Source: Mesorhizobium sp. J428 (GTDB taxonomy: Bacteria > Pseudomonadota > Alphaproteobacteria > Rhizobiales > Rhizobiaceae). Taken from it: a stretch of DNA of 64,000 nucleotides. The stretch is taken from positions 139,181 to 203,180 of the forward strand of contig NZ_JAJOMX010000005.1 in the NCBI RefSeq assembly GCF_024699925.1, in the 5' to 3' direction. Below the pieces are notes generated by a model. It searched no databases and was not told the DNA's origin. It worked only from the letters and a program-made list of their open reading frames with translations. Both the position numbers and the translations under genes were made by a program. Every line of letters begins with the position of its first letter. Position 1 is the stretch's first letter. Positions 1 through 64,000 of the stretch are shown here, one piece after another.

Positions 1-1748
1 TCGCGACGAACATCCACCACTTCACGTGCGGCGGCAGCGACCTCGTCGAACTCCTCGCGCTCAGCTGGGTCAAGGGTCTGCTCGACCGAAGCTAGAACCG
101 CTTCCACGCGTTTTTCGTAGGCATCGAATTCCGGACGCGTCATCTCCCGCATCTGTCCATCCTCACCGTTCACGATCTGACTAAACGTTATCATATTGGC
201 TGCATTTTTGACAGCTCCTTGCTTAAAATCCTCTAATACTAGGCTATTTTGGTTGATATCTGGAGCGACTTCGAGACGGGCTTTCTGCAGCACCGCAAAA
301 TTGCGTTCCGGGGCGCCCGGCTCCTCGCTCGCTAGATCGCTCCAGACCTGCGCTGCCGTCGCCGCGTACTGGCTGCTCCGGTCCGAAGTTGTCGGGCTCA
401 ACGCATTCGACCGCTTCGCCTGATATCGAGCCTGTGCCGCGGCGCTCGTCCCCTCATACTCGGTTCGGCCACGATAGCTGACGGGCCGCACCTGGTTGCG
501 CGTGTAGGCCGGCGCGCTAGCGAACTCCCGCCGATCGGTCAGTTCCATGTCGATGCCCTGCTCGCGCGCCTTCTCGGCCATCAGCGAGCGCCATTCCCGG
601 AACAACTGCGGACTGGTGACGATCCGTTCGCCGGTTTCTGACCGCATGGTCACGATGGCATGGGCATGGATATGCGGACGCTTGCCGCCTTCCGCCATCT
701 CCCTCGGATCGAGCGCCGGATCGTGGACGGCGAACACATAGCGGTGTCCCGCAAACTGCTCGCCCAGGAATTCGCGGACCGCTCCCTCGAACGCGGACGC
801 ATCCGTGCCGGCCCGGGCCGAGACGATCAGGTGCAGGACGTCCCTGCCCTTGCGGCTGTGCAGTTCCTTGCGCCATTCCTTCTGCACGAGATCGCCGGCC
901 TGCGTCGCATCACCGATCAGCCGGCCGCTATCGTCGCGGACCTCGCCGTCGGTTGACGCGATCAGTTCCCGAACCCGGGCGGTGCCCCATTCCACGCAAT
1001 TGCCGTAGCCATGAAAACGGAACCGCGCCTCGACGTCCCGGCCGGCCTTTGTGTCGTCGTAGCGCTGCTGCACGATCTCCGCGGCTTTCCGATCGCCAGT
1101 CAGCCGCTCTCCACTCCGGTCGCGCAGAACGACGACGCCACTGACATAGAGTTCCCCATCGGATCGCTCGCGCGCCGCATAGACGAACCGACGATCGCCA
1201 AAACCCGATCGCAGGATCTCGCTCAGCTGATCGTTCTGGTCGACGCCTGAGGAGAGCGAAACCGCGTCTATCGAGGCATGGAAGACGCCGAGATCCCGGC
1301 TGGCGGCACGATTGTCGAAGAGATGCTCCCACTCCGCGCGCTGTTCGGCGAGCGCGTCCCGGCCAAGCACGCGCTCGCCGCGCTCGTTCTCAACGGCAAG
1401 TTCTCCGCTTCGCGACGTGTAGCTCATCATCGCGGCCGCGCGACCGCCGCCGCCATAGGAGGCGAGCTTCACCACCGCCGGCTGGCTCCCCCGCGCCAGC
1501 GCCGCGAAGCGCGTTCGCATCGAGCGGCCGGCCGAGCCTGCGCCGCCACGCGACCACCGCGGTCGACTCCCGCCCAGCCGCCGCGCCCTGCCTAAGCCGC
1601 CAGACCCCTCCTCAGAAAGGCGCGCCACCCCTGCCCTTCGCGGCTCGTCCCAGTCGCTCTTTCCGACCTGGCCGAGTTGCATCTCATGCGTCAGCATGGC
1701 GCGTCGGCGCTCCCACTCCTGCTCGAAGGCGCCGGGAAGGATTTCCAT
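1..1748 (-). CDS. relaxase / mobilization nuclease (C-terminus cut by window edge)
   Basis: The frame is open from an ATG at 1748 to the window edge, giving about 582 codons with no stop. A relaxase nicks oriT and stays covalently bound to the transferred strand. Residues 359-363 read HIHAH inside RPHIHAHAIV, the three-histidine metal site (motif III) of MOBP/VirD2-type relaxases. Tyrosines near the N-terminus (Y98, Y110, in the stretch around KLASYGGGGRAAAMMSYTSR) are candidates for the nicking residue, which I cannot assign. The start overlaps the stop of the upstream mobC-like gene by ATGA, suggesting translational coupling. The family call rests on the His motif and on neighbours MobC, VirC1 and VirC2. 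The C-terminal domain lies outside the window. Confidence 0.85.
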   Translation of the reverse strand, partial: MEILPGAFEQEWERRRAMLTHEMQLGQVGKSDWDEPRRAGVARLSEEGSGGLGRARRLGGSRPRWSRGGAGSAGRSMRTRFAALARGSQPAVVKLASYGGGGRAAAMMSYTSRSGELAVENERGERVLGRDALAEQRAEWEHLFDNRAASRDLGVFHASIDAVSLSSGVDQNDQLSEILRSGFGDRRFVYAARERSDGELYVSGVVVLRDRSGERLTGDRKAAEIVQQRYDDTKAGRDVEARFRFHGYGNCVEWGTARVRELIASTDGEVRDDSGRLIGDATQAGDLVQKEWRKELHSRKGRDVLHLIVSARAGTDASAFEGAVREFLGEQFAGHRYVFAVHDPALDPREMAEGGKRPHIHAHAIVTMRSETGERIVTSPQLFREWRSLMAEKAREQGIDMELTDRREFASAPAYTRNQVRPVSYRGRTEYEGTSAAAQARYQAKRSNALSPTTSDRSSQYAATAAQVWSDLASEEPGAPERNFAVLQKARLEVAPDINQNSLVLEDFKQGAVKNAANMITFSQIVNGEDGQMREMTRPEFDAYEKRVEAVLASVEQTLDPAEREEFDEVAAAAREVVDVRR

Positions 1749-2155
1749 CAGGCCCCCTCCCCACGTCTGACCGCAGCACACCGCCTGGTCATTTCAGCCA
1801 GCTCCGCTGCGAGAGCCGTCGCCACCCCATGCGCGTCCTTGATGCTGCCGGCGACGGCTCCATCGGCCGGCACCCTGCCGGTGTTGATGGCGCGCGCGAT
1901 CTGGTTGAGGTTGCTGCCGATCGCACGCATGCCCTCGGCGAGCAGACCAAACACTGCACGATCTCCCTCCCCGAGGAACGGCCGCACGCCGGCGCCATCC
2001 ATGGAGAGCGACCGCAGGAAGGCCGAGACGGTCATCCCGGCCGCGCTCGCTGCCGCCTCCAGGGCCTCGAACTCGGCCGGCGAGAAGCGTATATGCGCCA
2101 CCCGGTCCTTGCGTTTCGATGCTTCTGAACGGCTGCCGGCCATCGACACACGCAC
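1748..2155 (-). CDS. MobC-like relaxosome accessory protein
   Basis: A 135-residue basic protein. Residues 18-50 (VAHIRFSPAEFEALEAAASA, then GMTVSAFLR) have the strand-helix-helix layout of MobC/ribbon-helix-helix accessory proteins that bind oriT and help load the relaxase. The later LNQIARAINTG segment is also typical of the MobC family. It is the first gene of a two-gene unit with the relaxase (ATGA overlap at 1748). It diverges from the VirC1-like gene across a 261-bp hairpin-rich gap. Start: ATG at 2155; a second Met four codons in (2143) is possible. Family assignment is by motif recognition only. Confidence 0.78.
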   Translation of the reverse strand: MRVSMAGSRSEASKRKDRVAHIRFSPAEFEALEAAASAAGMTVSAFLRSLSMDGAGVRPFLGEGDRAVFGLLAEGMRAIGSNLNQIARAINTGRVPADGAVAGSIKDAHGVATALAAELAEMTRRCAAVRRGEGA

Positions 2156-2416
2156 CCTTGATCGTGGTGTTTGCGGCCGCAGGCCGCGGATCGAGGGCCT
2201 GTCCCTCGATCGTCAGGAAAAATGTATCACATTTTTCCGTATCCTGCCAACTCATAACACATGGATTTTTGCGACAATCTCCTTGAAGTGATGTTTTTCC
2301 ATATCAATATGACTGTATTTTTCCATGTTCGTGTGCTTGCATGTCAATGTGAATCCACGTCCACACGGAAATGGATTCATGCGTCAGTAGAAACACATTT
2401 TTGTGGAGATTCCCCA
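2156..2416. other. mobC/virC1-like divergent intergenic region, candidate oriT
   Basis: AT-richer than its surroundings, with two consecutive perfect 9-bp inverted repeats: GATCGAGGG (2189-2197) with CCCTCGATC (2203-2211), and GGAAAAATG (2216-2224) with CATTTTTCC (2230-2238). The word TTTTTCC recurs in direct orientation at 2232, 2294 and 2318; the last two copies extend to TTTTTCCAT. Relaxase-proximal hairpins plus short direct repeats between mob genes are the usual build of an oriT, and VirC1 proteins bind an overdrive sequence beside the nick site. The nick site itself is not identified. The region must also hold the promoters of both divergent operons. Confidence 0.45.
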
Positions 2417-3118
2417 ATGACTGTCGTGATCGCAGCCATCAACGGCAAGGGAGGCGCGGGCAAGACCACCGCGCTGATGAACATCGCCGGCGAATATGCC
2501 CTGCGTGGCGGCAGAGTCGCCATGATCGACATGGACGCACGCAACAATCTGATGAAGTGGTGGATGGACTGCCAGGAGAAGGACGCCCAGCCCGGGGGGA
2601 TCGAGGTCTACAGCCACAAGACGGCGAGAGGACTGGAGCGGTGGATGGAGGAAAGCGCTGCCGGGTTCGATCACGTGCTGATCGACACTCCGGGTGAAGA
2701 TACCTCGATCGTCGATCCTGTGATCGCAGCGGCCGACCTGGTGATCTCGCCGATCCAGCCGTCAAAACGCGAAGTGCTCGGAGCCATTGATAGCTTCGAA
2801 AACGTAGTGCGCGTCAATGAGGCGCTGGGCCGTCAATGCCGGCACGGCGTGCTGCGGACGCGCATCACCGTGACGGTCAGGCATACGGAACTCTACCGGA
2901 AAATCAGGCCGATCATCGAGGACAAGGTTGGGACTTACCTGTTCCGCACCGAGGTGTTTGAGCGGAATGTCTATAAGGACATCCATAACGGCATCGGGAC
3001 GCTGCAGATGCAGGAGGTGACGGAGGCGATCGCCAAGGCGCGCCGGGAGACGCAGGTGCTGGTGGAGGAAGTCGACGGATTGCTCACGGGCAGGATGCCA
3101 GCGTGGCGTGCGGCATGA
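2417..3118 (+). CDS. VirC1/ParA-family ATPase
   Basis: A 233-residue ParA/MinD-type ATPase. The deviant Walker A KGGAGKTT is at residues 11-18. The Walker A' aspartates follow in MIDMDARN (D38, D40), and a Walker B-like LIDTPGEDT lies near residue 90. The KGGAGKTTALM string and the short length resemble Agrobacterium VirC1, which binds overdrive beside the T-DNA border and stimulates relaxase action and delivery of the transfer complex to the cell pole. I start at ATG 2417, behind GTGGAGA with 7-nt spacing; an open frame runs further upstream but has no ribosome site. The stop overlaps the next gene start (ATGA). A plain plasmid-partition ParA is the alternative, but the relaxase/MobC/RHH context favours a transfer role. 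Confidence 0.85.
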   Translation: MTVVIAAINGKGGAGKTTALMNIAGEYALRGGRVAMIDMDARNNLMKWWMDCQEKDAQPGGIEVYSHKTARGLERWMEESAAGFDHVLIDTPGEDTSIVDPVIAAADLVISPIQPSKREVLGAIDSFENVVRVNEALGRQCRHGVLRTRITVTVRHTELYRKIRPIIEDKVGTYLFRTEVFERNVYKDIHNGIGTLQMQEVTEAIAKARRETQVLVEEVDGLLTGRMPAWRAA

Positions 3119-3471
3119 CCGGCAAAGCGACCCTGTCGTTCGATGAATTTGCCACCGCGCCGCGCAGGCAGCGGGCGGCGGCACCGGAAGGACCGCCTGG
3201 AGGGAACGCCGGACAGCCCCGCCAACCTGCGCCGACAACGGATTCGGGAAGCAAAGAAAGTCCAGAAGACGGTATCGTACAGTCGGAGGCGAGCAAGGCG
3301 CTGCGCCAGATGAAGCGGGCGCGCATGAAAGGCGCGAGTCATTTCGTGAACGTCAATCTGGACCGGGAAACCAAGCGGCGGCTGAAGCTGGCCTCCTTCA
3401 ACATGGACACGTCGATGCAGGCGATCATGGAAAAGGCCATTCGGCAGTATCTCGACACGAACGGCTATTGA
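3115..3471 (+). CDS. VirC2-like ribbon-helix-helix protein
   Basis: 118 residues, starting within the stop of the VirC1-like gene (ATGA at 3115). Residues 1-70 are Pro/Gln/Ala-rich and look disordered. Residues 80-118 (FVNVNLDRETKRRLKLASFN, then a helix ending IRQYLDTNGY) read as one strand and two helices, a ribbon-helix-helix DNA-binding fold. A disordered N-terminus with a C-terminal RHH directly after a VirC1-type ATPase is the arrangement of Agrobacterium virC1-virC2, whose products bind overdrive. Function by analogy: sequence-specific partner of the ATPase at oriT. Alternatively it is a ParB-like centromere-binding partner for partition. Confidence 0.7.
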   Translation: MTGKATLSFDEFATAPRRQRAAAPEGPPGGNAGQPRQPAPTTDSGSKESPEDGIVQSEASKALRQMKRARMKGASHFVNVNLDRETKRRLKLASFNMDTSMQAIMEKAIRQYLDTNGY

Positions 3472-3646
3472 ATGGAAGGCGGTCGCGGCTAGACTAGATC
3501 AAAAGACGAGTTGAAGTCGAGTCCGAATCCCTGCTAGGAACACCATCGTTTTGGCTCTGATTTCTTGGGGCTTTGAGCCAATGTGGGGATTTTCCTCGTC
3601 TCTTTTGACAGGGTTGGGGCAACGGGATTCGGGTCGAGCCCAGCAG

Positions 3647-4150
3647 ATGGCGATCAAGGACGTACAGACTTACATCGACAGGCACGGCCTGGTCGAGACG
3701 AACGACTCAGAGGTCGACAAACCGATTTATCGCAAGCCGGGATTTGGCGGCGTTCGCAGCCTTCTGGAGATGGAGGAGGAAATCAGCCGCTATCTGCGCG
3801 AGCGACGCGATGCGCAGAACCTGAACCGCGAGCAGGTCGGCATGATGGTCGGGCTGCACCACGAAATTTACGCCCGCCACGAGCGGGCCGGAGCCAAGCT
3901 CAGGGTGACCCGGCTGCTTCATCTGGCAGAGTTGCTTGACTTCTCGCCGATCGAGGCGATTTACGCGGCGGCTCCGCAGTTTTTTGGTGAGACCGAGCAG
4001 GAGGCAGAGGTCCGATTCAAGCTCGTGATGCGCATGCTCGACCTGCCGGCTGCGACAGCCCAGAACCTTCTTATGCTGGTCGAGGAACTGTCGCTAGACA
4101 GCGGCGCGGAGAACGCGGCCAAGCCACCGGACACGAAACGCCGAGGCTGA
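3647..4150 (+). CDS. XRE-type helix-turn-helix regulator
   Basis: 167 residues from ATG 3647; the open frame upstream has no ribosome site. Residues about 36-105 form a Cro/CI helix-turn-helix: EEISRYLRERRDAQNLNREQ, then VGMMVGLHHEIYARHERAG, then a helix resembling LLHLAELLDFSPIEAIYAAA. The C-terminal 60 residues are helical with no recognised domain. It stands 175 bp behind the VirC2-like gene on the same strand and may control the transfer module. No operator was identified. 3472-3646 contains nothing else recognisable. Confidence 0.75.
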   Translation: MAIKDVQTYIDRHGLVETNDSEVDKPIYRKPGFGGVRSLLEMEEEISRYLRERRDAQNLNREQVGMMVGLHHEIYARHERAGAKLRVTRLLHLAELLDFSPIEAIYAAAPQFFGETEQEAEVRFKLVMRMLDLPAATAQNLLMLVEELSLDSGAENAAKPPDTKRRG

Positions 4151-4272
4151 CTTGGATCCGCAAAAGAGGACCGGCGCTATCGACCGATAAGCGGGCATCG
4201 ACACAGTGGGCCTGCCTCGTTGTGACAAACAGATAATCGAGGCGGCGACTTGCACCGCCTCGATCGCCGGCC

Positions 4273-4833
4273 TCATGGGTGACCGGCATCGGTCATTGCG
4301 AAAACCTCGTCTGGGTCCGCTCCGCTGCTTTCCCACCAGGCGGCCTCGGCTTCGGCCTCGTTGTAGTAGACGTTCTCGACGCTGAACCTCACGCCGCTGA
4401 CGTCCTCGATTTCGGCGATGATGCTTGCGAGACCGCAGAGCTTGTCGGCCGGAACCGGAACCGTGATCGGCACATCGGAGTCTCGGAGATGCCATTCACC
4501 GGTGCTGAAATTGAAGTATTCGTGGGTGAGATCGTCAACGAGATACTCGTCGAGAAGCGCAACCGGTTCGACCAGCCACGTTTCATAGTACGCCATCTGG
4601 TAATGGTGCAGGTCGTAAGATGCATCCTCTTCGTCTTCGGTGCCGCGCGCTGCGACACGCGCCCGGTCAGCGGCGAGGATATTGCGTTGCGCGGCGATCA
4701 TTTTCGCAAGCTTCGCGGCGAGCGAGTCGTGCACGCTGCGCGCCAGTTCGGTGTCGCAGCCGAGCCGGTTGGCGAGAACGAGGATGCGCAAGCCCGAGAG
4801 CTGCGCGACAAGCATGAGAGTGTTGTGTGCCAT
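4273..4833 (-). CDS. conserved hypothetical protein of the element backbone
   Basis: 186 residues from ATG 4833, which is preceded by a strong AAGGAGG ribosome site. The protein is acidic and helical at first (residues 1-60), with a charged stretch GTEDEEDASYDLHHYQMAYY in the middle and a C-terminal half rich in Asp, Glu and aromatic residues ending VFAMTDAGHP. There is no signal peptide, no membrane segment and no domain I recognise. It is transcribed toward the XRE gene (convergent). Its context among conjugative-element genes suggests an accessory plasmid or island protein; no function is proposed. Confidence 0.7.
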   Translation of the reverse strand: MAHNTLMLVAQLSGLRILVLANRLGCDTELARSVHDSLAAKLAKMIAAQRNILAADRARVAARGTEDEEDASYDLHHYQMAYYETWLVEPVALLDEYLVDDLTHEYFNFSTGEWHLRDSDVPITVPVPADKLCGLASIIAEIEDVSGVRFSVENVYYNEAEAEAAWWESSGADPDEVFAMTDAGHP

Positions 4834-5360
4834 GTCATGGCCTCCTTCATCTTGATGACGGAGGCCCGGTGACGGGCAAGTCGAGCATCGGGTCAAGGAT
4901 CGCGAAGCGACCGCCGGAGGCGGCAAGCGGAGGAACCGATTTTCCGTCGGCGCCCTCCTTCAGGGCGACGGCTGAAAATTGGAGGGGCCGCGCAGTCCTT
5001 GAGGCGATGGGAGCGGCCAGTAGACTGGGACGTCAGAGAGATCCGCATCCCCGTCAGGGGATGCGCCCATATCCGGCGACCAGCCGGCGGGGAGCGCGAG
5101 GGGTTGACCCTCGTGGCATCGGGGGCCGGTCGATCCGGTCCCCGATGCCCTGCGAGATGGGATCGTTACCGAAGGCGGAGACCGCTTCAGCGGGCTCCGT
5201 GAGCGGCGCGCGAGCGACGCGAGTAGAGCCCGGTCGGCCGCAGGCCGGCTCGCCCAAACATTGCACTTCCGGCCGATGCATCAGCAACCTGAATCGATGG
5301 AGACCGACCGATTCATAGAATGCGTTGGACGGCGTTGATCCGGGAAGCAACGATCACGTC
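4834..5360. other. 527-bp noncoding region with four stem-loops
   Basis: No convincing gene on either strand. It contains several inverted repeats in about 210 bp. The first, 4938-4980, is an imperfect arm pair around CGCCCT-ccttc-AGGGCG flanked by ATTTTC/GAAAAT. The second is GCATCCCC (5045-5052) with GGGGATGC (5057-5064). The third, near 5097-5115, is CGAGGG/CCCTCG around TTGA. The fourth, near 5118-5151, is built on CATCGGGG and CCCCGATG. The upstream part carries the promoter and ribosome site of the leftward gene ending at 4273. The density of structure suggests a functional DNA or RNA element, of unknown kind. Confidence 0.4.
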
Positions 5361-5612
5361 ATGCAGGCCGAAGACGCGATCCATCTCCACCGCATCGATC
5401 CTGCGCGCAACATGGCGCGGTTCTATCGCATGTCGTCGACGCCGAGCCTGTTCGGCGACATATGCCTCGTGCGTGAATGGGGACGGATCGGCAGGCCCGG
5501 CCGTATCCGGGTCGACCTTTACGAGACCCGGGAAGAAGCCATTGCCGCACGCGAGGCTCTATCGCGCCTGAGGCGGCGACGCGGCTATCGCGACCTGTCC
5601 AGAACGGAATGA
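5361..5612 (+). CDS. WGR domain protein
   Basis: 83 residues that are almost entirely one WGR domain: an N-terminal strand, NMARFYRM, then LVREWGRIGRPGRIRVDLY with the diagnostic W-G-R, and a final helix EEAIAAREALSRLRRRRGYR. WGR domains occur in PARPs and in bacterial single-domain proteins and are thought to bind nucleic-acid ends or breaks. Single-domain WGR proteins are common on alphaproteobacterial plasmids. Start: ATG 5361 is chosen because the domain begins right after it; an upstream ATG at 5325 is possible. It is followed by a GC-rich hairpin at 5644. Confidence 0.82.
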   Translation: MQAEDAIHLHRIDPARNMARFYRMSSTPSLFGDICLVREWGRIGRPGRIRVDLYETREEAIAAREALSRLRRRRGYRDLSRTE

Positions 5613-5643
5613 CGTTCGAGGGTGACGGCTAGCCCGGCACGAA

Positions 5644-5680
5644 AAGGGCCCGCGCCGGAACATCGTCCGGCGCGGGCCTT
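5644..5680. terminator. GC-rich stem-loop between convergent genes
   Basis: Arms GGCCCGCGCCGG and CCGGCGCGGGCC flank an 8-nt loop, with AA before and TT after. It lies between the stop of the WGR gene and the stop of the leftward 5690-6016 gene, so it could end transcription from both sides. The T-tract is short, so factor-independent termination is inferred, not certain. Confidence 0.5.
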
Positions 5681-5689
5681 ATGTGTCGG

Positions 5690-6016
5690 CTACTTGGATT
5701 GCAGGTGTCGCAGCAACGCAGCGAGCGGGCCGTCATGGGGAGGACGGTCGGCCTCGTCTGCGAAGTCGGCGCGGAGCTGCGCCACGACATCTTGGGGCAG
5801 CGGCATGAAGCTGTAGCCTCTGGACAGCGTCGCCGTCTGTAGAGCGTCGATCGTTTCGAACTCGCGATCGCTGTTGCCGAGCCACAGAGCGAGATCGTCG
5901 CCGGTCTCGTCGGGGAACGCCTGCAGGAAGAAAGTGCGCAGCGGCGGATCGTAGCCGATGACGGCTTGCGTGTCGGAGCGGCCGTCGCTGGTGACGGTGA
6001 TGGTGTAGCGGCTCAT
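5690..6016 (-). CDS. small conserved hypothetical protein
   Basis: 108 residues, ATG at 6016 preceded by AGGAGG. The N-terminus SRYTITVTSDGRSDTQAVIG followed by a line of strands resembles a compact beta-rich domain; the second half is helical and acidic (VVAQLRADFADEADRPPHDG). No signal peptide or catalytic motif. It is followed downstream by the hairpin at 5644 and preceded by one at 6049, so it is probably its own small transcription unit within the leftward backbone cluster. I do not recognise the family. Confidence 0.72.
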   Translation of the reverse strand: MSRYTITVTSDGRSDTQAVIGYDPPLRTFFLQAFPDETGDDLALWLGNSDREFETIDALQTATLSRGYSFMPLPQDVVAQLRADFADEADRPPHDGPLAALLRHLQSK

Positions 6017-6048
6017 GGAAGCCTCCTGATCGTGTGTCGAACGAAAGA

Positions 6049-6074
6049 GAGCCGACCCCTTGCGGGGCCGGCTC
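6049..6074. repeat. GC-rich stem-loop in the 6016/6083 gap
   Basis: GAGCCG-a-CCCC-ttg-c-GGGG-c-CGGCTC forms an almost perfect hairpin between the DUF736 stop and the next leftward gene. Similar hairpins sit in other backbone gaps (16504, 17029, 17598). It may be an attenuator, a terminator or an mRNA-stabilizing element. Confidence 0.5.
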
Positions 6075-6082
6075 GCTGCGGT

Positions 6083-6406
6083 TCACTGCGGGTTGTTCCA
6101 CAGGATCACCTTCTTGTTCTCGTCGCCGCCCGGTGCGGGAGCGAGGTTGCCAAAGATCACGCCGATCTCGGGGGCTTCGAGCTTGACCGAGAGGTATTCC
6201 TCGCCCGAACGCTGAGAGATGCGGTTCCAGCCGGCTCCGATCTCGAAGCCCGTGCGCTTGTTGACGATGCGGTAGTCGGGAGCATCCTCGCGGGACTTGT
6301 TGGTATTCGGGATCAGGGTGATCGGGGCGTTGACCCGCAGCGTGGCGAACACCCCTTCCATCGAGCCGTCGGCCTTGGCGGTGAGGTTTGCGATCGTGGT
6401 GGCCAT
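6083..6406 (-). CDS. DUF736 family protein
   Basis: 107 residues matching the DUF736 pattern. The N-terminus MATTIANLTAKADGSMEGVF is followed by a strand ITLIPN, DYRIVNKRTGFEIGAGWNR, YLSVKLEAPEIGVIFGNLAP, and an acidic/Asn-rich end with KVILWNN. DUF736 proteins are small beta proteins found almost only on alphaproteobacterial plasmids and conjugative elements; their biochemical role is unknown. I start at 6406, 8 nt from AAGGAG, rather than at the ATG two codons upstream, which is only 2 nt from it. A 750-bp noncoding stretch lies upstream. Confidence 0.85.
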   Translation of the reverse strand: MATTIANLTAKADGSMEGVFATLRVNAPITLIPNTNKSREDAPDYRIVNKRTGFEIGAGWNRISQRSGEEYLSVKLEAPEIGVIFGNLAPAPGGDENKKVILWNNPQ

Positions 6407-7156
6407 GGGCATTTCTCCTTCGTTTGCATCGGGACCATTCCCGATGGCGCCGCTGGAGAGGGCCGACCTGCTGCGGTCACTCGGCACAAATTCTGGAAAA
6501 TTCTATTTGCCGCAGACAGCGGGCCGCACTTTCAAAGGGCCCCGCTTGCGGGAAGGAAAGTGCCTGGCCCGCAAACAAAAGACCGAAATCGAATTTTCCT
6601 GAATTTTTGCCGAGCGTACCCCCAACGGGGGTTGACCGCAAAAGCAGGCGGTCCGCTACAAAGGCGACATAACCACGGGAATGCTCCGGATGTGAGCGAA
6701 GGTGACGAACCCCGGCCACCATCGCAGATCCTGCCCGGCGCGGCGGCGGTGGGTATGCGTTTGCCGCCCTGCGGATCTGTCCCTTCGTCACCGTGCCGCT
6801 CCGACCGCCCGCGAGGTGATCCCCAGCCCCAGCTTCCGTCACGCGCCGGGTTTCGCGGTCGCGGCAGGCTGGTGGTGCTCTGCTCCAACACCGGCGAGAT
6901 GGCCCGCGATCAGGCACGACAGCCGAGTTTGTTGGCCCTGATCCGCAACCGCCCTGCCCTTGGCGCAACAGACAGGCAGGACGTCACTGAGGGATTGCCC
7001 GTGGTCCGCGACGGCCGGTCTCGCGGGGGCCGGCTTCGATTGGAGCAAGTGAACGATCGCCGCAGCCGGCGCCATCGTCGGGGTTGGCCTTCGGCCGGGT
7101 CAAAGTGGGCGGCTGGCGCCGCCTGGTCGCAAGCCGGGTAAAGTGGTCCGCCACGA
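6407..7156. other. 750-bp region without a supported gene
   Basis: Open frames here, including a long rightward one beginning at 5966, have arginine/proline-rich compositions typical of GC-rich noncoding frames and no family resemblance. The notable contents are a nested palindrome at 6495-6599 and a short hairpin with arms ACCCCC and GGGGGT around CAACG-like sequence near 6618-6632. The remainder (6660-7150) shows nothing I can name. The promoter of the DUF736 gene must be here. Confidence 0.4.
6495..6599. repeat. 105-bp nested imperfect palindrome
   Basis: Outer arms GGAAAATTC (6495-6503) and GAATTTTCC (6591-6599) are perfect complements. Inside them GCGGGCCGCACTTTC (6519-6533) pairs with GAAAGTGCCTGGCCCGC (6556-6572) apart from a 2-nt bulge. 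The centre is a G/C-rich loop with GGGCCCC. The symmetry centre is near 6546. It lies about 90 bp upstream of the DUF736 start. Such size and nesting suggest a binding region, an origin-like site or a strong RNA/ssDNA fold. Confidence 0.6.
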
Positions 7157-7691
7157 TCAGGCTTCGAGAGCGAGACGCTCGTCCGCCGTCATGCGGGCTT
7201 CGACAGCGCCGCGCACGTCAGACCCGGCATTGCGCAGCATGGCGCTCCAGTCCGCCGTATTGTGGATGGTCGCCGCCCTGCCACGCAGGATATCGTAGAC
7301 GACGCACGGCGATCCGATCACGGCAAGGCGCATGACGTTGAGGCATGTGCCCGGCGAGGCGCCGTCCCAGATCATCAGGCCGAAATCGGCGCGCCGGGCC
7401 ATCTCGCGGTCCTTCGCTGCATGGAACGCAGATCCCTGAGCACCGTCGGCCGGCGGTATGCGATAGGCCGCCCAGTCGCCGAGATTGTTGCGAGGTTCCC
7501 TTCCGGCATGGAAGACGCCGACATGTTCGTAGCCGTGCCCCGGCGAGCAGGCTCTGCACCTCGGCATCTGCGCCAGGTGCATCGCCGATCAGCACGCCGT
7601 GCTCGGCCGCCACGATCGCGCCGATGCGCGCGACGGCGGATTGCGGCAATTCGAATATGTCGCGTGACCCGCCTATGAATATCATCGCCAT
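7157..7691 (-). pseudogene. SLOG-like Rossmann protein, frameshifted
   Basis: Two overlapping frames together encode one protein. Codons from 7691 give MAMIFIGGSRDIFELPQSAV, then VLIGDAPGADAEVQSLLAG. The +1 frame continues HGYEHVGVFHAGREPRNNLG and, later, ADFGLMIWDGASPGTCLNVM and GSPCVVYDI. Removing one G from the GGGG run at 7538-7541 joins them. GGSR near the N-terminus, GDAPGAD and MIWDG-S-GT are nucleotide-loop signatures of the SLOG/DprA-like Rossmann superfamily. The ribosome site is GAGAGTCACC upstream of 7691. The next leftward-strand gene (7828-8769) has a related domain. Either a true pseudogene or a homopolymer sequencing error. Confidence 0.7.
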
Positions 7692-7827
7692 GGTGACTCT
7701 CCTTTTTCCTGCAACCCCCGCCCCTCTGCCTCCTGCCTCTCCCTCTGGGCGCGCGCGACATGCTGCGCTGTGCCGGCTGTCGAGGAGCGACGCGCCGTGG
7801 TCGGCGCATCGCCAAGGAAACCGGCGC

Positions 7828-8769
7828 TTACGCGCCGGCCTCCGTGAACCGCCACACCGGGATGCCGAGGCGGCGGGCCTTGTCAGCCAGGTTCTCGGTG
7901 ATGCCCGAGCCGGGGAAGACGATCAGCCCGTAGGGCATCACCGAAAGAAGCTGGTCGTTGCGCCGAAACGGGGCGGCCTTGGCGTGCCGGTTCCAGTCCG
8001 GCTTGAAGGCGATCTGCGTGACCTTCCGGCTCTCGGCCCAGCAGGCGGCGATGCGCTCGGCTCCGCGCGGGCTGCCGCCGTGCAGCAGCACCATATCCGG
8101 GTGCTTCTCGCGGGCCTTGTCGAGCGCATCCCAGATCCGCTCGTGATCGTTGCAGTCGAGGCCGCCGGCAAAGGCGATCTTGGTGCCGGCCGGCACGAGC
8201 ACCTCGGTCTCGGCGTGGCGGCGGGCGGCCAGGAAGTCGCGACTGTCGATGACCGCTGACGTCATCGCCTGATGGTTGACCTTGGAACCGGTGCGTGGCC
8301 GCCAGGCCGATCCCGTTTGCGCCTCGTAGAGGTCGGCGGCCTCGTCGCGCATGATTTCCAGCACGTTGCGGCGCTCGACATAGGTGATGCCCTCGGCCGT
8401 GAGCCGTTCCAGCTCGACGGACTTCACCTCCGAGCCATCCTGCTCTTCCTGACTCGATCGCTGCGCTTCCTCGTTGCGGTCGAGGTTGCGGGCGACGCGC
8501 TCGGCGGCGCGGTGGAAGAGATTGGCGAACGACCAGAGCAGGTCGTCGAGGTCGGGTTCGAGCCTGGTGTCGCCGAGCATGCCGGCGAAGGTCTCGACAA
8601 TCCCGGCGAGACCGGCCCGGATCACCTCATGGTCGGGCAGCGGCCGCGGGTCCGGCTCGTCCTGATGCGGACGGTGGCCGTACATCTGCAGCTCGAGGAT
8701 GACGCGGTCGGTCGGCGAGGAGGCGTGGTAGGGCTCGTAGGCGTCGTCGAAGGGAAGCTCGTAGGTCAT
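7828..8769 (-). CDS. DUF2493 (YspA-like, SLOG superfamily) protein
   Basis: 313 residues from ATG 8769. The N-terminal ~170 residues are helical and charged. From about residue 180 a Rossmann-like domain begins: KIAFAGGLDCNDHERIWDAL, then MVLLHGGSPRGAERIAACWA, FKPDWNRHAKAAPFRRNDQL, and VFPGSGITENLADKARRLGI. The GG-hD, HGGS-RGAE, FxPDW and PGSG-T motifs are diagnostic of DUF2493/YspA, a SLOG-type nucleotide-derivative-binding family common on alphaproteobacterial plasmids. The stop codon lies inside an inverted repeat (GGCGCG-taa-GCGCC) that could act as a terminator. A companion SLOG gene lies immediately downstream. Ligand unknown. Confidence 0.85.
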   Translation of the reverse strand: MTYELPFDDAYEPYHASSPTDRVILELQMYGHRPHQDEPDPRPLPDHEVIRAGLAGIVETFAGMLGDTRLEPDLDDLLWSFANLFHRAAERVARNLDRNEEAQRSSQEEQDGSEVKSVELERLTAEGITYVERRNVLEIMRDEAADLYEAQTGSAWRPRTGSKVNHQAMTSAVIDSRDFLAARRHAETEVLVPAGTKIAFAGGLDCNDHERIWDALDKAREKHPDMVLLHGGSPRGAERIAACWAESRKVTQIAFKPDWNRHAKAAPFRRNDQLLSVMPYGLIVFPGSGITENLADKARRLGIPVWRFTEAGA

Positions 8770-9027
8770 GGCGGGTTTCCGTCGGTTGTGGCCGCGCCTG
8801 TCGCGGCCTGACAGCGCATCCCGGCCGCGCCCCGAGCGCGGCCGCACCGAAGGCCGAAGCGAGGCGGAGGACGGCGCAGCCGTTGCGGCCGTGACCGGGG
8901 GGTGGCAGGGATCGCCCCTCAGGCAGGCCGCGGGCGCGGCCTCTCCGGCGGACCGCCGCCATGCCTGCGAGACTTCCGATGATGCTGCCCTGCCCGCCTG
9001 CCGGCAGATGCCTATCGGTTGGGCCGC

Positions 9028-10086
9028 TCATCCGGACGGCAGGAAGCGACCGGCATCCTCCGGGATTAGCTGATTACCGAGCCATGCGGCGAGATGAGCA
9101 GGGCCGAGATGGCGCAGATCGTCGTTGAAGTCACCGAGCTGCGGCCGCAGCGACAGAGCGAGGATCCCGGCCTCGCCTGCGCGCTGGCTGAGACGTTCGA
9201 TGCCGTGCCGGCCGGCGGCGTCGGCATCGGCCGCGATGTAAAGGCGACGGCAGCCAGGCGGGAAGGTGAGGCCGGCGAGGTGATTTGCCGAGGTGGCGGC
9301 GGCCACCGGCAGCGCCGGCATCACCGTGCGCAGCGACGCCATCGTCTCAAAACCCTCGCCGGCGGCCATGACCGGAACGGGCTTGCCGGGATCGAGGCCG
9401 AGCCAGATGCCGTTGCCCAGGAGATGACCGAGCGAGCGGCGGGGGTCGGCAATCCGCGCCTTGCCAACCTTGCCGCTCGGATCGAGCCCAGAGGACAGAT
9501 AAGTGCGCTGCAGGCCGCTGATGCGTCCGTCCAGACTGGTAACGGCCGCGATCAATGCGGGCAGGGTCAGCGTCTTGGCCGTCACGAGATCGCGGTAATA
9601 GCAGCCGGGGTGAAAGCGCAGGGCGCGCTCACGCGCGGTCAAGAGAATGCCGCGGCCAGCGAGATAACGTTCGGCAAGCGAGCCGGCGATCGGCTGCGAC
9701 ATGGCGAACAGGCGACACGCCGCCTCGGGAGAGCCGCTTGCCGCGGCAGGCTGGTGCCGCGCACCAGGGTTCTGGGCCTGCGGTCGCGGCATGGCGAGGA
9801 AGCGCAGCGCTTCATCCACGACATCGCGGAACTCGACGAGGCCGCAGCTTTCGCGGATGACATCGAGCAGATCGCCGTATTCGGACGTCGCCTCGTCCAC
9901 CCACTTGCCAGCCGGGCCCTTGGCATTGGATTTCAGCCGCACATGCAGGGAGCGGCCGCGCGTGTTGCGGACATCACCGACGATCCAGTGATTGCCGGAG
10001 CGATGACCGTTGGAGAGGTATTCGCGGCACACCGCCTCGGCATGTTCGCCGAGACGGCGTGCCAGCTCGGAGGCCGAGCCGTTCAT
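9028..10086 (-). CDS. toprim-domain plasmid primase-like protein
   Basis: 352 residues. The first ~130 carry a DUF7146-like helical and zinc-finger-free region including NHWIVGDVRN and the GKWVDEATSEYGDLLDVI signature seen in plasmid DNA primase/helicase-like proteins. The toprim core follows: VMAAGEGFETMASLR (conserved Glu near residue 240) and RLYIAADADAAGRHG (the DxD pair near residue 285). Toprim proteins of this family are element-encoded and presumed to act in DNA replication or strand processing after transfer. Start ATG 10086 is 6 nt after GGAGG. It follows the strawberry-notch gene by 12 bp and is probably cotranscribed with it. No helicase domain is present. Confidence 0.85.
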   Translation of the reverse strand: MNGSASELARRLGEHAEAVCREYLSNGHRSGNHWIVGDVRNTRGRSLHVRLKSNAKGPAGKWVDEATSEYGDLLDVIRESCGLVEFRDVVDEALRFLAMPRPQAQNPGARHQPAAASGSPEAACRLFAMSQPIAGSLAERYLAGRGILLTARERALRFHPGCYYRDLVTAKTLTLPALIAAVTSLDGRISGLQRTYLSSGLDPSGKVGKARIADPRRSLGHLLGNGIWLGLDPGKPVPVMAAGEGFETMASLRTVMPALPVAAATSANHLAGLTFPPGCRRLYIAADADAAGRHGIERLSQRAGEAGILALSLRPQLGDFNDDLRHLGPAHLAAWLGNQLIPEDAGRFLPSG

Positions 10087-10098
10087 GATCGCCTCCAA

Positions 10099-13000
10099 TC
10101 ACGCTGCCGCCGTGCGGTCGGTGACCCCGACCAGCGTGTGGCGATCGAAAAGTGAGGCAAGGATGGCGGAGCCTTGCCCACCCGTTGGGATGAACAATCG
10201 CAGCTTCCAGGAGATGATTTCGGAGATCAGGCCGAGGGCCTTGAGACGCGGAATCATCGCGTCGGTGAAGCCGATCAATTCGACGCGATAGTCGCTCATG
10301 ACGCGGCTGCGGCGCAGGATCAGGCCATCGGCAAGCTGCAGTCCGATCCGTCCTTCGACTAGCCCGGTCCAGGCGTCCTCCAGTGCTAGCGTCGGCATGT
10401 TGTCTATACCGAGATTGCGCAACATGGTCGCCACCATCGTCGGCGCGATGTGGCGGCCGATGATGCGTTCGCCCGCGTCGGTCTGGATCCGGTAGACCTG
10501 GCAATCATGGTCAGGCAGACGCCGCCAGATCGGCAGGAGGAGTCCCGTGACGATGTGGAATGTGCTGGTGGTGAACTCCGGGACGGCGGCGACCTCCGTC
10601 TGCCACAACTCGCAGAACAGCTTTCGGTCGGCCGGCTGCCAATGGGTTTCGGCAAGGGCGTCGAGGCCGAAGCGCAGCTCGTCGGTCGGCCGAAGCAAGC
10701 GCACGCGGTGTTCGACAGTGCCATCGTCGAGCATGAGGCTCGCGGTCGGAAGCTGGATCGCCGCGCGGCTCGATCGCGTGTTGACCAGCAGGACCGATTG
10801 CGGCTCCGCACGTGCGATAGCCAGTGCGTCGACCAGGCCGAGCGGGAGAATGCGGTCTTTGCGCGCGACGGTGAGCACGTGTGACTGCGCACCTGAGACC
10901 GGGTGGGTGTAGACGGTCCTGCGGTCGGTGACGACGATGCTTTCCGCCGTGATCGTCTCCAGCCCCTTGTCGTAGGCGCCGGCGGCAATGGCGCCCTCAA
11001 CCTTCGCCGCCATCAACTGCTCGAACACTTCGAAGAGCAGATTCTGGGTTTCGATACGCAGGGCCAGCAGCCGGTTGAGCCAGGTCGTGATCGGCGGCAG
11101 CTCGTCGCGCAAACCGCCCTCGTCCGTGGTCAGCGACAGGCCGGTGACTGTCTCGAAACTCGTGAGCGAGCAGCCCTCGATCTTGCCGTGGTGCAGCAGC
11201 CAGTAGAACTGGCGTAGTGCGGCGCGGGCATAGGGGCTTTCCAGATTGTCCTCGGACCGGAACAGCCCTGCGCCGCCGGTCTGGCGCTGGCCGCGCGTAA
11301 TCGCGCCCAACGTGTCGAGCCGTCGTGCGATGGTCGACAGGAAGCGCTTGCCCGCCTTCACATTGGCGGCCATCGGCCGGAACAGAGGCGACTGCGCCTG
11401 GTTGGTGCGATGGGTCCGTCCGAGACCCTGGATCGCATTGTCGGCGCGCCAGCCGGCTTCCAACAGATAGTGCTTGCGCAGCCTCTGGTTCCTGGCCCCA
11501 AGATCGGCGTGATAGGAGCGACCAGTGCCGCCGGCGTCGGAAAAGATCAGCACGCTTTTGTCGTCATCCATGAAGCTCTGGGTCTCGGCGAGATTGGCCG
11601 AACCCGGACGGTTCTCGACGGCGAGCCGGTCGATGCCGTCGCGGCCGGTCTTCCTGACGGTACGGCGCGAGCGCCCGGTCACCTCGGCAACGGTGTCGGT
11701 GCCGAAATGATGGATGATCTGATCGAGCGCGCTGCCGACTGGCGGCAGCGAGGCCAGCCTTTCGATCATTTCGTCACGCCGGCGCACCGCCTCCCGGCAC
11801 TGCACCGGATTGCCATCGGCGTCATGCACGGGCCGCGAATAAACATTGCCCTCGGCGTCCGAATATTCCTCGAACAGTTGCGTCGGGAACGAGTGCATCA
11901 AATACCCGCCGACGTATTCGCGTGGCGTCACATCGACATGGAGATCGGACCATTCCTCGGTCGGGATTTCCGCCAACCGCCGTTCCATCAGCGCCTCGCC
12001 AGTCGAGACGATCTGCACCACCGCGGAATGGCCATCGGCCCGGTCCTTCTCGATCGCGCCGATCAGCGTCGGCGTCATCATCGAGGTGATGAGGTGATTG
12101 AAGAAGCGCTGCTTGGTGCTCTCGAAGGCCGAGCGCGCTGCGGCCTTGGCGTTGCGGTTCAGCGTGCCGGCATCGCTTGTGATGTTCGTTGCTTCGAGCG
12201 CCGCGGTCAGGTTGTTATGAATGACCTGGAAGGCGTCCGCATAGGCATTGTAGATACGGATCTGCTCGTCGGTCAGTTCGTGCTCGAGCAGGTCGTATTC
12301 GACGCCGTCATAGGAGAGCGAGCGCGACGTGTAGAGCCCGAGCGACTTGAGGTCGCGCGCGAGCACTTCCATCGCCGCCACCCCGCCGTCCTCGATCGCC
12401 GCGACGAACTCGGCACGGTTGGCGAACGGAAAATCCTCGCTACCCCAGATGCCGAGGCGCTGCGCATAGGCAAGGTTCTCGACGGCGGTCGCCCCTGTTG
12501 CCGAGACATAGACGATGCGGGCGTCGGGCAGCGCATGCTGCAGGCGCAAGCCCGCCCTGCCTTGTTGTGAGGGAGCCACTTCACCGCGCTCGCTCTTGCC
12601 GCCGGCGGCATTGGCCATAGCGTGGGCTTCATCAAACACCACCACGCCACCGAAGTCCTTTCCGACCCAGTCGATGATCTGGGCGATGCGGGATTTCTTG
12701 CCGTCGCGCTCCTGCGAGCGGAGTGTGGCGTAGGTTGTGAACAGGATGCCTTCGGCAAGGCGGATCGGTGTGCCCTGCCGATAGCGCGAGAGAGGCTGGA
12801 CGAGAAGGCGCTCCTGTCCGAGCGCTGCCCAGTCGCGCTGGGCGTCTTCCAGAAGCTTGTCCGATTTGGAAATCCAGATCGCGCGGCGACGGCCTTGCAG
12901 CCAGTTGTCGAGAATTATTCCGGCAACCTGTCGTCCCTTGCCGCAGCCGGTTCCATCGCCCAAAAACCATCCACGGCGGAAGCGGACGGCGTTCTCGGCG

Positions 13001-14556
13001 CCTTCGGGGGCGGCCGAGACGACATCGCAGGTTTCGTCGACCGTCCACGTGCCGGAGAGGTGACCGGAATGCGCCTCACCGGCATAGATCACACTTTCGA
13101 TCTGGGCGTCGGACAGCTTGCCCTCGTCGACGATCGCATCCGGCAGGAGGGGCCGGTAGGACGGCTTCGGCGGCGCGACCGCAGCCATGGCGGCTGACTG
13201 AACGAGGGCTGTCGGATGCGGTTTGGCGCGCGCGATGTGGATCGACTGGAGCGCGTAGGGCTCGTAGATCGTGTCAGTGAGCCGGCCGCCCTCCTCCGGC
13301 ATCCAGTCGCGCAGTTCATAGGCAAGCGGATCGGCAGGCGTGGCGTCTGGCACGACCGGTCGGGTGGGCTTCGCCCGGGCAACCGGACGGGCCGGCCGGG
13401 TGGTCTTCGCAACGGACGCCGCAACTGCGACGGGTGCGGCTCCCGGCGCGGATCGCGCGGCCATCTGAATGGCGGCATGGCGCAGGATGTCGCTCGATAG
13501 GGCACCGATCGAGTCCGGAAAGCCGCCCGGTGCGCGGGGCGGAAGGGCGGATACCCACGACAGCAGCGTTTCAACGTCTAAGGCCTTGCCCGGCGACGCA
13601 ACGAATCCGGACGGGTCTGCCGCGGGCACCTTGTCGATGATCGTCAGGCGGGTTTCGGCCGTGGTGCCATGGCGGGCATAAACACGGCCATCGATCGCGG
13701 CTGTGAAGATGATCCTGCCCTGCTGCTGGAGCCCCTCGAAGGCAGGCCGCCATTTGGGATTCTCCGGCGAGAGCCCGGTGCCGGTGATGGCGACAAGTCG
13801 CCCGCGGGCGCGCAGCCGGGCGAATGCGGAGGACAGGTGCCGCCATGCCGCATCGGCGACATGGCCGTCGACATAGGCTCCGACGGTAAAGGGCGGGTTC
13901 ATAAGGACGACGGAGGGCTGCACCGCCGCATCGAGATGATCGTCGATATGGGCTGCGTCGTGCCGGGAAACGGGGGCACGCGGAAACAGCAGGCCGAGCA
14001 GATCGGCGCGCGTCGCGGCAAGCTCGTTGAGGGCGATCGAGGCTCGGGCGATCTCAGAATGGACGGCGAGAAGGCCTGTGCCGGCCGAGGGTTCGAGAAC
14101 GATGTCCGAAGAGGAGATCGCGGCTGCGTGCGCGGTGACGAAGGAGAGCAGCAGGGGCGTCGACAGCTGCTGCATGGCCTGGCTCTCGTCCGAGCGGCGC
14201 GTGTGGGTGGGAACAAGTTCGGCGATACGCCTCATCATCCCCAGTGTCGCCTGCGGCGTGGCGGACCGAGACAGGATCGTCGGTCCGAAGCGGCGCAGAA
14301 ACAGAACCTGGGCGGCTTCGAGCGCCTCATAGGCGTCTTTCCAGACCCAGAAACCTTGTGCGTCGGTGCCGCCGAAGCTGTCGGTCATGGCCGTGCGTAA
14401 TGCCGCGGTGGTGATGGCTTTGCCCTGTTCGAGAAAGGGCAAGAGCGACACTGCCGCCCGGTGAAACGCCTGGGCGGTGTCGATGGCGTCGGATGCTGGT
14501 GCGGCAAGGGGAGCGGCCGTCCGGGCGACGGCCAATGGGCCCGAAACAATGTTCAT
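10099..14556 (-). CDS. strawberry-notch-like helicase with N-terminal methyltransferase fold
   Basis: 1485 residues from ATG 14556 (AAGGACATCTCC upstream). Region 1 (about 110-350) is an amino-methyltransferase-like fold: LEPSAGTGLLAV near 155 (SAM motif I) and NPPF near 221 (motif IV). Region 2 is a superfamily-2 helicase: Walker A-like GDGTGCGKGRQ near 534, DEAH near 641, SATGATAVEN near 690, and a C-terminal helicase lobe with QGLGRTHRTNQAQ near 1042. The remaining ~400 residues match the strawberry-notch C-terminal part. Such very large Sno proteins are a hallmark of alphaproteobacterial conjugative elements. Role inferred: remodelling or protecting transferred DNA; the methyltransferase might act as an anti-restriction modification. 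Confidence 0.9.
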   Translation of the reverse strand: MNIVSGPLAVARTAAPLAAPASDAIDTAQAFHRAAVSLLPFLEQGKAITTAALRTAMTDSFGGTDAQGFWVWKDAYEALEAAQVLFLRRFGPTILSRSATPQATLGMMRRIAELVPTHTRRSDESQAMQQLSTPLLLSFVTAHAAAISSSDIVLEPSAGTGLLAVHSEIARASIALNELAATRADLLGLLFPRAPVSRHDAAHIDDHLDAAVQPSVVLMNPPFTVGAYVDGHVADAAWRHLSSAFARLRARGRLVAITGTGLSPENPKWRPAFEGLQQQGRIIFTAAIDGRVYARHGTTAETRLTIIDKVPAADPSGFVASPGKALDVETLLSWVSALPPRAPGGFPDSIGALSSDILRHAAIQMAARSAPGAAPVAVAASVAKTTRPARPVARAKPTRPVVPDATPADPLAYELRDWMPEEGGRLTDTIYEPYALQSIHIARAKPHPTALVQSAAMAAVAPPKPSYRPLLPDAIVDEGKLSDAQIESVIYAGEAHSGHLSGTWTVDETCDVVSAAPEGAENAVRFRRGWFLGDGTGCGKGRQVAGIILDNWLQGRRRAIWISKSDKLLEDAQRDWAALGQERLLVQPLSRYRQGTPIRLAEGILFTTYATLRSQERDGKKSRIAQIIDWVGKDFGGVVVFDEAHAMANAAGGKSERGEVAPSQQGRAGLRLQHALPDARIVYVSATGATAVENLAYAQRLGIWGSEDFPFANRAEFVAAIEDGGVAAMEVLARDLKSLGLYTSRSLSYDGVEYDLLEHELTDEQIRIYNAYADAFQVIHNNLTAALEATNITSDAGTLNRNAKAAARSAFESTKQRFFNHLITSMMTPTLIGAIEKDRADGHSAVVQIVSTGEALMERRLAEIPTEEWSDLHVDVTPREYVGGYLMHSFPTQLFEEYSDAEGNVYSRPVHDADGNPVQCREAVRRRDEMIERLASLPPVGSALDQIIHHFGTDTVAEVTGRSRRTVRKTGRDGIDRLAVENRPGSANLAETQSFMDDDKSVLIFSDAGGTGRSYHADLGARNQRLRKHYLLEAGWRADNAIQGLGRTHRTNQAQSPLFRPMAANVKAGKRFLSTIARRLDTLGAITRGQRQTGGAGLFRSEDNLESPYARAALRQFYWLLHHGKIEGCSLTSFETVTGLSLTTDEGGLRDELPPITTWLNRLLALRIETQNLLFEVFEQLMAAKVEGAIAAGAYDKGLETITAESIVVTDRRTVYTHPVSGAQSHVLTVARKDRILPLGLVDALAIARAEPQSVLLVNTRSSRAAIQLPTASLMLDDGTVEHRVRLLRPTDELRFGLDALAETHWQPADRKLFCELWQTEVAAVPEFTTSTFHIVTGLLLPIWRRLPDHDCQVYRIQTDAGERIIGRHIAPTMVATMLRNLGIDNMPTLALEDAWTGLVEGRIGLQLADGLILRRSRVMSDYRVELIGFTDAMIPRLKALGLISEIISWKLRLFIPTGGQGSAILASLFDRHTLVGVTDRTAAA

Positions 14557-14573
14557 GGAGATGTCCTTCGCGA

Positions 14574-14604
14574 GAGAGAGTGTCTGCCCCGCCGGCACTC
14601 TCTG
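14574..14604. repeat. stem-loop upstream of the strawberry-notch gene
   Basis: AGAGAGTG (14574-14581) and CACTCTCT (14597-14604) form an 8-bp stem in the leader of the 10099-14556 gene. The rest of 14605-14814 shows no gene; it separates divergent transcription units and should hold both promoters. Confidence 0.45.
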
Positions 14605-14814
14605 TGCCCCGGCCGGGCCGCGCTCCTTCCGGCCCCGCTCTTCCTCTTGCGACGAGAAGCGAGATGTGGCGAAAGGCTGTTCGATAGGAAAGCTGCAGAC
14701 TACCGAGCGGCTCGAGGTCGCGGCTGCGGTGGGAATGGTGGACCGCTGTGCGTGACCGAAGTAGATGACGACTGGATCCCGCAGCTGGATCGATTCTCAC
14801 AAGGGAACGCGTTT

Positions 14815-15222
14815 ATGAAACGACCCACGCGACCTTTCGTCGTGGAAGTGAAGAAGAAGCGTGGCAGTCCGGCAAAACCGCGATCGATCTGGGGCGATCT
14901 GGATCTTTCGGCTTTAGCGGCAGACCCGTCGCCCGTTACCGCGTTGACCTCTGAGCCGGTCGGGAACGATCCCGATCCGGCCGTCGAGATTGACCGCGCG
15001 ACCGGTACCGCCACCTCAATCGATACTCAGTCGGAAGACGGTGATGCACATGCCGTTGCCGATGCAAACCTTGCCGAACCGCATCCGGCTGAGGTCGCGA
15101 CGGAAGGCGCTGTCGACGAGCCTGCGCGGTCGCCTCGAAAACGTGTCGGAGGGCGCGACGAACCAACGTTGCCCCGTGGGCAGCGCTGGAAACGTCGACT
15201 GCCAAAAGCTCTTCGTCTGTGA
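14815..15222 (+). CDS. hypothetical protein, basic N-terminus
   Basis: 135 residues from ATG 14815, with a weak AAGGGAA ribosome site 8 nt upstream. The first ~30 residues are strongly basic (KRPTRPFVVEVKKKRGSPAK, then SIWGDLDL). The middle is acidic and low-complexity (Asp/Glu/Ala), and the C-terminus is basic again (RKRVGGRDEPTLPRGQRWKR). It diverges from the strawberry-notch operon. The pattern of a basic head with a disordered centre suggests a DNA- or protein-binding adaptor, but I do not recognise a family. An open frame upstream to 14461 is probably not translated. Confidence 0.6.
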   Translation: MKRPTRPFVVEVKKKRGSPAKPRSIWGDLDLSALAADPSPVTALTSEPVGNDPDPAVEIDRATGTATSIDTQSEDGDAHAVADANLAEPHPAEVATEGAVDEPARSPRKRVGGRDEPTLPRGQRWKRRLPKALRL

Positions 15223-15407
15223 CATGGCGGTTTTCTCACCCACGGTAGTCTGTTGCGGAGCGCACAGCATGGCTGTGGGAGCGATTTTCGAGATCGGTGC
15301 CAGCGTCGGCCTTTTGCTGCTGTTCGAACCGGATATCGAACTCGGCCTGCCGGCGGGGAGCGATGGAGCACACGCCGGCGCTCGCCGACCTTTCGGCGTC
15401 GAGGTGC

Positions 15408-15839
15408 CTATGTGATTTGTATGGTTCTGGACGGCTGGGTGTCGGCCGGTCGGATTCGGTCAACGACGAATACCTCGTCTGAATTCGCCTCGAACAGCAT
15501 CAGGATATGGTCGCCGACGGTGACACAGTCGTTGATCCAGTGACGATCGGCATCGCGGTAATTTCGCCGCGCGATCGGGCGGACATAGAAGATGGTGAAA
15601 TGCGATAGCGTTTCGCCATTCGGCGCGGCGTAGTGTTCCTTCACGTCGATCACGACGCCGCCGGTGCTGTAGAAGGTCGAGACCGTGTCGCCGGGCCTGA
15701 CCAGATCGCCGACGGTTGGGCAGCCCGGCGGCGTGCGCCGGTAACGGCGGCGATCGGGAACACCTAGTCTGGCGGTATAGGTCGAGTGCGCCTCCCAGAT
15801 GTGTTTGGCGGTCGGGGACTGCTTATGATGGCTCCGCAT
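15408..15839 (-). CDS. conserved hypothetical protein
   Basis: 143 residues. ATG 15839 overlaps the end of the upstream DUF1419-like gene by 17 bp and is preceded by GAGGGGAGGGG within that gene, so the two are translationally linked. It has a basic N-terminal 40 residues, then a beta-rich acidic domain (GDLVRPGDTVSTFYSTGGVV, TIFYVRPIARRNYRD, DHILMLFEANSDEVFVVDRI). The composition suggests a small SH3-like or barrel fold. No known motif. 15223-15407 downstream contains nothing recognisable. Confidence 0.65.
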   Translation of the reverse strand: MRSHHKQSPTAKHIWEAHSTYTARLGVPDRRRYRRTPPGCPTVGDLVRPGDTVSTFYSTGGVVIDVKEHYAAPNGETLSHFTIFYVRPIARRNYRDADRHWINDCVTVGDHILMLFEANSDEVFVVDRIRPADTQPSRTIQIT

Positions 15840-16452
15840 CGCTCGCCCCTCCCCTCCTCGACCGTGCGCGGACGTTCTGCATTCGGCTGTCTATCTCTTC
15901 GTCGGAGAGATCCTCCAGGAGCTTGAGGGTGGTGCCCTGCCCGACGGCGTGAACAAGGATGGTCCGCTTGCTGTGATGTTCGACGAGCCAGGCGTCCGGG
16001 TTTGCCTCGCCGGCGATGCCCCTGAAGTCGGCATTGGTGGCGGACCAGATCGCCTCGAGCTTTTCCTCGCGCGTCATGCTGTCGACGGCGCCCGTCTCGT
16101 GGGCGATGATGGCCGCGCGCATGGTGTCCGGACTGCGTTTGTCGGAGAGGTCGCAGAAGCCGTGGAACCACCGTTCGCGACCGCGGATCCTCATCGCGCA
16201 AAACACGCTTGTGACATTGCCGGCCTTGAATTCGGACATGCCGAACATGCCCGTGCGCATGAAAAGCGGCGGCAGGAGAGCGAGCATGAAGTGGTATTGC
16301 TCGGCGGCAATCTCGAAATATTCGCCCGTATAGGGCGTGCCGGAAATTGGATCGACACCAGGAGTGTCCTTATGCCGGTTGAAAAGCTGGAACATCTGCT
16401 CGCGCGTTGCGACGCCGTCGAACACCTTGCGGAACGGTGGGGGTGAGGTCAT
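15823..16452 (-). CDS. DUF1419 family protein
   Basis: 209 residues from ATG 16452, with AGGAGAACC upstream. It matches what I know of DUF1419 proteins of Rhizobiales: PPPFRKVFDGVATREQMFQL near the start, then GEYFEIAAEQYHFMLALLPP, LFMRTGMFGMSEFKAGNVTS, RWFHGFCDLSDKRSPDTMRA, and a C-terminal helix LKLLEDLSDEEIDSRM. It is cytoplasmic, with no catalytic motif seen and unknown function, and is largely confined to plasmids and islands. It is cotranscribed with the overlapping 15408-15839 gene. A GC-rich hairpin precedes it at 16504. Confidence 0.72.
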   Translation of the reverse strand: MTSPPPFRKVFDGVATREQMFQLFNRHKDTPGVDPISGTPYTGEYFEIAAEQYHFMLALLPPLFMRTGMFGMSEFKAGNVTSVFCAMRIRGRERWFHGFCDLSDKRSPDTMRAAIIAHETGAVDSMTREEKLEAIWSATNADFRGIAGEANPDAWLVEHHSKRTILVHAVGQGTTLKLLEDLSDEEIDSRMQNVRARSRRGGASDAEPS

Positions 16453-16503
16453 GGAGGTTCTCCTGAGCGCAGGTCGACGCGTGCGGCGTGACCTGGAACG
16501 AAG

Positions 16504-16527
16504 GAGCCCGGCGCGATGGCCGGGCTC
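16504..16527. repeat. GC-rich stem-loop in the 16452/16615 gap
   Basis: GAGCCCGGC-gcgatg-GCCGGGCTC is a perfect 9-bp hairpin between two leftward genes. It is similar in sequence and placement to those at 17029 and 17598. Confidence 0.55.
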
Positions 16528-16614
16528 GGGATGAATGGGATGGTGATCGAGATGCGGATAGCGCGGATGACCGTGGGCGTTGACGGCGCCGGCTGTCGTC
16601 CTCGTCGGCCAGAT

Positions 16615-17007
16615 TCAGGCCGCGTACTGTCTGGCCGGAAGCGCACCGTCTCGGCCCACGCCGGTGATGGCGCGGACAGCCGCGGCGAGTGCCGGAATGT
16701 CGTCGAGCATGCCGAGTGCGACGAAGTGGTTGGCCCCGCTGGTATAGTCCTTTCGGCCCTTGCAGGTCCGGATCAGGATGCCATGACCCGAGGACATTCC
16801 GAACTGCCCGACCTGAATATATGCCCGGTCATGGTGCAGGGTGATTTCGCCGGAGACGGCGATACCCGCTCTGTTCGAGCGAAGGTCAAAGCTGCCCGGC
16901 GGCAAGGCAAGTTCGGCGGCAAGCTTCTTCAGCCGCGAGCGGGCTACCGTGTGAAAACGTCTCTTCTGTTGCTCGTCGTAGGAGCAGCTTCTGTTCCAGT
17001 CGAACAT
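16615..17007 (-). CDS. hypothetical protein
   Basis: 130 residues from ATG 17007, chosen because GGAG lies 5 nt upstream; an ATG four codons earlier at 17019 has no such site. The N-terminal half is basic and helical (SCSYDEQQKRRFHTVARSRL). The second half is beta-rich with AGIAVSGEITLHHDRAYIQV and HGILIRTCKGRKDYTSGANH. No signal peptide or domain I recognise. One of a run of small leftward backbone genes separated by GC-rich hairpins. Confidence 0.65.
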   Translation of the reverse strand: MFDWNRSCSYDEQQKRRFHTVARSRLKKLAAELALPPGSFDLRSNRAGIAVSGEITLHHDRAYIQVGQFGMSSGHGILIRTCKGRKDYTSGANHFVALGMLDDIPALAAAVRAITGVGRDGALPARQYAA

Positions 17008-17028
17008 GTCGATCTCCATAAAACGGAA

Positions 17029-17063
17029 CAGGCCCGGCGATCGCTTGCGCGATGCCGGGCCTG
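17029..17063. repeat. long GC-rich stem-loop in the 17007/17092 gap
   Basis: CAGGCCCGGC (17029-17038) pairs with GCCGGGCCTG (17054-17063); the stem extends inward through ATCGC/GCGAT with one bulge, giving about 15 bp around a TTGC loop. It could terminate the upstream leftward gene or attenuate the next. Confidence 0.55.
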
Positions 17064-17091
17064 CTCTCGGTTGCTCTATGCGGTGAAACGG

Positions 17092-17568
17092 TCAGGCGGC
17101 CGTGCGGCCCTCGACGACGTCGGCTCCGACCTCATCGGCTGTGACCTCTTCGAGATAGGCCCGACTGTACGGATTGGCGGCGAGCCAGCGTTCGGCCGCC
17201 TCGCGATCCCTGGCGAGATGCAGGAGTTCCGGGCTGTCGCCGAAGTCCTGTAGAACGCGGGCCGTGCCGATTTTGGGACGCTCGACGATCTCGAAGCGCA
17301 GGTCGCTCTCCACGGACCAGGTGCGCCGGACCGAAACGACGATGATGCCGCCCTGCCCGAAATCGCCTTCATGCAAGGTGAAGCAAGCCGGAGAGCTGTA
17401 GGTCGCCCGCGACTGCGGCGGCTCCTTCTTGACCAGTCGGCCGGTGCCGTTGCGCCTTTCCCAGTCGGCGACCTTCCTCGTGAACCGGGCTGGCGGTTTC
17501 GGGGTGCCGTCGAAGTAGCGGATGACGCTCCCCAACGGGGCGGAATCGTAGACGATATGTGCGGACAT
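17092..17568 (-). CDS. hypothetical protein
   Basis: 158 residues, ATG 17568 preceded by GGAGAGATCC. The N-terminal part has SVIRYFDGTPKPPARFTRKV, a basic helix, then beta strands GGIIVVSVRRTWSVESDLRF and EIVERPKIGTARVLQDFG. The C-terminal part is helical (LARDREAAERWLAANPYS). Not recognised. It is transcribed directly downstream of the ParB-like gene, separated from it by a hairpin, and could be part of the same operon. Confidence 0.65.
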   Translation of the reverse strand: MSAHIVYDSAPLGSVIRYFDGTPKPPARFTRKVADWERRNGTGRLVKKEPPQSRATYSSPACFTLHEGDFGQGGIIVVSVRRTWSVESDLRFEIVERPKIGTARVLQDFGDSPELLHLARDREAAERWLAANPYSRAYLEEVTADEVGADVVEGRTAA

Positions 17569-17597
17569 GCGGATCTCTCCATGTCGGAAAACAAATA

Positions 17598-17621
17598 GGG
17601 CCCGGGGGAGATGCCGGGCCC
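17598..17621. repeat. GC-rich stem-loop downstream of the ParB-like gene
   Basis: GGGCCCGG-ggagatg-CCGGGCCC with 8 perfect pairs, 20 bp past the ParB-like stop. Same style as the hairpins at 16504 and 17029. Confidence 0.55.
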
Positions 17622-17641
17622 GGTGCGGAGCGGGAGGCCGA

Positions 17642-19792
17642 TTATTCGGCGGCCTGGAGGTGGTCGGGTTCCTCGCCGGGGACGGTCACCGGTTCATCGG
17701 AGGACATGCCGGTATCGTCGGCGAGGAAGGCCGGAAGCTCGGCGGCATCGCCGTCGACAGCCGTCTCGTCCGTCACATCGCCGGTGACGACTTCGACGGC
17801 TTCACTAACCGCGGCGTCGCCGCCAAGGCGCAGCGGCTCGGGCAGCCAGTTCGACCCCTCGAGAAGACGAGCGGCCTCACGTGCCATCAAGTCCTTCTTC
17901 ATATGGTCGATCAGCTGCGCGGAGTCCTCGCCACGTGCTTCACGGACTGCCTGAACGATCCGGGCCTTGGTGACGCGGCCGAGATAGTTGTCCAATGTGG
18001 GCGACCAGCCAGCCTCGACCATGTCGAAGCCGAGCGTGGCGGCCAGCTCATCGGCATGAGCAAGCGCGCCCGGCCGCTTGTTCCAGGGCTCGACCACGGC
18101 GTTGAGCGAGAGCGAAGCGCAGTGCGCGAACAGCGCCTCGCGGCTCGCCTCGTCGAGACCGAGCAAGAATTCCCACAGCTTGTCGCTGTCTGGCATATCC
18201 CTGTCCCAGGCCTCGTGCCGCTCGGCGATCTCCTTCGCCCAGGGAGTCTCGGCGAGACCCTGGACTTGGCCGAAGCTGTTGCTCACCATGCTGATCTCGA
18301 GGCAGCTGTCCTTGGCGAACCGGTAGAACACCTGCAGCACGAGCGCGTGCAGGACCGTGACGAAGGCGATGTCGACGTCACTTGCCAATGCGTTGCGCAG
18401 CGCAAGCGTCTTCTGCGCGGTGAGATCGAAAACGAGCCGTTCGGGCAGCGGCTTGATGCCTTCGTCCTCGGGTTCCTCCGGCGTATCGGATCCGCCGTTC
18501 GTGTGCCGACCGTTGACGACGACGCCAGCGCCGTCCTCGTCGGGCTGCGACACGTCGCGATCCTCGCTGTCAGCCTCCTCTTCGTAGTCGACTTCGGCGC
18601 GCGGCTCATCCTCGGGACGGACAAAGCCGGCTTCAACCTGAAGCTGGCCATTGGCACCGAGGGTCAGAAACGCGCCGGCGATGGCCTTCTGCGCCGGATC
18701 GTAGACCTGGGGACGATCGCTGAACGCGTCGAGTTCGCCGCCGAGCTGATCGAGCTTGTCCTCGATGTCCTGGTCGGCGTCCTCCATCTCCGCATACTTC
18801 GCGTCGAGCGCATCATACTCGGCCTTCACCGCATCGTAGCGGGCGATCTCCTCGGCGCTCATCTCCGCCGGCTCGGCGTAGAGACGCCGCATGCCGGAGG
18901 TGTGGCCATAGGGAAAGCTGATCGCCGCCTCGACCCACTTCCAGCCGTCGGCGCGAACGGCCTCCGCGGCGATCTTCAGCCTGTCGAAGACCAACTGCTC
19001 GAGGAGCGCTGCATCCTGGAACCAGCCGCCACCATCCTGCTCGAACAGGTCACGCAGGATGACGCCGCCGGCAGCCTCGTAAGCTTCGGCGCCCACATAG
19101 ACTGCGCGGCGATCGTCGGCACGCACCGTGGTCTCCGTCAGCAGGCGCCTGATGTAATAGGGCTCCCGCATATTCGGGTTGTTGTTGATGCGCTCCCAGA
19201 CCTGCTTCTGGCGGGCATGGTCGTGGGAGATCGAGAACGCCATGATCTGCTCGAGCCGGATCTCATCCCGTTCGTAGAGCTCGAGCAGCGTTGGCGAAAC
19301 CGAGGCGAGCCTCAGCCGCTGCTTGACGGTCGCGGCCGACACAAAGAAGCGTGCGGCGATCTCCTCAACGTCGAGGCCCTGCTCTTTCAGCGCCTTGAAC
19401 GCGCGAAACTGGTCGAGCGGATGCAGGTTCTCGCGATGCACGTTTTCGGCAAGCGAATCCTCTTGGGCCGAGGTTGCTCCGCTACGGTTGACGATGCAGG
19501 GGATGGGCTCGTTCTTCGCCAGACGCTTCTGCTTGACGAGAATGCCCAACGCGAGATAGCGGCGGCCGCCCGCTGGCACTTCGAAGGAGCCGGTTTCCTC
19601 GCCGTCGCCGTCGAGCACGGGACGGACGTTCAGGCTCTGCAGGAGCTTGCGTCGACCAATGTCCTCGGCGAGCTGCTCGATGGTGAGGCCGTCCTTCACC
19701 CGGCGAACATTCTCCTGCGACAGCACCAGCTTGTCGTAGGCGATGTTCTCCGAGGGGTTCATTGCGATCTTCTGAATGGCGCTCTTTGCCAT
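17642..19792 (-). CDS. large ParB/RepB/Spo0J-family protein
   Basis: 716 residues from ATG 19792 (GGAGACCC upstream). The N-terminal ParB domain has QENVR near 26-30, the GGRRYLALG box at 75-83 (the ENxR-G-RR nucleotide-binding region) and ENVHRENLHPLDQFRAF near 115-130. A helix-turn-helix follows (VEEIAARFFVSAATVKQRLR, about 143-165). The C-terminal ~480 residues contain an acidic low-complexity segment (about 330-440) and helical regions. Ordinary ParB proteins are about 300 residues; this long form is typical of plasmid and ICE accessory regions and may act in DNA binding or nuclease functions rather than partition. No cognate ParA is adjacent. The interrupted DUF932 gene lies directly upstream, 145 bp away. 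Confidence 0.85.
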   Translation of the reverse strand: MAKSAIQKIAMNPSENIAYDKLVLSQENVRRVKDGLTIEQLAEDIGRRKLLQSLNVRPVLDGDGEETGSFEVPAGGRRYLALGILVKQKRLAKNEPIPCIVNRSGATSAQEDSLAENVHRENLHPLDQFRAFKALKEQGLDVEEIAARFFVSAATVKQRLRLASVSPTLLELYERDEIRLEQIMAFSISHDHARQKQVWERINNNPNMREPYYIRRLLTETTVRADDRRAVYVGAEAYEAAGGVILRDLFEQDGGGWFQDAALLEQLVFDRLKIAAEAVRADGWKWVEAAISFPYGHTSGMRRLYAEPAEMSAEEIARYDAVKAEYDALDAKYAEMEDADQDIEDKLDQLGGELDAFSDRPQVYDPAQKAIAGAFLTLGANGQLQVEAGFVRPEDEPRAEVDYEEEADSEDRDVSQPDEDGAGVVVNGRHTNGGSDTPEEPEDEGIKPLPERLVFDLTAQKTLALRNALASDVDIAFVTVLHALVLQVFYRFAKDSCLEISMVSNSFGQVQGLAETPWAKEIAERHEAWDRDMPDSDKLWEFLLGLDEASREALFAHCASLSLNAVVEPWNKRPGALAHADELAATLGFDMVEAGWSPTLDNYLGRVTKARIVQAVREARGEDSAQLIDHMKKDLMAREAARLLEGSNWLPEPLRLGGDAAVSEAVEVVTGDVTDETAVDGDAAELPAFLADDTGMSSDEPVTVPGEEPDHLQAAE

Positions 19793-19936
19793 GGTCAGGG
19801 TCTCCATGACGGGCGGTCCGGGGCCTCTCCCCGAACCTCCAAACCCATCGCAAAACCTCCCCTCCGCCCTCTGCCTCCCGGCCTCGCACGGACCTTGCCG
19901 GTCTGAGAGCCGGCGAGGCGCAAGGCCGATGGGAGG

Positions 19937-20579
19937 TCAATGAACGATGTCGAGAAGCTTTTTTGCCTTTTGCTCCATGTCGAGCCGCACATCCTGGTGG
20001 TGTTTGTCGCGCGCAACCTGGGTGATGCCCTGAACGAAATCGAAGATGGAGGCAGGCGGGTGGCCCTCTTCGGCGAGTACAGCGTCGATGATCTTCGTGG
20101 TCTCGGCCCTTGAGAATCCTCGCTTGCGCAGAAAGGTGGTCCGGTCATCATCGTCGCGCGCGACAATTTGTTCCCGCGCCGACTTGATCCCGTTGATGAA
20201 TGGCATGGGCGAGGATTCAGCGAACCGGATCAGCGCCGGTTCGGCCTCGAGAGCGAAGCGAGACGCAGCGCACTTGGAATGCCGGATGGTGATTTCCTCA
20301 AAATCCTCGACCCCCCACAGATTGCGATTCTGGCACACTGCGCGCAGGTAGAAGCTTGCGATGCCGAGGGTTCGCGCCCCGACTTCCGAGTTCCAGCAAT
20401 AGAATCCCCTGAAGAAGAGATCGGGATCACCATTGGGCAGCTGGCCTGCTTCGATCGGATTCAGATCGTCGACAAGGAAGATGAAAACATCGCGATCAGA
20501 CGCATAGAGCGTCGTCGTATCCTGCGAGACAGCGACATTGGGATTGTAGACGCCCGTGGACCAGTCGAGCACTCCGGGA
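19937..20579 (-). pseudogene. DUF932-like gene, C-terminal third (interrupted)
   Basis: From the insertion boundary at 20579 leftward the frame reads (V)PGVLDWSTGVYNPNVAV, TTTLYASDRDVFIFLVDDLN, GFYCWNSEVGARTLGIASFY, NLWGVEDFEEITIRHSK and ends KAKKLLDIVH. This is the C-terminal part of a DUF932-like protein, a family common next to ParB on rhizobial elements. Beyond 20579 the sequence is element 1. The preceding part of the same gene is at 26943-27103 and the N-terminus at 38278-38684, all on the minus strand in collinear order. An open frame continues through the boundary to 21118 but has no family resemblance there. Confidence 0.85.
20574..20579. repeat. 6-bp direct repeat CCGGGA, left flank of element 1
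   Basis: The partner is at 26943-26948. Removing element 1 with one copy restores W-K-V-P-G-V-L-D-W in frame in the DUF932-like gene. Confidence 0.8.
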
Positions 20580-20764
20580 TAGATCACGTCACGGAACTGT
20601 CCTGATAGTCTTGTATGAGACGGTAGCGCAGGCGCCCTCAAGGGAGCATCAGCGTGCCTCCAGTCAGCATTGCGCCGGGAGATCCGCGCAGGGCGGAGGC
20701 GTAGCCGAAGCCCGGAGCGGATTTCCCGGCGCGGCCTCGATCCAGACCCCTTTGGAGGCATGCC

Positions 20765-21910
20765 ATGGCAATGATCGTTCGTGCCGCGCCTGGCTATCCT
20801 CCAATCCCGGCCGAGTTTCCCCTCCTCCTTTCCAATCAGATGCAGATCATCGAACCCGCCTTCGCCTATCTGATTGAGCAGGCTGAGTTGCGGGCGCACT
20901 CGCTGGAAACGGTCCGAACCTATGGCGAGCATCTTTACGACTGGTTCGACACGCTCGAACAATCGGAGCTGTCCTGGGACACGGTCGATGAAGGCACCAT
21001 CATGGCCTATCGAAACAGGATGCTTGAGACGCCGAGCCCGTATACGGGAAGGCCGTATGCCCGCTCGACCATCAATGACCGGGTCCGGTCGGTCTGCCGC
21101 TTCTACGCCTGGGCGCATCGCCGCAAGATGATCGACGAACTCCCGTTCAGCTATCGGGACGCACCGCCGATCAGAGCCGCCTCAAAGGGCTTCCTTGCGC
21201 ACGCGGCGGGCAAGCCTGCGCTGGGAAACATACTGACGGTCGCGGAATATGAAACCTTGCCTCGGCCGCTGCGCGTCCGCGATCTTCACCGGCTGCTGGC
21301 CGCCCTCGACATGCCCTATCGGCTGATCGCGGAGTGGGCGGTGACCAGTGGCATGCGACGGATGGAGCTATGTGCGCTCACGGTGGATCAGGTGCCGCGC
21401 AGCGACAGGCTGCACATGGAAGATCACCCGCTGGTGGGAATCCCGCTCACTGTCACGAAGGGCAGCCGAAGGCGCACGGTCTATCCGCCGCTGAGGCTCA
21501 TCGACCGCACCAACTGGTATATCGGAGAAGATCGCGCGGGGCTCATAACGCGGCTGCGGCGACGAGATTCGAGTTACGCGCCGCCGAATACGCTGTTCCT
21601 CAACAGACGTGGCGCGCCAATCACCAAAGCCCGGTTGTCGGCCGCGTTCGCGCGCGGCTTTGCCGCGGCGGGGTTGGACGGGTCTGCCCATTGGCTGCGA
21701 CACACCTTCGCGACGGTCATGCTGGTGCGGCTACAGGCGGAAGCGCAACGCAATCCCGACATCAATCCCCTCAAGGTCCTCCAGGTCCTGCTTGGTCATG
21801 CGTCGATCGAGACGACGGCGATCTATCTGCGCTGTGTCGAATTGCATGGAGACGAGATCGCCGAAACGATCGAGTATCTCTACGGACGCGTGATCGACGA
21901 TGCGTACTGA
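20765..21910 (+). CDS. tyrosine recombinase A of element 1 (TnpA-like)
   Basis: 381 residues; ATG 20765 sits behind TTTGGAGGCATGCC. The N-terminal SAM-like core-binding domain is at residues 25-130. The catalytic domain has all the residues: R in SGMRRMEL (near 199), HWLRHTFAT (H-x-x-R, near 307-312), LLGHASIETT (H near 345) and the nucleophile in AIYLR (Y near 353). Its length and motifs are those of TnpA of Tn554-type transposons. It is the first gene of a four-gene unit and overlaps the next by 11 bp. It likely performs strand exchange at the element ends together with B and C. Confidence 0.9.
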   Translation: MAMIVRAAPGYPPIPAEFPLLLSNQMQIIEPAFAYLIEQAELRAHSLETVRTYGEHLYDWFDTLEQSELSWDTVDEGTIMAYRNRMLETPSPYTGRPYARSTINDRVRSVCRFYAWAHRRKMIDELPFSYRDAPPIRAASKGFLAHAAGKPALGNILTVAEYETLPRPLRVRDLHRLLAALDMPYRLIAEWAVTSGMRRMELCALTVDQVPRSDRLHMEDHPLVGIPLTVTKGSRRRTVYPPLRLIDRTNWYIGEDRAGLITRLRRRDSSYAPPNTLFLNRRGAPITKARLSAAFARGFAAAGLDGSAHWLRHTFATVMLVRLQAEAQRNPDINPLKVLQVLLGHASIETTAIYLRCVELHGDEIAETIEYLYGRVIDDAY

Positions 21911-23666
21911 CCGCCGTCGCATCGACCGTCGGCTATCGGATGAGGCCCAACCCACGGTCTCGATTGAAGGTGGGTCGGTCATGCTGTTCCGGGATGCGTG
22001 GGGCGAGCCGGTGCAGCGGTTCGACCTCGGGCAACTCAATCTCCCGGCCGAGCTTGTTGCTCCCTATGCCGAGGCGTTCCGGGGACATCATGCGGCGTCG
22101 TCACCCGCCACGCGTCACCAGTGCTGGAACGCACTGAAGTTCTTTGCCCGCTTTCTCGCCGATAGCGGCAGTGTTCAGGCACCGGCTGATTTGACGACCG
22201 AATTGTTCGGCCGATACATCTTATGGCTGGACGCCTTGTCTTCCCGAACCGGCAAACCCTGTGCTCCGGGTCTGCGTCACAATCGCTATCAGCCGGTCAA
22301 GCTTCTGACCGAGTGGATGGCGAGACGACGGCCGGATCTGCTGCCGGCACGCCCATCCTTCCCCTTCAATCCGTTTCCCGGCAGGCATGCGCCGAAGGAA
22401 GGCGGCCGGCTGTCCGGCTCGCAGCTCAAGGCTATCCTGCGGTCCTGCTATGAAGAGATCGACGATGCCTGGGCACTCTTTGAGGAAGGACAGCGACTGC
22501 TTGCGGCTCCGGCAAGGAGCGACGATCCGGACGGCTTTGAAGCAATGTTGCGGGAATTCCATCGCCTCGGGCACGGCGTGATGCCATCGCGTCGTGCCTT
22601 GCCAGATCGGCTCGGTCGAAGGTTATACCTTCATGGTGGACACGACAGGTTCGAACGCCATCTTCACGTAACGCCAGACTGCCTGGCCTCCTTCTTCATC
22701 GCCATTGCGATCCAGACGGCGGGAAACGCCGAGGCGCTCCGGCTTATCGACCGCGATTGCATCGAGCCTCATCCGCTGATCGAACATCGGACGATGATCG
22801 ACTGGCAGAAGGGCCGCGCCGGACACCTGTTCAAACGCGCGCAGCGCCGATCCTTCGATCGCCGGCGGCGCTATGCGGCACCCAATCTCATCGACAAGGT
22901 GCTGAAAATGACCGCGTCACTGGCGGGGCGCGCACCTGCGAGTGAAAAGGATCGGCTGTTCCTGATGCGCAGGCCGGGCCGGGACGTCGGCGTCATCCAG
23001 CGCACGACCCTCGAAGGCGCCATGGCTCGATTCATCGAGCGGGCAAACCGGCGTATCTATGCATGGAATGCCGAACATCCCGACCAATTGCGAACGGCGT
23101 TGCCGCGCTTCCACACGAGGATGTTCCGGGGCAGCGTCGCCATCGAGCACTATCGAGCATCGGGCGGCGACGTGCGCGCGGCGCAGAGCGTGCTCAATCA
23201 TGCCAGCCCGGAACTCACCGATCGCTATATCAGGGGAGATCAAAGCCGCGCGCTCCAGCATGGAACCATCGCCAGGTTGCAGACTATGATGATGTCCTGG
23301 ATCCTTGAACCTCCCGGTGAAGCCAGGCAATGTTCGTCACCGTCGGCCCTTGCCGCGGAGATGTTCGGCCATCGCTGTACCGATCCGACGGCAGGTGGCG
23401 AAAAGCTCTGTCCTCACTTCGGCGGCTGCCTGTCCTGTCCGGGCCTGGTGGTGCCGATCGATGCAACGCATCTGGCGCGCATCCTTCTGGCGATAGAACA
23501 ACTGGAGAAGGCCCGCACACGCCTCGACCGGCAAAGGTGGGCACTGATCTACAAGCCCAGCCACGATCTTCTGGTCGAGAGTATTTTGCCGGACTTCCCT
23601 GTCGAACTCCACGGCGAAGCGCGCGCGCTGATGGCCTCGCTGCCCGCCTTGCCGACACTGGAGTGA
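21900..23666 (+). CDS. tyrosine recombinase-like B of element 1, Cys-rich C-terminus
   Basis: 588 residues, overlapping gene A by 11 bp. The fold is recognisable from a core-binding-like N-terminus, then QTAGNAEALRLIDRDC where the first catalytic arginine box would be (Asn replaces Arg), FHTRMFRGSVAI, and LNHASPELTDRYIRG with H and the Tyr nucleophile. A C-terminal cysteine cluster (HRCTDPTAGGEKLCPHFGGC, then LSCPG) probably binds zinc. The missing first arginine suggests it is a catalytically impaired or accessory recombinase, as in other multi-recombinase transposons. The element 2 homologue (34762-36605) shows the same Arg loss and a Cys cluster, so the deviation is ancestral, not decay. 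Confidence 0.85.
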   Translation: MRTDRRRIDRRLSDEAQPTVSIEGGSVMLFRDAWGEPVQRFDLGQLNLPAELVAPYAEAFRGHHAASSPATRHQCWNALKFFARFLADSGSVQAPADLTTELFGRYILWLDALSSRTGKPCAPGLRHNRYQPVKLLTEWMARRRPDLLPARPSFPFNPFPGRHAPKEGGRLSGSQLKAILRSCYEEIDDAWALFEEGQRLLAAPARSDDPDGFEAMLREFHRLGHGVMPSRRALPDRLGRRLYLHGGHDRFERHLHVTPDCLASFFIAIAIQTAGNAEALRLIDRDCIEPHPLIEHRTMIDWQKGRAGHLFKRAQRRSFDRRRRYAAPNLIDKVLKMTASLAGRAPASEKDRLFLMRRPGRDVGVIQRTTLEGAMARFIERANRRIYAWNAEHPDQLRTALPRFHTRMFRGSVAIEHYRASGGDVRAAQSVLNHASPELTDRYIRGDQSRALQHGTIARLQTMMMSWILEPPGEARQCSSPSALAAEMFGHRCTDPTAGGEKLCPHFGGCLSCPGLVVPIDATHLARILLAIEQLEKARTRLDRQRWALIYKPSHDLLVESILPDFPVELHGEARALMASLPALPTLE

Positions 23667-23670
23667 AACT

Positions 23671-25533
23671 ATGGCGCTGGCTGCACCGAGCAAACGAAAT
23701 GCTCCCGCACTGCCTCAGGCAATCTCCTCGACCTCGACCTGGAATGACGACATATGGCGCTTCGATCTTACCCGACCCGGTGTAACCGACACTAGCCGGA
23801 CGATCGACTGGACGTTCGAGCTTCTCGATGGCAGCCGGTTCACCGACCCGACATGGACGGTGTTGCGCGAGACCGTCAAATGCTTCCTGTGGTCGCTCAG
23901 AACAGACCCGCCGACAGGCAAGCGAAGGCTCGGACCCAGTTCCCTCATCTCGATCTTCCACCAGATGCGTGTTCTGGTCTGCTGGATGGTCAGCGAAGAC
24001 TATGACCGATTCAATCAGCTTGATGCCTATGCTGCGGCCCGATTCATGACCACGCTGACGGAACGACCGGGACGAAAAGGCGAAGCGCTGTCGCTTGGAA
24101 CCCGAGCCGGGTATCTGTCGACGCTGGCGCGCCTCCATTCTCAACGTGAGAAACTGGTCGACGGCGTTCCCGATGATCTTCGCAGATTCCTGGATGAATA
24201 CGGCCCCCGACTTCCCCGCCTCGATCGACAGGGGCGAGGCTTCCCCTATACGCCAGATGCGGTTGCAACGGCGCTGATCGGCGGCGCCCTCCGGCTCATC
24301 GGCGCGCCAGCCGACGATGTGATCGCGCTCCGCGATCGGGCCGCGGTTGCTTATGCCTACCGGCTTGATGGCAGGCCGACGCCGGCGAGAGAAGCGGAGG
24401 CTCGTCGAATGCTCGATGACTTCTCCTTCTCGACCTTGCCGAACGAGGACAGCCCATGGCACGCGCCAGTCGTGCAGTTGAAAGACATCCATAAGCTGAT
24501 CGATCGCATCTACGATGCCTGCTTTGTGGTGATCGCCTGGCTCGTCGGAGCGCGCGTCTCGGAAATCCTCGGGCTCGAGGCCGGATGCATCGAGCGACAT
24601 GTCGGCCCGGATGGCCAGGAGGTCACCTATCTGCATGGACGGATTTACAAGATGGCGACGGGCGACGGTGGCCAGCCTCATCGTTGGATCGCATCCAAAC
24701 CCGTGGTCCGTGTCGTCGACGTACTGGAGCGGTTGTCGGCACCCATCCGCAAGAAGCTTGGGACACGCAATTTGTGGATGCTGACGCGGGATCCAGCGCT
24801 GCTGCGACAGCCGATCGGCATCCCACACAGTGGAGCCTTCGGCGGCCGGCTGAACAGCAGCTTCCGAACAATGCTCGACCTTCCTCTTCATCAAGGAAGA
24901 CCTTGGCACCTGAACGCGCATCAGGGACGGAAGACGTTCGCGCGCTTCATCGGCAAGCGCGACAGGACAGGCCTTCATGCCTTCCAGGAGCATCTCGGAC
25001 ACGTGAGCCGGGTGATGACCGATACCGCCTATGTGGGCACAGACTTCGAGCTCGCCGAATTGATCAACGACGAAATCCTGAGGGAAACACGGGCAGCGCT
25101 CGAGGACCTTCTGACGGCGTCAAATCTGTCGGGCCATGCCGGGCGCATGATCGCGTCACGGTCGCCGTTCCGGGGCCGCACACACGATGGCGATCTCGGC
25201 GAATATATAGACTTCGTCCTGAAAGACAGCGGAATGGTGCTTGGCGTCTGCGACTGGGGTTACTGCCTCTATCGTCGTGAGCATTCAGCTTGCCAGGGCG
25301 ATGACCACGGACCGAATGCAGTGTTCCGCACACAGAGCGCATGCGCCCGCTGCGCCAATTTTGCGGTCAGCGAGCGCCATAGAGCGGTTTGGGAGGATCG
25401 GAAGGTGCGCAATGCTCAGTTGCTTGAGCATCCTGCCCTCGATCGTGAAAGCCGTAAGCTCGCTCAAGAGCGCATCCTCGAATGCGATCGAATCCTCCGG
25501 GGGCTGGATGGGGAGAGCGGGGGTGTCCGGTGA
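23671..25533 (+). CDS. tyrosine recombinase C of element 1 (TnpB-like)
   Basis: 620 residues, starting 5 bp after gene B. Catalytic landmarks: VGARVSEILGLE (Arg, near 296), AHQGRKTFARFIG (H-x-x-R/K), HLGHVSRVMTDTAYVG (H and Tyr nucleophile, near 447-457). The C-terminal part has a cysteine array: GVCDWGYCLYRREHSACQG and SACARCANF, probably a zinc-binding module. Its size, position and Cys-rich tail fit TnpB-type large recombinases of Tn554-like elements. Two recombinases here (A and C) appear fully catalytic. Confidence 0.87.
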   Translation: MALAAPSKRNAPALPQAISSTSTWNDDIWRFDLTRPGVTDTSRTIDWTFELLDGSRFTDPTWTVLRETVKCFLWSLRTDPPTGKRRLGPSSLISIFHQMRVLVCWMVSEDYDRFNQLDAYAAARFMTTLTERPGRKGEALSLGTRAGYLSTLARLHSQREKLVDGVPDDLRRFLDEYGPRLPRLDRQGRGFPYTPDAVATALIGGALRLIGAPADDVIALRDRAAVAYAYRLDGRPTPAREAEARRMLDDFSFSTLPNEDSPWHAPVVQLKDIHKLIDRIYDACFVVIAWLVGARVSEILGLEAGCIERHVGPDGQEVTYLHGRIYKMATGDGGQPHRWIASKPVVRVVDVLERLSAPIRKKLGTRNLWMLTRDPALLRQPIGIPHSGAFGGRLNSSFRTMLDLPLHQGRPWHLNAHQGRKTFARFIGKRDRTGLHAFQEHLGHVSRVMTDTAYVGTDFELAELINDEILRETRAALEDLLTASNLSGHAGRMIASRSPFRGRTHDGDLGEYIDFVLKDSGMVLGVCDWGYCLYRREHSACQGDDHGPNAVFRTQSACARCANFAVSERHRAVWEDRKVRNAQLLEHPALDRESRKLAQERILECDRILRGLDGESGGVR

Positions 25534-25984
25534 AAAAACGGGCATCACGCCCCAGCAAAAGCGCCGTTATGCTACTGCCCAGCGCCTGCGCGCGGCGCTT
25601 GCTCGGTTGTTGTTGGCGCAGGAGCGAGGCGCGAAGCTGTCGGTCGCCGCACTTGCGCGTGAAGCGGGCGTCGGGCGCAATGCAATCTACGTCAATCATC
25701 GCGACGTCGTTGCGGAGTTGCTGCAGGCGGCTTCGCATCGGATCGACGCTGCAGTGGCATCGAAAGAAGCGCCGGAAACCGATTGGCGCGCCGTCGCTAC
25801 CGAGTTGAGGGAGCAGGTTCGCGGTCTGGCAACCGAGAATGCGATGTTGCTTCGGCGCGCGCAGGACGCCGAACAGGCAACTGCGCGCGCCGAAAAAAGA
25901 GCCGCGAAGCTCGATGCGGAATTGCGGGCGCTGCGGTCTCCCGTGCATCTGCACGGGACGGAGCCGAACACCCGCAACCGTTGA
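25508..25984 (+). CDS. TnpC-like HTH/coiled-coil protein of element 1
   Basis: About 158 residues; it overlaps the end of gene C. The start is ambiguous between ATG 25508 and GTG 25523. The N-terminal half carries a helix-turn-helix (KLSVAALAREAGVGRNAIYV, then NHRDVVAELLQAA). The C-terminal half is a charged coiled coil (LREQVRGLATENAMLLRRAQ, then EKRAAKLDAELRAL). HTH plus coiled coil after the recombinases is the layout of TnpC of Tn554, which orients and stimulates transposition. Its stop abuts the stop of the convergent ardC with no gap. Confidence 0.78.
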   Translation: MGRAGVSGEKTGITPQQKRRYATAQRLRAALARLLLAQERGAKLSVAALAREAGVGRNAIYVNHRDVVAELLQAASHRIDAAVASKEAPETDWRAVATELREQVRGLATENAMLLRRAQDAEQATARAEKRAAKLDAELRALRSPVHLHGTEPNTRNR

Positions 25985-26857
25985 TCAAGCGGCCTGTTCA
26001 TGCCGAGCGGATTGCTGCGCGTGCATCCAATCGGCGGCTTGTTGCGCCTTGCTCGCGGCCGTGAAGATGGCGCGGGAATCGTCCTTCAACACCTTGATCC
26101 ACGAGGCAACATAGGCCGCATGATCGGGACGCGGATGGTGGGCGATCCCGAGATCGGCAAGGACAAACCCGCTGAGAATCTCGACGCAGCATTCCTCCGC
26201 GGCATAGGCAGCGGAGCCAAACCGGCCCGAGAGATCGCGATCAAGCCGCTTCTTCGACCCCGAGGCGTGCCCGCATTCATGCAGCAAGACGCCATAGAAC
26301 GACGCGGCATCGCGGAAGGAGGCGAAGTCCGGCATGAACACCGTGTCCGAAGACGGAAGATAGTAAGCTTCCGATCCGCCGAACACGGTCTTGATGTCGA
26401 GGTTGGCGATGAACGCCTCTGCGTGCGCGAGACGCTCGTTCTCCGGCAGCGTGTCCGTCGGCGGGCGCTCGTATCCGTCCACCTGAGCGACATTGAACAC
26501 CGAAAATGCCCGGGCGAACATCCGGCGGCGGCCACCTTCATCATCGTCGTCATCGTCATCAGCCGGCTCGGAGGAAGCGATCTGCTTCCACAGCACCACA
26601 GTGGTCGAATGCTCTCCCTTGCGCACCTGCGCGCCGGCGTCCTGCCATTGGCGGTAGGTCCCCCATAGACCGTCGCCGTAACCTGCGGCCATGGCTGCGA
26701 CCCAAAGCGCCACCGTATTGATGCCGCGGTAACGCTTGCCAGACGAAATATTGGTTGGCCGTGCAGCGCTCGTACCGTCGTGGAACCACGGCGGGTGCCA
26801 CTCGCCTGCACCTCCCTCGATTGCCGCGATGATCTCCGCCGTGACGCGGGTATACAT
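25985..26857 (-). CDS. ArdC-like antirestriction protein, element 1 copy
   Basis: 290 residues as an open frame. The N-terminal ssDNA-binding domain has VTAEIIAAIEGGAGEWHPPW, YRGINTVALW and WGTYRQWQDAGAQVRKGEHS. The C-terminal zincin-like metallopeptidase domain has LLHECGHASG (HExxH variant HECGH) with AAYAAEECCVEILSG supplying the distal Glu. ArdC proteins protect incoming single-stranded DNA from host restriction. The true start may be ATG 26879 (MAAQDRADVY), whose frame joins this one only if two bases lost near 26855 are restored. The element 2 copy (31012-31944) has that full N-terminus. The gene ends 26942 minus ~60 bp from the element boundary. Confidence 0.85.
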   Translation of the reverse strand: MYTRVTAEIIAAIEGGAGEWHPPWFHDGTSAARPTNISSGKRYRGINTVALWVAAMAAGYGDGLWGTYRQWQDAGAQVRKGEHSTTVVLWKQIASSEPADDDDDDDEGGRRRMFARAFSVFNVAQVDGYERPPTDTLPENERLAHAEAFIANLDIKTVFGGSEAYYLPSSDTVFMPDFASFRDAASFYGVLLHECGHASGSKKRLDRDLSGRFGSAAYAAEECCVEILSGFVLADLGIAHHPRPDHAAYVASWIKVLKDDSRAIFTAASKAQQAADWMHAQQSARHEQAA

Positions 26858-26942
26858 CTGCCCGATCTTGAGCCGCCATGATCAGGCCCTCGCTGCGCAG
26901 GAGGTGTCAGCACTCAAGAATACAGTTGCAAAATGACCTAAG

Positions 26943-27103
26943 CCGGGAACTTTCCAGCGCGTGTCGCCGGTGCCGTTGCCTGCGATCTTCTGAACGGCCT
27001 CCACCAGTTCGTGGTCGAAAATCCGCCCATAGTCAGGACCTGTCACCGCGCGCAACTCCACGCGGCCGTTTTCGATCTCCAGCGTCTTGACCTGTTCGGC
27101 GCG
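26943..27103 (-). pseudogene. DUF932-like gene, middle 53 codons between two elements
   Basis: Read on the minus strand this 161-bp island encodes RAEQVKTLEIENGRVELRAV, TGPDYGRIFDHELVEAVQKI and AGNGTGDTRWKVPG, the exact section missing between the two other DUF932 fragments. Its left edge carries CCGGGA (shared with 20574-20579) and its right edge GGCGCG (shared with 38278-38283). Both joins are in frame. This proves that elements 1 and 2 are two separate insertions into one gene, 155-161 bp apart. Confidence 0.9.
27098..27103. repeat. 6-bp direct repeat GGCGCG, left flank of element 2
   Basis: The partner is at 38278-38283. Collapsing the two copies joins S-H-R-A to E-Q-V-K in frame in the DUF932-like gene. 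Confidence 0.8.
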
Positions 27104-27228
27104 TTATCTGAACAGTCAAGCTGTCTCAGTCGGATTTTGCGGCGTCGTTTGCCTGAAAACCGCAGGGTCCGATCGATCTCGGCCCCGTGAGACAGATTCG
27201 TGTAGCGCGCAGAGGTCCTGACGGCTGC

Positions 27229-29490
27229 TCAGCCGGCGCAGCAAGACAGCTTGGCGACGTCCTTGCTAAAGGACAGGGCCGCGAGCTTGAGGCCCTCGAC
27301 CGTGGTGAGGTACGGAAAGATCGTATCGGCGAGGTCATCGACGGTGAGGCCCTGCCGGATCGCCAAAGCGGCGGTCTGGATGCTGTCGGCGCCTTCGGGT
27401 GCGAGAATGTGCGCGCCGAGTAGCCGACCGCCGGCGGCATCGGCCACGAGTTTGATGAGGCCGCGGGTGTCGCGGGCGGCGAGCGCACGCGGCACCTGGT
27501 CGAGCCCGATCGTCGAGACGCGAACGGCATGGCCAGCCGTCCGCGCCGCGGCCTCGGTTAGTCCGACGCTCGCAACCTGCGGGTCGGTGAACACGACGGC
27601 GGGCATGGCGCTGTTGTCGTAGCGTAGGCTGTCGCCGTTGAGGGCGTTCCTGGCGGCGAGCTTGGCGCCATAGGCGGCCATGTAGACGAACTGGTCGCGG
27701 CCGGTGACGTCGCCGGCGGCATAGACGCCGGCTTTGGTCGTGCGCATGCGGTCATCGACGATGACGCCGCCTTTTGGCGAGAGGGCGACGCCATGCTCGG
27801 CGAGCCCGAGGCCTTCGATGTTGGGCGCGCGCCCGGTGGTGATCAGCACCTGATCGACTTCGATGGCCATGTCCTGACCGTCGCGCCCAGCCGTCAGCGA
27901 AACTCCGCCCTCGGTCTTGCGGATCGCACGATAGGCGATGCCAGGGACGACAGTGATCCCTTCCTCCTCGAAATACTTGGTCAGCGCCGCGCCGATCTCG
28001 GGCTCGGCGTCGGGGAGCAGACGGGACCGACAGACGAGCGTCACCTTGACGCCGGCACGGGCAAACATCTGGGCGAGTTCCGCCCCGATATAGCCGCCGC
28101 CGATCACGAGCAGCGAGCGCGGCAGCGCCTCGAGGTCGAGCGCGGTCGTGCTGGTCAAATACGGCACGGTGTCGATGCCGGGAATGGCCGGGACCGCTGG
28201 TCGTGCGCCGGTTGCGATGATGATCTTGCCGGCGGGAAGGTGTGTGCCGTTCACTGCGACACCGCCGTCAACGAGGCGCGCCGGACCGTCGCGATACGCG
28301 ATGCCGTTGTAGGCGGGGAGCAGGTCAACATACTTGGCCTGGCGCAGCTCGGAAACCAGCGCGTCCTTCTGGCGGACGGTTCCGCGCCAGTCGATCAGTT
28401 CGGCCTCCGCCGTGATTCCGGCAAAGCGGGTTGCAGCCCGGGCGTTGTGTAGCGTCTCGGCGGCGCGGATCAGGGCCTTTGACGGCACGCAGCCGATATT
28501 GACGCAGGTGCCGCCGATGGTGCCGCTGCCGATGAGCGCCACCTGTGCGCCCTGGTCGGCGGCCGTGATCGCCGCCGAGAACCCGGCCGAGCCGGCGCCA
28601 ATCACGACGAGGTCGTAGGCACCCCCATTGCCACGGTTCTTGCGGACGGGGCGGTCCGTCACTGCCGTGCTTCCCAATGTCGGCTCAACCGGCGGGCGTG
28701 GCGCTGTATCGAGGCCGGCGAGGCTCGGCCCGAACAGAGCGCAGCCGGCCTCCAGACCTTCCTCGATCGACAGCCGAAATCCCGGGGAGTCTGCAGGATG
28801 CTCCTGACGCCACGCGGCAAGATGATCGTCCGAGCAGAAGAACGAGGTTGCCGTGCACAGAGAACTCGCCGCGCACCCGTCTTCGTAGAGGACGCTGAGC
28901 CACATGACGGCCGTCACCGGTTCGACCTGCGCTACGACACGGCCGCGATCTCGTGTGGTGATCCGGATCGGCGCACCGCAATGGCGGCAGCGCGAGGCGA
29001 TCGCAATGTCGCGACCGGTCATGGCGCCGATGCCGAGCGCGTCGACCGCGCACATGGCATTGAGAACGCGCCCGTCCAGCGTGACCTGATGACCCGTGTC
29101 CTGGTCAGTGAAGGGATAAGCGCCGACGATCCGCTCGCCGTCGAGCACGACGAGGTCGCGGCGGCGAAGTTCTTCGAGCTGCGGCCAAATGGCCGTCTCG
29201 CTCACCCCGGCGCGCTCGGCAAGAGCGCTGGGGAGTGGAGCTCGGCCGTGTTCCGCATAGAACTGCAGTAATGCCACCCGAACGGCGTCGACGGCCGCAT
29301 CATAGCCGCTCCAGCGATTGAGCACATGATCGGAGCCGGCCATGGCCGCAAGGGCATCTCTGACCGCGGGCGATATGACCACCGACCAGTCGGGAAACGT
29401 CACACCCGGCCGCACCTCATAGTTCGGCAAGGTCACCGATGCGGATACCGCAATCTTGTTCCGAGAAGAGGACGCACAGCAATCGTTCAT
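27229..29490 (-). CDS. merA: fused organomercurial lyase-mercuric reductase (MerB-MerA)
   Basis: 753 residues. Residues ~1-255 are an alkylmercury lyase domain: LRRRDLVVLDGERIVGAYPF, MCAVDALG (Cys and Asp spaced as MerB C96/D99) and SSLCTATSFFCSDDHLAAW (equivalent of C159). From about 290 a mercuric reductase follows: YDLVVIGAGSAGFSAAITAA (FAD), the redox-active GGTCVNIGCVPSK, an NAD(P) site VIGGGYIGAELA, and the C-terminal vicinal cysteines SCCAG. MerB cleaves C-Hg bonds and MerA reduces the released Hg(II) with NADPH to Hg(0); the fusion should channel Hg(II). No HMA domain. Start ATG 29490, close behind merF. Last gene of the merTPF operon. Confidence 0.9.
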   Translation of the reverse strand: MNDCCASSSRNKIAVSASVTLPNYEVRPGVTFPDWSVVISPAVRDALAAMAGSDHVLNRWSGYDAAVDAVRVALLQFYAEHGRAPLPSALAERAGVSETAIWPQLEELRRRDLVVLDGERIVGAYPFTDQDTGHQVTLDGRVLNAMCAVDALGIGAMTGRDIAIASRCRHCGAPIRITTRDRGRVVAQVEPVTAVMWLSVLYEDGCAASSLCTATSFFCSDDHLAAWRQEHPADSPGFRLSIEEGLEAGCALFGPSLAGLDTAPRPPVEPTLGSTAVTDRPVRKNRGNGGAYDLVVIGAGSAGFSAAITAADQGAQVALIGSGTIGGTCVNIGCVPSKALIRAAETLHNARAATRFAGITAEAELIDWRGTVRQKDALVSELRQAKYVDLLPAYNGIAYRDGPARLVDGGVAVNGTHLPAGKIIIATGARPAVPAIPGIDTVPYLTSTTALDLEALPRSLLVIGGGYIGAELAQMFARAGVKVTLVCRSRLLPDAEPEIGAALTKYFEEEGITVVPGIAYRAIRKTEGGVSLTAGRDGQDMAIEVDQVLITTGRAPNIEGLGLAEHGVALSPKGGVIVDDRMRTTKAGVYAAGDVTGRDQFVYMAAYGAKLAARNALNGDSLRYDNSAMPAVVFTDPQVASVGLTEAAARTAGHAVRVSTIGLDQVPRALAARDTRGLIKLVADAAGGRLLGAHILAPEGADSIQTAALAIRQGLTVDDLADTIFPYLTTVEGLKLAALSFSKDVAKLSCCAG

Positions 29491-29494
29491 GGCT

Positions 29495-29734
29495 TCAGAC
29501 TTCCCTGTGGTTCTTGCTCTCGCTGCTGGCCGCATCGGCGCGGCGGCGGTAGAGGCCCCACGCTATGAGTCCCAGGCTGACGGCGAGCAGCGAAAACGCC
29601 ACTATATCCGCGCCGCCCAGCCATGCGCCCAGACCGACAAGCGGCAGAAGGACGGCCAGAATGGGCGTCGCGCAGCAGATCGCGGCGATTATGGCGCCCG
29701 CCGCGCCGGTGCGGACCAGGGCGCGGTCGTTCAT
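29495..29734 (-). CDS. merF: MerF-like mercuric ion transporter
   Basis: 79 residues with two hydrophobic segments (about 11-33 and 40-60). The vicinal cysteines IICAAICCATPILAVLL-like pair, CC in AAICCATPILAVL, lie in the first membrane helix, as in MerF. The second Cys pair of classical MerF (C-terminal, cytosolic) is absent here, where the tail is RRRADAASSESKNHREV. It would carry Hg(II) across the inner membrane to the cytosolic MerBA. Start ATG 29734 lies 1 nt after the merP stop. The longer open frame upstream overlaps merP and is not used. Confidence 0.78.
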   Translation of the reverse strand: MNDRALVRTGAAGAIIAAICCATPILAVLLPLVGLGAWLGGADIVAFSLLAVSLGLIAWGLYRRRADAASSESKNHREV

Positions 29735-29735
29735 C

Positions 29736-30029
29736 TCAGCTGCCCTGTTGTCGAGGGTGTGCGGGATAGCCGGCATTGGCGCTGGCAGCCGCGATGGCGT
29801 CGGAGTTCGTCTTCGTGTCTTCGAAGGTGACGGTCGCGGTCTTGGCTTCGAAGGAGACGACCACATCCGAGACCCCGGGGACCGCCGCCATCGAGGTCTT
29901 CACGATGTAGGGGCAGGAAGCGCAGGTCATGTTGTCGACGGCGAAAGTGACCGTGCGGTCGGCGGCGAAGGCGGCCGAAGCCGTCATGATGGCGCCGATC
30001 AGGGTGAGCGTGCTCAAAAGCTTGTTCAT
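29736..30029 (-). CDS. merP: periplasmic mercury-binding protein MerP
   Basis: 97 residues: a cleavable signal peptide (LLSTLTLIGAIMTASAAFA) and a heavy-metal-associated domain with MTCASC (GMTCxxC type) followed by PYIVKTSMAAVPGVSDVVVS and VTFEDTKT. It scavenges Hg(II) in the periplasm and passes it to the membrane transporters. Start ATG 30029 has AGGAGACC upstream. It lies between merT and merF in one operon. Confidence 0.92.
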   Translation of the reverse strand: MNKLLSTLTLIGAIMTASAAFAADRTVTFAVDNMTCASCPYIVKTSMAAVPGVSDVVVSFEAKTATVTFEDTKTNSDAIAAASANAGYPAHPRQQGS

Positions 30030-30055
30030 CAGGCAGGTCTCCTCTTGGTCTGGTA

Positions 30056-30481
30056 TCAGGGGGCAAGCAGCAGCGGGGCGACGTAGTCGAAGGCAAAGGC
30101 GGCTGCGACGAGCACCGTTGCGCTCCACAGTGCAATCTGAACGAGACCGCTGGGGATCGGGCGTGCGCAGGCGGCGTCATCGGCGCAGGCTTGCCGCGGC
30201 TTCCAATAGACGAGGTAGTAGCCGTAGCCGAGGACGCCTACCGTCCCCGTGACGAAGAATGGCTTGTATGGCGCGAGCGCCGTCAGGTTGCCGATCCAGG
30301 CGCCGCCGATGCCGAGACTGAATAGGATGAGCGGGATGATGCAGCAGGACGAGGCGGCAAGCGCACCGAGAACACCGCCGACGGCAACCAGGCGCTGCCG
30401 CCCGGCTTCGCCACGCTGTGCCGCCGCCAGGTTCTCTGCAGTCGGCGCAATCTCCGCCGTTCCGTGTCGAAATACACTCAT
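30056..30481 (-). CDS. merT: mercuric transport protein MerT
   Basis: 141 residues with three membrane segments. The first contains the metal-binding vicinal cysteines SSCCIIPLILFSLGIGGAW, the MerT signature. A second Cys pair is in the loop after helix two (QACADDAACARP). The N-terminus is longer than in classical MerT (about 25 extra cytosolic residues). First gene of the leftward mer operon, divergent from merR. Confidence 0.88.
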   Translation of the reverse strand: MSVFRHGTAEIAPTAENLAAAQRGEAGRQRLVAVGGVLGALAASSCCIIPLILFSLGIGGAWIGNLTALAPYKPFFVTGTVGVLGYGYYLVYWKPRQACADDAACARPIPSGLVQIALWSATVLVAAAFAFDYVAPLLLAP

Positions 30482-30522
30482 GTCGGGCCTCGCCTTCCTT
30501 GCCGAATTCCTATCTGCGCGCT

Positions 30523-30553
30523 AATGTGCGGTCTGTAGCAACTACAGGGTCAA
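30523..30553 (-). promoter_or_regulatory. mer operator/promoter (PmerT) with MerR dyad
   Basis: On the minus strand TTGACC (-35, complement of 30548-30553) is followed by the perfect dyad CTGTAG-TTG-CTACAG (30533-30547) and, about 19-20 bp downstream, a weak -10 (CACATT/ACATTA). The over-long spacer bisected by a dyad is the hallmark of MerR-activated promoters. merR starts 14 bp away in the other direction, so MerR should also repress itself. Confidence 0.8.
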
Positions 30554-30566
30554 GAGGGAGTTTGCG

Positions 30567-30995
30567 ATGCGCGATCACACCGGCGTGAAGGGCCTGCAGC
30601 GGGCCGAGCTCGCGCGGCGGACGGGCAGCAATCTGGAGACCGTGCGCTATTACGAGAAGGTCGGGCTCTTGCCCGAGCCGCCACGCACGATGGCGGGCTA
30701 TCGGAGCTACGACACCGCGCACGAGCGGCGGCTCCGCTTCGTCTTGCGGGCGCGCGAGCTCGGCTTCTCGCTCGATGAGATCCGTGAGCTGCTGCGTCTC
30801 GTCGACGAGCGCGACCGGCCTTGCGCCGAGGCAAGCACTATCGCCGCGACGCATCTCGACGACGTGCGGGCGAAGATCGCCGATCTGAAGCGCATGGAAA
30901 GAGTGCTGAAGGACGTGGTCGCGCAATGCGCCGGCGGCACGCGGCCGGAATGCCCGCTGATCGAGACGCTGTTCCAGGAATCGGCTGTCAACTGA
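30567..30995 (+). CDS. merR: mercury-responsive regulator MerR
   Basis: 142 residues. The winged HTH is at 10-50 (LARRTGSNLETVRYYEKVGL), followed by a long dimerization helix. The Hg(II)-binding cysteines are C86 (RPCAEAS), C121 and C129 (AQCAGGTRPECPLIE), the same pattern as C82/C117/C126-type MerR. The PECPLIE end matches MerR rather than CueR/ZntR. It represses, and with Hg(II) activates, the divergent merTPF-BA operon through the dyad at 30533. Start ATG 30567 has GAGGGAG upstream. Confidence 0.92.
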   Translation: MRDHTGVKGLQRAELARRTGSNLETVRYYEKVGLLPEPPRTMAGYRSYDTAHERRLRFVLRARELGFSLDEIRELLRLVDERDRPCAEASTIAATHLDDVRAKIADLKRMERVLKDVVAQCAGGTRPECPLIETLFQESAVN

Positions 30996-31011
30996 TCGAG
31001 TTGAAGGGCGC

Positions 31012-31944
31012 CTATGCGGCGCCCCTGACATCGTGCTCACGAGTCTCGGCCTGCTGGTCGTGCATCCAGTCGGCGATCTGCTGTGCCTTGCTGGCAGCGG
31101 TGAAGATGGCGCGCTTGTCGGAGCGCAGCACCTCGAGCCATGAGGCGATGTAGCGGGCGTGGTCGGGCCGCGGCTCGACGCTGAGATTGAGATCGGCGCA
31201 GATCATGGCGCTCAGGAGCTCGACCGTGCATTCCTCCATGGCGTAAGCGGCCGAGCCGAACCGTCCGGAAAGATCGCGGTCGAGGCGGTGCCTGGCGCCC
31301 GAGGCGTGCCCACATTCGTGAAGCAGCACGGCGTAGTAGGCGACGGCGTCGCGGAAGCAGGCGAAGTCGGGCATCTGCACATGGTCCCTGGAGGGGATGT
31401 AACAGGCCTGCGATCCGCCGTGGTGGATGTCGATGCCGAGAGCGGCGCAGAAGCGTTCGGCATGCGCGATCCGTTCGGCCTCGGGCAGCACCGGCATCTC
31501 GGGCGGCGTGTAACCGTCGACCTGCGCGCAGTTGAAGACCGTATAGCCGCGGGCGAACATGCGCTGGGCGGGCTCGTCGCGATCCTCGTCGCCGTCCTCA
31601 GCGTCTGCCTCACTGTTGCGACCGGAGATCTTCCAGAACACGACCAGGTGGCCGCGCTCGCCCTTGCGAACCTGAGCGCCGAGCGCCTGCCATTGGCGGT
31701 AGGTGGCCCAGATGCCAACGGAATAGCCCGCCGCTTGCGCCGCGGCCCAGAGCGCGATGACGTTGATGCCGCGATAGGCCTTGCGCGAGGCGAGGTTGAC
31801 GGGCGTGGTGATGGCCGATCCGTCATGATGCCAGGGCATCCGGTACTCGCCGGCGCCGGCCTCTATGGCGGCGATGATCTGGCTGGTGACGCGCTCGTAG
31901 ACATCGTTGCCAGTCCGGGCTTGGCTGCTGCGATTGGTGGTCAT
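31012..31944 (-). CDS. ArdC-like antirestriction protein, element 2 copy
   Basis: 310 residues, ATG 31944 behind CAGGAGGCACCC. The N-terminal ssDNA-binding domain has VYERVTSQIIAAIEAGAGEY, YRGINVIALW and WATYRQWQALGAQVRKGERG. The C-terminal zincin-like domain has LLHECGHASG and SAAYAMEECTVELLS. It is clearly related to, but diverged from, the element 1 copy: both end with AIFTAASKAQQ-ADWMH-QQ. ArdC shields entering single-stranded DNA from type I restriction. A 168-bp palindrome lies immediately upstream. Ends 17 bp from the convergent merR stop. Confidence 0.9.
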   Translation of the reverse strand: MTTNRSSQARTGNDVYERVTSQIIAAIEAGAGEYRMPWHHDGSAITTPVNLASRKAYRGINVIALWAAAQAAGYSVGIWATYRQWQALGAQVRKGERGHLVVFWKISGRNSEADAEDGDEDRDEPAQRMFARGYTVFNCAQVDGYTPPEMPVLPEAERIAHAERFCAALGIDIHHGGSQACYIPSRDHVQMPDFACFRDAVAYYAVLLHECGHASGARHRLDRDLSGRFGSAAYAMEECTVELLSAMICADLNLSVEPRPDHARYIASWLEVLRSDKRAIFTAASKAQQIADWMHDQQAETREHDVRGAA

Positions 31945-31945
31945 G

Positions 31946-32113
31946 GGTGCCTCCTGTGCTCGCCCTCTCCGTCGAGGGCGAGGCGGCAGGGGCAGACGCG
32001 GCGAGCCGGCCCGTCACACCCTGTTCTCGGTGCTGGTGCGGAACAGGGTTGATGGGCCGGCAGCGTCTGCCACAACCCGAGCCCTGCCTCGACGGGCGAG
32101 CACAGGAGGCACC
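31946..32113. repeat. 168-bp nested palindrome upstream of ardC
   Basis: The outer arms are a perfect 20-bp inverted repeat: GGTGCCTCCTGTGCTCGCCC (31946-31965) and its complement at 32094-32113. Inner arms include GGCAGACGC with GCGTCTGCC, CCGGCCC with GGGCCGG, and ACCCTGTTC (32018-32026) with GAACAGGGT (32041-32049), all around a centre near 32031. The ardC ribosome site (AGGAGG) is inside the left arm. As single-stranded DNA it would fold into one long hairpin. Confidence 0.85.
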
Positions 32114-32162
32114 GGCCATGATCGGCGGAGCGCGGACCGACCGGTGCGTGGATACGCGGCTC

Positions 32163-32604
32163 TCAGCCGGCGCCGTCTTGGGGCGAGCGCCGCAACGGAA
32201 TGACCCTCGTGTTGCCGGATCGGGCCAGTTCCTCCCGCAGGCCCTCGATCACGGCATCACGCTCGGCGACCTGCAACGTCAGCACCTGGATACGCTGCGC
32301 GAGCGTGCGGGCGAGCGCCCGCAGCTCGGCCATCTCGGCCCCGCGCACGGCGCGCAGTTCCGCTTCGAGTGCGCGGATGCGTCCCTTGAGCACCAGGGGC
32401 GACGATTGCCGGCGGCGCGCTTCGGCGGTACGGAACTCGGCGAGCACATCGACCGCGCGGTTCGCCGTCGCCCGGCTGACGCCGGCCTCGCGCGCCAGGT
32501 TTGAGACTGTCAGCGCGCCGTCGGGTACGCTCGGGGCGGCCGTCGAGCAGCCGCGCCATGGCCGCCCTCAGCGCGGCTTCGCTCTTCGGCCCGAGCGCGG
32601 TCAT
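32163..32604 (-). pseudogene. TnpC-like protein of element 2, frameshifted
   Basis: From ATG 32604 the frame reads TALGPKSEAALRAAMARLLD; the helix-turn-helix (DGALTVSNLAREAGVSRATA) and the coiled coil (LKGRIRALEAELRAVRGAEM, then LAQRIQVLTLQVAERD) are in another frame. One extra base in the C/G runs at 32523-32536 separates them. The composite is the element 2 counterpart of 25508-25984 (HTH plus coiled coil after the recombinases). The start overlaps the recombinase C stop (ATGA at 32604). Confidence 0.75.
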
Positions 32605-34762
32605 GCATCACCGTCCATGAGCGGTGCGATCAGCCGGCGCTTGCGCTCGTTGTCCGCAAGGATCGCCGTGCGCTGCAGCGGCGACAGGCGCCGGTCGGCC
32701 AGAAGCGCTTCGCCCTCGGCGATCGAAGCCTGCCACGGCTCGCGGTGCCGGTCGGTCAGGCAGGCGTTCGGGCAGCGGTCGGGGCTGCATCGCGACAGGG
32801 CTGGCGCCGTTTGCTCGGCATCCGGTGCATCTTTGAGGCAGAGCGCGGTCGCCGCATCGAACAGGCAGTCGTTGAGGAAGCCGACATGCAGGGTCCGGCC
32901 GAGATGGGCGAGCATGGTGCGCAGCCGCTTGCGGTCCGTGATCCGGCCCGGAAGATCGCCAAGCTCGTGCTGGACGCGGGCGAACTCGCGGAGCAGTCGG
33001 TGAGCGCCTGGCCCCGCCGGGCCTTCACGGCGAAGACAGGCCTCGTAATGGGCGACAATATCGTCGAGTTGGCCGAGCGCACGCTCGCGCTCGATCGCCA
33101 GGCGGAAATCGGCCGGCGCCGATCCGGCATAGCCCTCGAACATGGCGACCGAGGCATGCTTGTACTGGATCTTGCCCGCGACCGTGCCGAACGGCCGGTT
33201 GGCGATTACCAGGCGATGGTGCGGCGCAGTTGCCGTGTCGTGAACTTCCATGGCTCGTCGCCGACGCGCGGGATCGCCGGTCCCCCTTCCGAGCGTCCAT
33301 CGAGGCCGTCGCGGAACAGGTTGAGCGTCGGCGTCGCACCCATCCCGAGATGATCGTTGCTCCAGGGCCAGTCCTTCAGCGCCACCCACAGCGACGACAA
33401 TCCCTTCTCCTTGCGATTGCGCGCCGAGAGTACCTCCATGACCGCGACGGCGCGGGCGACCGGCTCGATCGTGATCCAGTCGGCCTGAGCGCCTCGTGCC
33501 CCATGGCGCTTGTAGACGGTGCTGCGCACCCGGTAGCGCTCGACCAGGCCGTCGGCGCTGCGCATCACCGACACGCAACCCGGCTGCATCGCCTGCACCT
33601 CGCTGTCGCGCATGCCGGTGAGGTAGGCGCAGACGAGATAGCAGGCACCCTGCAGCATCCGTTCCTCGCGGGCGAGGCTGAGGGCGTCGAAGCGCTCGCG
33701 CCATGGCAAGCCGGTGTCCGGATCGGTCGAGATCGGCGTGTCGAGGCCGCCCACCTCGGTGCCGAGCTCGGCTGCCGCCTGCTCGATCAGCCGCGCCGTC
33801 GGTTCGGACTGGCTGATGCGGCCGCTCTCTCGCGCACCGGCGTGAAGCCGCATCAGGTGAAGATTGTAGGGCGGGGTCTGTTCGCCGGTGAGCGGGTCGA
33901 TGCGGCGGGCGACGTTGGGCGCGTGCTCCCAGATCGGTACGCCTCGGCCCATGGCCCGGCGCACGTCGAGCCACTTCGCCACGCGGGCGCGATAGGTGCT
34001 GGCGACGGCTCGTCCGGTCCGCTCGTCCCGCGCCATCACCTTTGCGCAGCGGGCTTCGAGAGCGTCCAGTTCTGCCCGCGCGGCGAGGATATCGGACGCA
34101 TAGACTTCGACATATCTGAGCGCCCAGCGCAGCATGGCGCCGATGACCGGCTCGGGAATCCGCGGCGTGGCGTTCTCGGCGGGCGCCGGCGGCCGGCCCG
34201 CAACGCGGTGCGCCGCACGTCCACGCCACGGCAGGAAACCTATGCCGCCGCCGGTTAGCCATGGCGCCAGGTGATGCAGGTCGATCGGCACCTCGACATA
34301 CTTCACCGTCTCGTGCGGCGTCCGCCGCCCGCCGTCGCGGGCATGCACCAGGTAGGCGTCGAGCAGCGCCTGATCGATCCGGCTGAGATCGACGGCGCCA
34401 GTCCGCGCGCGGAGGAACGCGGCGAAATGCTGGACGTAGCGCAGCAGCCGGATCGCCGAGGTCGCGCCGCAGGGCGCCCGGTATCCCGGCACATGAATGC
34501 GCAGCCGGGCGATCACATACTCCTTCGCCAACCGTCGCGTGACGGGATCGGCGATGCCGGCGAAGTTCAGCCGGTAGTTGCTGTAGCGGGCGTTGACCCG
34601 GAAGATGGCGGCGCCCAAATCCCAGAGATCGTCCCCGAAGCGGGGAAGCTCACTGCGGTCGACATCGTCCCTGACCGCGACACCGGCAAGCACGGGCTCG
34701 CCGTCGCCATAAATGGCCGACGGCAACGACGTCCGCGGCGAGAGCGTGATGGAACCCGGCAT
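32601..34762 (-). pseudogene. tyrosine recombinase C of element 2, one-base frameshift
   Basis: ATG 34762 to a premature stop at 33206 gives 518 residues ending KFTTRQLRRTIAW; the following frame continues VIANRPFGTVAGKIQYKHAS, then MFEGYAGSAPADFRLAIERE and a Cys-rich tail (LSRCSPDRCPNACLTDRHRE). Restoring one base (TGGTA-n-ATC near 33208) gives an uninterrupted ~720-residue recombinase. Arg box YLTGMRDSEVQAMQ, RQLRRT for H/R-x-x-R, and the Tyr in FEGYAG are recognisable. Start overlaps the preceding gene stop (TAATG). Confidence 0.8.
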
Positions 34763-36605
34763 TATGGCGCTGCCGCTTCGGGCGGCAGGTAGATGAGCGC
34801 CGGGTCCGACGCCGCAATCTGGCGAGCCTCCTCAATCTCCGCGTCGGCAAACCGGGACAGAATCTGATCGGCAATGCGTCCGTGAACGCGGCCGAACTTG
34901 GCGATCCAGTCGCCTTCGCTGAGCGCCTGCCGTTGTGCCCGGATGAAGTTGAGGAATGCGAGAAGCGCGGGCAGCTTGCGGGCGGTAATCACCGCATTGC
35001 TGCATTCGAGACACCCCCAGAAGGGCGACGGACAGGCTTCCCCTTCTAGCCCGAACGGGCTCTTGTAGAAGCCGGCGCAACTGGCGAGCCAGACATCCTG
35101 CTCGCCGCCGAGCAGCGCGCCGATCGCGGCGGTACCGGCAACGGGAAGACTGGTTGCCTGCTCGGGATCGGCCAGGACGGCACCCTCCTCTTCCGAGGAC
35201 AGGACGCACGGCCGCAACGCGGCATCGAGCGCGATCGCACATGGCGTCGGCCACGGTCGCCTCATGCAGGTGGCGAAGCGCGGGGATATCGGCGTAGTGA
35301 TCGGCCGCGACTGCGACGCTGTGGCCAACGGCGAAGCGGTCAAGCTGGCCACCGGTGCGCCGATGCCCATGCCGCCTTGTGCGTCTTGCGCAGGCGCGTC
35401 AGGTTGAGGCGAAGGGGCCGGCCCTGTTCATCGAGGATGCCGCTTCGGCCGATCCATGAAGCCACGGGCTCCTTCATGCTGATAGGACGCGGGGTCAATC
35501 GGCCCCAGGCGCAGTGGACCCAGAGCGTGTCGGCGCCAAGCCGGCTTCTCGCCGGACCGGTCCATTGCAGCACCTTGCGGATCAAACCGCCCGGCGTCGA
35601 GGAGCCGCCGTCGCGCCCGCGCAGCCGCTTCCACTCGGCGCCGCGCGCCCGCCGCTTGCAATACTCAACCTCGACATAGCCGCCGGACGGGTTCTTCAGG
35701 CAGTCCGCCCGCAGGCTCTTGATCGCTTCGATCTCCAGGCCGGTGTCGAGCGAAATGAGGACGATGAGCGGCACGAGGTCGGCAGCGATCAGATGCCGGC
35801 GGCCGTGCAGATCGTGGATCAGGCGATCGTTCGGCAGGCCGCTTTCACGGCGCAGCGTGTAGAGGCACTTGAAGAGAGCATGCCGGTGCCCGATGACGCC
35901 TTCCGCGTCGATCACCGCCATCACCTGTTCATGCGCCCTCGCCAGAACGCGGCCCCGATCGGCATCCTCGACGGTCGGGATGCGATCGGCCTCGGCGAAG
36001 CGGCGGATGATAGCAGCGAGATCGGCGCGTGCCGCGGTCCGCAATGCCGTGGCGATGTCGTCGCCATAGGCATCGCGCGGCCGGGCGCGCACACCCGGCC
36101 GGTCGCTCGTATACATCAGCCGTCGCGAGGCATCGGGTGGCAGAAGGCCGGGCTCCGCCGCCTCGGCGAGGCGGAGCAGGTTGAGCACCTTGCTCATTCG
36201 ATGCAGCCGGTGATTGGGATGCAGGCCGCTCTCCTCCATCCATGCGTCGAAGCCGTCGATCAAGGCAGCGCTCACGTCAGAGAGCCGTGCGACGTGCATT
36301 CCGGCGGAATCGAGATAGCGCCAGAACGTCTTGAGCGCATTGGCATAGGCATAGGCCGTCGAGATCGAGCCGGCCGGACCGCCGACCTGGCAGGCGCGCC
36401 AGAGCGCGCCGGCAAACGTCCGGGCCAGTGCCTTGCGGCCAGCGAGCATCGTCAGGTCGATCGCCCTGCTGCGGTCTGCCAGCGTGACAGTGAAGCGGAG
36501 CGACGCGATCGCAGCGGCGGCCTCGCGCTCGGGATCGGGCAGCGCCTCGGGAAAGAGGGCACGGCGGCCCGGCCGTCGTGCTGGAGCAGTCGTCGCGGCC
36601 ATCAT
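34762..36605 (-). pseudogene. tyrosine recombinase-like B of element 2, two frameshifts
   Basis: ATG 36605 (ATGA overlap with gene A) opens 421 residues to a stop at 35340. The continuation TGGQLDRFAVGHSVAVAADH-YADIPALRHLHE, containing the H and Tyr of the active site, is in a second frame. The C-terminal part ALRPCVLSSEEEGAVLADPE, with the cysteines CPSPFWGCLEC, is in a third. The shifts lie near 35350-35370 and 35231-35246. As in element 1 gene B, the first Arg box is altered (DTGLEIEAIKSLRADC). Confidence 0.8.
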
Positions 36606-38011
36606 GCTGCATCACCAGCCGTATCGTCCGCCCAGCGGTCCACGGCCGCCTCGACCAGCTCCTGCGCCTCATTGAGACTGTCGAGATAGATGTAGGTGCT
36701 GGTGATGCTTGCGTGCCCCAGGAGGTGCTGGAGCTTCTGCAAGGGGTCGCCGAGCATCCGGCGATAGGCCGCGCCGTGCCGGTCGTGCGGATCGAACACG
36801 GTTCCGATCTGCTCGCGGATCAGCATGGAGAGCATGTTGACGGCGAAGGTGTGCCGCAGAGTGTGCGGCGTCACCTCGACCTCGATACCGAAGCGGCGGC
36901 AGCGGACGCAGGCGCGCCGAAAAGCGGCTTCCCAGGTTGCGGAGGGCACAGGCCGGCCGGCTTCCGTCAGCCAGAGCAAGCCGTGCTGCGCTCGGCCAGG
37001 CGCGCCGATCAGCACGCGGCGGCGCTCACCCGGCGTCAGGCGGTCGAGCCGGACCTTCTTGCCCGCCGGATCTCTTGCCTTCCCATCCTCCGGTACCAAC
37101 CACAGCGGATCGGACACCTGGGGTTCGGACCGGGCAGTGGAGATCGCGCGCTCAAGATCGACATAGTCGGCCATGAGCGCCAGCACCCGGCGGGGAACGC
37201 GGATGCGCCGCGGCCGCCCGCCCTTGGCGATCGGACCAGGAAGGTCGAAGGGAATCGAGCGTGATGCGGGCTCCGGAAGCTCGGCCAGAAGCAGGCTGCC
37301 GGCTTCGGTCAGCCGCAGGCCGGTCGTGACCAGAAGCTCGGCAAACAGCGCATTGCGCTCGCCGTTGCGGCCGCGCCACGTCCGATCTTCGGAGCCGTCG
37401 GGAAGCCGGCCCCGCAGCCCCACCTCGCGGAACAGCAGGTAGCGGCCGAGATCGATATAGCGGGTGTCGTGGCGGCGCGCGGCGCGCTCGCGGGCGCGGT
37501 TGGCCGCCACGGCGAGCACGGCGCGGCTGCCGGCGGTCCGACGAAGGGTGACGCCATAGCTGAAAGGCGAGGCAGAGATGATCCCTTCCTCGACGGCCCA
37601 GCGATAGAGCTTGTCGAGCGCGGCGATGCTTCGGTTCCAGCTCGCCGCTGAAATGCGGAACGCCGCGTCCGACAGGCGACGTGCCCGGTGAAAGGCCAGG
37701 ACATCATGGCGGTCGGCCTGCCAGACCGTCTTGCCACCGCGTCGCTCGCTGAGAAAGCGCGCCCAGACGAGAATGTCGCGGGCATAGGAACGCCACGTGT
37801 TCGGCGACCGCGCGCCCATGCCCGGACAGGCGCGGAAGAACCGGTTGAGATTGAGATCGTAGCTGCCGTCATCCATCAGGATGAACGGCATGCCGTCGAT
37901 CAGCCCAGCGCGCTCGACCACGTCGAGCGCGCCGGGTGCGAGGCTCACTGCAAGGTCATCAAGGAAAAGCGGACGCGAAATAGCGTCAAGATTGGTAAAA
38001 TACAAATGCAC
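36602..38011 (-). CDS. tyrosine recombinase A of element 2
   Basis: 469 residues, the only intact recombinase of this trio. The start is taken as GTG 38011; no good ribosome site is visible, so the start is uncertain. Catalytic residues: Arg in TTGLRLTEAGSLLL, TPHTLRHTFAVNML (H-x-x-R-H), LLGHASITSTYIYLDS (H and Tyr). Its N-terminal SAM-like domain contains NTWRSYARDILVWARFL. It is 88 residues longer than element 1 gene A and begins about 265 bp from the right end of the element. Confidence 0.87.
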   Translation of the reverse strand: MHLYFTNLDAISRPLFLDDLAVSLAPGALDVVERAGLIDGMPFILMDDGSYDLNLNRFFRACPGMGARSPNTWRSYARDILVWARFLSERRGGKTVWQADRHDVLAFHRARRLSDAAFRISAASWNRSIAALDKLYRWAVEEGIISASPFSYGVTLRRTAGSRAVLAVAANRARERAARRHDTRYIDLGRYLLFREVGLRGRLPDGSEDRTWRGRNGERNALFAELLVTTGLRLTEAGSLLLAELPEPASRSIPFDLPGPIAKGGRPRRIRVPRRVLALMADYVDLERAISTARSEPQVSDPLWLVPEDGKARDPAGKKVRLDRLTPGERRRVLIGAPGRAQHGLLWLTEAGRPVPSATWEAAFRRACVRCRRFGIEVEVTPHTLRHTFAVNMLSMLIREQIGTVFDPHDRHGAAYRRMLGDPLQKLQHLLGHASITSTYIYLDSLNEAQELVEAAVDRWADDTAGDAA

Positions 38012-38277
38012 GCACGATACCTAAGCGGAGCGCCTTCGGCGCAAGTTATTGTCTTATGTGCGAGGGGTTCCCCTCGCGCTCTCCCGCTCGCCGCGTGGCA
38101 GGGGTGCAGGACTAAGCCTGCACCCCATGAACAAGCTTGTGGAGCCGCCGCCGCGTAAAGCGTTGTCCTCGCTTCGCTGCGGGAACGCTTGACCCGGACG
38201 TCTGACGAGCTTCACCGGAACCGTCGGTGAGGCGCTTCCATGCCTGATTCTGAGACAGGATTACAGAGTCAGGATAA
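38012..38277. other. right end of element 2 (noncoding)
   Basis: 266 bp with two perfect hairpins: GCGAGGGG-tt-CCCCTCGC (38060-38077) and GGGGTGCAGG-actaag-CCTGCACCCC (38101-38126). The terminal inverted repeat occupies about 38250-38277. The hairpins may be recombinase-binding accessory sites or may insulate the element from outside transcription. The promoter of recombinase A is presumably here. Confidence 0.5.
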
Positions 38278-38283
38278 GGCGCG
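38278..38283. repeat. 6-bp direct repeat GGCGCG, right flank of element 2
   Basis: Identical to 27098-27103; see element 2. Confidence 0.8.
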
Positions 38284-38684
38284 GTGTGAGGTCAGGCCGC
38301 ATGCTGAAGGTTGATGCCGGCCAGCGCGGCAGGGAGCTGCCGCAGGTAGTTCGCGGGCGCCCCGACCAGGCTGGCGAGCTGGCCGAAGCTCCAGTGCGTG
38401 GGAGCGACCGGCGCGTGCGCGTCGGGCAGCATCAACGTCAGGCGTTCGGGATTGTCGCGGCTCGCTGCGACGCGGATGTTTTCGCTTTCGACGATGCGGG
38501 TCTTGCAGCGTTTTGATCGCCTGGCCACCGAATTGTGGAGGTCGGTGAGCGAGAGATAGCGCTCGTCGGCCGGACGATTGAACCATTCAGACGAAACGCG
38601 CCCGATACGCTCGCCTTTACTGATGTCGACCTTGTAGCCGTTGGGCGCCATGCGCGTCGGCGCGTGAATTTGCATAAGGGTCAT
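38278..38684 (-). pseudogene. DUF932-like gene, N-terminal third (interrupted)
   Basis: ATG 38684 (GAGGAGAACAGCA upstream) gives MTLMQIHAPTRMAPNGYKVD, ISKGERIGRVSSEWFNRPAD and WSFGQLASLVGAPANYLRQL, the N-terminus of a DUF932-like protein. An extra GC dinucleotide (CATGCGGCC near 38302) creates a premature stop at 38292; without it the frame reads INLQH-GLTSHRA up to the insertion point and joins the 27103 fragment in frame. The 6-bp GGCGCG at 38278-38283 is the right repeat of element 2. Original position: directly upstream of the ParB-like gene. Confidence 0.85.
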
Positions 38685-38971
38685 TGCTGTTCTCCTCGAC
38701 GGGCGCCGGGAGCCTCTCTCCTGGCCTCGACCCGCCGCCACGTCACAGCCTCCCCTCTGCCTCTGCCTGCCCCAACCGCGGAGGAGAAGCGCCAGCGCCG
38801 CGGCCGGCTACAAGAAAGCAAAAGTAGACCGCAGGTCGGGCTTCAATCGAGCCGCAACTCATCGGGACAAGCGGTCGAATTCAGAGCGGCCGGATTGGGG
38901 TTGGGGCGAACGCGCTGGCTTCTGCGCCCACTCTTCTGCGGTCGAGGAGGACTTGCTCAGGATGGCAATCC

Positions 38972-40219
38972 ATGACCCAATGGAAGGCAGGGGATGCGGC
39001 GGCGTCCAGGGCGATGGAGGCGATGCGACGTTTCAAGCTTGATGACCAAACGATAGAAGAGACCGCGCCTGCTTTGCAGAAAGTGCTGGCGGATGCCTAC
39101 CGGCGACGAGTTCAGCCTCTCTGCCTGTGTCAGGAGTCAGGCCTTGCGATGTATATCGCCAACGTGGGCGACCAATACATCGTCAAGCGCATGCCGTTGT
39201 CGGGGTGTGGACATGATCCAGCCTGCCCGTCCTACGAACCGCCTGATGAGCTCTCCGGCCTCGGCGCCCTGATCGGTAGCGCGATCCAGATCGACTCCGA
39301 AACCGGGCTATCGGCACTCAAGGTAGGCTTCAGCCTGACAAAGTTGGGTGCGCGCGCTGCTCCGGTTCCCGGCGTGGAGGGTTCAGACGGTGTGGTTGGC
39401 GAGGCGAAGAAGCTGTCGCTCCGAAGTCTGCTTCACTACCTCTGGCACGAGGCCGAGTTGACGGCCTGGACGGCGCGATGGGCCGGAAAGCGCCATTGGT
39501 GGAACGTTCGCTGGCACCTGATCGAGGCAGCCCGCCAGATGACGGTGAAGGGCGGAATATTGAGCGACGTTCTGTTCGTACCGGAATCGTTTCGTTCGGC
39601 AGACAAGGTTGCCATCGAGCAACGGCGCGTAGACGCGCTTGCGCCCGCACTTCCTCCCAGGACCGGGCCGAGGAAATTGATGATCCTCGTCGGCGAGGTC
39701 AAGGATATAGCGCCGGCTCGCAATGGCTTCCGACTAGTTATCAAGCATCTTCCGGACTTTCCATTGCTGCTGGAAGAAACATTGAATCGTCGGCTTCAGG
39801 TTCGTTTCGAGAATGAAATAGCGCTCTGGAGCGCGAACCAGGATTCTCACTTGATCGCGATCGCTACCTTCGGCCTCACGCTTGCCGGGCTCGCGGTTGT
39901 CGAGGAAATGGCGGTGATGGTCGTGTCGGAGAACTGGATTCCATACGACTCCATCCATGAGAAGCGGCTTGTCGATGCGCTGGCACGGGTAGGCGATAGA
40001 AGTGTGAAGGGCTTCCGCTATAATCTGGCAATGGACAAGCCAACCGCGGCGGCGATGCTGCAGTTGCAGCCAAAGCCGGTTGGGCTCTACATCGTTCCAC
40101 CATCGGCGGACAGCGCCTACGACGAGGCGCTCAACGAGCTTGTTGCATCTCGACCTGAAATCGATGCGTGGATCTGGCGCACGGCTGATGGCGCGATGCC
40201 GCCGCTCCCTTGCCGGTAG
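38972..40219 (+). CDS. DUF1173 family protein
   Basis: 415 residues with the DUF1173 features I know: RRRVQPLCLCQESGLAMYIA near the N-terminus, a histidine/cysteine patch in KRMPLSGCGHDPACPSYEPP, then ELSGLGALIGSAIQIDSETG, and an aromatic stretch HYLWHEAELTAWTARWAGKR. Members occur on plasmids and integrative elements of alphaproteobacteria, with unknown function; the conserved Cys/His set could bind metal. Start: ATG 38972, with the alternative Met at 39016 less likely. It diverges from the DUF932 gene and is the last backbone gene before the copper island. Confidence 0.78.
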   Translation: MTQWKAGDAAASRAMEAMRRFKLDDQTIEETAPALQKVLADAYRRRVQPLCLCQESGLAMYIANVGDQYIVKRMPLSGCGHDPACPSYEPPDELSGLGALIGSAIQIDSETGLSALKVGFSLTKLGARAAPVPGVEGSDGVVGEAKKLSLRSLLHYLWHEAELTAWTARWAGKRHWWNVRWHLIEAARQMTVKGGILSDVLFVPESFRSADKVAIEQRRVDALAPALPPRTGPRKLMILVGEVKDIAPARNGFRLVIKHLPDFPLLLEETLNRRLQVRFENEIALWSANQDSHLIAIATFGLTLAGLAVVEEMAVMVVSENWIPYDSIHEKRLVDALARVGDRSVKGFRYNLAMDKPTAAAMLQLQPKPVGLYIVPPSADSAYDEALNELVASRPEIDAWIWRTADGAMPPLPCR

Positions 40220-40346
40220 TATCGGGCACGATCGTTTTGCGGCGCGCGAGTGAAGCTACCTTACCATGCGCTAGGATGGCGCACCCAAATGTGGTGGTCA
40301 CGGCAAGTTGGCTATGCATCCGATCGCATTCGTGCGAAGGTTCAGA

Positions 40347-40694
40347 ATGATGCGGATGTCCTCCTCGGCCCGGCTGCTTGCGATCCTCGCCATGATTGGC
40401 CTGTTCTTCGCGCCAGTAGCGCCGTCGGTCGCATCGTCCGCGATGGCGATGCCGATGACGGCCGAAATGCCCGACGGCATGCCGTGCTGCCCTGATGATC
40501 AGCCTGCGACCCCGGACTGCGCGAAGGATTGCCCGTTCGCCGTGGTCTGCACCGCCGTGTTCGTTAGTGCGTCGACGCCGGAGCACCATCTGCTTGCTCT
40601 GCGCATCCTGATGCGGGACCGCTTTACCTCGCGCGGCGATGTCGTGCTTGCGTCCCTGATTGGCGAACCCCCGCCCCGACCTCCTCGAATCTGA
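40347..40694 (+). CDS. small exported Cys/Met-rich protein at the head of the copper island
   Basis: 115 residues from ATG 40347 (GAAGG 6 nt upstream). A signal peptide (RLLAILAMIGLFFAPVAPSV) is followed by a short metal-ligand-rich stretch MPMTAEMPDGMPCCPDDQPA and DCAKDCPFAVVC, giving a cluster of Met and Cys suited to Cu(I). The tail ends with EPPPRPPRI. A protein of the same architecture is encoded at 51629-52048. Such small secreted proteins frequently precede CusAB-type genes in rhizobia. Role in periplasmic copper binding is inferred. Confidence 0.7.
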   Translation: MMRMSSSARLLAILAMIGLFFAPVAPSVASSAMAMPMTAEMPDGMPCCPDDQPATPDCAKDCPFAVVCTAVFVSASTPEHHLLALRILMRDRFTSRGDVVLASLIGEPPPRPPRI

Positions 40695-40816
40695 CTGTCA
40701 GCGGCGTTTCGGGCGCCGAAACCCGGCGGGCGAACCCCTCGGGTCGGACCGCTTGGCCTCGGCTAAGCGAGAAGCCGTGCGCGAGCGCGGTCCAATGACA
40801 GTCGGAACCATTGACC

Positions 40817-41218
40817 ATGAGAGCGAAACCTTGCCTTCGCGCCGCCCCGCTGGCGCTCCTATCTGCCATCGCCGTCTCCACGGCCACACTGGCCGGTCCC
40901 GAAGACTACGAATTCCAGCTTGTCGAAAGCGAGATCAAGCAAGGTGAAGGCGCGACCGTGACGGTCCGGCTGATTGACAAGCGGACCGGCAATCCGGTTG
41001 TCGATGCCGTCGTGTTCGCAACCCGAATGGACATGCAGCCCGACGGAATGGAGGCGATGACAACGCCGGTAGAGGCGATGCCGTCCGAAGATCCGGGCGC
41101 CTATCGCTTCCAGGCCAACCTCATCATGGCCGGCGGCTGGCGTTTCTCGATCGCGGCCAAGGTTCAGGGTGAGGAGGAGACCGTTGAGAGTCGGCTGGTT
41201 TTCGAGGCTGTCGAATGA
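40817..41218 (+). CDS. FixH/YtkA-like periplasmic protein
   Basis: 133 residues with a signal peptide (APLALLSAIAVSTATLA) and one beta-sandwich domain: YEFQLVESEIKQGEGATVTV, LIDKRTGNPVVDAVVF, MDMQPDGMEAMTTPVEAMPS, GAYRFQANLIMAGGWRFSIA. This is the YtkA/FixH-like immunoglobulin fold seen beside copper transport genes; the Met-rich loop could bind Cu(I). Overlaps the CusB-like gene start (ATGA at 41215), so it is translated with it. Confidence 0.78.
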   Translation: MRAKPCLRAAPLALLSAIAVSTATLAGPEDYEFQLVESEIKQGEGATVTVRLIDKRTGNPVVDAVVFATRMDMQPDGMEAMTTPVEAMPSEDPGAYRFQANLIMAGGWRFSIAAKVQGEEETVESRLVFEAVE

Positions 41219-42657
41219 GCAGGCTCGGCACCTTTCTGGCCTTCGCCGGTCTGGCGGCGGGGGTAGGCGCGGCCGGATACTGGGCCGGACAGCGCGATCT
41301 ATCCGTCCCGGCGGTCGTACGGGACGTGCAGGCAATGGCGATGCGGGCGCTTGGCGGCGAGGCGGAGCCTATGACCTCCGCAGGCTCAGGGGCAGTCCTC
41401 TATTACCGCCATCCGGACGGTGATCCGGTCTATTCGGCGACGCCAAAGCAAACCGACGACGGCCGCGATTTCATTGCGGTGCTCGCCGGCGAGGATGTGA
41501 GCTTCGACGAGCCGGGCAAGGCCGACATGACGGTTGTCGAAGCGAACTCCGGCGAACGAGAGGTCCTCTACTACCGCAACCCTATGGGTCTACCCGACAC
41601 ATCGCCGACGCCGAAGAAGGACTCGATGGGGATGGACTACATCCCTGTCTACGACGGCGAGGACGACGACGGCGCCACCGTCACGGTCTCGGCCGGCAAG
41701 CAGCAACGGACCGGCGTCAAGACGGTCCTCGCCACGAAAGGCACCATTGTCAGGCCGGTCCGGGTTCCGGGAACCGTGACGCTCGACGAGCGCCGCGTCA
41801 GCGTCGTGTCCATCCGAACGGAGGCCTTCCTCGAAGAGGTGGCCGACATCACAACCGGGCAGATGATCGAGCAGGGAGAGCCGCTGGTGCGCTTCTACGC
41901 CAAGGAGATCGCCGCGGCCGGCGCGCTTTACGCGGCCGATCTGAAGAGCGGGGCCGGCAAGGGCGCCGCCGGGGGCAGCCTGCAAAGGCTGGAAAACCTC
42001 GGGGTTCCAGCCGAAGCCATCGCCGAAATCGAGAAGACGAGGAAGGTTCCCATCTCGGTCACCCTGATGGCGCCGCGCGGCGGGGTCGTTCTCGAGCGCA
42101 TGGCGATCGACGGCATGATGGCCGAAGCCGGAGAAACGCTGTTCCGAATCGCCGACATATCGACCGTCTGGGTGATGGCGGACGTGCCGGAATATGAGCT
42201 GGGTTCCGTGCGCACCGGCGATAGAGCGACCATCAGCATCCGAAGCCTCCCGGGACAGGTGTTCCAGGGCGAGGTCGGCCTTATCCACCCTGAAATCCAG
42301 AGTCAGACCCGTACCGCCAGCCTGCGCATCGAACTGCCCAATGCGGATGGGCTGCTGCTCGCCAACATGTATGCCGATGTGGAGATCGCGACCGGCGGCG
42401 GCAGGCCTGTCGTGACGGTGCCGGACAGCGCGGTCATCGACACGGGCGACCGCCAGGTGGTGATCCTCGACAAGGGCGAAGGCAGCTTCGAACCGCGCCC
42501 TGTGAAGATCGGCGGGCGCGGCGAAGGTATGGTCGAGATCATGGACGGCGTCGCCGAGGGCGAGCGCGTCGTCGTCTCGGCCAACTTCCTGATCGACGCC
42601 GAGAGCAATCTCAAGGCGGCGCTTTCCGCGCTGACCCCGGCGGAAGAACAGCCATGA
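41215..42657 (+). CDS. cusB: RND efflux periplasmic adaptor, CusB-like, with two heavy-metal-binding domains
   Basis: 480 residues. An N-terminal membrane anchor/signal is at 1-25. Two short heavy-metal-binding repeats follow: YYRHPDGDPVYSATPKQTDD (about 62-95) and YYRNPMGLPDTSPTPKKDSM (about 120-150). Then comes the barrel-sandwich and helical hairpin of membrane-fusion proteins (RVPGTVTLDERRVSVVSIRT, then ETLFRIADISTVWVMADVPE and VPDSAVIDTGDRQVVILDKG). It links the inner-membrane pump CusA to an outer-membrane channel and can donate periplasmic Cu(I)/Ag(I). ATGA overlaps with both neighbours indicate one operon. Confidence 0.88.
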   Translation: MSRLGTFLAFAGLAAGVGAAGYWAGQRDLSVPAVVRDVQAMAMRALGGEAEPMTSAGSGAVLYYRHPDGDPVYSATPKQTDDGRDFIAVLAGEDVSFDEPGKADMTVVEANSGEREVLYYRNPMGLPDTSPTPKKDSMGMDYIPVYDGEDDDGATVTVSAGKQQRTGVKTVLATKGTIVRPVRVPGTVTLDERRVSVVSIRTEAFLEEVADITTGQMIEQGEPLVRFYAKEIAAAGALYAADLKSGAGKGAAGGSLQRLENLGVPAEAIAEIEKTRKVPISVTLMAPRGGVVLERMAIDGMMAEAGETLFRIADISTVWVMADVPEYELGSVRTGDRATISIRSLPGQVFQGEVGLIHPEIQSQTRTASLRIELPNADGLLLANMYADVEIATGGGRPVVTVPDSAVIDTGDRQVVILDKGEGSFEPRPVKIGGRGEGMVEIMDGVAEGERVVVSANFLIDAESNLKAALSALTPAEEQP

Positions 42658-45600
42658 TCGCGCGTCTCATCGCCTGGTCGGCGCGGAACCTTGTCCTTGT
42701 CTTCTTCGCCGCCGCTCTGGCGACGGCAGCGGGCGTCTACGCGGTCAAGACGTTGCCGCTCGACGCCATTCCCGACTTGTCGGACGTGCAGGTCATCGTC
42801 TTCACCGACTATCCGGGCCAGGCGCCACAGGTGGTCGAGGATCAGGTCACCTATCCGCTGACGACAGCGATGCTGACGGTGCCGCGATCCAAAGTCGTGC
42901 GCGGTTTCTCGTTCTTTGGCGTGTCTTTCGTCTATGTGATTTTCGAGGACGGCGTCGATCCTTACTGGGCGCGCAGCCGCGTGCTCGAATATCTGAACGC
43001 CGCCGCGAGCCGCCTTCCGGCTGGCGTCGCGCCGGCGCTCGGCCCGGACGCGACCGGCGTCGGCTGGGTCTATCAATATGCCGTCGTCGCCAAGGAACTG
43101 TCGCTGGCCGAACTGCGGTCGCTGCAGGACTGGGTGGTGCGCTTCGCGGTTTCGAAGGCCGAGGGCGTTTCTGAGGTCGCGAGCGTCGGCGGCTTCGTCA
43201 AGCAGTATTCGATCGTCGTCGATCCAGCGCGCATGCGCGCGCAAGGGGTGACGCTGTCGGAGATCGGCGAGGCGGTGCGCGACAGCAACATGGACACCGG
43301 GGGGCGCACCGTCGAAATCTCCGAATTCGAGTTCATGGTGCGCGGCCGCGGCTATCTGAAGAGCATCGCCGATATCGAAAGCATCGCGCTCAAAACCGTC
43401 GGCGGCGTGCCCCTTAGGCTCGGGGACGTGGCCAAGGTCGAGATCGTGCCCGACGAACGGCGCGGCATCGCCGAGCTGAACGGCGAGGGAGAGGTCGCCA
43501 GCGGCATCGTGCTGCAGCGCGTCGGTTCGAACGCGCTGACCGTCATCGACAATGCCAAGTCGCAACTCGCAGACATCGAAAAGAGCCTGCCTGGCGGCGC
43601 GGAAATCATCACCGTATACGACCGCTCGGAACTGATCGGCGCGGCGATCGAAACCCTCAAGATCACGCTGATCGAGGAGAGCGTCATCGTCGCGCTCGTC
43701 ACGATCGTCTTCCTGCTGCATGTCAGGAGCGCGCTGGTCGCCATCATCATGCTCCCCGTCGGGATCCTGATGGCGTTCGCCGCGATGAAGCTCCTCGGCC
43801 TTGGCTCCAACATTATGAGCCTCGGCGGCATAGCGATTGCCATCGGCGCGATGATCGACGCGGCGATCGTGATGATCGAGAACGCGCACAAACATCTGGA
43901 GCGTGCGCCGCCGGACAAACCCCGGACCGAAGTGCTGATCGAGGCGGCGAGCGAGGTCGGCCCGGCGCTATTCTTCAGCCTGCTGATCATCACCGTCTCG
44001 TTCCTGCCGATCTTCACTTTGGAAAGCCAGGAAGGGCGGCTGTTCGGGCCGCTGGCCTTCACCAAGACGTTTGCCATGGCTGCGGCCGCGCTGCTGTCGG
44101 TGACGCTGGTTCCGGCGCTGATGGTGGTGTTCGTGCGTGGCAGGATCGTGCCGGAGCACAGGAACCCGCTCAACCGCCTGCTGATCGCGATCTATCGACC
44201 AGTTATCAAGGGCGTGCTCCGGGCGAAGACGCTTACCATCCTGCTTGCCGTCGTTGCCCTTGCGGTGACGGTCTGGCCGGCGCGGCAGCTCGGCTCCGAG
44301 TTCATGCCGGCTCTCGACGAAGGCACGCTGATGTATATGCCCACCACTCTTCCCGGGCTTTCCGTCACCAAGGCGGCGGAATTAATGCAGATGCAGGACC
44401 GCATCATCAAGTCGTTCCCCGAAGTCGAGAGCGTGTTCGGCAAGGCCGGCCGTGCGCAGACCGCGACCGACCCGGCGCCGACCGAAATGTTCGAGACAAT
44501 CATCAACCTAAAACCAAATGGGGAGTGGCGCGACGGCGTCACCTCCGAAAGCCTGAAGGCCGAGATGGACGCGGCGCTGCAATTTCCGGGCGTGTCCAAT
44601 GCCTGGACAATGCCGATCCGCGCCCGCATCGACATGCTGTCGACCGGCATTCGGACTCCGGTGGGCGTCAAGGTCTACGGCATGGATCTCGACCAGATGG
44701 AAAAAGTCGCACGCCAGGTCGAGGCGGTGCTCCGAAACGTCCCAGGGACGTCGAGCGCCTATGCCGAGCGGGTCGTCGGCGGCTACTTTCTGGACATCGT
44801 GCCGGACCGTGTGTCGCTCGGCCGCTACGGGCTGTCGGTCGGCGACGTACAGGACGTGATCTCGATGGCACTGGGCGCCGAGGTGATCACCACGACGGTC
44901 GAGGGCCGTGAGCGCTACGGCGTCGCCATCCGCTACCCGCGCGCGCTTCGGAGCGACCCGCAGGCAATCGCGCGCGAGGTGCAGGTGGCACTCCCCGGCG
45001 GCGGCTCAGTTCCACTGGGCGAGGTCGCCAAAATCGAACTGACGCGCGGCGCGACCTCTATCCGAACTGAGAACGGCCAACTGGCCGTCTACATCTTCGT
45101 CGATATCGCCGGGCGAGATCTCGGGGGTTATGTGGCCGATGCGCAGTCTGCGGTCGCGGCGGGCGTTGCGCTCCCGGCCGGCTATTCGCTCGGCTGGAGC
45201 GGCCAGTTCGAATATCTGGAGCGCGCCCAGGCGCGGCTGAAAATCGTGGTGCCGCTGACGCTCGCGCTAATTTTCCTGCTGCTGTTCCTGAACTTCCGCC
45301 GACTGACGGAGACGCTGATCGTCATGCTGTCTCTGCCCTTCGCGCTGGTCGGCGGCATATGGCTGATGTGGTGGCTCGGCTTCAACACTTCGGTTGCGGT
45401 CGCCGTCGGCTTCATCGCGCTCGCCGGCGTTGCGGCCGAAACGGGCGTCATCATGCTGATCTATCTCGATCATGCGCTTGTTGAAGCCCAAGGAAAGTGC
45501 GCCGCCCAGGGCCGCGCATTCGCGCGAGCTGACCTAGATGACGCGATCAGGGTGGGCGCGGTGGAGCGCGTCCGGCCAAAGATGATGACAGTGGTCGCCA

Positions 45601-45824
45601 TCATGGCGGGGCTTTTGCCCATCCTGTGGAGCACTGGGGCCGGCTCGGAAATCATGCAGCGCATTGCCGTGCCGATGATCGGCGGCATGATCTCATCGAC
45701 CATCCTGACCCTAGTGGTGATCCCGGCGGTTTACGGCATCGTGAAGGGTCGGGGCCTGCCGAGGCGAGCCGCGGCTGAGAGCTCATCGGCGCCGGTGAAC
45801 CCTCTGAAGTCCGCCGCGGAATAG
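42654..45824 (+). CDS. cusA: RND heavy-metal efflux pump, CusA/CzcA family
   Basis: 1056 residues, full length for the family, 12 membrane helices expected. Diagnostic segments: TLPLDAIPDLSDVQVIVFTD near the N-terminus, IMLPVGILMAFAAMKLLGLG, IAIGAMIDAAIVMIENAHKH (helix 4 with the proton-relay acids), and SGWSGQFEYLERAQARLKIV. The Met residues of the copper pore (e.g. in MPTTLPGLS and the GIRTPVGVKVYGMDL region) support Cu(I)/Ag(I) over Zn/Co, but specificity is inferred from the neighbours. Starts in an ATGA overlap with cusB. The outer-membrane partner may be the TolC-type protein at 52374. Confidence 0.9.
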   Translation: MIARLIAWSARNLVLVFFAAALATAAGVYAVKTLPLDAIPDLSDVQVIVFTDYPGQAPQVVEDQVTYPLTTAMLTVPRSKVVRGFSFFGVSFVYVIFEDGVDPYWARSRVLEYLNAAASRLPAGVAPALGPDATGVGWVYQYAVVAKELSLAELRSLQDWVVRFAVSKAEGVSEVASVGGFVKQYSIVVDPARMRAQGVTLSEIGEAVRDSNMDTGGRTVEISEFEFMVRGRGYLKSIADIESIALKTVGGVPLRLGDVAKVEIVPDERRGIAELNGEGEVASGIVLQRVGSNALTVIDNAKSQLADIEKSLPGGAEIITVYDRSELIGAAIETLKITLIEESVIVALVTIVFLLHVRSALVAIIMLPVGILMAFAAMKLLGLGSNIMSLGGIAIAIGAMIDAAIVMIENAHKHLERAPPDKPRTEVLIEAASEVGPALFFSLLIITVSFLPIFTLESQEGRLFGPLAFTKTFAMAAAALLSVTLVPALMVVFVRGRIVPEHRNPLNRLLIAIYRPVIKGVLRAKTLTILLAVVALAVTVWPARQLGSEFMPALDEGTLMYMPTTLPGLSVTKAAELMQMQDRIIKSFPEVESVFGKAGRAQTATDPAPTEMFETIINLKPNGEWRDGVTSESLKAEMDAALQFPGVSNAWTMPIRARIDMLSTGIRTPVGVKVYGMDLDQMEKVARQVEAVLRNVPGTSSAYAERVVGGYFLDIVPDRVSLGRYGLSVGDVQDVISMALGAEVITTTVEGRERYGVAIRYPRALRSDPQAIAREVQVALPGGGSVPLGEVAKIELTRGATSIRTENGQLAVYIFVDIAGRDLGGYVADAQSAVAAGVALPAGYSLGWSGQFEYLERAQARLKIVVPLTLALIFLLLFLNFRRLTETLIVMLSLPFALVGGIWLMWWLGFNTSVAVAVGFIALAGVAAETGVIMLIYLDHALVEAQGKCAAQGRAFARADLDDAIRVGAVERVRPKMMTVVAIMAGLLPILWSTGAGSEIMQRIAVPMIGGMISSTILTLVVIPAVYGIVKGRGLPRRAAAESSSAPVNPLKSAAE

Positions 45825-45868
45825 AAGGAAAGAAAATGATGATTGGATGAGCTGATGTCAGGTGAAAT

Positions 45869-46165
45869 GTGTGTCGAAACGGGATCGGCGGCCTGATCGT
45901 CCTGGCGATTGCCGGTCTCGTGATCGCCGCCTTGGTGAAGTTTGTTTCTTCCTCGGATGAAATCTTGGTCGTAGGCGCGAGGCATCGACGTCGCGCCTAC
46001 GAACAATCGGCTATTAAGCCGCCATCTTTCGACAGCTCTCCGCGCAGCGGCGGCAGGTATCGACGCAGTCCTGCATGTCGCCAATACGCTCGCAGTCATC
46101 CGCGCACTCGTTGCAGATTTCCGCGCATTCGCCGCAAATATGCTTGTGGTGCTCGGAGCCGATGA
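45869..46165 (+). CDS. possible small membrane protein after cusA
   Basis: A GTG at 45869 opens a frame with one strong membrane helix, GGLIVLAIAGLVIAALVKFV. After about residue 35 the frame runs through a hairpin (45971-46002) and antisense to the copper-storage gene, which is not believable as protein; a sequencing error or an earlier natural stop is possible. Low confidence; only the hydrophobic part is suggestive. Confidence 0.25.
   Translation: MCRNGIGGLIVLAIAGLVIAALVKFVSSSDEILVVGARHRRRAYEQSAIKPPSFDSSPRSGGRYRRSPACRQYARSHPRTRCRFPRIRRKYACGARSR
45971..46002. terminator. stem-loop between convergent cusA and copper-storage genes
   Basis: CGTAGGCGCGA and TCGCGCCTACG form a perfect 11-bp stem around a 10-nt loop, in the gap between two convergent transcription units. 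There is no T-tract on either strand. Confidence 0.5.
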
Positions 46166-46346
46166 GCATGAAATGCGCCGAGGTTCGGCAGATTTCGGCG
46201 CAGGCCATCATCAGCGTGAAGTGCTGTTTTTCGGTGTGTTCTCCGCCCATTTCCAAGCAATGGCCCATCGCTGTAGACAGGCACATCGAATAGCAGCGCA
46301 GGCACTCGTCGATACAGTTTTTCATCTCGGGGCTGAGGTGATGCAT
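46014..46346 (-). CDS. four-helix-bundle copper-storage protein (Csp-like)
   Basis: 110 residues with cysteines at helical spacing throughout: NCIDECLRCYSMCLSTAMGH, ACAEICRTSAHFMLIGSEHH, ICGECAEICNECADDCERIG, and DCVDTCRRCAESCRKMAA. Cys residues pointing into a four-helix bundle bind many Cu(I) ions in Csp proteins. No signal peptide, so this is the cytosolic (Csp3-like) type. It lies downstream of the DUF305 gene on the minus strand, convergent with cusA. Confidence 0.9.
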   Translation of the reverse strand: MHHLSPEMKNCIDECLRCYSMCLSTAMGHCLEMGGEHTEKQHFTLMMACAEICRTSAHFMLIGSEHHKHICGECAEICNECADDCERIGDMQDCVDTCRRCAESCRKMAA

Positions 46347-46396
46347 ATCATGGATCCTTGTGTGATCGGGGAGCGCCTGTGGCGCCCCCTACGACC

Positions 46397-46843
46397 TCAT
46401 TTGACGTTAGCTTCGAGCCATTTTTTAAAATCAGCGATCTCCTTGGTCTGGTCGTCGATGATTTTCTGCGCGGCCTGTTTCGCTTCGTCGTTGTCGCCGT
46501 ATTTCAGCTCGACGCTGGCCATGTCAATGGCACCTTGATGGTGCGCGATCATCGTGCAGACGAATGCGACATCTGGATCCTTGGCCATGATCCCCCGCAT
46601 CATCGCCGGTTGCATTCTTATCATTCCGGCCATGAAGGCTTTGTGCGCCTCGTCCATGCCAGACATGTCCATTCCCGACCTATCCGTCATCGGCATCTTC
46701 TGGTCTGCGGCCTCACCGCACTGTGCGGGCAGCGTGACTGGGGCCATTTCCATTGGTTTGTTGGAAGATTCCTGCCCTACCGCAAACGACGCGGTCCCCG
46801 TGAGCATCAACGTTGCGAGAATGAGCTTCGACGTTTTCATCAT
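46397..46843 (-). CDS. DUF305 copper-tolerance protein (exported)
   Basis: 148 residues with a signal peptide (KLILATLMLTGTASFAVGQE). The DUF305 domain has MTDRSGMDMSGMDEAHKAFM, AGMIRMQPAMMRGIMAKDPD, and FVCTMIAHHQGAIDMA with the paired histidines. Met- and His-rich DUF305 proteins (CopM-like) bind copper in the periplasm. ATG 46843 or 46840, behind AGGAGAAAT. Probably cotranscribed with the four-helix protein downstream; its promoter lies in the 46844-47302 gap opposite the CueR-controlled promoter. Confidence 0.85.
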   Translation of the reverse strand: MMKTSKLILATLMLTGTASFAVGQESSNKPMEMAPVTLPAQCGEAADQKMPMTDRSGMDMSGMDEAHKAFMAGMIRMQPAMMRGIMAKDPDVAFVCTMIAHHQGAIDMASVELKYGDNDEAKQAAQKIIDDQTKEIADFKKWLEANVK

Positions 46844-47302
46844 ATTTCTCCTGGTTTCAGAATACGACTACGGGCTTTGGAGCCCACCTGGGATTCGATA
46901 GCAGCTTCGTTAATGATTTCGGAGGCCGCTCAAGTCAAACCGCTGCACCGAATCCCCGTCAGGATGGTCAAGCTCTGCGGCGGACGTCGTTGTCAAAAAG
47001 ATCGCGGTCAGTGCGACTATCGCAAGCGAAGCCAAGCTGACGAGCCTGACGAACTGGAAAGATTCTGCGCAAGACATCTCCAATAACCACCGCGTCCGGG
47101 CTTTGTTCCGGGACCCTATCCGACTTTCTTGGGCGGTATCGCCCAAGACAAATGAGCATGTTTGCTCGCGAGGAACCTCCAGCCTGCTTGACAGGCTACG
47201 ACCTGAGGCGGCGTCCAGCTTTAAAGTGGAGGTGAAAATTCCGCTTGACCTTCCGGTAGCTGGAAGGCGCAACAATACGCCGATCAAATCGGAGGTCGCG
47301 CC
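46844..47302. other. 459-bp divergent intergenic region of the copper genes
   Basis: It separates the leftward DUF305 gene from rightward copA. The right end holds the CueR promoter (47245-47276). A short minus-strand frame at 46910-47077 (55 codons) has one hydrophobic stretch (FVRLVSLASLAIVALTAIFL) but its only start directly abuts GGAG, so translation is doubtful. Nothing else recognisable. Confidence 0.4.
47245..47276 (+). promoter_or_regulatory. CueR-type promoter of copA
   Basis: TTGACC (47245-47250) and AACAAT (47271-47276) are separated by a 20-bp spacer containing the dyad CCTTCC-ggtagct-GGAAGG (47249-47267). This is the standard Cu(I)-responsive MerR-family operator (ACCTTCC-N7-GGAAGG) with the over-long spacer that CueR untwists. 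It lies 27 bp before the copA start. Confidence 0.9.
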
Positions 47303-49816
47303 ATGAGCACCCATTCACCTGACAATCACTCGCACGCAACGGGGGACGCGTGTTGCTCGACGCATGCCAAGCTGGCCAAAGGCGAGGTCATACGCGATCC
47401 CGTATGCGGCATGACTGTCGACCCAGCCGCAGGCAAGCCCCGCACCGAGTATGATGGTCACACCTACCATTTTTGCAGCGCGTCGTGCCGGGACAAGTTC
47501 GTCAAGGCGCCGCAGGAGTTCATCACGGCGATCGATCCGGTCTGCGGCATGAGCGTTGAGCGCGCGACTGCCGCCAACTTCACGCGGCATGAGGGCAAGG
47601 GCTTCTATTTCTGCTCGTCGGGATGCAAGGGCAAGTTCGAGGCGGAACCGCCGAAGTATCTCGGCGACCGGCCTGCGCCGGAGCGGATGCCGAAGGGCAC
47701 GCAATACACCTGTCCGATGCATCCGGAGATCGTCCGCGACAAGCCAGGCTCCTGCCCGATCTGCGGCATGGCGCTGGAGCCCATGGGTGTTCCGACCGGC
47801 GACGAGGGCCCCAATCCCGAACTCATCGATTTCACTCGGCGGCTGTGGGTCAGCGGCTTGCTCTCGGTCCCGCTGCTTTTCATCACGATGGGACCTATGC
47901 TCGGCCTGCCCGTCCGCGACTGGCTGGGTGCGCAGATCTCGACCTGGCTGGAATTGGTGCTGGCTACCCCTGTGGTGCTCTGGGCCGCCATTCCCTTCTT
48001 CCATCGCGGCTGGGAGTCCGTCGTCAATCGTAGCCCGAACATGTGGACCCTGATCTCGATCGGTGTCGGAGTCGCCTATCTCTACAGCGTCGTTGCGACA
48101 CTGTTTCCGGATCTCTTCCCGCACCAATTCCGTGGCCATGGTGGCTCGGTGCCGGTCTATTTCGAGGCGGCCGCGGTGATCGTGGCGCTCGTCTTCCTGG
48201 GACAGGTGCTTGAACTGCGCGCCCGGGAGCGCACCGGGTCGGCGATCCGCGCGCTGCTCGACCTCGCGCCAAAGACTGCGCGGCGGATAGGAGCGGACGG
48301 ATCGGAAAAAGACGTACCTCTCGACGAGGTCAAGTCAGGCGACAGCCTGCGCGTCCGCCCTGGCGACAGTGTCCCCGTTGACGGAATTGTGCTGGAAGGC
48401 AGGACCTCGATCGACGAAAGCATGATCACGGGGGAGCCTCTTCCAGTTGAGAAGACCGAAGGCGACAGCGTCACCGGCGGCACGCTCAACCGCAACGGAA
48501 CGCTGGTCATTCGCGCCGAGAAAGTCGGCGCCGAGACCATGCTGTCACGGATCGTCGAGATGGTCGCCAAGGCCCAGCGCTCACGCGCACCGATCCAGGG
48601 GCTCGCCGACCGTGTATCGTTCTACTTCGTGCCGACCGTCGTGCTCGTGGCGATCCTGGCCTTCGTCGTCTGGGCGGTCTTCGGTCCAGAGCCGTCGATG
48701 ATCTTCGCCATCGTCTCGGCGGTCTCCGTGCTCATCATCGCCTGCCCGTGTGCTCTCGGCCTGGCGACGCCGATGTCGATTATGACGGCGACGGGTCGCG
48801 GAGCACAGGCAGGTGTGCTGATCAAGAATGCCGAGGCTCTGGAACTGTTCGCCAAAGTAGACACGCTGATCGTCGACAAGACCGGGACGCTGACGGAGGG
48901 CCGTCCCAAGCTCACCGACGTCGTCGCAGCGGAAGGGTTCGACGAGACCGAGCTGCTATCGCTCGCAGCCAGCCTGGAGCGTGGCTCCGAACACCCGCTG
49001 GCCGAAGCGATCGTCGAGGGCGCCGAGGCACGTGGCGCGACGATATCAGCCGCGTCTGACTTCGAGGCCGTCACCGGCAAGGGGGTGTCCGGCTCGGTCA
49101 ACGGCCGCAAGATCGCGCTCGGCAACGCCGCGATGATGATCGATCTCAAGGCGGACGCGGCCAGCTTGAAGGACCGCGCTGACGCGCTCCGCTCGGACGG
49201 CAAGACGGCAATGTTCGTCGCGGTCGATGGCAGGCTGGCCGGCATCGTCGCCGTTGCCGACCCGGTCAAGGCGACCACGGCGGAAGCCATCCGGGCGCTG
49301 CACCAAACCGGCCTCCGGATCATCATGGCGACCGGCGACAACGAGCGGACGGCGCGGGCGGTCGCGGCTAAACTGGGCATCGACGAGGTGCGCGCCGACA
49401 TGCTGCCCGAAAGCAAGCAGAAGCTGATCGAGGAGCTGCGCGCCAACGGGGCCAAGGTCGCCATGGCCGGAGACGGGGTGAACGACGCGCCGGCGCTCGC
49501 CGCAGCCGATGTCGGCATCGCCATGGGCACCGGCGCTGACGTTGCGGTCGAGAGCGCGGGAATCACGCTGGTGAAGGGTGATTTGAACGGCATCGTCAGG
49601 GCCCGCCGGCTGTCTCAGGCGACGATCCGCAACATCAAGCAGAACCTGTTCTTCGCCTTCGTTTACAACGGGCTCGGCGTTCCGGTGGCGGCCGGGGTCC
49701 TCTATCCGGTCTTCGGCACGCTGCTATCGCCGATGATCGCAGCGGCAGCCATGAGCCTGTCGTCGGTCTCTGTCATCGCCAACGCGCTGCGGCTGCGCAC
49801 GGTAAAGCTTGGCTGA
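47303..49816 (+). CDS. copA: Cu(I)-translocating P1B-type ATPase with YHS and HMBD domains
   Basis: 837 residues. The N-terminus has two YHS-type domains ([20 protein letters not shown] with [14 protein letters not shown], and [20 protein letters not shown] with [15 protein letters not shown]), then a heavy-metal-binding domain ([27 protein letters not shown]). There is no GMTCxxC domain. Core: TGEPLPVEK actuator, [10 protein letters not shown] in helix 6 (Cu-ATPase signature, near 480), DKTGTLTEG phosphorylation site (near 525), MATGDN and [11 protein letters not shown]. It exports Cu(I) from the cytosol with ATP. Driven by the CueR promoter upstream and followed 26 bp later by the cueR fusion gene. 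Confidence 0.92.
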
Positions 49817-49842
49817 CGCGAGGCGAAGGAAGGAGCGCTTCT

Positions 49843-51039
49843 ATGAACATCGGAACCGTGTCGGAAAAGTCAGGTTTGCCGCCCAAGACAATCCGCTATT
49901 ATGAGGACATCGGCCTCATCCGGCCCGAGCGACGCGACAACGGCTACCGTGACTATTCAGTCGAAGATGAACACCGTCTGCGCTTCCTGCAACGTGCGCG
50001 CAGCCTGGGTTTTTCTGTCGAGGAGTGCCGCGAGCTATTGTCTCTCTACAACGACACGTCTCGCGAGAGCGTGGAGGTCAAGGTTATGGCCACGGCCAAG
50101 CTTGCAGAGATCGACCGCAAGGTTGCGGAACTCTTGGGACTGCGCGAAATGCTGAGCCATTTGATGGCCAACTGCCATGGCGACAAACGTCCGCATTGCC
50201 CGATTATTGAAGGACTCTCAGGCGAGGTAAAGCTTCAGTCGTATGCTGCCATGAGTGAGAACTCACGGCCGGATACCGGCGGCGGTGTATGCGTGGTCAC
50301 CGCAGGGGGACCACATCCGTGGATCATCATAAATGCGCTCATCGACCGCTTTGGGGACGTCCGCGTCATCATCGAGGATTCGGAACCGCGCGGCGAGTTT
50401 CTTGCGCGCCGCGCCCGCCTGAAGGGATGGTTCACAGTTGGCGGCCAATTTGGCACCATGTGCCTCATCGGCCTTGGCAAGGTTCTCTTACATCGGCGGA
50501 TCGCTCGCATCATCGAATCCGAAAGCCTCTTTGTGAAGCCTCGTGCGGAACGGATCGTTCGAACGGTGCCCTCGGTGAATTCCGTCGGCTTTTTGCAGGC
50601 GATCGATGAAATCCAACCTTCCGTCATTCTCCTTGCCGGCTGCAGGATCGTGAAGCCTGAGGTTCTCGCTCGCGTGACATGCCCTGTCCTGAACTACCAT
50701 GCCGGCATCACGCCGCAGCACCGCGGCATGAATGGCGGCTATTGGGCTCTCGCCAACCGAGACAGCACGAACTTCGGCGCCACCGTCCACGTCGTCGATG
50801 CGGGGGTCGACACGGGCGAGGTGGTCGCGCAAGTCCGAGGCGAGCCATCTGGTGACGATAACATTATGACTTACGCGTACAGACTTGCGGCGATATCACG
50901 GCAGATGTGCGTCGATGCAATCGAAGACGCCTTGGCCGGCCGGCTCGAGTCTCGTAAACAGGGCGGAAACTCGCGGCAATGGTTCCACCCAACGATTTGG
51001 TCCTATGTCTGGACCGGCGTCACGAAGGGGATTTGGTGA
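49843..51039 (+). CDS. cueR: CueR regulator fused to a formyltransferase-like domain
   Basis: 398 residues in one frame. Residues 1-130 are a complete CueR: HTH (VSEKSGLPPKTIRYYEDIGL), dimerization helix, and Cu(I)-binding C111 and C119 in NCHGDKRPHCPIIEG. Residues ~147-385 are a formyl-transfer domain: VCVVTAGGPHPWIIINALID, LLAGCRIVKPEVLA, NYHAGITPQHRGMNGGYWAL with N284 and H286, and GVDTGEVVAQ with D323, i.e. the Asn-His-Asp triad of methionyl-tRNA/GAR formyltransferases at the usual spacing. ATG 49843 has AAGGAAGGAG upstream. An internal ATG (codon 137) could start a separate protein if one base were lost in the linker. Stop overlaps the next start (TGATG). Confidence 0.82.
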   Translation: MNIGTVSEKSGLPPKTIRYYEDIGLIRPERRDNGYRDYSVEDEHRLRFLQRARSLGFSVEECRELLSLYNDTSRESVEVKVMATAKLAEIDRKVAELLGLREMLSHLMANCHGDKRPHCPIIEGLSGEVKLQSYAAMSENSRPDTGGGVCVVTAGGPHPWIIINALIDRFGDVRVIIEDSEPRGEFLARRARLKGWFTVGGQFGTMCLIGLGKVLLHRRIARIIESESLFVKPRAERIVRTVPSVNSVGFLQAIDEIQPSVILLAGCRIVKPEVLARVTCPVLNYHAGITPQHRGMNGGYWALANRDSTNFGATVHVVDAGVDTGEVVAQVRGEPSGDDNIMTYAYRLAAISRQMCVDAIEDALAGRLESRKQGGNSRQWFHPTIWSYVWTGVTKGIW

Positions 51040-51550
51040 TGCCTTGGGGACTTCGATCGGAAGCCCCGTCGAATGACGGGGCCCACCGGTTTCCGCTGCT
51101 CGAAGCGCCCGAGCTTCCGGTGATCTTCTTCTCGTTCCTTCTCCATTTCGTCTGGGAGTTCCTCCAAGCGCCAACTTATGTTGGTATGATGGAAATGAAG
51201 CACTGGGACGGCATCAAGCTCTGCTTGTCGGCAACCTTCGGTGACGCCGGATTCGCGTTGGTCGCATTTTGGATCGCGAGCATGTCAGTGCGCGATCGCA
51301 ACTGGATAGGCGCCCGTGGGGTCTGCCGACCGCCATATTCCTGGCCGTTGGCATCGCGCTTACCGTTGGGTTTGAGTACTATTACACCAATGTGAGCCTG
51401 CGCTGGACATATTCGGTGCTCATGCCGCTGATTCCTCCCTTCGGAACGGGGCTCAGCCCGCTGCTGCAGTGGACCGTGATCCCGCTAGCCGTAATCAGCT
51501 TGGCCCGCAGGCATTTAGCCGGCGCACGCATTCTGCGAGTCAAGCCATGA
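51039..51550 (+). pseudogene. integral membrane protein coupled to the cueR fusion gene, frameshifted
   Basis: ATG 51039 overlaps the upstream stop. The first frame gives a membrane protein (ELPVIFFSFLLHFVWEFLQA, KLCLSATFGDAGFALVAFWI) up to about NWI near 51307. The adjoining frame continues RRPWGLPTAIFLAVGIALTV, FEYYYTNVSLRWTYSVLMPL and LLQWTVIPLAVISLARRHLA to 51550. One missing base near 51305 would give a ~170-residue protein with about four membrane helices. Not recognised. The coupling suggests a function with the formyltransferase domain. Pseudogene or sequencing error. Confidence 0.7.
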
Positions 51551-51628
51551 TCACGTTTCGGTTCCCCGACAGAAAAGAAGGATGGCGCAACTTGACTTGG
51601 CGCCCGAACTTGTGTGGAAGCTGGTGAG

Positions 51629-52048
51629 ATGACGAACTTCGGTCAACATCGGCTAGCGAGAATTTCGTGGTTTCGTGCCGCGCTCGCGCTCTTGTTTCTC
51701 GTCATGGCGTCGCTGCAGCCTGGAATGGTGGCGATGGCCAAATCGGCGATGCACCCCAGCAGCGTCGCCGGCCTCATTGCGTCCTCTGACGCGAAAGTGT
51801 ACACGAACAGCGATCACGAGCACGGATCGGATGCGACGACTGAGGTTGATGGGGCAAGCGCCAAGAGTCATCACGGCAACCCCAAAACCGCCGATATCTG
51901 CTGCGATACCCACTGCGCCCCGTCTCAGGCGGTTCCCGTCAGTTTTCCTCCGTTCCCCCAACCGTGCTCCGGGGTATTGGCGCTCGAAGTTTCTGCGGCA
52001 ATAATGCCCGGCGAACAGACCGACTTCCTCAGACCTCCTCGAACCTGA
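51629..52048 (+). CDS. small exported His/Cys protein, second of its type in the island
   Basis: 139 residues with a signal peptide (WFRAALALLFLVMASLQPGM). The mature part has a His-rich region (NSDHEHGSDATTEVDGASAK, SHHGN) and Cys/His ligands DICCDTHCAPSQ, and ends LRPPRT. Layout (signal, CC-x-x-HC or CC-x(n)-DC ligands, proline/arginine end) parallels 40347-40694. Likely a periplasmic copper-binding accessory; inference only. Followed by the lipoprotein/TolC genes. Confidence 0.68.
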   Translation: MTNFGQHRLARISWFRAALALLFLVMASLQPGMVAMAKSAMHPSSVAGLIASSDAKVYTNSDHEHGSDATTEVDGASAKSHHGNPKTADICCDTHCAPSQAVPVSFPPFPQPCSGVLALEVSAAIMPGEQTDFLRPPRT

Positions 52049-52140
52049 GCTGATATGCGCGTCCTCCGGGCGCCACGTTCCGTCCGCGCCTGCTATTGGG
52101 TACGCGCGGTTCACGCTCCACATCATGTTCAGGGTCGAAA

Positions 52141-52377
52141 ATGAAGCTCATATTATTTGCGATGCTCGCTGCATCGCTGGCAGCGTCAGGCTGTGCATCT
52201 ACTGCTCCGCCTGACATTCTCCCTTCGTTCAACGCCGCCGATCCCATCATGGGGATCAGCGATGCGCATTATCATCCTGTGGTCACCAACTACCAACACC
52301 GCGAACCGGTCGACCCCAAGAACTGGCGCCAACTTAACGATGATCTATCTCCGGCGGAACGCGGGAGCGGATCATGA
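52141..52377 (+). CDS. small lipoprotein before the outer-membrane factor
   Basis: 78 residues. A lipobox is clear in AMLAASLAASGCAS (acylation at Cys19). The mature part includes PDILPSFNAADPIMGISDAH and YHPVVTNYQHREPVDPKNWR. Its stop overlaps the start of the TolC-type gene (ATGA at 52374). Small lipoproteins of this sort occur next to CusC-type genes in copper operons; function unknown. Confidence 0.75.
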   Translation: MKLILFAMLAASLAASGCASTAPPDILPSFNAADPIMGISDAHYHPVVTNYQHREPVDPKNWRQLNDDLSPAERGSGS

Positions 52378-53831
52378 ACAGGATCGCAAAGGGATTTCTG
52401 GTCGCAGGCCTGGTTCCGATCGTGGCGGCCGGGTGCACGACAACCGCACTGGTCGACGGCATCTCGGAGCCGGGATCGGGGTTCGCGACGGTAGCTGCCC
52501 GAACCGCATCCGTTGCTGGGAAGGAAGCCGTCTGGGTTCAGTCGAGCGCGGAAGCGAGAGTGCTGCAGGAGCGGGTCACCGGCATCGTCCGCAAAAGGAC
52601 GCTCGGCCCCGATGCAGCGGTTCAGGTTGCCCTCCTGAACAACAAGGGCCTCCAGGCGGCGTATGCGGATATTGGCTTGTCCGCGGCCGACGTCTGGCAG
52701 GAGACCATGCTGGTAAATCCGCCGGTTTCGATCGGGGTGATTGGCGTCGATCCGGTGCGAACGGTCGAAACAGCCATCGTCACGAATATCCTTGCGCTCA
52801 TCACCCGGCCGCGCAGGGTGGCGATCGCCGATGCGCGGTTCCGGCAGGCGCAGTTGCGGGCGGCGGAGGAAACCTTGCGTCTCGCCGCCGATACGCGCCG
52901 CGCATGGATCGAGGCCGTGGCAGCGTGGGAGCGCGTTTCCTATCTTAACCGGGCTCAGGCCGCGGCGGACGCAGCTTCCGCGCTGGCGCAGAAACTCGGC
53001 GAGACAGGAGCCTTTACAAAGACCGGCCAAGCGCGGGAGCACGTTTTCTATGCGGAACTTGCGGGCCAAACAGCCGAAGCCAAGCTCGCCGCGCGCGGCG
53101 CGAAGGAACAGCTCACGCGCTTGATGGGGCTCTGGGGGTCTGACATCGACTACTCGGTGCCCAACGCTCTTCCCGCTCTGCCGAAGGGCGCAAAAGCAAA
53201 ACGCGCGATTGAGGCAGAGGCACTCAAGAACCGCGTCGATCTAGAAATCGCGCGGCTCGAATTGGAGGCGCTCGCACGATCATACGGCCTGACGGAGGCG
53301 ACGCGCTATGTGACGGACCTCGGCCTGCGTTCCGGCGTCGAGATCGAGCGTGAAATGGCCGAAGACGGCGGCACAGAAACAACCGTCATCCCTATCGCGG
53401 AGGTTGATTTCGTCATCCCTATCTTCGATTCGGGCAAGGCGCGCATGCGCAAGGCCGAATTAGCCTACATGCAGGCTGCAAATCTGCTGGCCGAAAGGGC
53501 TGTCAACATCCGTTCAGAAGCCCGTGGCGCCTATGACGCGTATCGCTCGACTTATGACATCGCACGACACTACCGGAATAATGTTCTGCCGTTGCGCACG
53601 AAGATCGAAGAGGAATCGGTCCTCACCTACAATGGCATGATCACAAACACGTTCGAGCTTCTCGCTGATACGCGCGCCAAGATCGAGTCGATCATGCTTT
53701 CCCTTAACGCCAAGCGCGATTTCTGGCTCGCCGACGTAAATCTTGGCACCGTCGTCTATGGCGGCGGGTCGTCCGGAGCGAGCGAAGCACCCACTGCAAT
53801 GGCCAGCGGCGGCGACGCCGCGGCGCATTGA
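52374..53831 (+). CDS. TolC/CusC-family outer-membrane efflux protein
   Basis: 485 residues; lipobox LVPIVAAGC near residue 21 indicates an acylated outer-membrane factor as in CusC. The helical repeats of the OEP family are visible (VQVALLNNKGLQAAYADIGL, ETLRLAADTRRAWIEAVAAW, and in the second half NILAERAVNIRSEARGAYDA-type helices). It should form the trimeric exit duct for the CusBA pump encoded at 41215-45824. Coupled by ATGA to the preceding lipoprotein. Confidence 0.85.
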   Translation: MNRIAKGFLVAGLVPIVAAGCTTTALVDGISEPGSGFATVAARTASVAGKEAVWVQSSAEARVLQERVTGIVRKRTLGPDAAVQVALLNNKGLQAAYADIGLSAADVWQETMLVNPPVSIGVIGVDPVRTVETAIVTNILALITRPRRVAIADARFRQAQLRAAEETLRLAADTRRAWIEAVAAWERVSYLNRAQAAADAASALAQKLGETGAFTKTGQAREHVFYAELAGQTAEAKLAARGAKEQLTRLMGLWGSDIDYSVPNALPALPKGAKAKRAIEAEALKNRVDLEIARLELEALARSYGLTEATRYVTDLGLRSGVEIEREMAEDGGTETTVIPIAEVDFVIPIFDSGKARMRKAELAYMQAANLLAERAVNIRSEARGAYDAYRSTYDIARHYRNNVLPLRTKIEEESVLTYNGMITNTFELLADTRAKIESIMLSLNAKRDFWLADVNLGTVVYGGGSSGASEAPTAMASGGDAAAH

Positions 53832-53849
53832 ACGAGAAGGAGATCTAAA

Positions 53850-55208
53850 TTGGTTACGAGACGTCAGATACTTGGCGGCGGCGCGTTTCTCGCAGGTGCG
53901 GCCGCATGGACGAAGACATCTGCGATGGGACTTCCTGACGCTGCGATCATGGAATCCCCCGACATGCAGCCGCCGATCTTCCCGTCGAGCGGCCCGGACT
54001 ATCAGCCGGTGGTAACTCTGAATGGATGGACCGCTCCTCATCGCCTGACTAACGGCGTGAAAGAATTCCACCTGGTCGCCGAGCCAGTCGAGCGCGAGCT
54101 TGCTCCGGGCATGACCGCTTATCTCTGGGGCTACAATGGACAATCACCAGGACCGACGATCGAGGCGGTCGAAGGCGATCGGGTTCGCATCTTCGTGACC
54201 AACAGGCTTCCGGAACACACCACCATCCACTGGCACGGCATGATCCTGCCGAACGGCATGGATGGCGTAACCGGTCTCACACAGCCTGGCATCCCGCCGG
54301 GCAAGACCTTTGTTTACGAGTTCGACCTCGTGAAAAGCGGGACGTTTATGTATCACCCGCATGCTGACGAAATGGTCCAGATGGCGATGGGCATGATGGG
54401 GTTCTTCGTCATTCATCCGAAGGATCCTTCCTTCATGCCGGTCGACCGGGACTTCGTCTTCCTGCTCAACGCATATGACATCGAGCCCGGCTCCTATGTT
54501 CCGAAGGTCATGGAGATGACCGACTTCAATCTCTGGTGCTGGAACAGCCGGGTCTTTCCAGGTGTAAGTCCGCTGGTCGTTTCGAAGAACGATAAAGTGA
54601 GGGTGCGGGTCGGGAACCTCACCATGACCAACCATCCGATTCACATGCATGGCTACGACTTCGAGGTGACCTGCACGGACGGAGGTTGGACGCGGCCTGA
54701 GGCGCGCTGGCCGGAAGTCTCGATCGACATCCCGGTTGGCGCGATGCGCGCCTACGAGTTCGACGCCAAATACCTCGGCGACTGGGCGATACATTGTCAC
54801 AAGTCGCATCACACGATGAACGCCATGGGGCATGACGTGCCAACGTTCATTGGCGTCGACAAAACCGAGGTGACGAAAAAAATCCGTCGCGTTCAGCCGG
54901 AATACATGCCGATGGGCAACCGTGGCATGGCCGACATGGGCGAGATGGAAATGCCGCTTCCTGACAATACGATAAAGATGATGGAAGGCTGGGGACAATT
55001 TGGAGCGATAGAAATGGGCTCCATGTTCTCCGTAGTGAAAGTCCGAGAGGGCATTGCAGCGAACGATTACGCCGATCCGGGCTGGTATCAGCACCCCGAA
55101 GGAACCGTCTCCTACGAATGGACGGGCGACACTCCCGCTCCCGTCAAATCAGGCGACGCAAAAACGATGACACCGGCGGCGACGCACGGCGGTCACACCA
55201 AGGGATAA
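53850..55208 (+). CDS. multicopper oxidase, Tat-exported
   Basis: 452 residues. TTG 53850 is the start because AAGGAG lies 7 nt upstream and it gives an intact twin-arginine signal TRRQILGGGAFLAGAAA. Copper ligands: TTIHWHGMILPNGMDG, GTFMYHPHADEMVQMAMGMM, HPIHMHGYDF and WAIHCHKSHHTMNAMGH, the four MCO boxes; Met-rich stretches late (GNRGMADMGEMEMPL) resemble those of CueO. It oxidizes Cu(I) to less toxic Cu(II) in the periplasm. In the same run as the TolC-type, cupredoxin and CusF-like genes. Confidence 0.9.
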   Translation: MVTRRQILGGGAFLAGAAAWTKTSAMGLPDAAIMESPDMQPPIFPSSGPDYQPVVTLNGWTAPHRLTNGVKEFHLVAEPVERELAPGMTAYLWGYNGQSPGPTIEAVEGDRVRIFVTNRLPEHTTIHWHGMILPNGMDGVTGLTQPGIPPGKTFVYEFDLVKSGTFMYHPHADEMVQMAMGMMGFFVIHPKDPSFMPVDRDFVFLLNAYDIEPGSYVPKVMEMTDFNLWCWNSRVFPGVSPLVVSKNDKVRVRVGNLTMTNHPIHMHGYDFEVTCTDGGWTRPEARWPEVSIDIPVGAMRAYEFDAKYLGDWAIHCHKSHHTMNAMGHDVPTFIGVDKTEVTKKIRRVQPEYMPMGNRGMADMGEMEMPLPDNTIKMMEGWGQFGAIEMGSMFSVVKVREGIAANDYADPGWYQHPEGTVSYEWTGDTPAPVKSGDAKTMTPAATHGGHTKG

Positions 55209-55242
55209 CAGCGATAATGACAACCGAAAGGAACCCGAGAAC

Positions 55243-55725
55243 ATGAAAAGATTTGTGATTGCGACCGCCGTTCTGGCTTTGACGACTGGAGCTGTCTTCG
55301 CAGCAGGGACGCACTCAGGTGGCCACGACACTGAAAAAATGGCAATCGGCGAACCCGGAGAGAAAGGAAAAGTCAAGCGCACCGTCAACATTGCGATGAC
55401 CGAAAAAGATGACGGCAAGATGCTTTTTGAACCGGCGACCATCAAGGTCAAAGCTGGGGAGACAATTCGTCTACGCTTCACGAACAAGGGCGAGGCTGAC
55501 CACGAATACGTCATGGATCAAGAGCCGGCTGTGATGGAGCACAAAGCGGTCATGGAGAAATTCCCTGACATGGAACATGCCGACGCGAACTCCATACGGC
55601 TGGCTCCCGGCAAGACCGGCGAGATCGTATGGACGTTCTCAAACGCCGGGGACTACGTATTCGCCTGCTTGATTCCGGGTCACTATGAATCCGGCATGAA
55701 GGGCGCCATTCAGGTTTCGCAGTAA
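55243..55725 (+). CDS. cupredoxin-domain copper protein
   Basis: 160 residues, signal peptide 1-20 (IATAVLALTTGAVFA). Plastocyanin-like domain: FEPATIKVKAGETIRLRFTN, then type-1 copper ligands H87 (EADHEYVM), C142, H147 and M152 (FACLIPGHYESGM). It could carry electrons or copper to or from the multicopper oxidase encoded just upstream. Ribosome site GAAAGGAACCC. Confidence 0.88.
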   Translation: MKRFVIATAVLALTTGAVFAAGTHSGGHDTEKMAIGEPGEKGKVKRTVNIAMTEKDDGKMLFEPATIKVKAGETIRLRFTNKGEADHEYVMDQEPAVMEHKAVMEKFPDMEHADANSIRLAPGKTGEIVWTFSNAGDYVFACLIPGHYESGMKGAIQVSQ

Positions 55726-55751
55726 CCCGTACAACACAAAGGACCTATTCT

Positions 55752-56036
55752 ATGAAAAATACCGCAAAGATACTATCGCTGCTCGCCGTCATGCTCACTC
55801 TTGGCGGTAACGCGTTCGCGCAAGAATATACAAAGGGTGAGATTCAGAAGATCGATACTGCCCAGAAGAAGCTCACCATCAAGCATGGCGAACTCAAGAA
55901 CCTTGAGATGCCTGCCATGACTATGGTTTTTGTCGTGGCCGATGAAGCCATGCTGAACAAGGTCAAGGAGGGTCAGGCGATCGAGTTTATCGCCGACCGG
56001 GTCAACGGCCGCATCACGGTTACAGAAATCAAGTAA
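55752..56036 (+). CDS. CusF-like periplasmic copper-binding protein
   Basis: 94 residues: signal peptide (ILSLLAVMLTLGGNAFAQ) and an OB-type small barrel with KGEIQKIDTAQKKLTIKHGE and LKNLEMPAMTMVFVVADEAM. The His and the two Met ligands (KH, M-P-A-M-T-M) are present, but the Trp that caps Cu(I) in E. coli CusF is replaced by Glu (NLEMPAMTM). It delivers Cu(I) to CusB. Last gene before a strong terminator. Confidence 0.87.
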   Translation: MKNTAKILSLLAVMLTLGGNAFAQEYTKGEIQKIDTAQKKLTIKHGELKNLEMPAMTMVFVVADEAMLNKVKEGQAIEFIADRVNGRITVTEIK

Positions 56037-56050
56037 ATTACAAATGCTTC

Positions 56051-56078
56051 CCGGGACGAACCCTTCGGTTCGTCCCGG
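56051..56078 (+). terminator. strong stem-loop terminator of the copper operon
   Basis: CCGGGACGAACC-cttc-GGTTCGTCCCGG, a perfect 12-bp stem with a CUUCGG tetraloop, 15 bp after the CusF-like stop. It is followed by TCTTGG rather than a clean T-run. Confidence 0.75.
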
Positions 56079-56235
56079 TCTTGGCAGACCTCATCTGTCT
56101 CTCAAGCGGGATTCAACCTGCAAAAATCCATAACGGAGTCACGAACCGCGTGCTGTGCCCCTTGGGCATGGCATGCCGCTGCATTCAAGAGGTCAAGGGA
56201 GCGACGGCGTGGCCGACGCCTGGAAATCAATGCTT

Positions 56236-56913
56236 ATGAAAATTCTTCTCGTCGAGGACGATGGCCGCACGAGCGAATACATTGCGAAGGGCCTCACGGA
56301 GGCGGGCCACACGGTTGACGTTATCAGAGATGGAAGAGACGCTCTGGGAGTCGGACTGCGCGAGGCATTCGACGTCGCAATCGTAGACAGAATGATACCT
56401 GGAATAGATGGGCTGGCGCTCGTTAGGAGCTTGCGCGCAGCCGGCTCCAGAATCCCTGTCTTGTTCCTCACTTCCATGGGCGGCGTAGACGATCGTGTCG
56501 AGGGTCTCGAGGCCGGCGCCGACGATTACCTCGTCAAGCCATTTGCGTTTTCAGAATTGACTGCACGGGTTAACGCGCTGGCGCGTCGTCCCCCGATCTC
56601 GTCCGAGAAGACCAAACTCAAGGTCGCCGACCTCGAACTTGATCTAGTGCGAAGGCTGGCGACGCGCGGCGGCACGGTGATCGAACTGCTGCCGCGCGAG
56701 TTTGCACTCCTCGAATTGTTGATGCGAAATGAAGGCCGCATCCTCACCAGGACAATGCTTCTGGAAAGGATATGGAACTTTAATTTCGATCCACAAAGCA
56801 CGGTGGTCGAGACCCACATCAGCCGACTGCGCAGCAAGATCGACAAGCCGTTCGACACTCCCCTCCTTCATACGACCCGCAACACGGGCTATAGCATCCA
56901 TGCGCCGCGCTAG
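56236..56913 (+). CDS. OmpR-family response regulator (CopR/CusR-like)
   Basis: 225 residues from ATG 56236 (56230 is an alternative). The receiver domain has acidic pocket EDD at 7-9, phosphoacceptor D51 in AIVDRMIPGIDG, T near 80 (FLTSMGG), K near 102 (DDYLVKPFAF). The winged-helix DNA-binding domain has ELLPREFALLELLMRNEGRI and VVETHISRLRSKIDKPF. Located between the copper operon and its sensor kinase, with which it overlaps by 14 bp. Copper (or silver) regulation is inferred from context. Confidence 0.88.
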   Translation: MKILLVEDDGRTSEYIAKGLTEAGHTVDVIRDGRDALGVGLREAFDVAIVDRMIPGIDGLALVRSLRAAGSRIPVLFLTSMGGVDDRVEGLEAGADDYLVKPFAFSELTARVNALARRPPISSEKTKLKVADLELDLVRRLATRGGTVIELLPREFALLELLMRNEGRILTRTMLLERIWNFNFDPQSTVVETHISRLRSKIDKPFDTPLLHTTRNTGYSIHAPR

Positions 56914-58318
56914 CATTGCGCACAGCACATCGTTCCGGCTTGCTGCGCTTTATGTTCTGCTGTTCCTATTCGTCTATTTCGCGGCGAATCTCGTCGCCTA
57001 TAACCTCGTGGCATCTTACCTCTACGAGCGACTTGACTCCCATGTGATGGAGCGCTTTCGCGAGATTGAGACTGCGTTTGTGGCCCGCGGACTTGCCGGT
57101 GCGGAGGCCATGATCGTCAATCATGGCCCAGCTATCCGCGGGCAGGAGACGCTGTATTCGCTCCGCAGTTCGGACGGCTCGTTTCTCGCGGGCAACATCG
57201 ACCTTGCCGGAGCGGTGAAGGGGCTTTCGACCCTGGACGCGCGTAACCTTGGAACTAAATCGACGAACTATCGGCTATACATGCAGAATCTGGGGCCCAA
57301 TCAATTGGTGGTCGGTGTCAGCTACGACGATACCAATCGCCTCAGAGATATCGCGCTGGTGAGCTTTGGTTGGGCAACAGCGATTGTGCTGGCGGCTGGG
57401 CTCGGGGGAGGTGCATTATTGGCATTCAAAACCAGACGCCGTATCGCCTCTCTGTCCGGCGTGATGCGGATGGTCGGGTCTGGGGAACTCGGGAGACGCC
57501 TGCCGATATCGCCGCGAATGGACGATATCGACGCATTGGCTGCGGAGGTCAATGTGGCGCTGGGACACTTGCAGTCAAATGTGAGCGCCATGAAGCAGGT
57601 TACAACAGATATCGCCCACGACCTCAAAACTCCGATATCGCGCTTGTTTCTGATGCTGGAAGCCGCACACGAGGCCGACACAATAGCGTCCAGCCGAACG
57701 CTGATCCAGGCGGCCATGGAGGAAGTGCGGCGGATCACGTCGACGTTCGAAGCACTTTTGAGGATCTCCCAGATCGAAACTGGCGCCAGACGTGACCGCT
57801 TCAGGCGGGTCGACGTGACATCACTCGTTAACGAGGTTTTTGAGGTCTACGCGGATATTGCGACCGAGCAGGGACGAAGATTGAGGCTCCTTAGGTCCGA
57901 ACAAACGTTCTCGGCGCATCTGATTGGCGATAGCGAACTCCTCAAGCAGATGTTGGCCAATCTGGTTCAAAATGCGGTCCGCCACACGCAGCCCGGCTCA
58001 CATATCGGCTTGGGCTATATTTGTAGGGCCCAAGGCGTCAGCCTGTTCGTCATCGACAACGGTCCTGGGATACCGCCGTCCGAAACGGACAAAGTGTTCA
58101 AGAGATTCTATCGGCTGGACAAAAGCCGTACCACGGAAGGCACGGGTCTAGGGCTTAGCATGGTGAAAGCAATCGCCGACCTTCATGGAGCTACGATCAG
58201 CCTCCGTGACAATGGCCCGGGGCTTGTGGTTCAAATCGATTTTCCACACTCGGTTACGGATGAGAAAAGCCCGCCCGCGGAGGTCAGCTACGCGGGCGGG
58301 GAAAAGGGCGCTGCTTAG
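56900..58318 (+). CDS. sensor histidine kinase of the copper two-component pair
   Basis: 472 residues from ATG 56900. Two membrane helices (about 12-34 and 155-178) enclose a ~120-residue periplasmic sensor. HAMP follows (RRIASLSGVMRMVGSGELGR), then H-box TTDIAHDLKTPISRLFLMLE (His near 238), N-box NLVQNAVRHT, G1 DNGPGIPP and G2 GTGLGLSMVKAI. EnvZ/CusS-type kinase. It should detect periplasmic copper and phosphorylate the upstream regulator. The 3' end contains an inverted repeat (58270-58300). Confidence 0.88.
   Translation: MRRASIAHSTSFRLAALYVLLFLFVYFAANLVAYNLVASYLYERLDSHVMERFREIETAFVARGLAGAEAMIVNHGPAIRGQETLYSLRSSDGSFLAGNIDLAGAVKGLSTLDARNLGTKSTNYRLYMQNLGPNQLVVGVSYDDTNRLRDIALVSFGWATAIVLAAGLGGGALLAFKTRRRIASLSGVMRMVGSGELGRRLPISPRMDDIDALAAEVNVALGHLQSNVSAMKQVTTDIAHDLKTPISRLFLMLEAAHEADTIASSRTLIQAAMEEVRRITSTFEALLRISQIETGARRDRFRRVDVTSLVNEVFEVYADIATEQGRRLRLLRSEQTFSAHLIGDSELLKQMLANLVQNAVRHTQPGSHIGLGYICRAQGVSLFVIDNGPGIPPSETDKVFKRFYRLDKSRTTEGTGLGLSMVKAIADLHGATISLRDNGPGLVVQIDFPHSVTDEKSPPAEVSYAGGEKGAA
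58270..58300 (-). terminator. inverted repeat at the end of the kinase gene
   Basis: CCCGCCCGCG and CGCGGGCGGG flank an 11-nt loop. On the minus strand the stem is followed by CTTTTCT, resembling a terminator for leftward transcription coming from the decayed small genes; on the plus strand it is followed by GAAAAGGG. Confidence 0.4.
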
Positions 58319-58816
58319 TTGCGCATGGCCCATTGGAGATACGTCGTGAGCTTGGCGACGAAACTTTTGCTCCCGTTTTCTCGGGCCTTACAAATCTGCA
58401 AGCTTTCCATGAATGTTCAGCGCCCAAGGCAATTGTAGTCCTCCGGTCCACTAGCGCGGCTCGGCTCGTTATGGCCCGCATGCACCGCAGCCGGAGTATT
58501 TTTGCCAAGGGATGATCGCTTCCTGAGCCGGACCAGGACCGGAGGCGAGTGCCACAGCCAGCACTATAGGCAGCGACTCTAGCAGCGGTTTCTTGGCCCC
58601 AAAAACGCTTACAATCTCGGGCGCTCCAAGCGCTGGGCTGTGGTCAATCGGCAACACATGGCTGCTGATCTTCGCGGGAGAGACTTATCTTACACGCATG
58701 TAAACTTGCCGCAAACGCCGCGCAAACAGCCCAACTCTTACTCCACCTCGCGCTCAAGGCCGGCGATATCCGTCGGAACATCGGCGCAGTTACACCCTAA
58801 CTGGAGGTGGGAACCC
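58319..58816. pseudogene. decayed remnant of small exported-protein genes and porin leader
   Basis: No intact gene. On the minus strand, about 58400-58440 matches the end of the small protein at 60099 (DYN-LGR), and 58480-58600 matches the start of the 60865-61116 protein (IVLAVALASGPGPAQEAIIP against VLALTLAAGPVLAQEATVFP). The bases just before the porin GTG (about 58640-58816) are nearly identical to 61270-61446, including GGAGGTGGGAACCC. This is a shortened copy of the intact arrangement at 60055-61446. Confidence 0.65.
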
Positions 58817-59900
58817 GTGAAAAAATCTCTGATCCTATTGTCTTCGGCGTTCGGCGCATTGGCGGTAATGCCCGCTTGGAGTGCAGACGCTGTCATGGCG
58901 CCTGAGCCTGAGCCCGTGGAATATGTGCGCATCTGCGACGCCTACGGGGCAGGCTTTTTCTACATCCCCGGCACCGAGACCTGTCTGCAGATCTCTGGCT
59001 ACGTCTGGTATCAGATGGGCGCCGGCAGCTATGAAGCTGGCACGGGCGACACACCGTCCTACCACTACGGTGACACTCCGCAGGATGGCTGGCGCAAGAA
59101 CGTCCGCGCTCGCGTCAACTTCGACGCGCGTTCGGAAACTGAATGGGGCACGCTGCGCTCCTTCATTCGCTTGGAGTCTGTCTGGAACGGCGTGGGCGAC
59201 GGTCCGGCCTATGTGGACCAGGCTTACATCCAACTCGGTGGTTTGATGATGGGTTACTCTGAGTCGTTCTGGGTCGACTCAAAGAACGGTGGCGCCTCGA
59301 ACTGGGGCTCGCACTCCTGGTCTGGTATACTACGGCTACACCCAGCGTGCCCTTATCGGCTACCGCTTCGACTCGAACGGCTTCTTCGGCGCGATCTCTC
59401 TGGAAGACGATGCTCTGGCTGGTGAAGGCTACATGCCCGACGTGGTCGCCAAGATCGGCTATACCGGGGGCTGGGGCACCGCCTGGTTGAAGGCGGCTTA
59501 CGACGAAAGCGCCGAATTCTTCGCGGCCGGCGCGGGGGTTCAAGTTAACGTCCCGAATATGGCGGGTTCTTCGCTCCGCATCCTTGGCTATTACAACGAG
59601 GGAGACAACGCCTACGGCACCGGCAGCCCGCTGGGCACCGACGCAGAATTGTCGATCCTTGCGTCCTACAACCACCAGTTCACCGCGACACTGGGGGCGT
59701 CGGTTGGCTTTCACTATTTCAACGATCTGTATGCTGCCGGCACGAATATTAGCACCGGACTTGATGCATGGGCAGCTGAGCTGTCGGTGGTCTGGTTCCC
59801 GGTGTCGCAGTTCGAAGTTCGCACCGAACTCGGCTATGCTGAGGTCGACGGTCGCGATGGCTCGCTCTCCGGCTTCCTCCGCTTCACGCGCTACTTCTAA
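58817..59900 (+). pseudogene. Omp2/RopA-type porin, copy 1, frameshifted
   Basis: GTG 58817 behind GGAGGTGGGAACCC. Signal peptide SLILLSSAFGALAVMPAWSA, then the rhizobial porin N-terminus PVEYVRICDAYGAGFFYIPG and VRARVNFDARSETEWGTLRS. After SHSWSG near 59325 the frame changes; the second frame reads YYGYTQRALIGYRFDSNGFF to the C-terminal FLRFTRYF with terminal Phe, as outer-membrane proteins require. About one or two bases are missing at the junction. Restored, it is a ~360-residue trimeric porin for small hydrophilic solutes. Confidence 0.8.
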
Positions 59901-60098
59901 CTGATACTTGTTCGGTCCTGTCGGCGCCTTGCTCGCGCGTCGACAGGACTGCTTGTCCTGATGCAAGCGTTCTCCTAATCGCAATTGTGGCGACCGCAAA
60001 CGCAGGGTCATGACTGTGCTGATACGCGAAAAGTTTGCCGGCTAAAGCTTGGATGCCATTTTCTGAGGCCTTACAAATCGGCAAACTTCGTTGCACGT
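59901..60098. repeat. junction of the two porin-locus copies
   Basis: 59908-59950 carries the porin-downstream stem GTCCTGTCGGCG/CGTCGACAGGAC also found after copy 2 (62553-62590). 59960-60010 matches the first ~50 bp of the transporter gene at 62602 but with a stop after a few codons. 60050-60118 resembles 58372-58440. So the second repeat unit begins within this stretch. Confidence 0.65.
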
Positions 60099-60399
60099 TC
60101 AGCGCCCACGGTAATTGTAGTCTTTTCGCATAATTGAACGCGGCCGCTGGGTTTCGACGATACCGAACCGCTCGTTGCGGCGCTCGATGGACCCCGATTC
60201 CGTTACGCGAAACACGACGTCCGGGTTTGAGACCGAGCGCACGACATCACCGGGCTTACCGTCACCTCGGGCATAAGGCGTCGATTCGCTGGACATTTGA
60301 TACGGCTGAGTTCGGTTCGGCCGTTGCGCCAAGCGGGTGCGCGATTGCTAAGGTGGCGGAACTCAGAAGGATAGCTGAAGAAATTGCTGTGAGTTTCAT
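60099..60399 (-). pseudogene. small exported protein, frameshifted, paralogue of 60474-60779
   Basis: ATG 60399 with AAGGAGATATCT upstream starts a signal peptide (KLTAISSAILLSSATLAIAH) and NSAVSNVQRIDAL; the remaining frame reads RGDGKPGDVVRSVSNPDVVF, RVTESGSIERRNERFG and ends DYNYRGR. One extra base in the GGG at 60269-60271 separates them. Joined, it parallels its neighbour 60474-60779. Function unknown. Confidence 0.7.
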
Positions 60400-60473
60400 A
60401 GATATCTCCTTGCACTCCGGCGGGGAGTTTCTGTGCGGCTAGTATCCGGGCTCATCCTACAAGGTGGCCCAGA

Positions 60474-60779
60474 TTACTTCCCCGAATGATTCGGATCTCG
60501 CTCGCCAGGGAGAAGCGGGCGCCGGTAATCGACGGTATCGTAACGCTGGTTGCGCCGCTCAACAGTGCCATTTTCCATCACTGTGAATACGACATCCGGA
60601 TTTGAGACCGAACGGATGACATCGCCCGGCTGGCCTTGGCCGCGGAACAACCCTTCTATCCGTGCGGCGTTAGATGCCGCAGAGTTCGGTGACGCACCCG
60701 GGTCTGCAGTGTGAGCGAATGCTGCAGGCACAGGAGCGACAATCAGGAAGGCAATAAGGGGTGCGGTCGGCCTGATCAT
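60474..60779 (-). CDS. small exported protein
   Basis: 101 residues, ATG 60779 behind GAGGAAATC. A signal peptide (APLIAFLIVAPVPAAFA) is followed by NSAASNAARIEGLFRGQGQ, then GDVIRSVSNPDVVFTVMENG, TVERRNQRYDTVDYRRP. The mature domain repeats the motif of the adjacent gene (PGDV-RSVSNPDVVF-V-E-G-ERRN). Soluble periplasmic; family not recognised. Confidence 0.75.
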   Translation of the reverse strand: MIRPTAPLIAFLIVAPVPAAFAHTADPGASPNSAASNAARIEGLFRGQGQPGDVIRSVSNPDVVFTVMENGTVERRNQRYDTVDYRRPLLPGERDPNHSGK

Positions 60780-60864
60780 GATTTCCTCTTTTCGGTTTCT
60801 CTGGGCGCGATCTGCTGATCGCGCCCAGAGCCGCTCAGCGCGGGGGGGACTGGACGCGACTTGC

Positions 60865-61116
60865 CTACTTGCCCGAATAGATGTCCGAGCGCGTGACGTT
60901 TGCAGAGTAACCGTAGAGCGTCGGATCGGTGTCCTGCGAGCGAGGCGCGATGGAATGAGTGCGGTTGTAATCCACCGCCGGCGTGCTGCTTGTGTCGTGG
61001 CCCGTGCGCACCGCTGCCGGAGTATTGTTACCCGGGAACACGGTGGCTTCCTGAGCCAGAACGGGACCGGCGGCGAGGGTCAAAGCCAGCACCAGAGGAA
61101 ACTTGTAGGCAGACAT
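60865..61116 (-). CDS. small exported protein, Thr/Ser-rich
   Basis: 83 residues, ATG 61116 behind AAAGGACCATCCT. Signal peptide FPLVLALTLAAGPVLAQ; the mature part is about 60 residues, low in hydrophobics (VFPGNNTPAAVRTGHDTSST), ending DIYSGK. All three small genes here end in a G-K/G-R dipeptide and are exported. It diverges from porin copy 2. A decayed copy lies at 58480-58600. Confidence 0.72.
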   Translation of the reverse strand: MSAYKFPLVLALTLAAGPVLAQEATVFPGNNTPAAVRTGHDTSSTPAVDYNRTHSIAPRSQDTDPTLYGYSANVTRSDIYSGK

Positions 61117-61446
61117 AGGATGGTCCTTTCATTTTCTGCTGCAGCCGTCGGGAGCAAGTGGCTGCACCGCCTATTGATCGGCGATGAAAGGAAGATAGCC
61201 GGCGACTCTCGCAGCGGCTTTTCCTTGGCCTTAAATATCTGACAATCTCGGCGCGCCGAGCGTCGCGCTGTGGTCAATCAGCAACACATGGCCGTTGATC
61301 TGCGCGGGAGCGACATGCCTTACGCGCATGTAAACTCGACGCAAAAGCCGCGCAAAGAGCCCGGTTCCTACTCCACATCGCGCTCATGACCGGCGATATC
61401 CGTCGGAACACCGGCGCAGTTGCATCCAAATTGGAGGTGGGAACCC

Positions 61447-62540
61447 GTGAAAAAATCTTTGATTCTATTGTCTTCGGCGTTTGGCGCATTGGGCGCAATG
61501 CCCGCTTGGAGCGCCGATGCCGTTATGTTGCCTGAGCCCGAACCTGTTGAATACGTGCGCATCTGCGACGCCTACGGGGCCGGCTTTTTCTACATTCCCG
61601 GCACTGAAACGTGCCTGGCGATGAGCGGTTACGTCTACTATCAGATCGGCGCTGAGAGCCGAGGCGTCGGTGACACGCCGCCTTTGACCTTTCATCCCGG
61701 CGATCAGTTCAACGAAGGCTTCTACAAGACTGTTCGCGCGCGGGTGAACTTCGACGCACGCTCGCAGACTGACTGGGGCACGCTCCGTTCATTTATTCGC
61801 CTTGAAGCCAACTGGAATGGAGCAGGCGACGGCCCCGCATTCGTCGATCAGGCGTTTATCGAACTCGGCGGTCTGCGCATGGGCTATACGGAATCGGCAT
61901 GGACATCCACGCAGGGCGGCGGAGTGTCCAACTTTCCGGGCTCGCACTCCTGGTCTGGACTGGGTTATGGCTACCAGCAACGGCCACTCATAGCCTACAC
62001 CTATACGGCCGGAAACGGCTTCTACGTACTCTGTCTCTTGAAGACGATACGCTCGCCGGGGATGGCTATATGCCGGACGTCGTTGCAAAGGTCGGCGTCA
62101 ATCAGGGATGGGGCGGTGCGTGGGCTCAATTCGGCTACGACGAATCGTTCCTTGGAACTGATGGGTATGCGGCGAAGCTCGGTCTTCACCTGAACATGCC
62201 CAACATGCCTGGATCGTCCCTCAGGCTCATCGGCACCTACGCCAACAATGCGAATATCTATTCGACCGGCCAGTTCGATGCAATCAGTTCTGAATGGTCG
62301 ATCCTCGCGTCGTACAACCAGCAGTTCACAGAAACGCTGGGCGTCTCGGTCGCAGGACACTACTACAACAACCTGCACGCGGGTCTGGCGACGACCGGCA
62401 TCAATGCATATGCAGCTGAGACCTCAGTAGTGTGGTTCCCTGTCTCGCAGTTTGAAGTGCGCAGCGAGCTTGCCTACAGCAAGATTGAGACTCTCGACGG
62501 GACGGTCTCCGGGTTCCTTCGCTTCACCCGCTACTTCTAA
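61447..62540 (+). pseudogene. Omp2/RopA-type porin, copy 2, one-base frameshift
   Basis: GTG 61447 behind GGAGGTGGGAACCC. The signal peptide and mature N-terminus are almost those of copy 1 (PVEYVRICDAYGAGFFYIPG). The first frame runs to YTAGNGFY near 62026; the second continues TLSLEDDTLAGDGYMPDVVA to FLRFTRYF. TACGTACT in place of TACGGTACT (one G lost) accounts for the shift and restores GFYGTLSLEDD. ~364 residues when restored. Divergence from copy 1 is concentrated in the surface-loop regions. Confidence 0.82.
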
Positions 62541-62601
62541 CTCACGACTTGATCGGTCCTGTCGGCGCATTTTCTCCGTGCCGACAGGACTGGTGATCAT
62601 A

Positions 62602-62964
62602 ATGCAAGCTCTCCTCCTGTTGACAATAGCAGCGACTGCGAATGCAGGGTCGCAGCTGTTCCTGAAGATGGCAGCCATGCGCCATCTCGGACTCAATGCG
62701 ACGAGTTACGCCTCCTTTTGGCGACTTGTCGCCTCCTGGCATTTCTTGGCAGGTGTTTTTCTATTTTTCATTTCACTGGCAATATACATTTATCTACTGT
62801 CTATTTACGATATCGTTCTAATATTCCCCGCGATGAGCCTTACTTATGTCGGCGTTATCTATTTGTCTTGGCGAGTTCTGGGCGAGCAGATCGACAACTG
62901 GCGATTGATCGGCGCAGCGTTTATCGCTGCCGGAATCGCTGCGCTTGCCGTGGGATCCGATTGA
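62602..62964 (+). CDS. SMR/EamA-type small transporter
   Basis: 120 residues with four membrane helices: QALLLLTIAATANAGSQLFL, WHFLAGVFLFFISLAIYIYL, IVLIFPAMSLTYVGVIYLSW and LIGAAFIAAGIAALAVG. The topology and the LSWRVLGEQIDNWRLIGAAF signature match DMT-superfamily half-transporters (EmrE/ArnE-F-like). The membrane Glu (LGEQ) is in the conserved place. Substrate unknown. Start ATG 62602, 61 bp after the porin. A truncated duplicate of its 5' end follows porin copy 1. Confidence 0.8.
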   Translation: MQALLLLTIAATANAGSQLFLKMAAMRHLGLNATSYASFWRLVASWHFLAGVFLFFISLAIYIYLLSIYDIVLIFPAMSLTYVGVIYLSWRVLGEQIDNWRLIGAAFIAAGIAALAVGSD

Positions 62965-63171
62965 GCCGACGGCAAGCTCTCATTCTACGTGGGCTGCGAC
63001 GATGTGAGGTCGGCACCCACTACGTGCGGCGCGGATTGAACCGGTCCCGGCGAGCGAACGGCCAGCATCTTTGGTCGACTGTAGGCCCGGCAAGGCGATC
63101 GTCGCCCTGCTGCCTTGCGGCATCGACGCTTCGGCCTGGCGATCCCGAGGCAGATTAGCCGGGATGGCGGC

Positions 63172-63760
63172 CTAGCGCCGGAGAGCCCTAATGGCCGCGA
63201 GATCGTTTCGGATGGTCGTGGCGGCCACGGCCGCTTGGCCCATCGCATGGCTAATTTGATCCAGCCCAGAAACAACGTCGCCGGCCGCGTAAAGCCCGCG
63301 GATGCTGGTTCTTTGATGACGGTCAATCACTGGACAGCCATCGCCTGTCGCCTGCGCGCCGATAGCTAACGCTAGCTCCGATCGGATAGTCGTCCCGAGC
63401 GCCGGATATATGCTGGCGAATGCTACAGATCTTGCAGGTAGTTTCACCTGGATGGTTCCGGAATGCAGTGAGAATTCCAGACACGGCCCTTGAAGGAGGT
63501 CGATCTCCGCAGATTGGATCCGCGCGCGTTCGCTTCGTCAAAATCATGATCGCCCTCTGGGGAAATCAAGCTCACCTTGTCCGTATAGCTCCGCAAAAAC
63601 TCCGCTTCTGCCAGGCCAGATTCGCCCGTACCCAATCACGGCGACCGGGCGATCGGTCACCTCGTGAGCCGTCACATATCGGACAATAGCGCAGCAGCCC
63701 GCTTGCGACAGCTTCGTCATGCTGCCCGCCGGGCATCTCTCAGGCGATTGTTTAGAACCC
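63172..63760 (-). pseudogene. degenerate thioredoxin-reductase-like oxidoreductase
   Basis: Pieces of one protein in three frames: VTAHEVTDRPVAVIGYG, then AEAEFLRSYTDKVSLISPEG, then FASIYPALGTTIRSELALAI and the FAD-binding C-terminal box GLYAAGDVVSGLDQISHAMG followed by QAAVAATTIRNDLAA. These are the NADPH-domain and C-terminal parts of a TrxB-like flavoprotein. At least two frameshifts are needed (around 63440-63450 and 63600), and the N-terminal GxGxxG FAD motif and the CxxC are not recognisable. Likely a true pseudogene. Confidence 0.6.
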
Positions 63761-64000
63761 GGTGGCAAAGCACGGTGCGGGCCGAAAACGTGCGGTCGAC
63801 TGTGTTGATGAGAACCGGCCCGCCAGCAGCCACCGAGAGGAGTTGAGATACTTGGTTCCAAGGCTGACCATTTTTCGGGTCTCGCATGCGGTCAGGCAAG
63901 TAAAACCGCTTATTCCGTCGGGAAATCAGAATGGTTGTGCGTCATCGGGTTCAACATGACCATCCCCGGCATCGATGACCAGGGTCAACAGATGGAATCG
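63761..64000. other. unassigned window edge
   Basis: No supported gene. A minus-strand frame entering from the right edge (RFHLLTLVIDAGDGHVEPDD, stop near 63928) might be the C-terminus of a gene that starts outside the window; the family is not recognised. Confidence 0.25.

Follow-up and report, generated by a model that had tools for sequence, protein, structure and literature searches.

A DUF932-like plasmid gene of Mesorhizobium sp. J428 was probably entered in turn by two different site-specific transposons, one of them with two target genes

The window analyzed here is a stretch of 64,000 nucleotides from a plasmid contig of Mesorhizobium sp. J428. Three minus-strand fragments of a single DUF932-like gene lie in it, separated by two elements that each carry three recombinase-like genes (A, B and C) and a small fourth gene (D). 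We refer to these elements as trio 1 and trio 2. The gene fragments are as follows.

38278..38684, minus strand: N-terminal piece, codons 1-135 (blastn/tblastn to intact genes)
26943..27103, minus strand: middle piece, 53 codons, 77-85% identical to the intact genes of L011 and L013-L016
19937..20579, minus strand: C-terminal piece (collinear alignment to intact genes)

As the original prediction held, these fragments encode consecutive parts of one protein. They align collinearly with an intact 396-aa DUF932-like gene that this genome carries on contig C4 (locus L011) and with intact homologues in Mesorhizobium 131-2-5, Aquibium, Aminobacter MDW-2 and M. huakuii 7653R, and the spliced pieces match these relatives, middle segment included, across both junctions. 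On L011 the N-terminal piece matches positions 1646-2050, the middle piece 2045-2205 and the C-terminal piece, from its second base, positions from 2201 onward, so that adjacent pieces overlap by 6 bp at both junctions, with a mismatch to L011 in the outermost base at the second one. The in-frame rejoining that had been proposed is borne out in that SHRAEQVK and WKVPGVLDW both occur in the intact protein. It does not hold for the N-terminal piece as assembled: with 2 nt more than the intact gene some 20 nt short of the junction, this piece has its start codon in a different frame from the middle piece and meets a stop ahead of the junction. This excess may be a sequencing error, since it is absent from C5:1-19000, where this part of the plasmid was assembled again with more noise (98.0% identical to window positions 32192-51231, with 198 gap bases). 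Because C5:1-19000 duplicates window 32192-51231, the candidate L054 was rejected as a further, separate insertion in this plasmid. The intact protein scores 18.7 bits against Pfam DUF932, under the gathering score of 23 bits, and most of its relatives in the PLSDB listing are annotated 'DUF932 domain-containing protein'. A PDB sequence search with this protein gave no useful match.

Two separate insertions, at sites 155 bp apart, had also been proposed. On a plasmid of Mesorhizobium NZP2077 (L003), trio 2 occupies the same site as in the window and the other site is uninterrupted, so the two insertion events are real. Intact genes and a single-insertion copy are both present on plasmids of relatives, and the opposite orientation and different termini of the two elements were confirmed. 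The features of trio 1 are listed here.

27104..38277, minus strand: trio 1, putative site-specific mercury-resistance transposon, 11,180 bp including one 6-bp core (DUF932 junctions and terminal motifs)
38278..38283, minus strand: attL core on the A-gene side, CGCGCC on the gene strand, native-type, adjoining TTATCCTGACTCTG
27098..27103, minus strand: attR core, CGCGCC on the gene strand, adjoining GACTGTTCAGATAA
36602..38011, minus strand: gene A, tyrosine recombinase (PF00589, PF02899; R, HxxR, H and Y residues read from the Bosea homologue)
34762..36605, minus strand: gene B, large recombinase-like, frame broken, homologous to a 613-aa Bosea protein
32601..34762, minus strand: gene C, large recombinase-like, frame broken, homologous to a 697-aa Bosea protein
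32166..32534, minus strand: gene D, small helix-turn-helix protein, 5' end broken (part matching Bosea protein residues 24-146)
31012..31944, minus strand: cargo ArdC (ArdcN and MPTase-PolyVal domain matches), altered target motif EECTVE
27229..30481, minus strand: mercury resistance genes merBA, MerF-like and MerT, laid out as in Bosea

Bosea plasmids match window positions 27094-38281, and the window copy is 99.91% identical to L077 of Aliihoeflea over 10,931 bp. The two ends of trio 1 have only TTATC..TGA and CTGTCTCAG blocks in common. The Bosea homologue of B lacks the first catalytic Arg. A PDB sequence search with protein C returned no useful match, and two scans of viral contigs revealed no relative. 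The second element has the following features.

20580..26942, plus strand: trio 2, second putative site-specific element, 6,369 bp including one core (junctions; L003 also has it at this site)
20574..20579, plus strand: attL core CCGGGA, A-gene side
26943..26948, plus strand: attR core CCGGGA
20765..21910, plus strand: gene A, tyrosine recombinase (domain match, catalytic motif)
21900..23666, plus strand: gene B, recombinase-like, without the first catalytic Arg
23671..25533, plus strand: gene C, large recombinase-like, R, HxxR, H and Y present, no Pfam match
25454..25978, plus strand: gene D (in the L003 homologue, TetR_N above and DUF6262 below the Pfam cut-off)
25985..26857, minus strand: cargo ArdC, motif EECCVE

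The C proteins of the two elements are 29.6% identical over 348 residues. A search with trio 2 B across the family (394 genomes) gave no close copy besides the window, so statements on trio 2 rest on the window, L003 and L005.

The target sites of trio 1 were read from its mercury clade, defined by an A protein at least 80% identical to that of Bosea. Most close relatives of trio 1 carry mercury-resistance genes. The clade comprises 33 loci, of which 26 were kept for counts after removal of L048 and L092 (sequence identical to L091), L107 (which shares its insertion with L095) and four loci without a usable flank (L069, L071, L080 and L085). The duplicate L054 and a Bradyrhizobium betae remnant (L004) were never among the 33; trio 1 A and B were not found in that remnant. 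All 26 distinct readable copies lie in the same orientation, at DUF932 codon 134/135 (10 copies) or at about codon 240 of ArdC (16 copies). At the target codons, uninterrupted DUF932 genes read RA (30/34) or RG (4/34). DUF932 genes are therefore a recurrent target, as had been suggested, but the proposed hot spot is too broad for the class: more distant trios sit at other sites, and occupancy is rare. Among the 54 DUF932-matching genomes of 397, a trio was found inside the gene only in the window's genome and G279; one of six partial DUF932 loci fetched (L048) carries a trio. DUF932 truncations in G299 and G069 (L049, L050) were discarded as trio insertions, there being no trio proteins at these loci. 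The motif common to both targets is short (GC.GA) and does not explain the specificity, a point against the mechanism proposed below. We found no earlier report of DUF932 or ArdC as targets in the literature searched, which included few subscription papers. By record labels, the hosts of trio relatives are mostly Alphaproteobacteria; drafts labelled Burkholderiales, Phycisphaerae and Bacillota depart from this, as do a few records labelled no finer than Proteobacteria.

The six-base cores at the two ends of these copies behave differently. The A-side core is native-type for its target in 25/25 copies, whereas the distal core is foreign-type in 6/18 (Fisher P 0.003). In L077, the distal flank is ArdC and the distal core, CGCGCC, is DUF932-type; the other end of that copy is missing. 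L076, flanked by ArdC at one end and by DUF932 at the other, was not used for the core pairs on account of these mixed flanks; it is probably a mis-joined draft contig, and its DUF932 side would add one foreign-type distal core. In 17 complete copies, left and right cores differ at a mean of 1.8 of 6 positions. They are identical in 4, not clearly more than the shuffled mean of 1.9 (P 0.10), and of the same type in 12 against 8.9 in shuffles, a slight, non-significant excess (P 0.14). The expectation that the 6-bp repeats are duplicated boundaries thus fails in the relatives of the mercury element. In the 42-51% clade, core pairs are identical in 6/15 complete copies. The passenger rule was assessed on trio 1, since copies of trio 2 are few and a wobble base falls within its core.

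Both window cargo ArdC proteins have ArdcN and MPTase-PolyVal domains. In cargo ArdC the target motif EELVAE is changed to EECTVE in 27/27 rows, compared to EE[LIVMA][VI]AE in 62/70 background ArdC sequences, which have no Arg at that place. We tentatively read the altered cargo gene as self-avoiding, that is, protected against self-insertion, and possibly as compensating cargo. An even chance is given to mere ancestry, in which the motif would mark a separate ArdC lineage and have nothing to do with avoiding self-insertion. Consistent with ancestry, the cargo ArdCs group together in a quick tree, separate from 66 background rows (28/28 rows in one clade, SH-aLRT 99), and the cargo genes of L111 and L134 retain EELVAE. 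Moreover, a gene of the EEICAE type could be the source of the L125 distal core TGCGCC, in which case altered motifs may in part still serve as targets. Against ancestry, the motif was altered in several ways within the clade (CTV, CCV, ICA, ATA and LTA) while the background keeps Ala in 69/70, and the cargo-type core ACGGTC occurs in 0/18 mercury-clade distal cores. Recombinase sets that are only 23-30% identical have this ArdC lineage in common as cargo.

The B, C and D frames of trio 1 are interrupted in the window, as would be seen if the element were dead in this plasmid. We regard this as possible and somewhat doubtful: the breaks fall on four single-base gaps relative to L077 (two in B and one in C), and the ends of the contig are noisy and duplicated, so that sequencing error is as likely.

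Filled sites could also have spread by homologous recombination or plasmid descent instead of repeated insertion. For trio 2 this fits, the shared site in the window and L003 lying within one 85% identical stretch that probably reflects common descent; L095 and L107 are likewise one insertion. For trio 1, however, copies that are 99.7-99.98% identical occupy both target genes, which are unrelated, and their flanks are only 66-93% identical where alignable, which makes descent a very improbable general account. In one set of copies (group X, with L095/L107 left aside), elements 99.88-99.99% identical have flanks that differ by 7-22% or cannot be aligned, the other gene having been hit. Ordinary transposition with a 6-bp target-site duplication would explain the identical 6-mers flanking both window elements, yet it is rejected as very improbable, given the unequal left and right cores of most complete relatives, the fixed sites and orientation and the absence of a DDE transposase among the element proteins scanned.

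Altogether, these results make it quite probable that two different site-specific transposons entered one plasmid DUF932-like gene in turn, and that trio 1 inserts in a footprint-type manner at two targets. At the level of sequence, the comparisons establish two targets, a fixed orientation, a native-type A-side core, an often foreign distal core and near-identical copies in both targets. Each element would be driven by its three tyrosine-recombinase-like proteins together with the small DNA-binding protein D. Trio 2, common to Mesorhizobium NZP2077, would have arrived first and trio 1, with its mer genes, later. A circular copy of trio 1 would form, keeping 6 bp beside gene A, and would insert, always in one orientation, at an NNNGCN|GA core, either at DUF932 codons 134/135 or near ArdC codon 240. 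The 6 bp native to the target would stay next to gene A, and the 6 bp carried over as passenger from the earlier site would end up at the distal end. We infer the circle, the strand exchange and a copy-out or cut-out step from this pattern; the passenger reading rests on the 6/18 foreign-type distal cores.

If the footprint reading is true, public genomes hold a donor-to-recipient trail of a mobile mercury-resistance element, and its jumps could be traced from sequence data, with no need of experiments. Because one recombinase set has two targets, and left and right cores differ at several of six positions, the part that core homology plays in tyrosine recombination can be tested directly. If the element disrupts an antirestriction gene and supplies a modified copy of it, this would amount to a rescue design found in nature, and could explain why ArdC is common on such elements.

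The trio gene layout resembles that of strand-biased circularizing integrative elements (SEs), which are reported to be mainly gammaproteobacterial (PMC10214605). SEs have the order intA, tfp (without the full catalytic set), intB (large, RHRY) and srap, with native 6 bp at attL on the intA side and passenger 6 bp at attR (PMC10214605). Similarly, the trios are four-gene modules with complete A and C (R..HxxR/RxxR..H..Y), a B that lacks the first Arg in both and a small D, as read by eye and, for trio 1, from the Bosea copy. Both systems have imperfect inverted ends and few targets, and the native A-side and passenger distal 6 bp recur here in trio 1 (25/25 native, 6/18 foreign). Unlike SEs, the trios have mostly alphaproteobacterial hosts, two alternative target genes, and ArdC and mer cargo. 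NCBIfam matches at E<=1 included no gamma-mobile-trio model. The survey records no Tfp/Srap homologues and no ginC-ginD blocks in Alphaproteobacteria (PMC10214605), the class in which an SE-like layout is now placed. Tentatively, an SE-like family of Alphaproteobacteria might alternate between ArdC and a DUF932-like gene, keep a six-base record of its last home and bring along an ArdC whose changed target motif spares it from the element's recombinases and which makes up for the destroyed function, a natural counterpart of recoded rescue cargo.

Three further groups compare as follows. GInts share three recombinases plus a small D, high site specificity, cargo including mercury resistance, 6-nt staggered cuts and imperfect att repeats; distant GInts have one target, ssb, in common, and gin homologues are reported in Alphaproteobacteria (Bardaji 2017, PMC5385486). 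By description, GinC lacks the first Arg and GinA and GinB are complete, whereas here C has it (TGMR, VGAR) and B does not. The Tn554 family shares the 6-bp footprint, tyrosine recombinases and one small helper, but has two recombinases plus TnpC (PMC10214605) instead of three large proteins plus D, and its integration site is unique (PMC3414803) where trio 1 uses two. RIT elements share three adjacent tyrosine recombinases and occur on plasmids and chromosomes of alpha- and betaproteobacteria (PMC3414803). Their proteins are 315-410 aa, compared to 381-472, 588-613 and 620-697 aa here, and they have 34-bp terminal inverted repeats with no fourth gene listed (PMC10214605), whereas D is present in the trios.

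The three minus-strand fragments of the DUF932-like gene, originally predicted to be one split gene, are collinear with an intact gene (L011) that the same genome carries on contig C4, and with intact plasmid genes of Mesorhizobium, Aquibium and Aminobacter, confirming that prediction. The region is arranged as follows:

38278–38684, minus strand, N piece of the gene
27104–38277, minus strand, trio 1, the mer-bearing element
26943–27103, minus strand, M piece
20580–26942, plus strand, trio 2, the second element
19937–20579, minus strand, C piece

Neighbouring pieces overlap by 6 bp on L011, and the junction peptides proposed from the sequence are present in the intact protein. In-frame rejoining holds for these peptides but not for the N piece as assembled, which has a 2-nt excess near its end and meets a stop before the junction. 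The window is the end of its contig, whose first 19 kb (C5:1–19000) duplicate window positions 32192–51231 at 98.0% identity with 198 gap bases. We take this duplication as an apparent error-rich, untrimmed circular overlap, and for that reason did not score it as a further insertion; the true plasmid size would then be ~171 kb. The 2-nt excess is absent from the duplicate and may therefore be an error. Elsewhere, the largest contig has a DUF932-like copy (G000:C1:2133456–2134381) that is broken into frames with no trio element, and an M. amorphae plasmid has one (L017:9446–10887) broken near codon 274 by ~250 bp of other DNA.

Two separate insertions had also been predicted, and Mesorhizobium sp. 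NZP2077 plasmid pMSNZP2077A (L003) bears this out: its DUF932-like gene holds trio 2 at the matching position, and the trio 1 site is unbroken. This makes trio 2 probably the older insertion, common to the window and L003 by descent, with trio 1 arriving later. In each trio, recombinase A, in which both integrase domains are present, is accompanied by two large proteins, B and C, and a small one, D; A, B and C of the two trios are 23–30% identical across aligned parts. By eye, Arg, HxxR, His and Tyr are kept in A and C (RxxR instead in trio 1 C) and the first Arg is missing from B in both trios, the trio 1 residues being taken from the Bosea copy, not the window copy. The window's trio 1 B, C and D frames are interrupted at four single-base gaps relative to the copy in Aliihoeflea sp. 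40Bstr573 (L077), a 99.91% match to trio 1 across 10,931 bp. An ArdC-like gene is part of the cargo of both trios, and in trio 1 it is accompanied by merBA and by MerF- and MerT-like genes.

A trio 1 B protein alignment was used to scan genome_contigs, a collection described as spanning 84,980 species; of 188 relatives, the best 80 were retained. The mercury clade, with A sharing 80% identity or more with Bosea, comprises 33 loci, including the window, Bosea L001 and L002, and L048; removing three duplicates and four loci lacking usable flanks left 26. Within this sample, 10 copies lie at DUF932 codon 134/135 and 16 at about ArdC codon 240, and no third target was found among these 26 flanked copies (best 80 of 188 plus added loci). 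Every readable copy has the same orientation. One of the ArdC copies, L076, is flanked by ArdC on its A side and by DUF932 at the far end; its genome is a draft with five loci of this kind, and copies were probably mis-joined. M. sophorae has a trio 1 version at five loci (L072–L076), none of which yielded a mer gene; three of them are full-length at ~7.4 kb. Across the 33 loci, mer genes were absent from the complete M. sophorae copies and L084; some further mer-less contigs stop too early for absence to be judged.

The 6-bp repeats, or cores, at the element ends had been read as a boundary duplication. This reading is not supported: cores are identical in 4/17 complete mercury-clade pairs (mean 1.9 on shuffling distal cores, P 0.10) and agree in type in 12/17 (8.9 shuffled, P 0.14), so the distal core is near-independent of the site. 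Cores are identical in 6/15 complete pairs of a set with A 42–51% identical. The A-side core matches the target gene's type (DUF932, CGNGCN or CGTGGA; ArdC, [GA]TNGCN) in 25/25 mercury-clade copies, whereas the distal core is of the other gene's type in 6/18 (Fisher P 0.003 versus the A side):

DUF932 insertion with ArdC-type distal core: L088, L089, L094
ArdC insertion with DUF932-type distal core: L075, L077, L079

The native DUF932 core codon is Arg in 34/34 uninterrupted genes. Among the ArdC matches listed (30 loci returned plus 40 picked lower; L179 is itself interrupted), 62/70 have EE[LIVMA][VI]AE and 0/70 Arg. The A side would keep the target's native 6 bp, and the far end would carry those of the previous home. 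By this rule, the window's identical CGCGCC repeats show only that the previous home shared the core.

Eight copies of a 12.7-kb variant of trio 1 are 99.88–99.99% identical; one has no flank, and L095 and L107 are a single insertion. Their 400-bp flanks are 78–91% identical among different ArdC insertions and 89–93% between two DUF932 insertions. L087, in ArdC, is 99.7–99.9% identical to L088 and L089, in DUF932. On the simplest reading of these identities, trio 1 would have jumped recently and repeatedly between two unrelated genes.

Other relatives widen the range of targets. The A 42–51% set (30 loci, 26 with a readable flank) has 21 insertions at the ArdC site (L138 scored from a short right-hand peptide alone), three at ..EELRA|ELR or a near variant (L115, L122, L131) and two elsewhere (L112, L126). 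Rhodobacterales relatives of trio 1 (A ~61%; L063, L064, L097–L100, L104, L105) follow ..FRHRALRHHA or a similar peptide, which makes a third conserved target, in a gene we take to be DUF6915. In the Mesorhizobium L-2-11 plasmid (L005:1–16400), a trio 2 relative interrupts an ArdC gene around codon 25, and its own ArdC cargo holds another trio, giving nested insertions. The insertion site of the inner trio, at about 8730–8760 of L005, has core CTCGTG and falls on codons presumably of the ArdC HExxH-type motif. Trio 2 relatives at ~50% (L061, L065–L067) lie in neither DUF932 nor ArdC. On the largest contig of the window's genome, L055 (G000:C1:2317302–2319107) is related to trio 1 (A 57%, B 43–45% identical) and has cores TCGGCA/TCGGCG at a different site.

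In a further Mesorhizobium plasmid (L006), the same DUF932 gene holds a relative of trio 1 (A, B, C 42–52%) roughly 70–80 bp from each window site; one ~160 bp stretch has therefore been struck by three different recombinase sets. The suggestion that DUF932 genes are a hot spot for this transposon class stands as to recurrence (this stretch, and 10/26 mercury-clade copies) but is too broad: occupancy is rare, and ArdC took 16/26. A single place covers at least 80% of the DUF932-like protein in 293/316 matching plasmid records, and L048 alone of six partial genome loci fetched has a trio.

Mercury-clade cargo ArdC has EECTVE in 27/27 rows with enough sequence (25 once two duplicates are removed; L002 lay outside the scan), the target having EELVAE or EELIAE. 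We read the altered motif as one that would let cargo ArdC evade self-insertion; the cargo gene may also substitute for the broken resident gene. In the mercury clade, ancestry by itself could account for the motif. In a quick midpoint-rooted tree, cargo ArdCs form one clade (28/28 rows, 0/66 background rows within), and trio 2 cargo groups inside that of trio 1 relatives despite their differing recombinases. A distant set of 20 cargo rows has EECCVE (7), EEICAE (6), EEATAE (4), EELTAE (1) and EELVAE (2). The last two retain the target motif, and the distal core of L125 could stem from a Cys-Ala-type ArdC; both run counter to self-avoidance.

No gamma-mobile-trio model was among NCBIfam hits at E<=1. 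Tn554 has fewer proteins than the trio elements, and RIT proteins are smaller, with no D. GInt shares most features, but its incomplete protein is the third (PMC5385486), whereas the trio's is B; there, Bardaji et al. mention gin homologues in Alphaproteobacteria. The survey of strand-biased circularizing integrative elements (SEs) detected neither Tfp or Srap homologues nor ginC–ginD blocks among Alphaproteobacteria (PMC10214605). It gives for SEs and Tn554 the rule that the native six bases adjoin intA and the donor's six lie at the opposite end, which mercury-clade cores would follow, the A-side core being native and the distal core the donor's. In layout and core rule the trio elements most resemble SEs, a likeness rather than membership.
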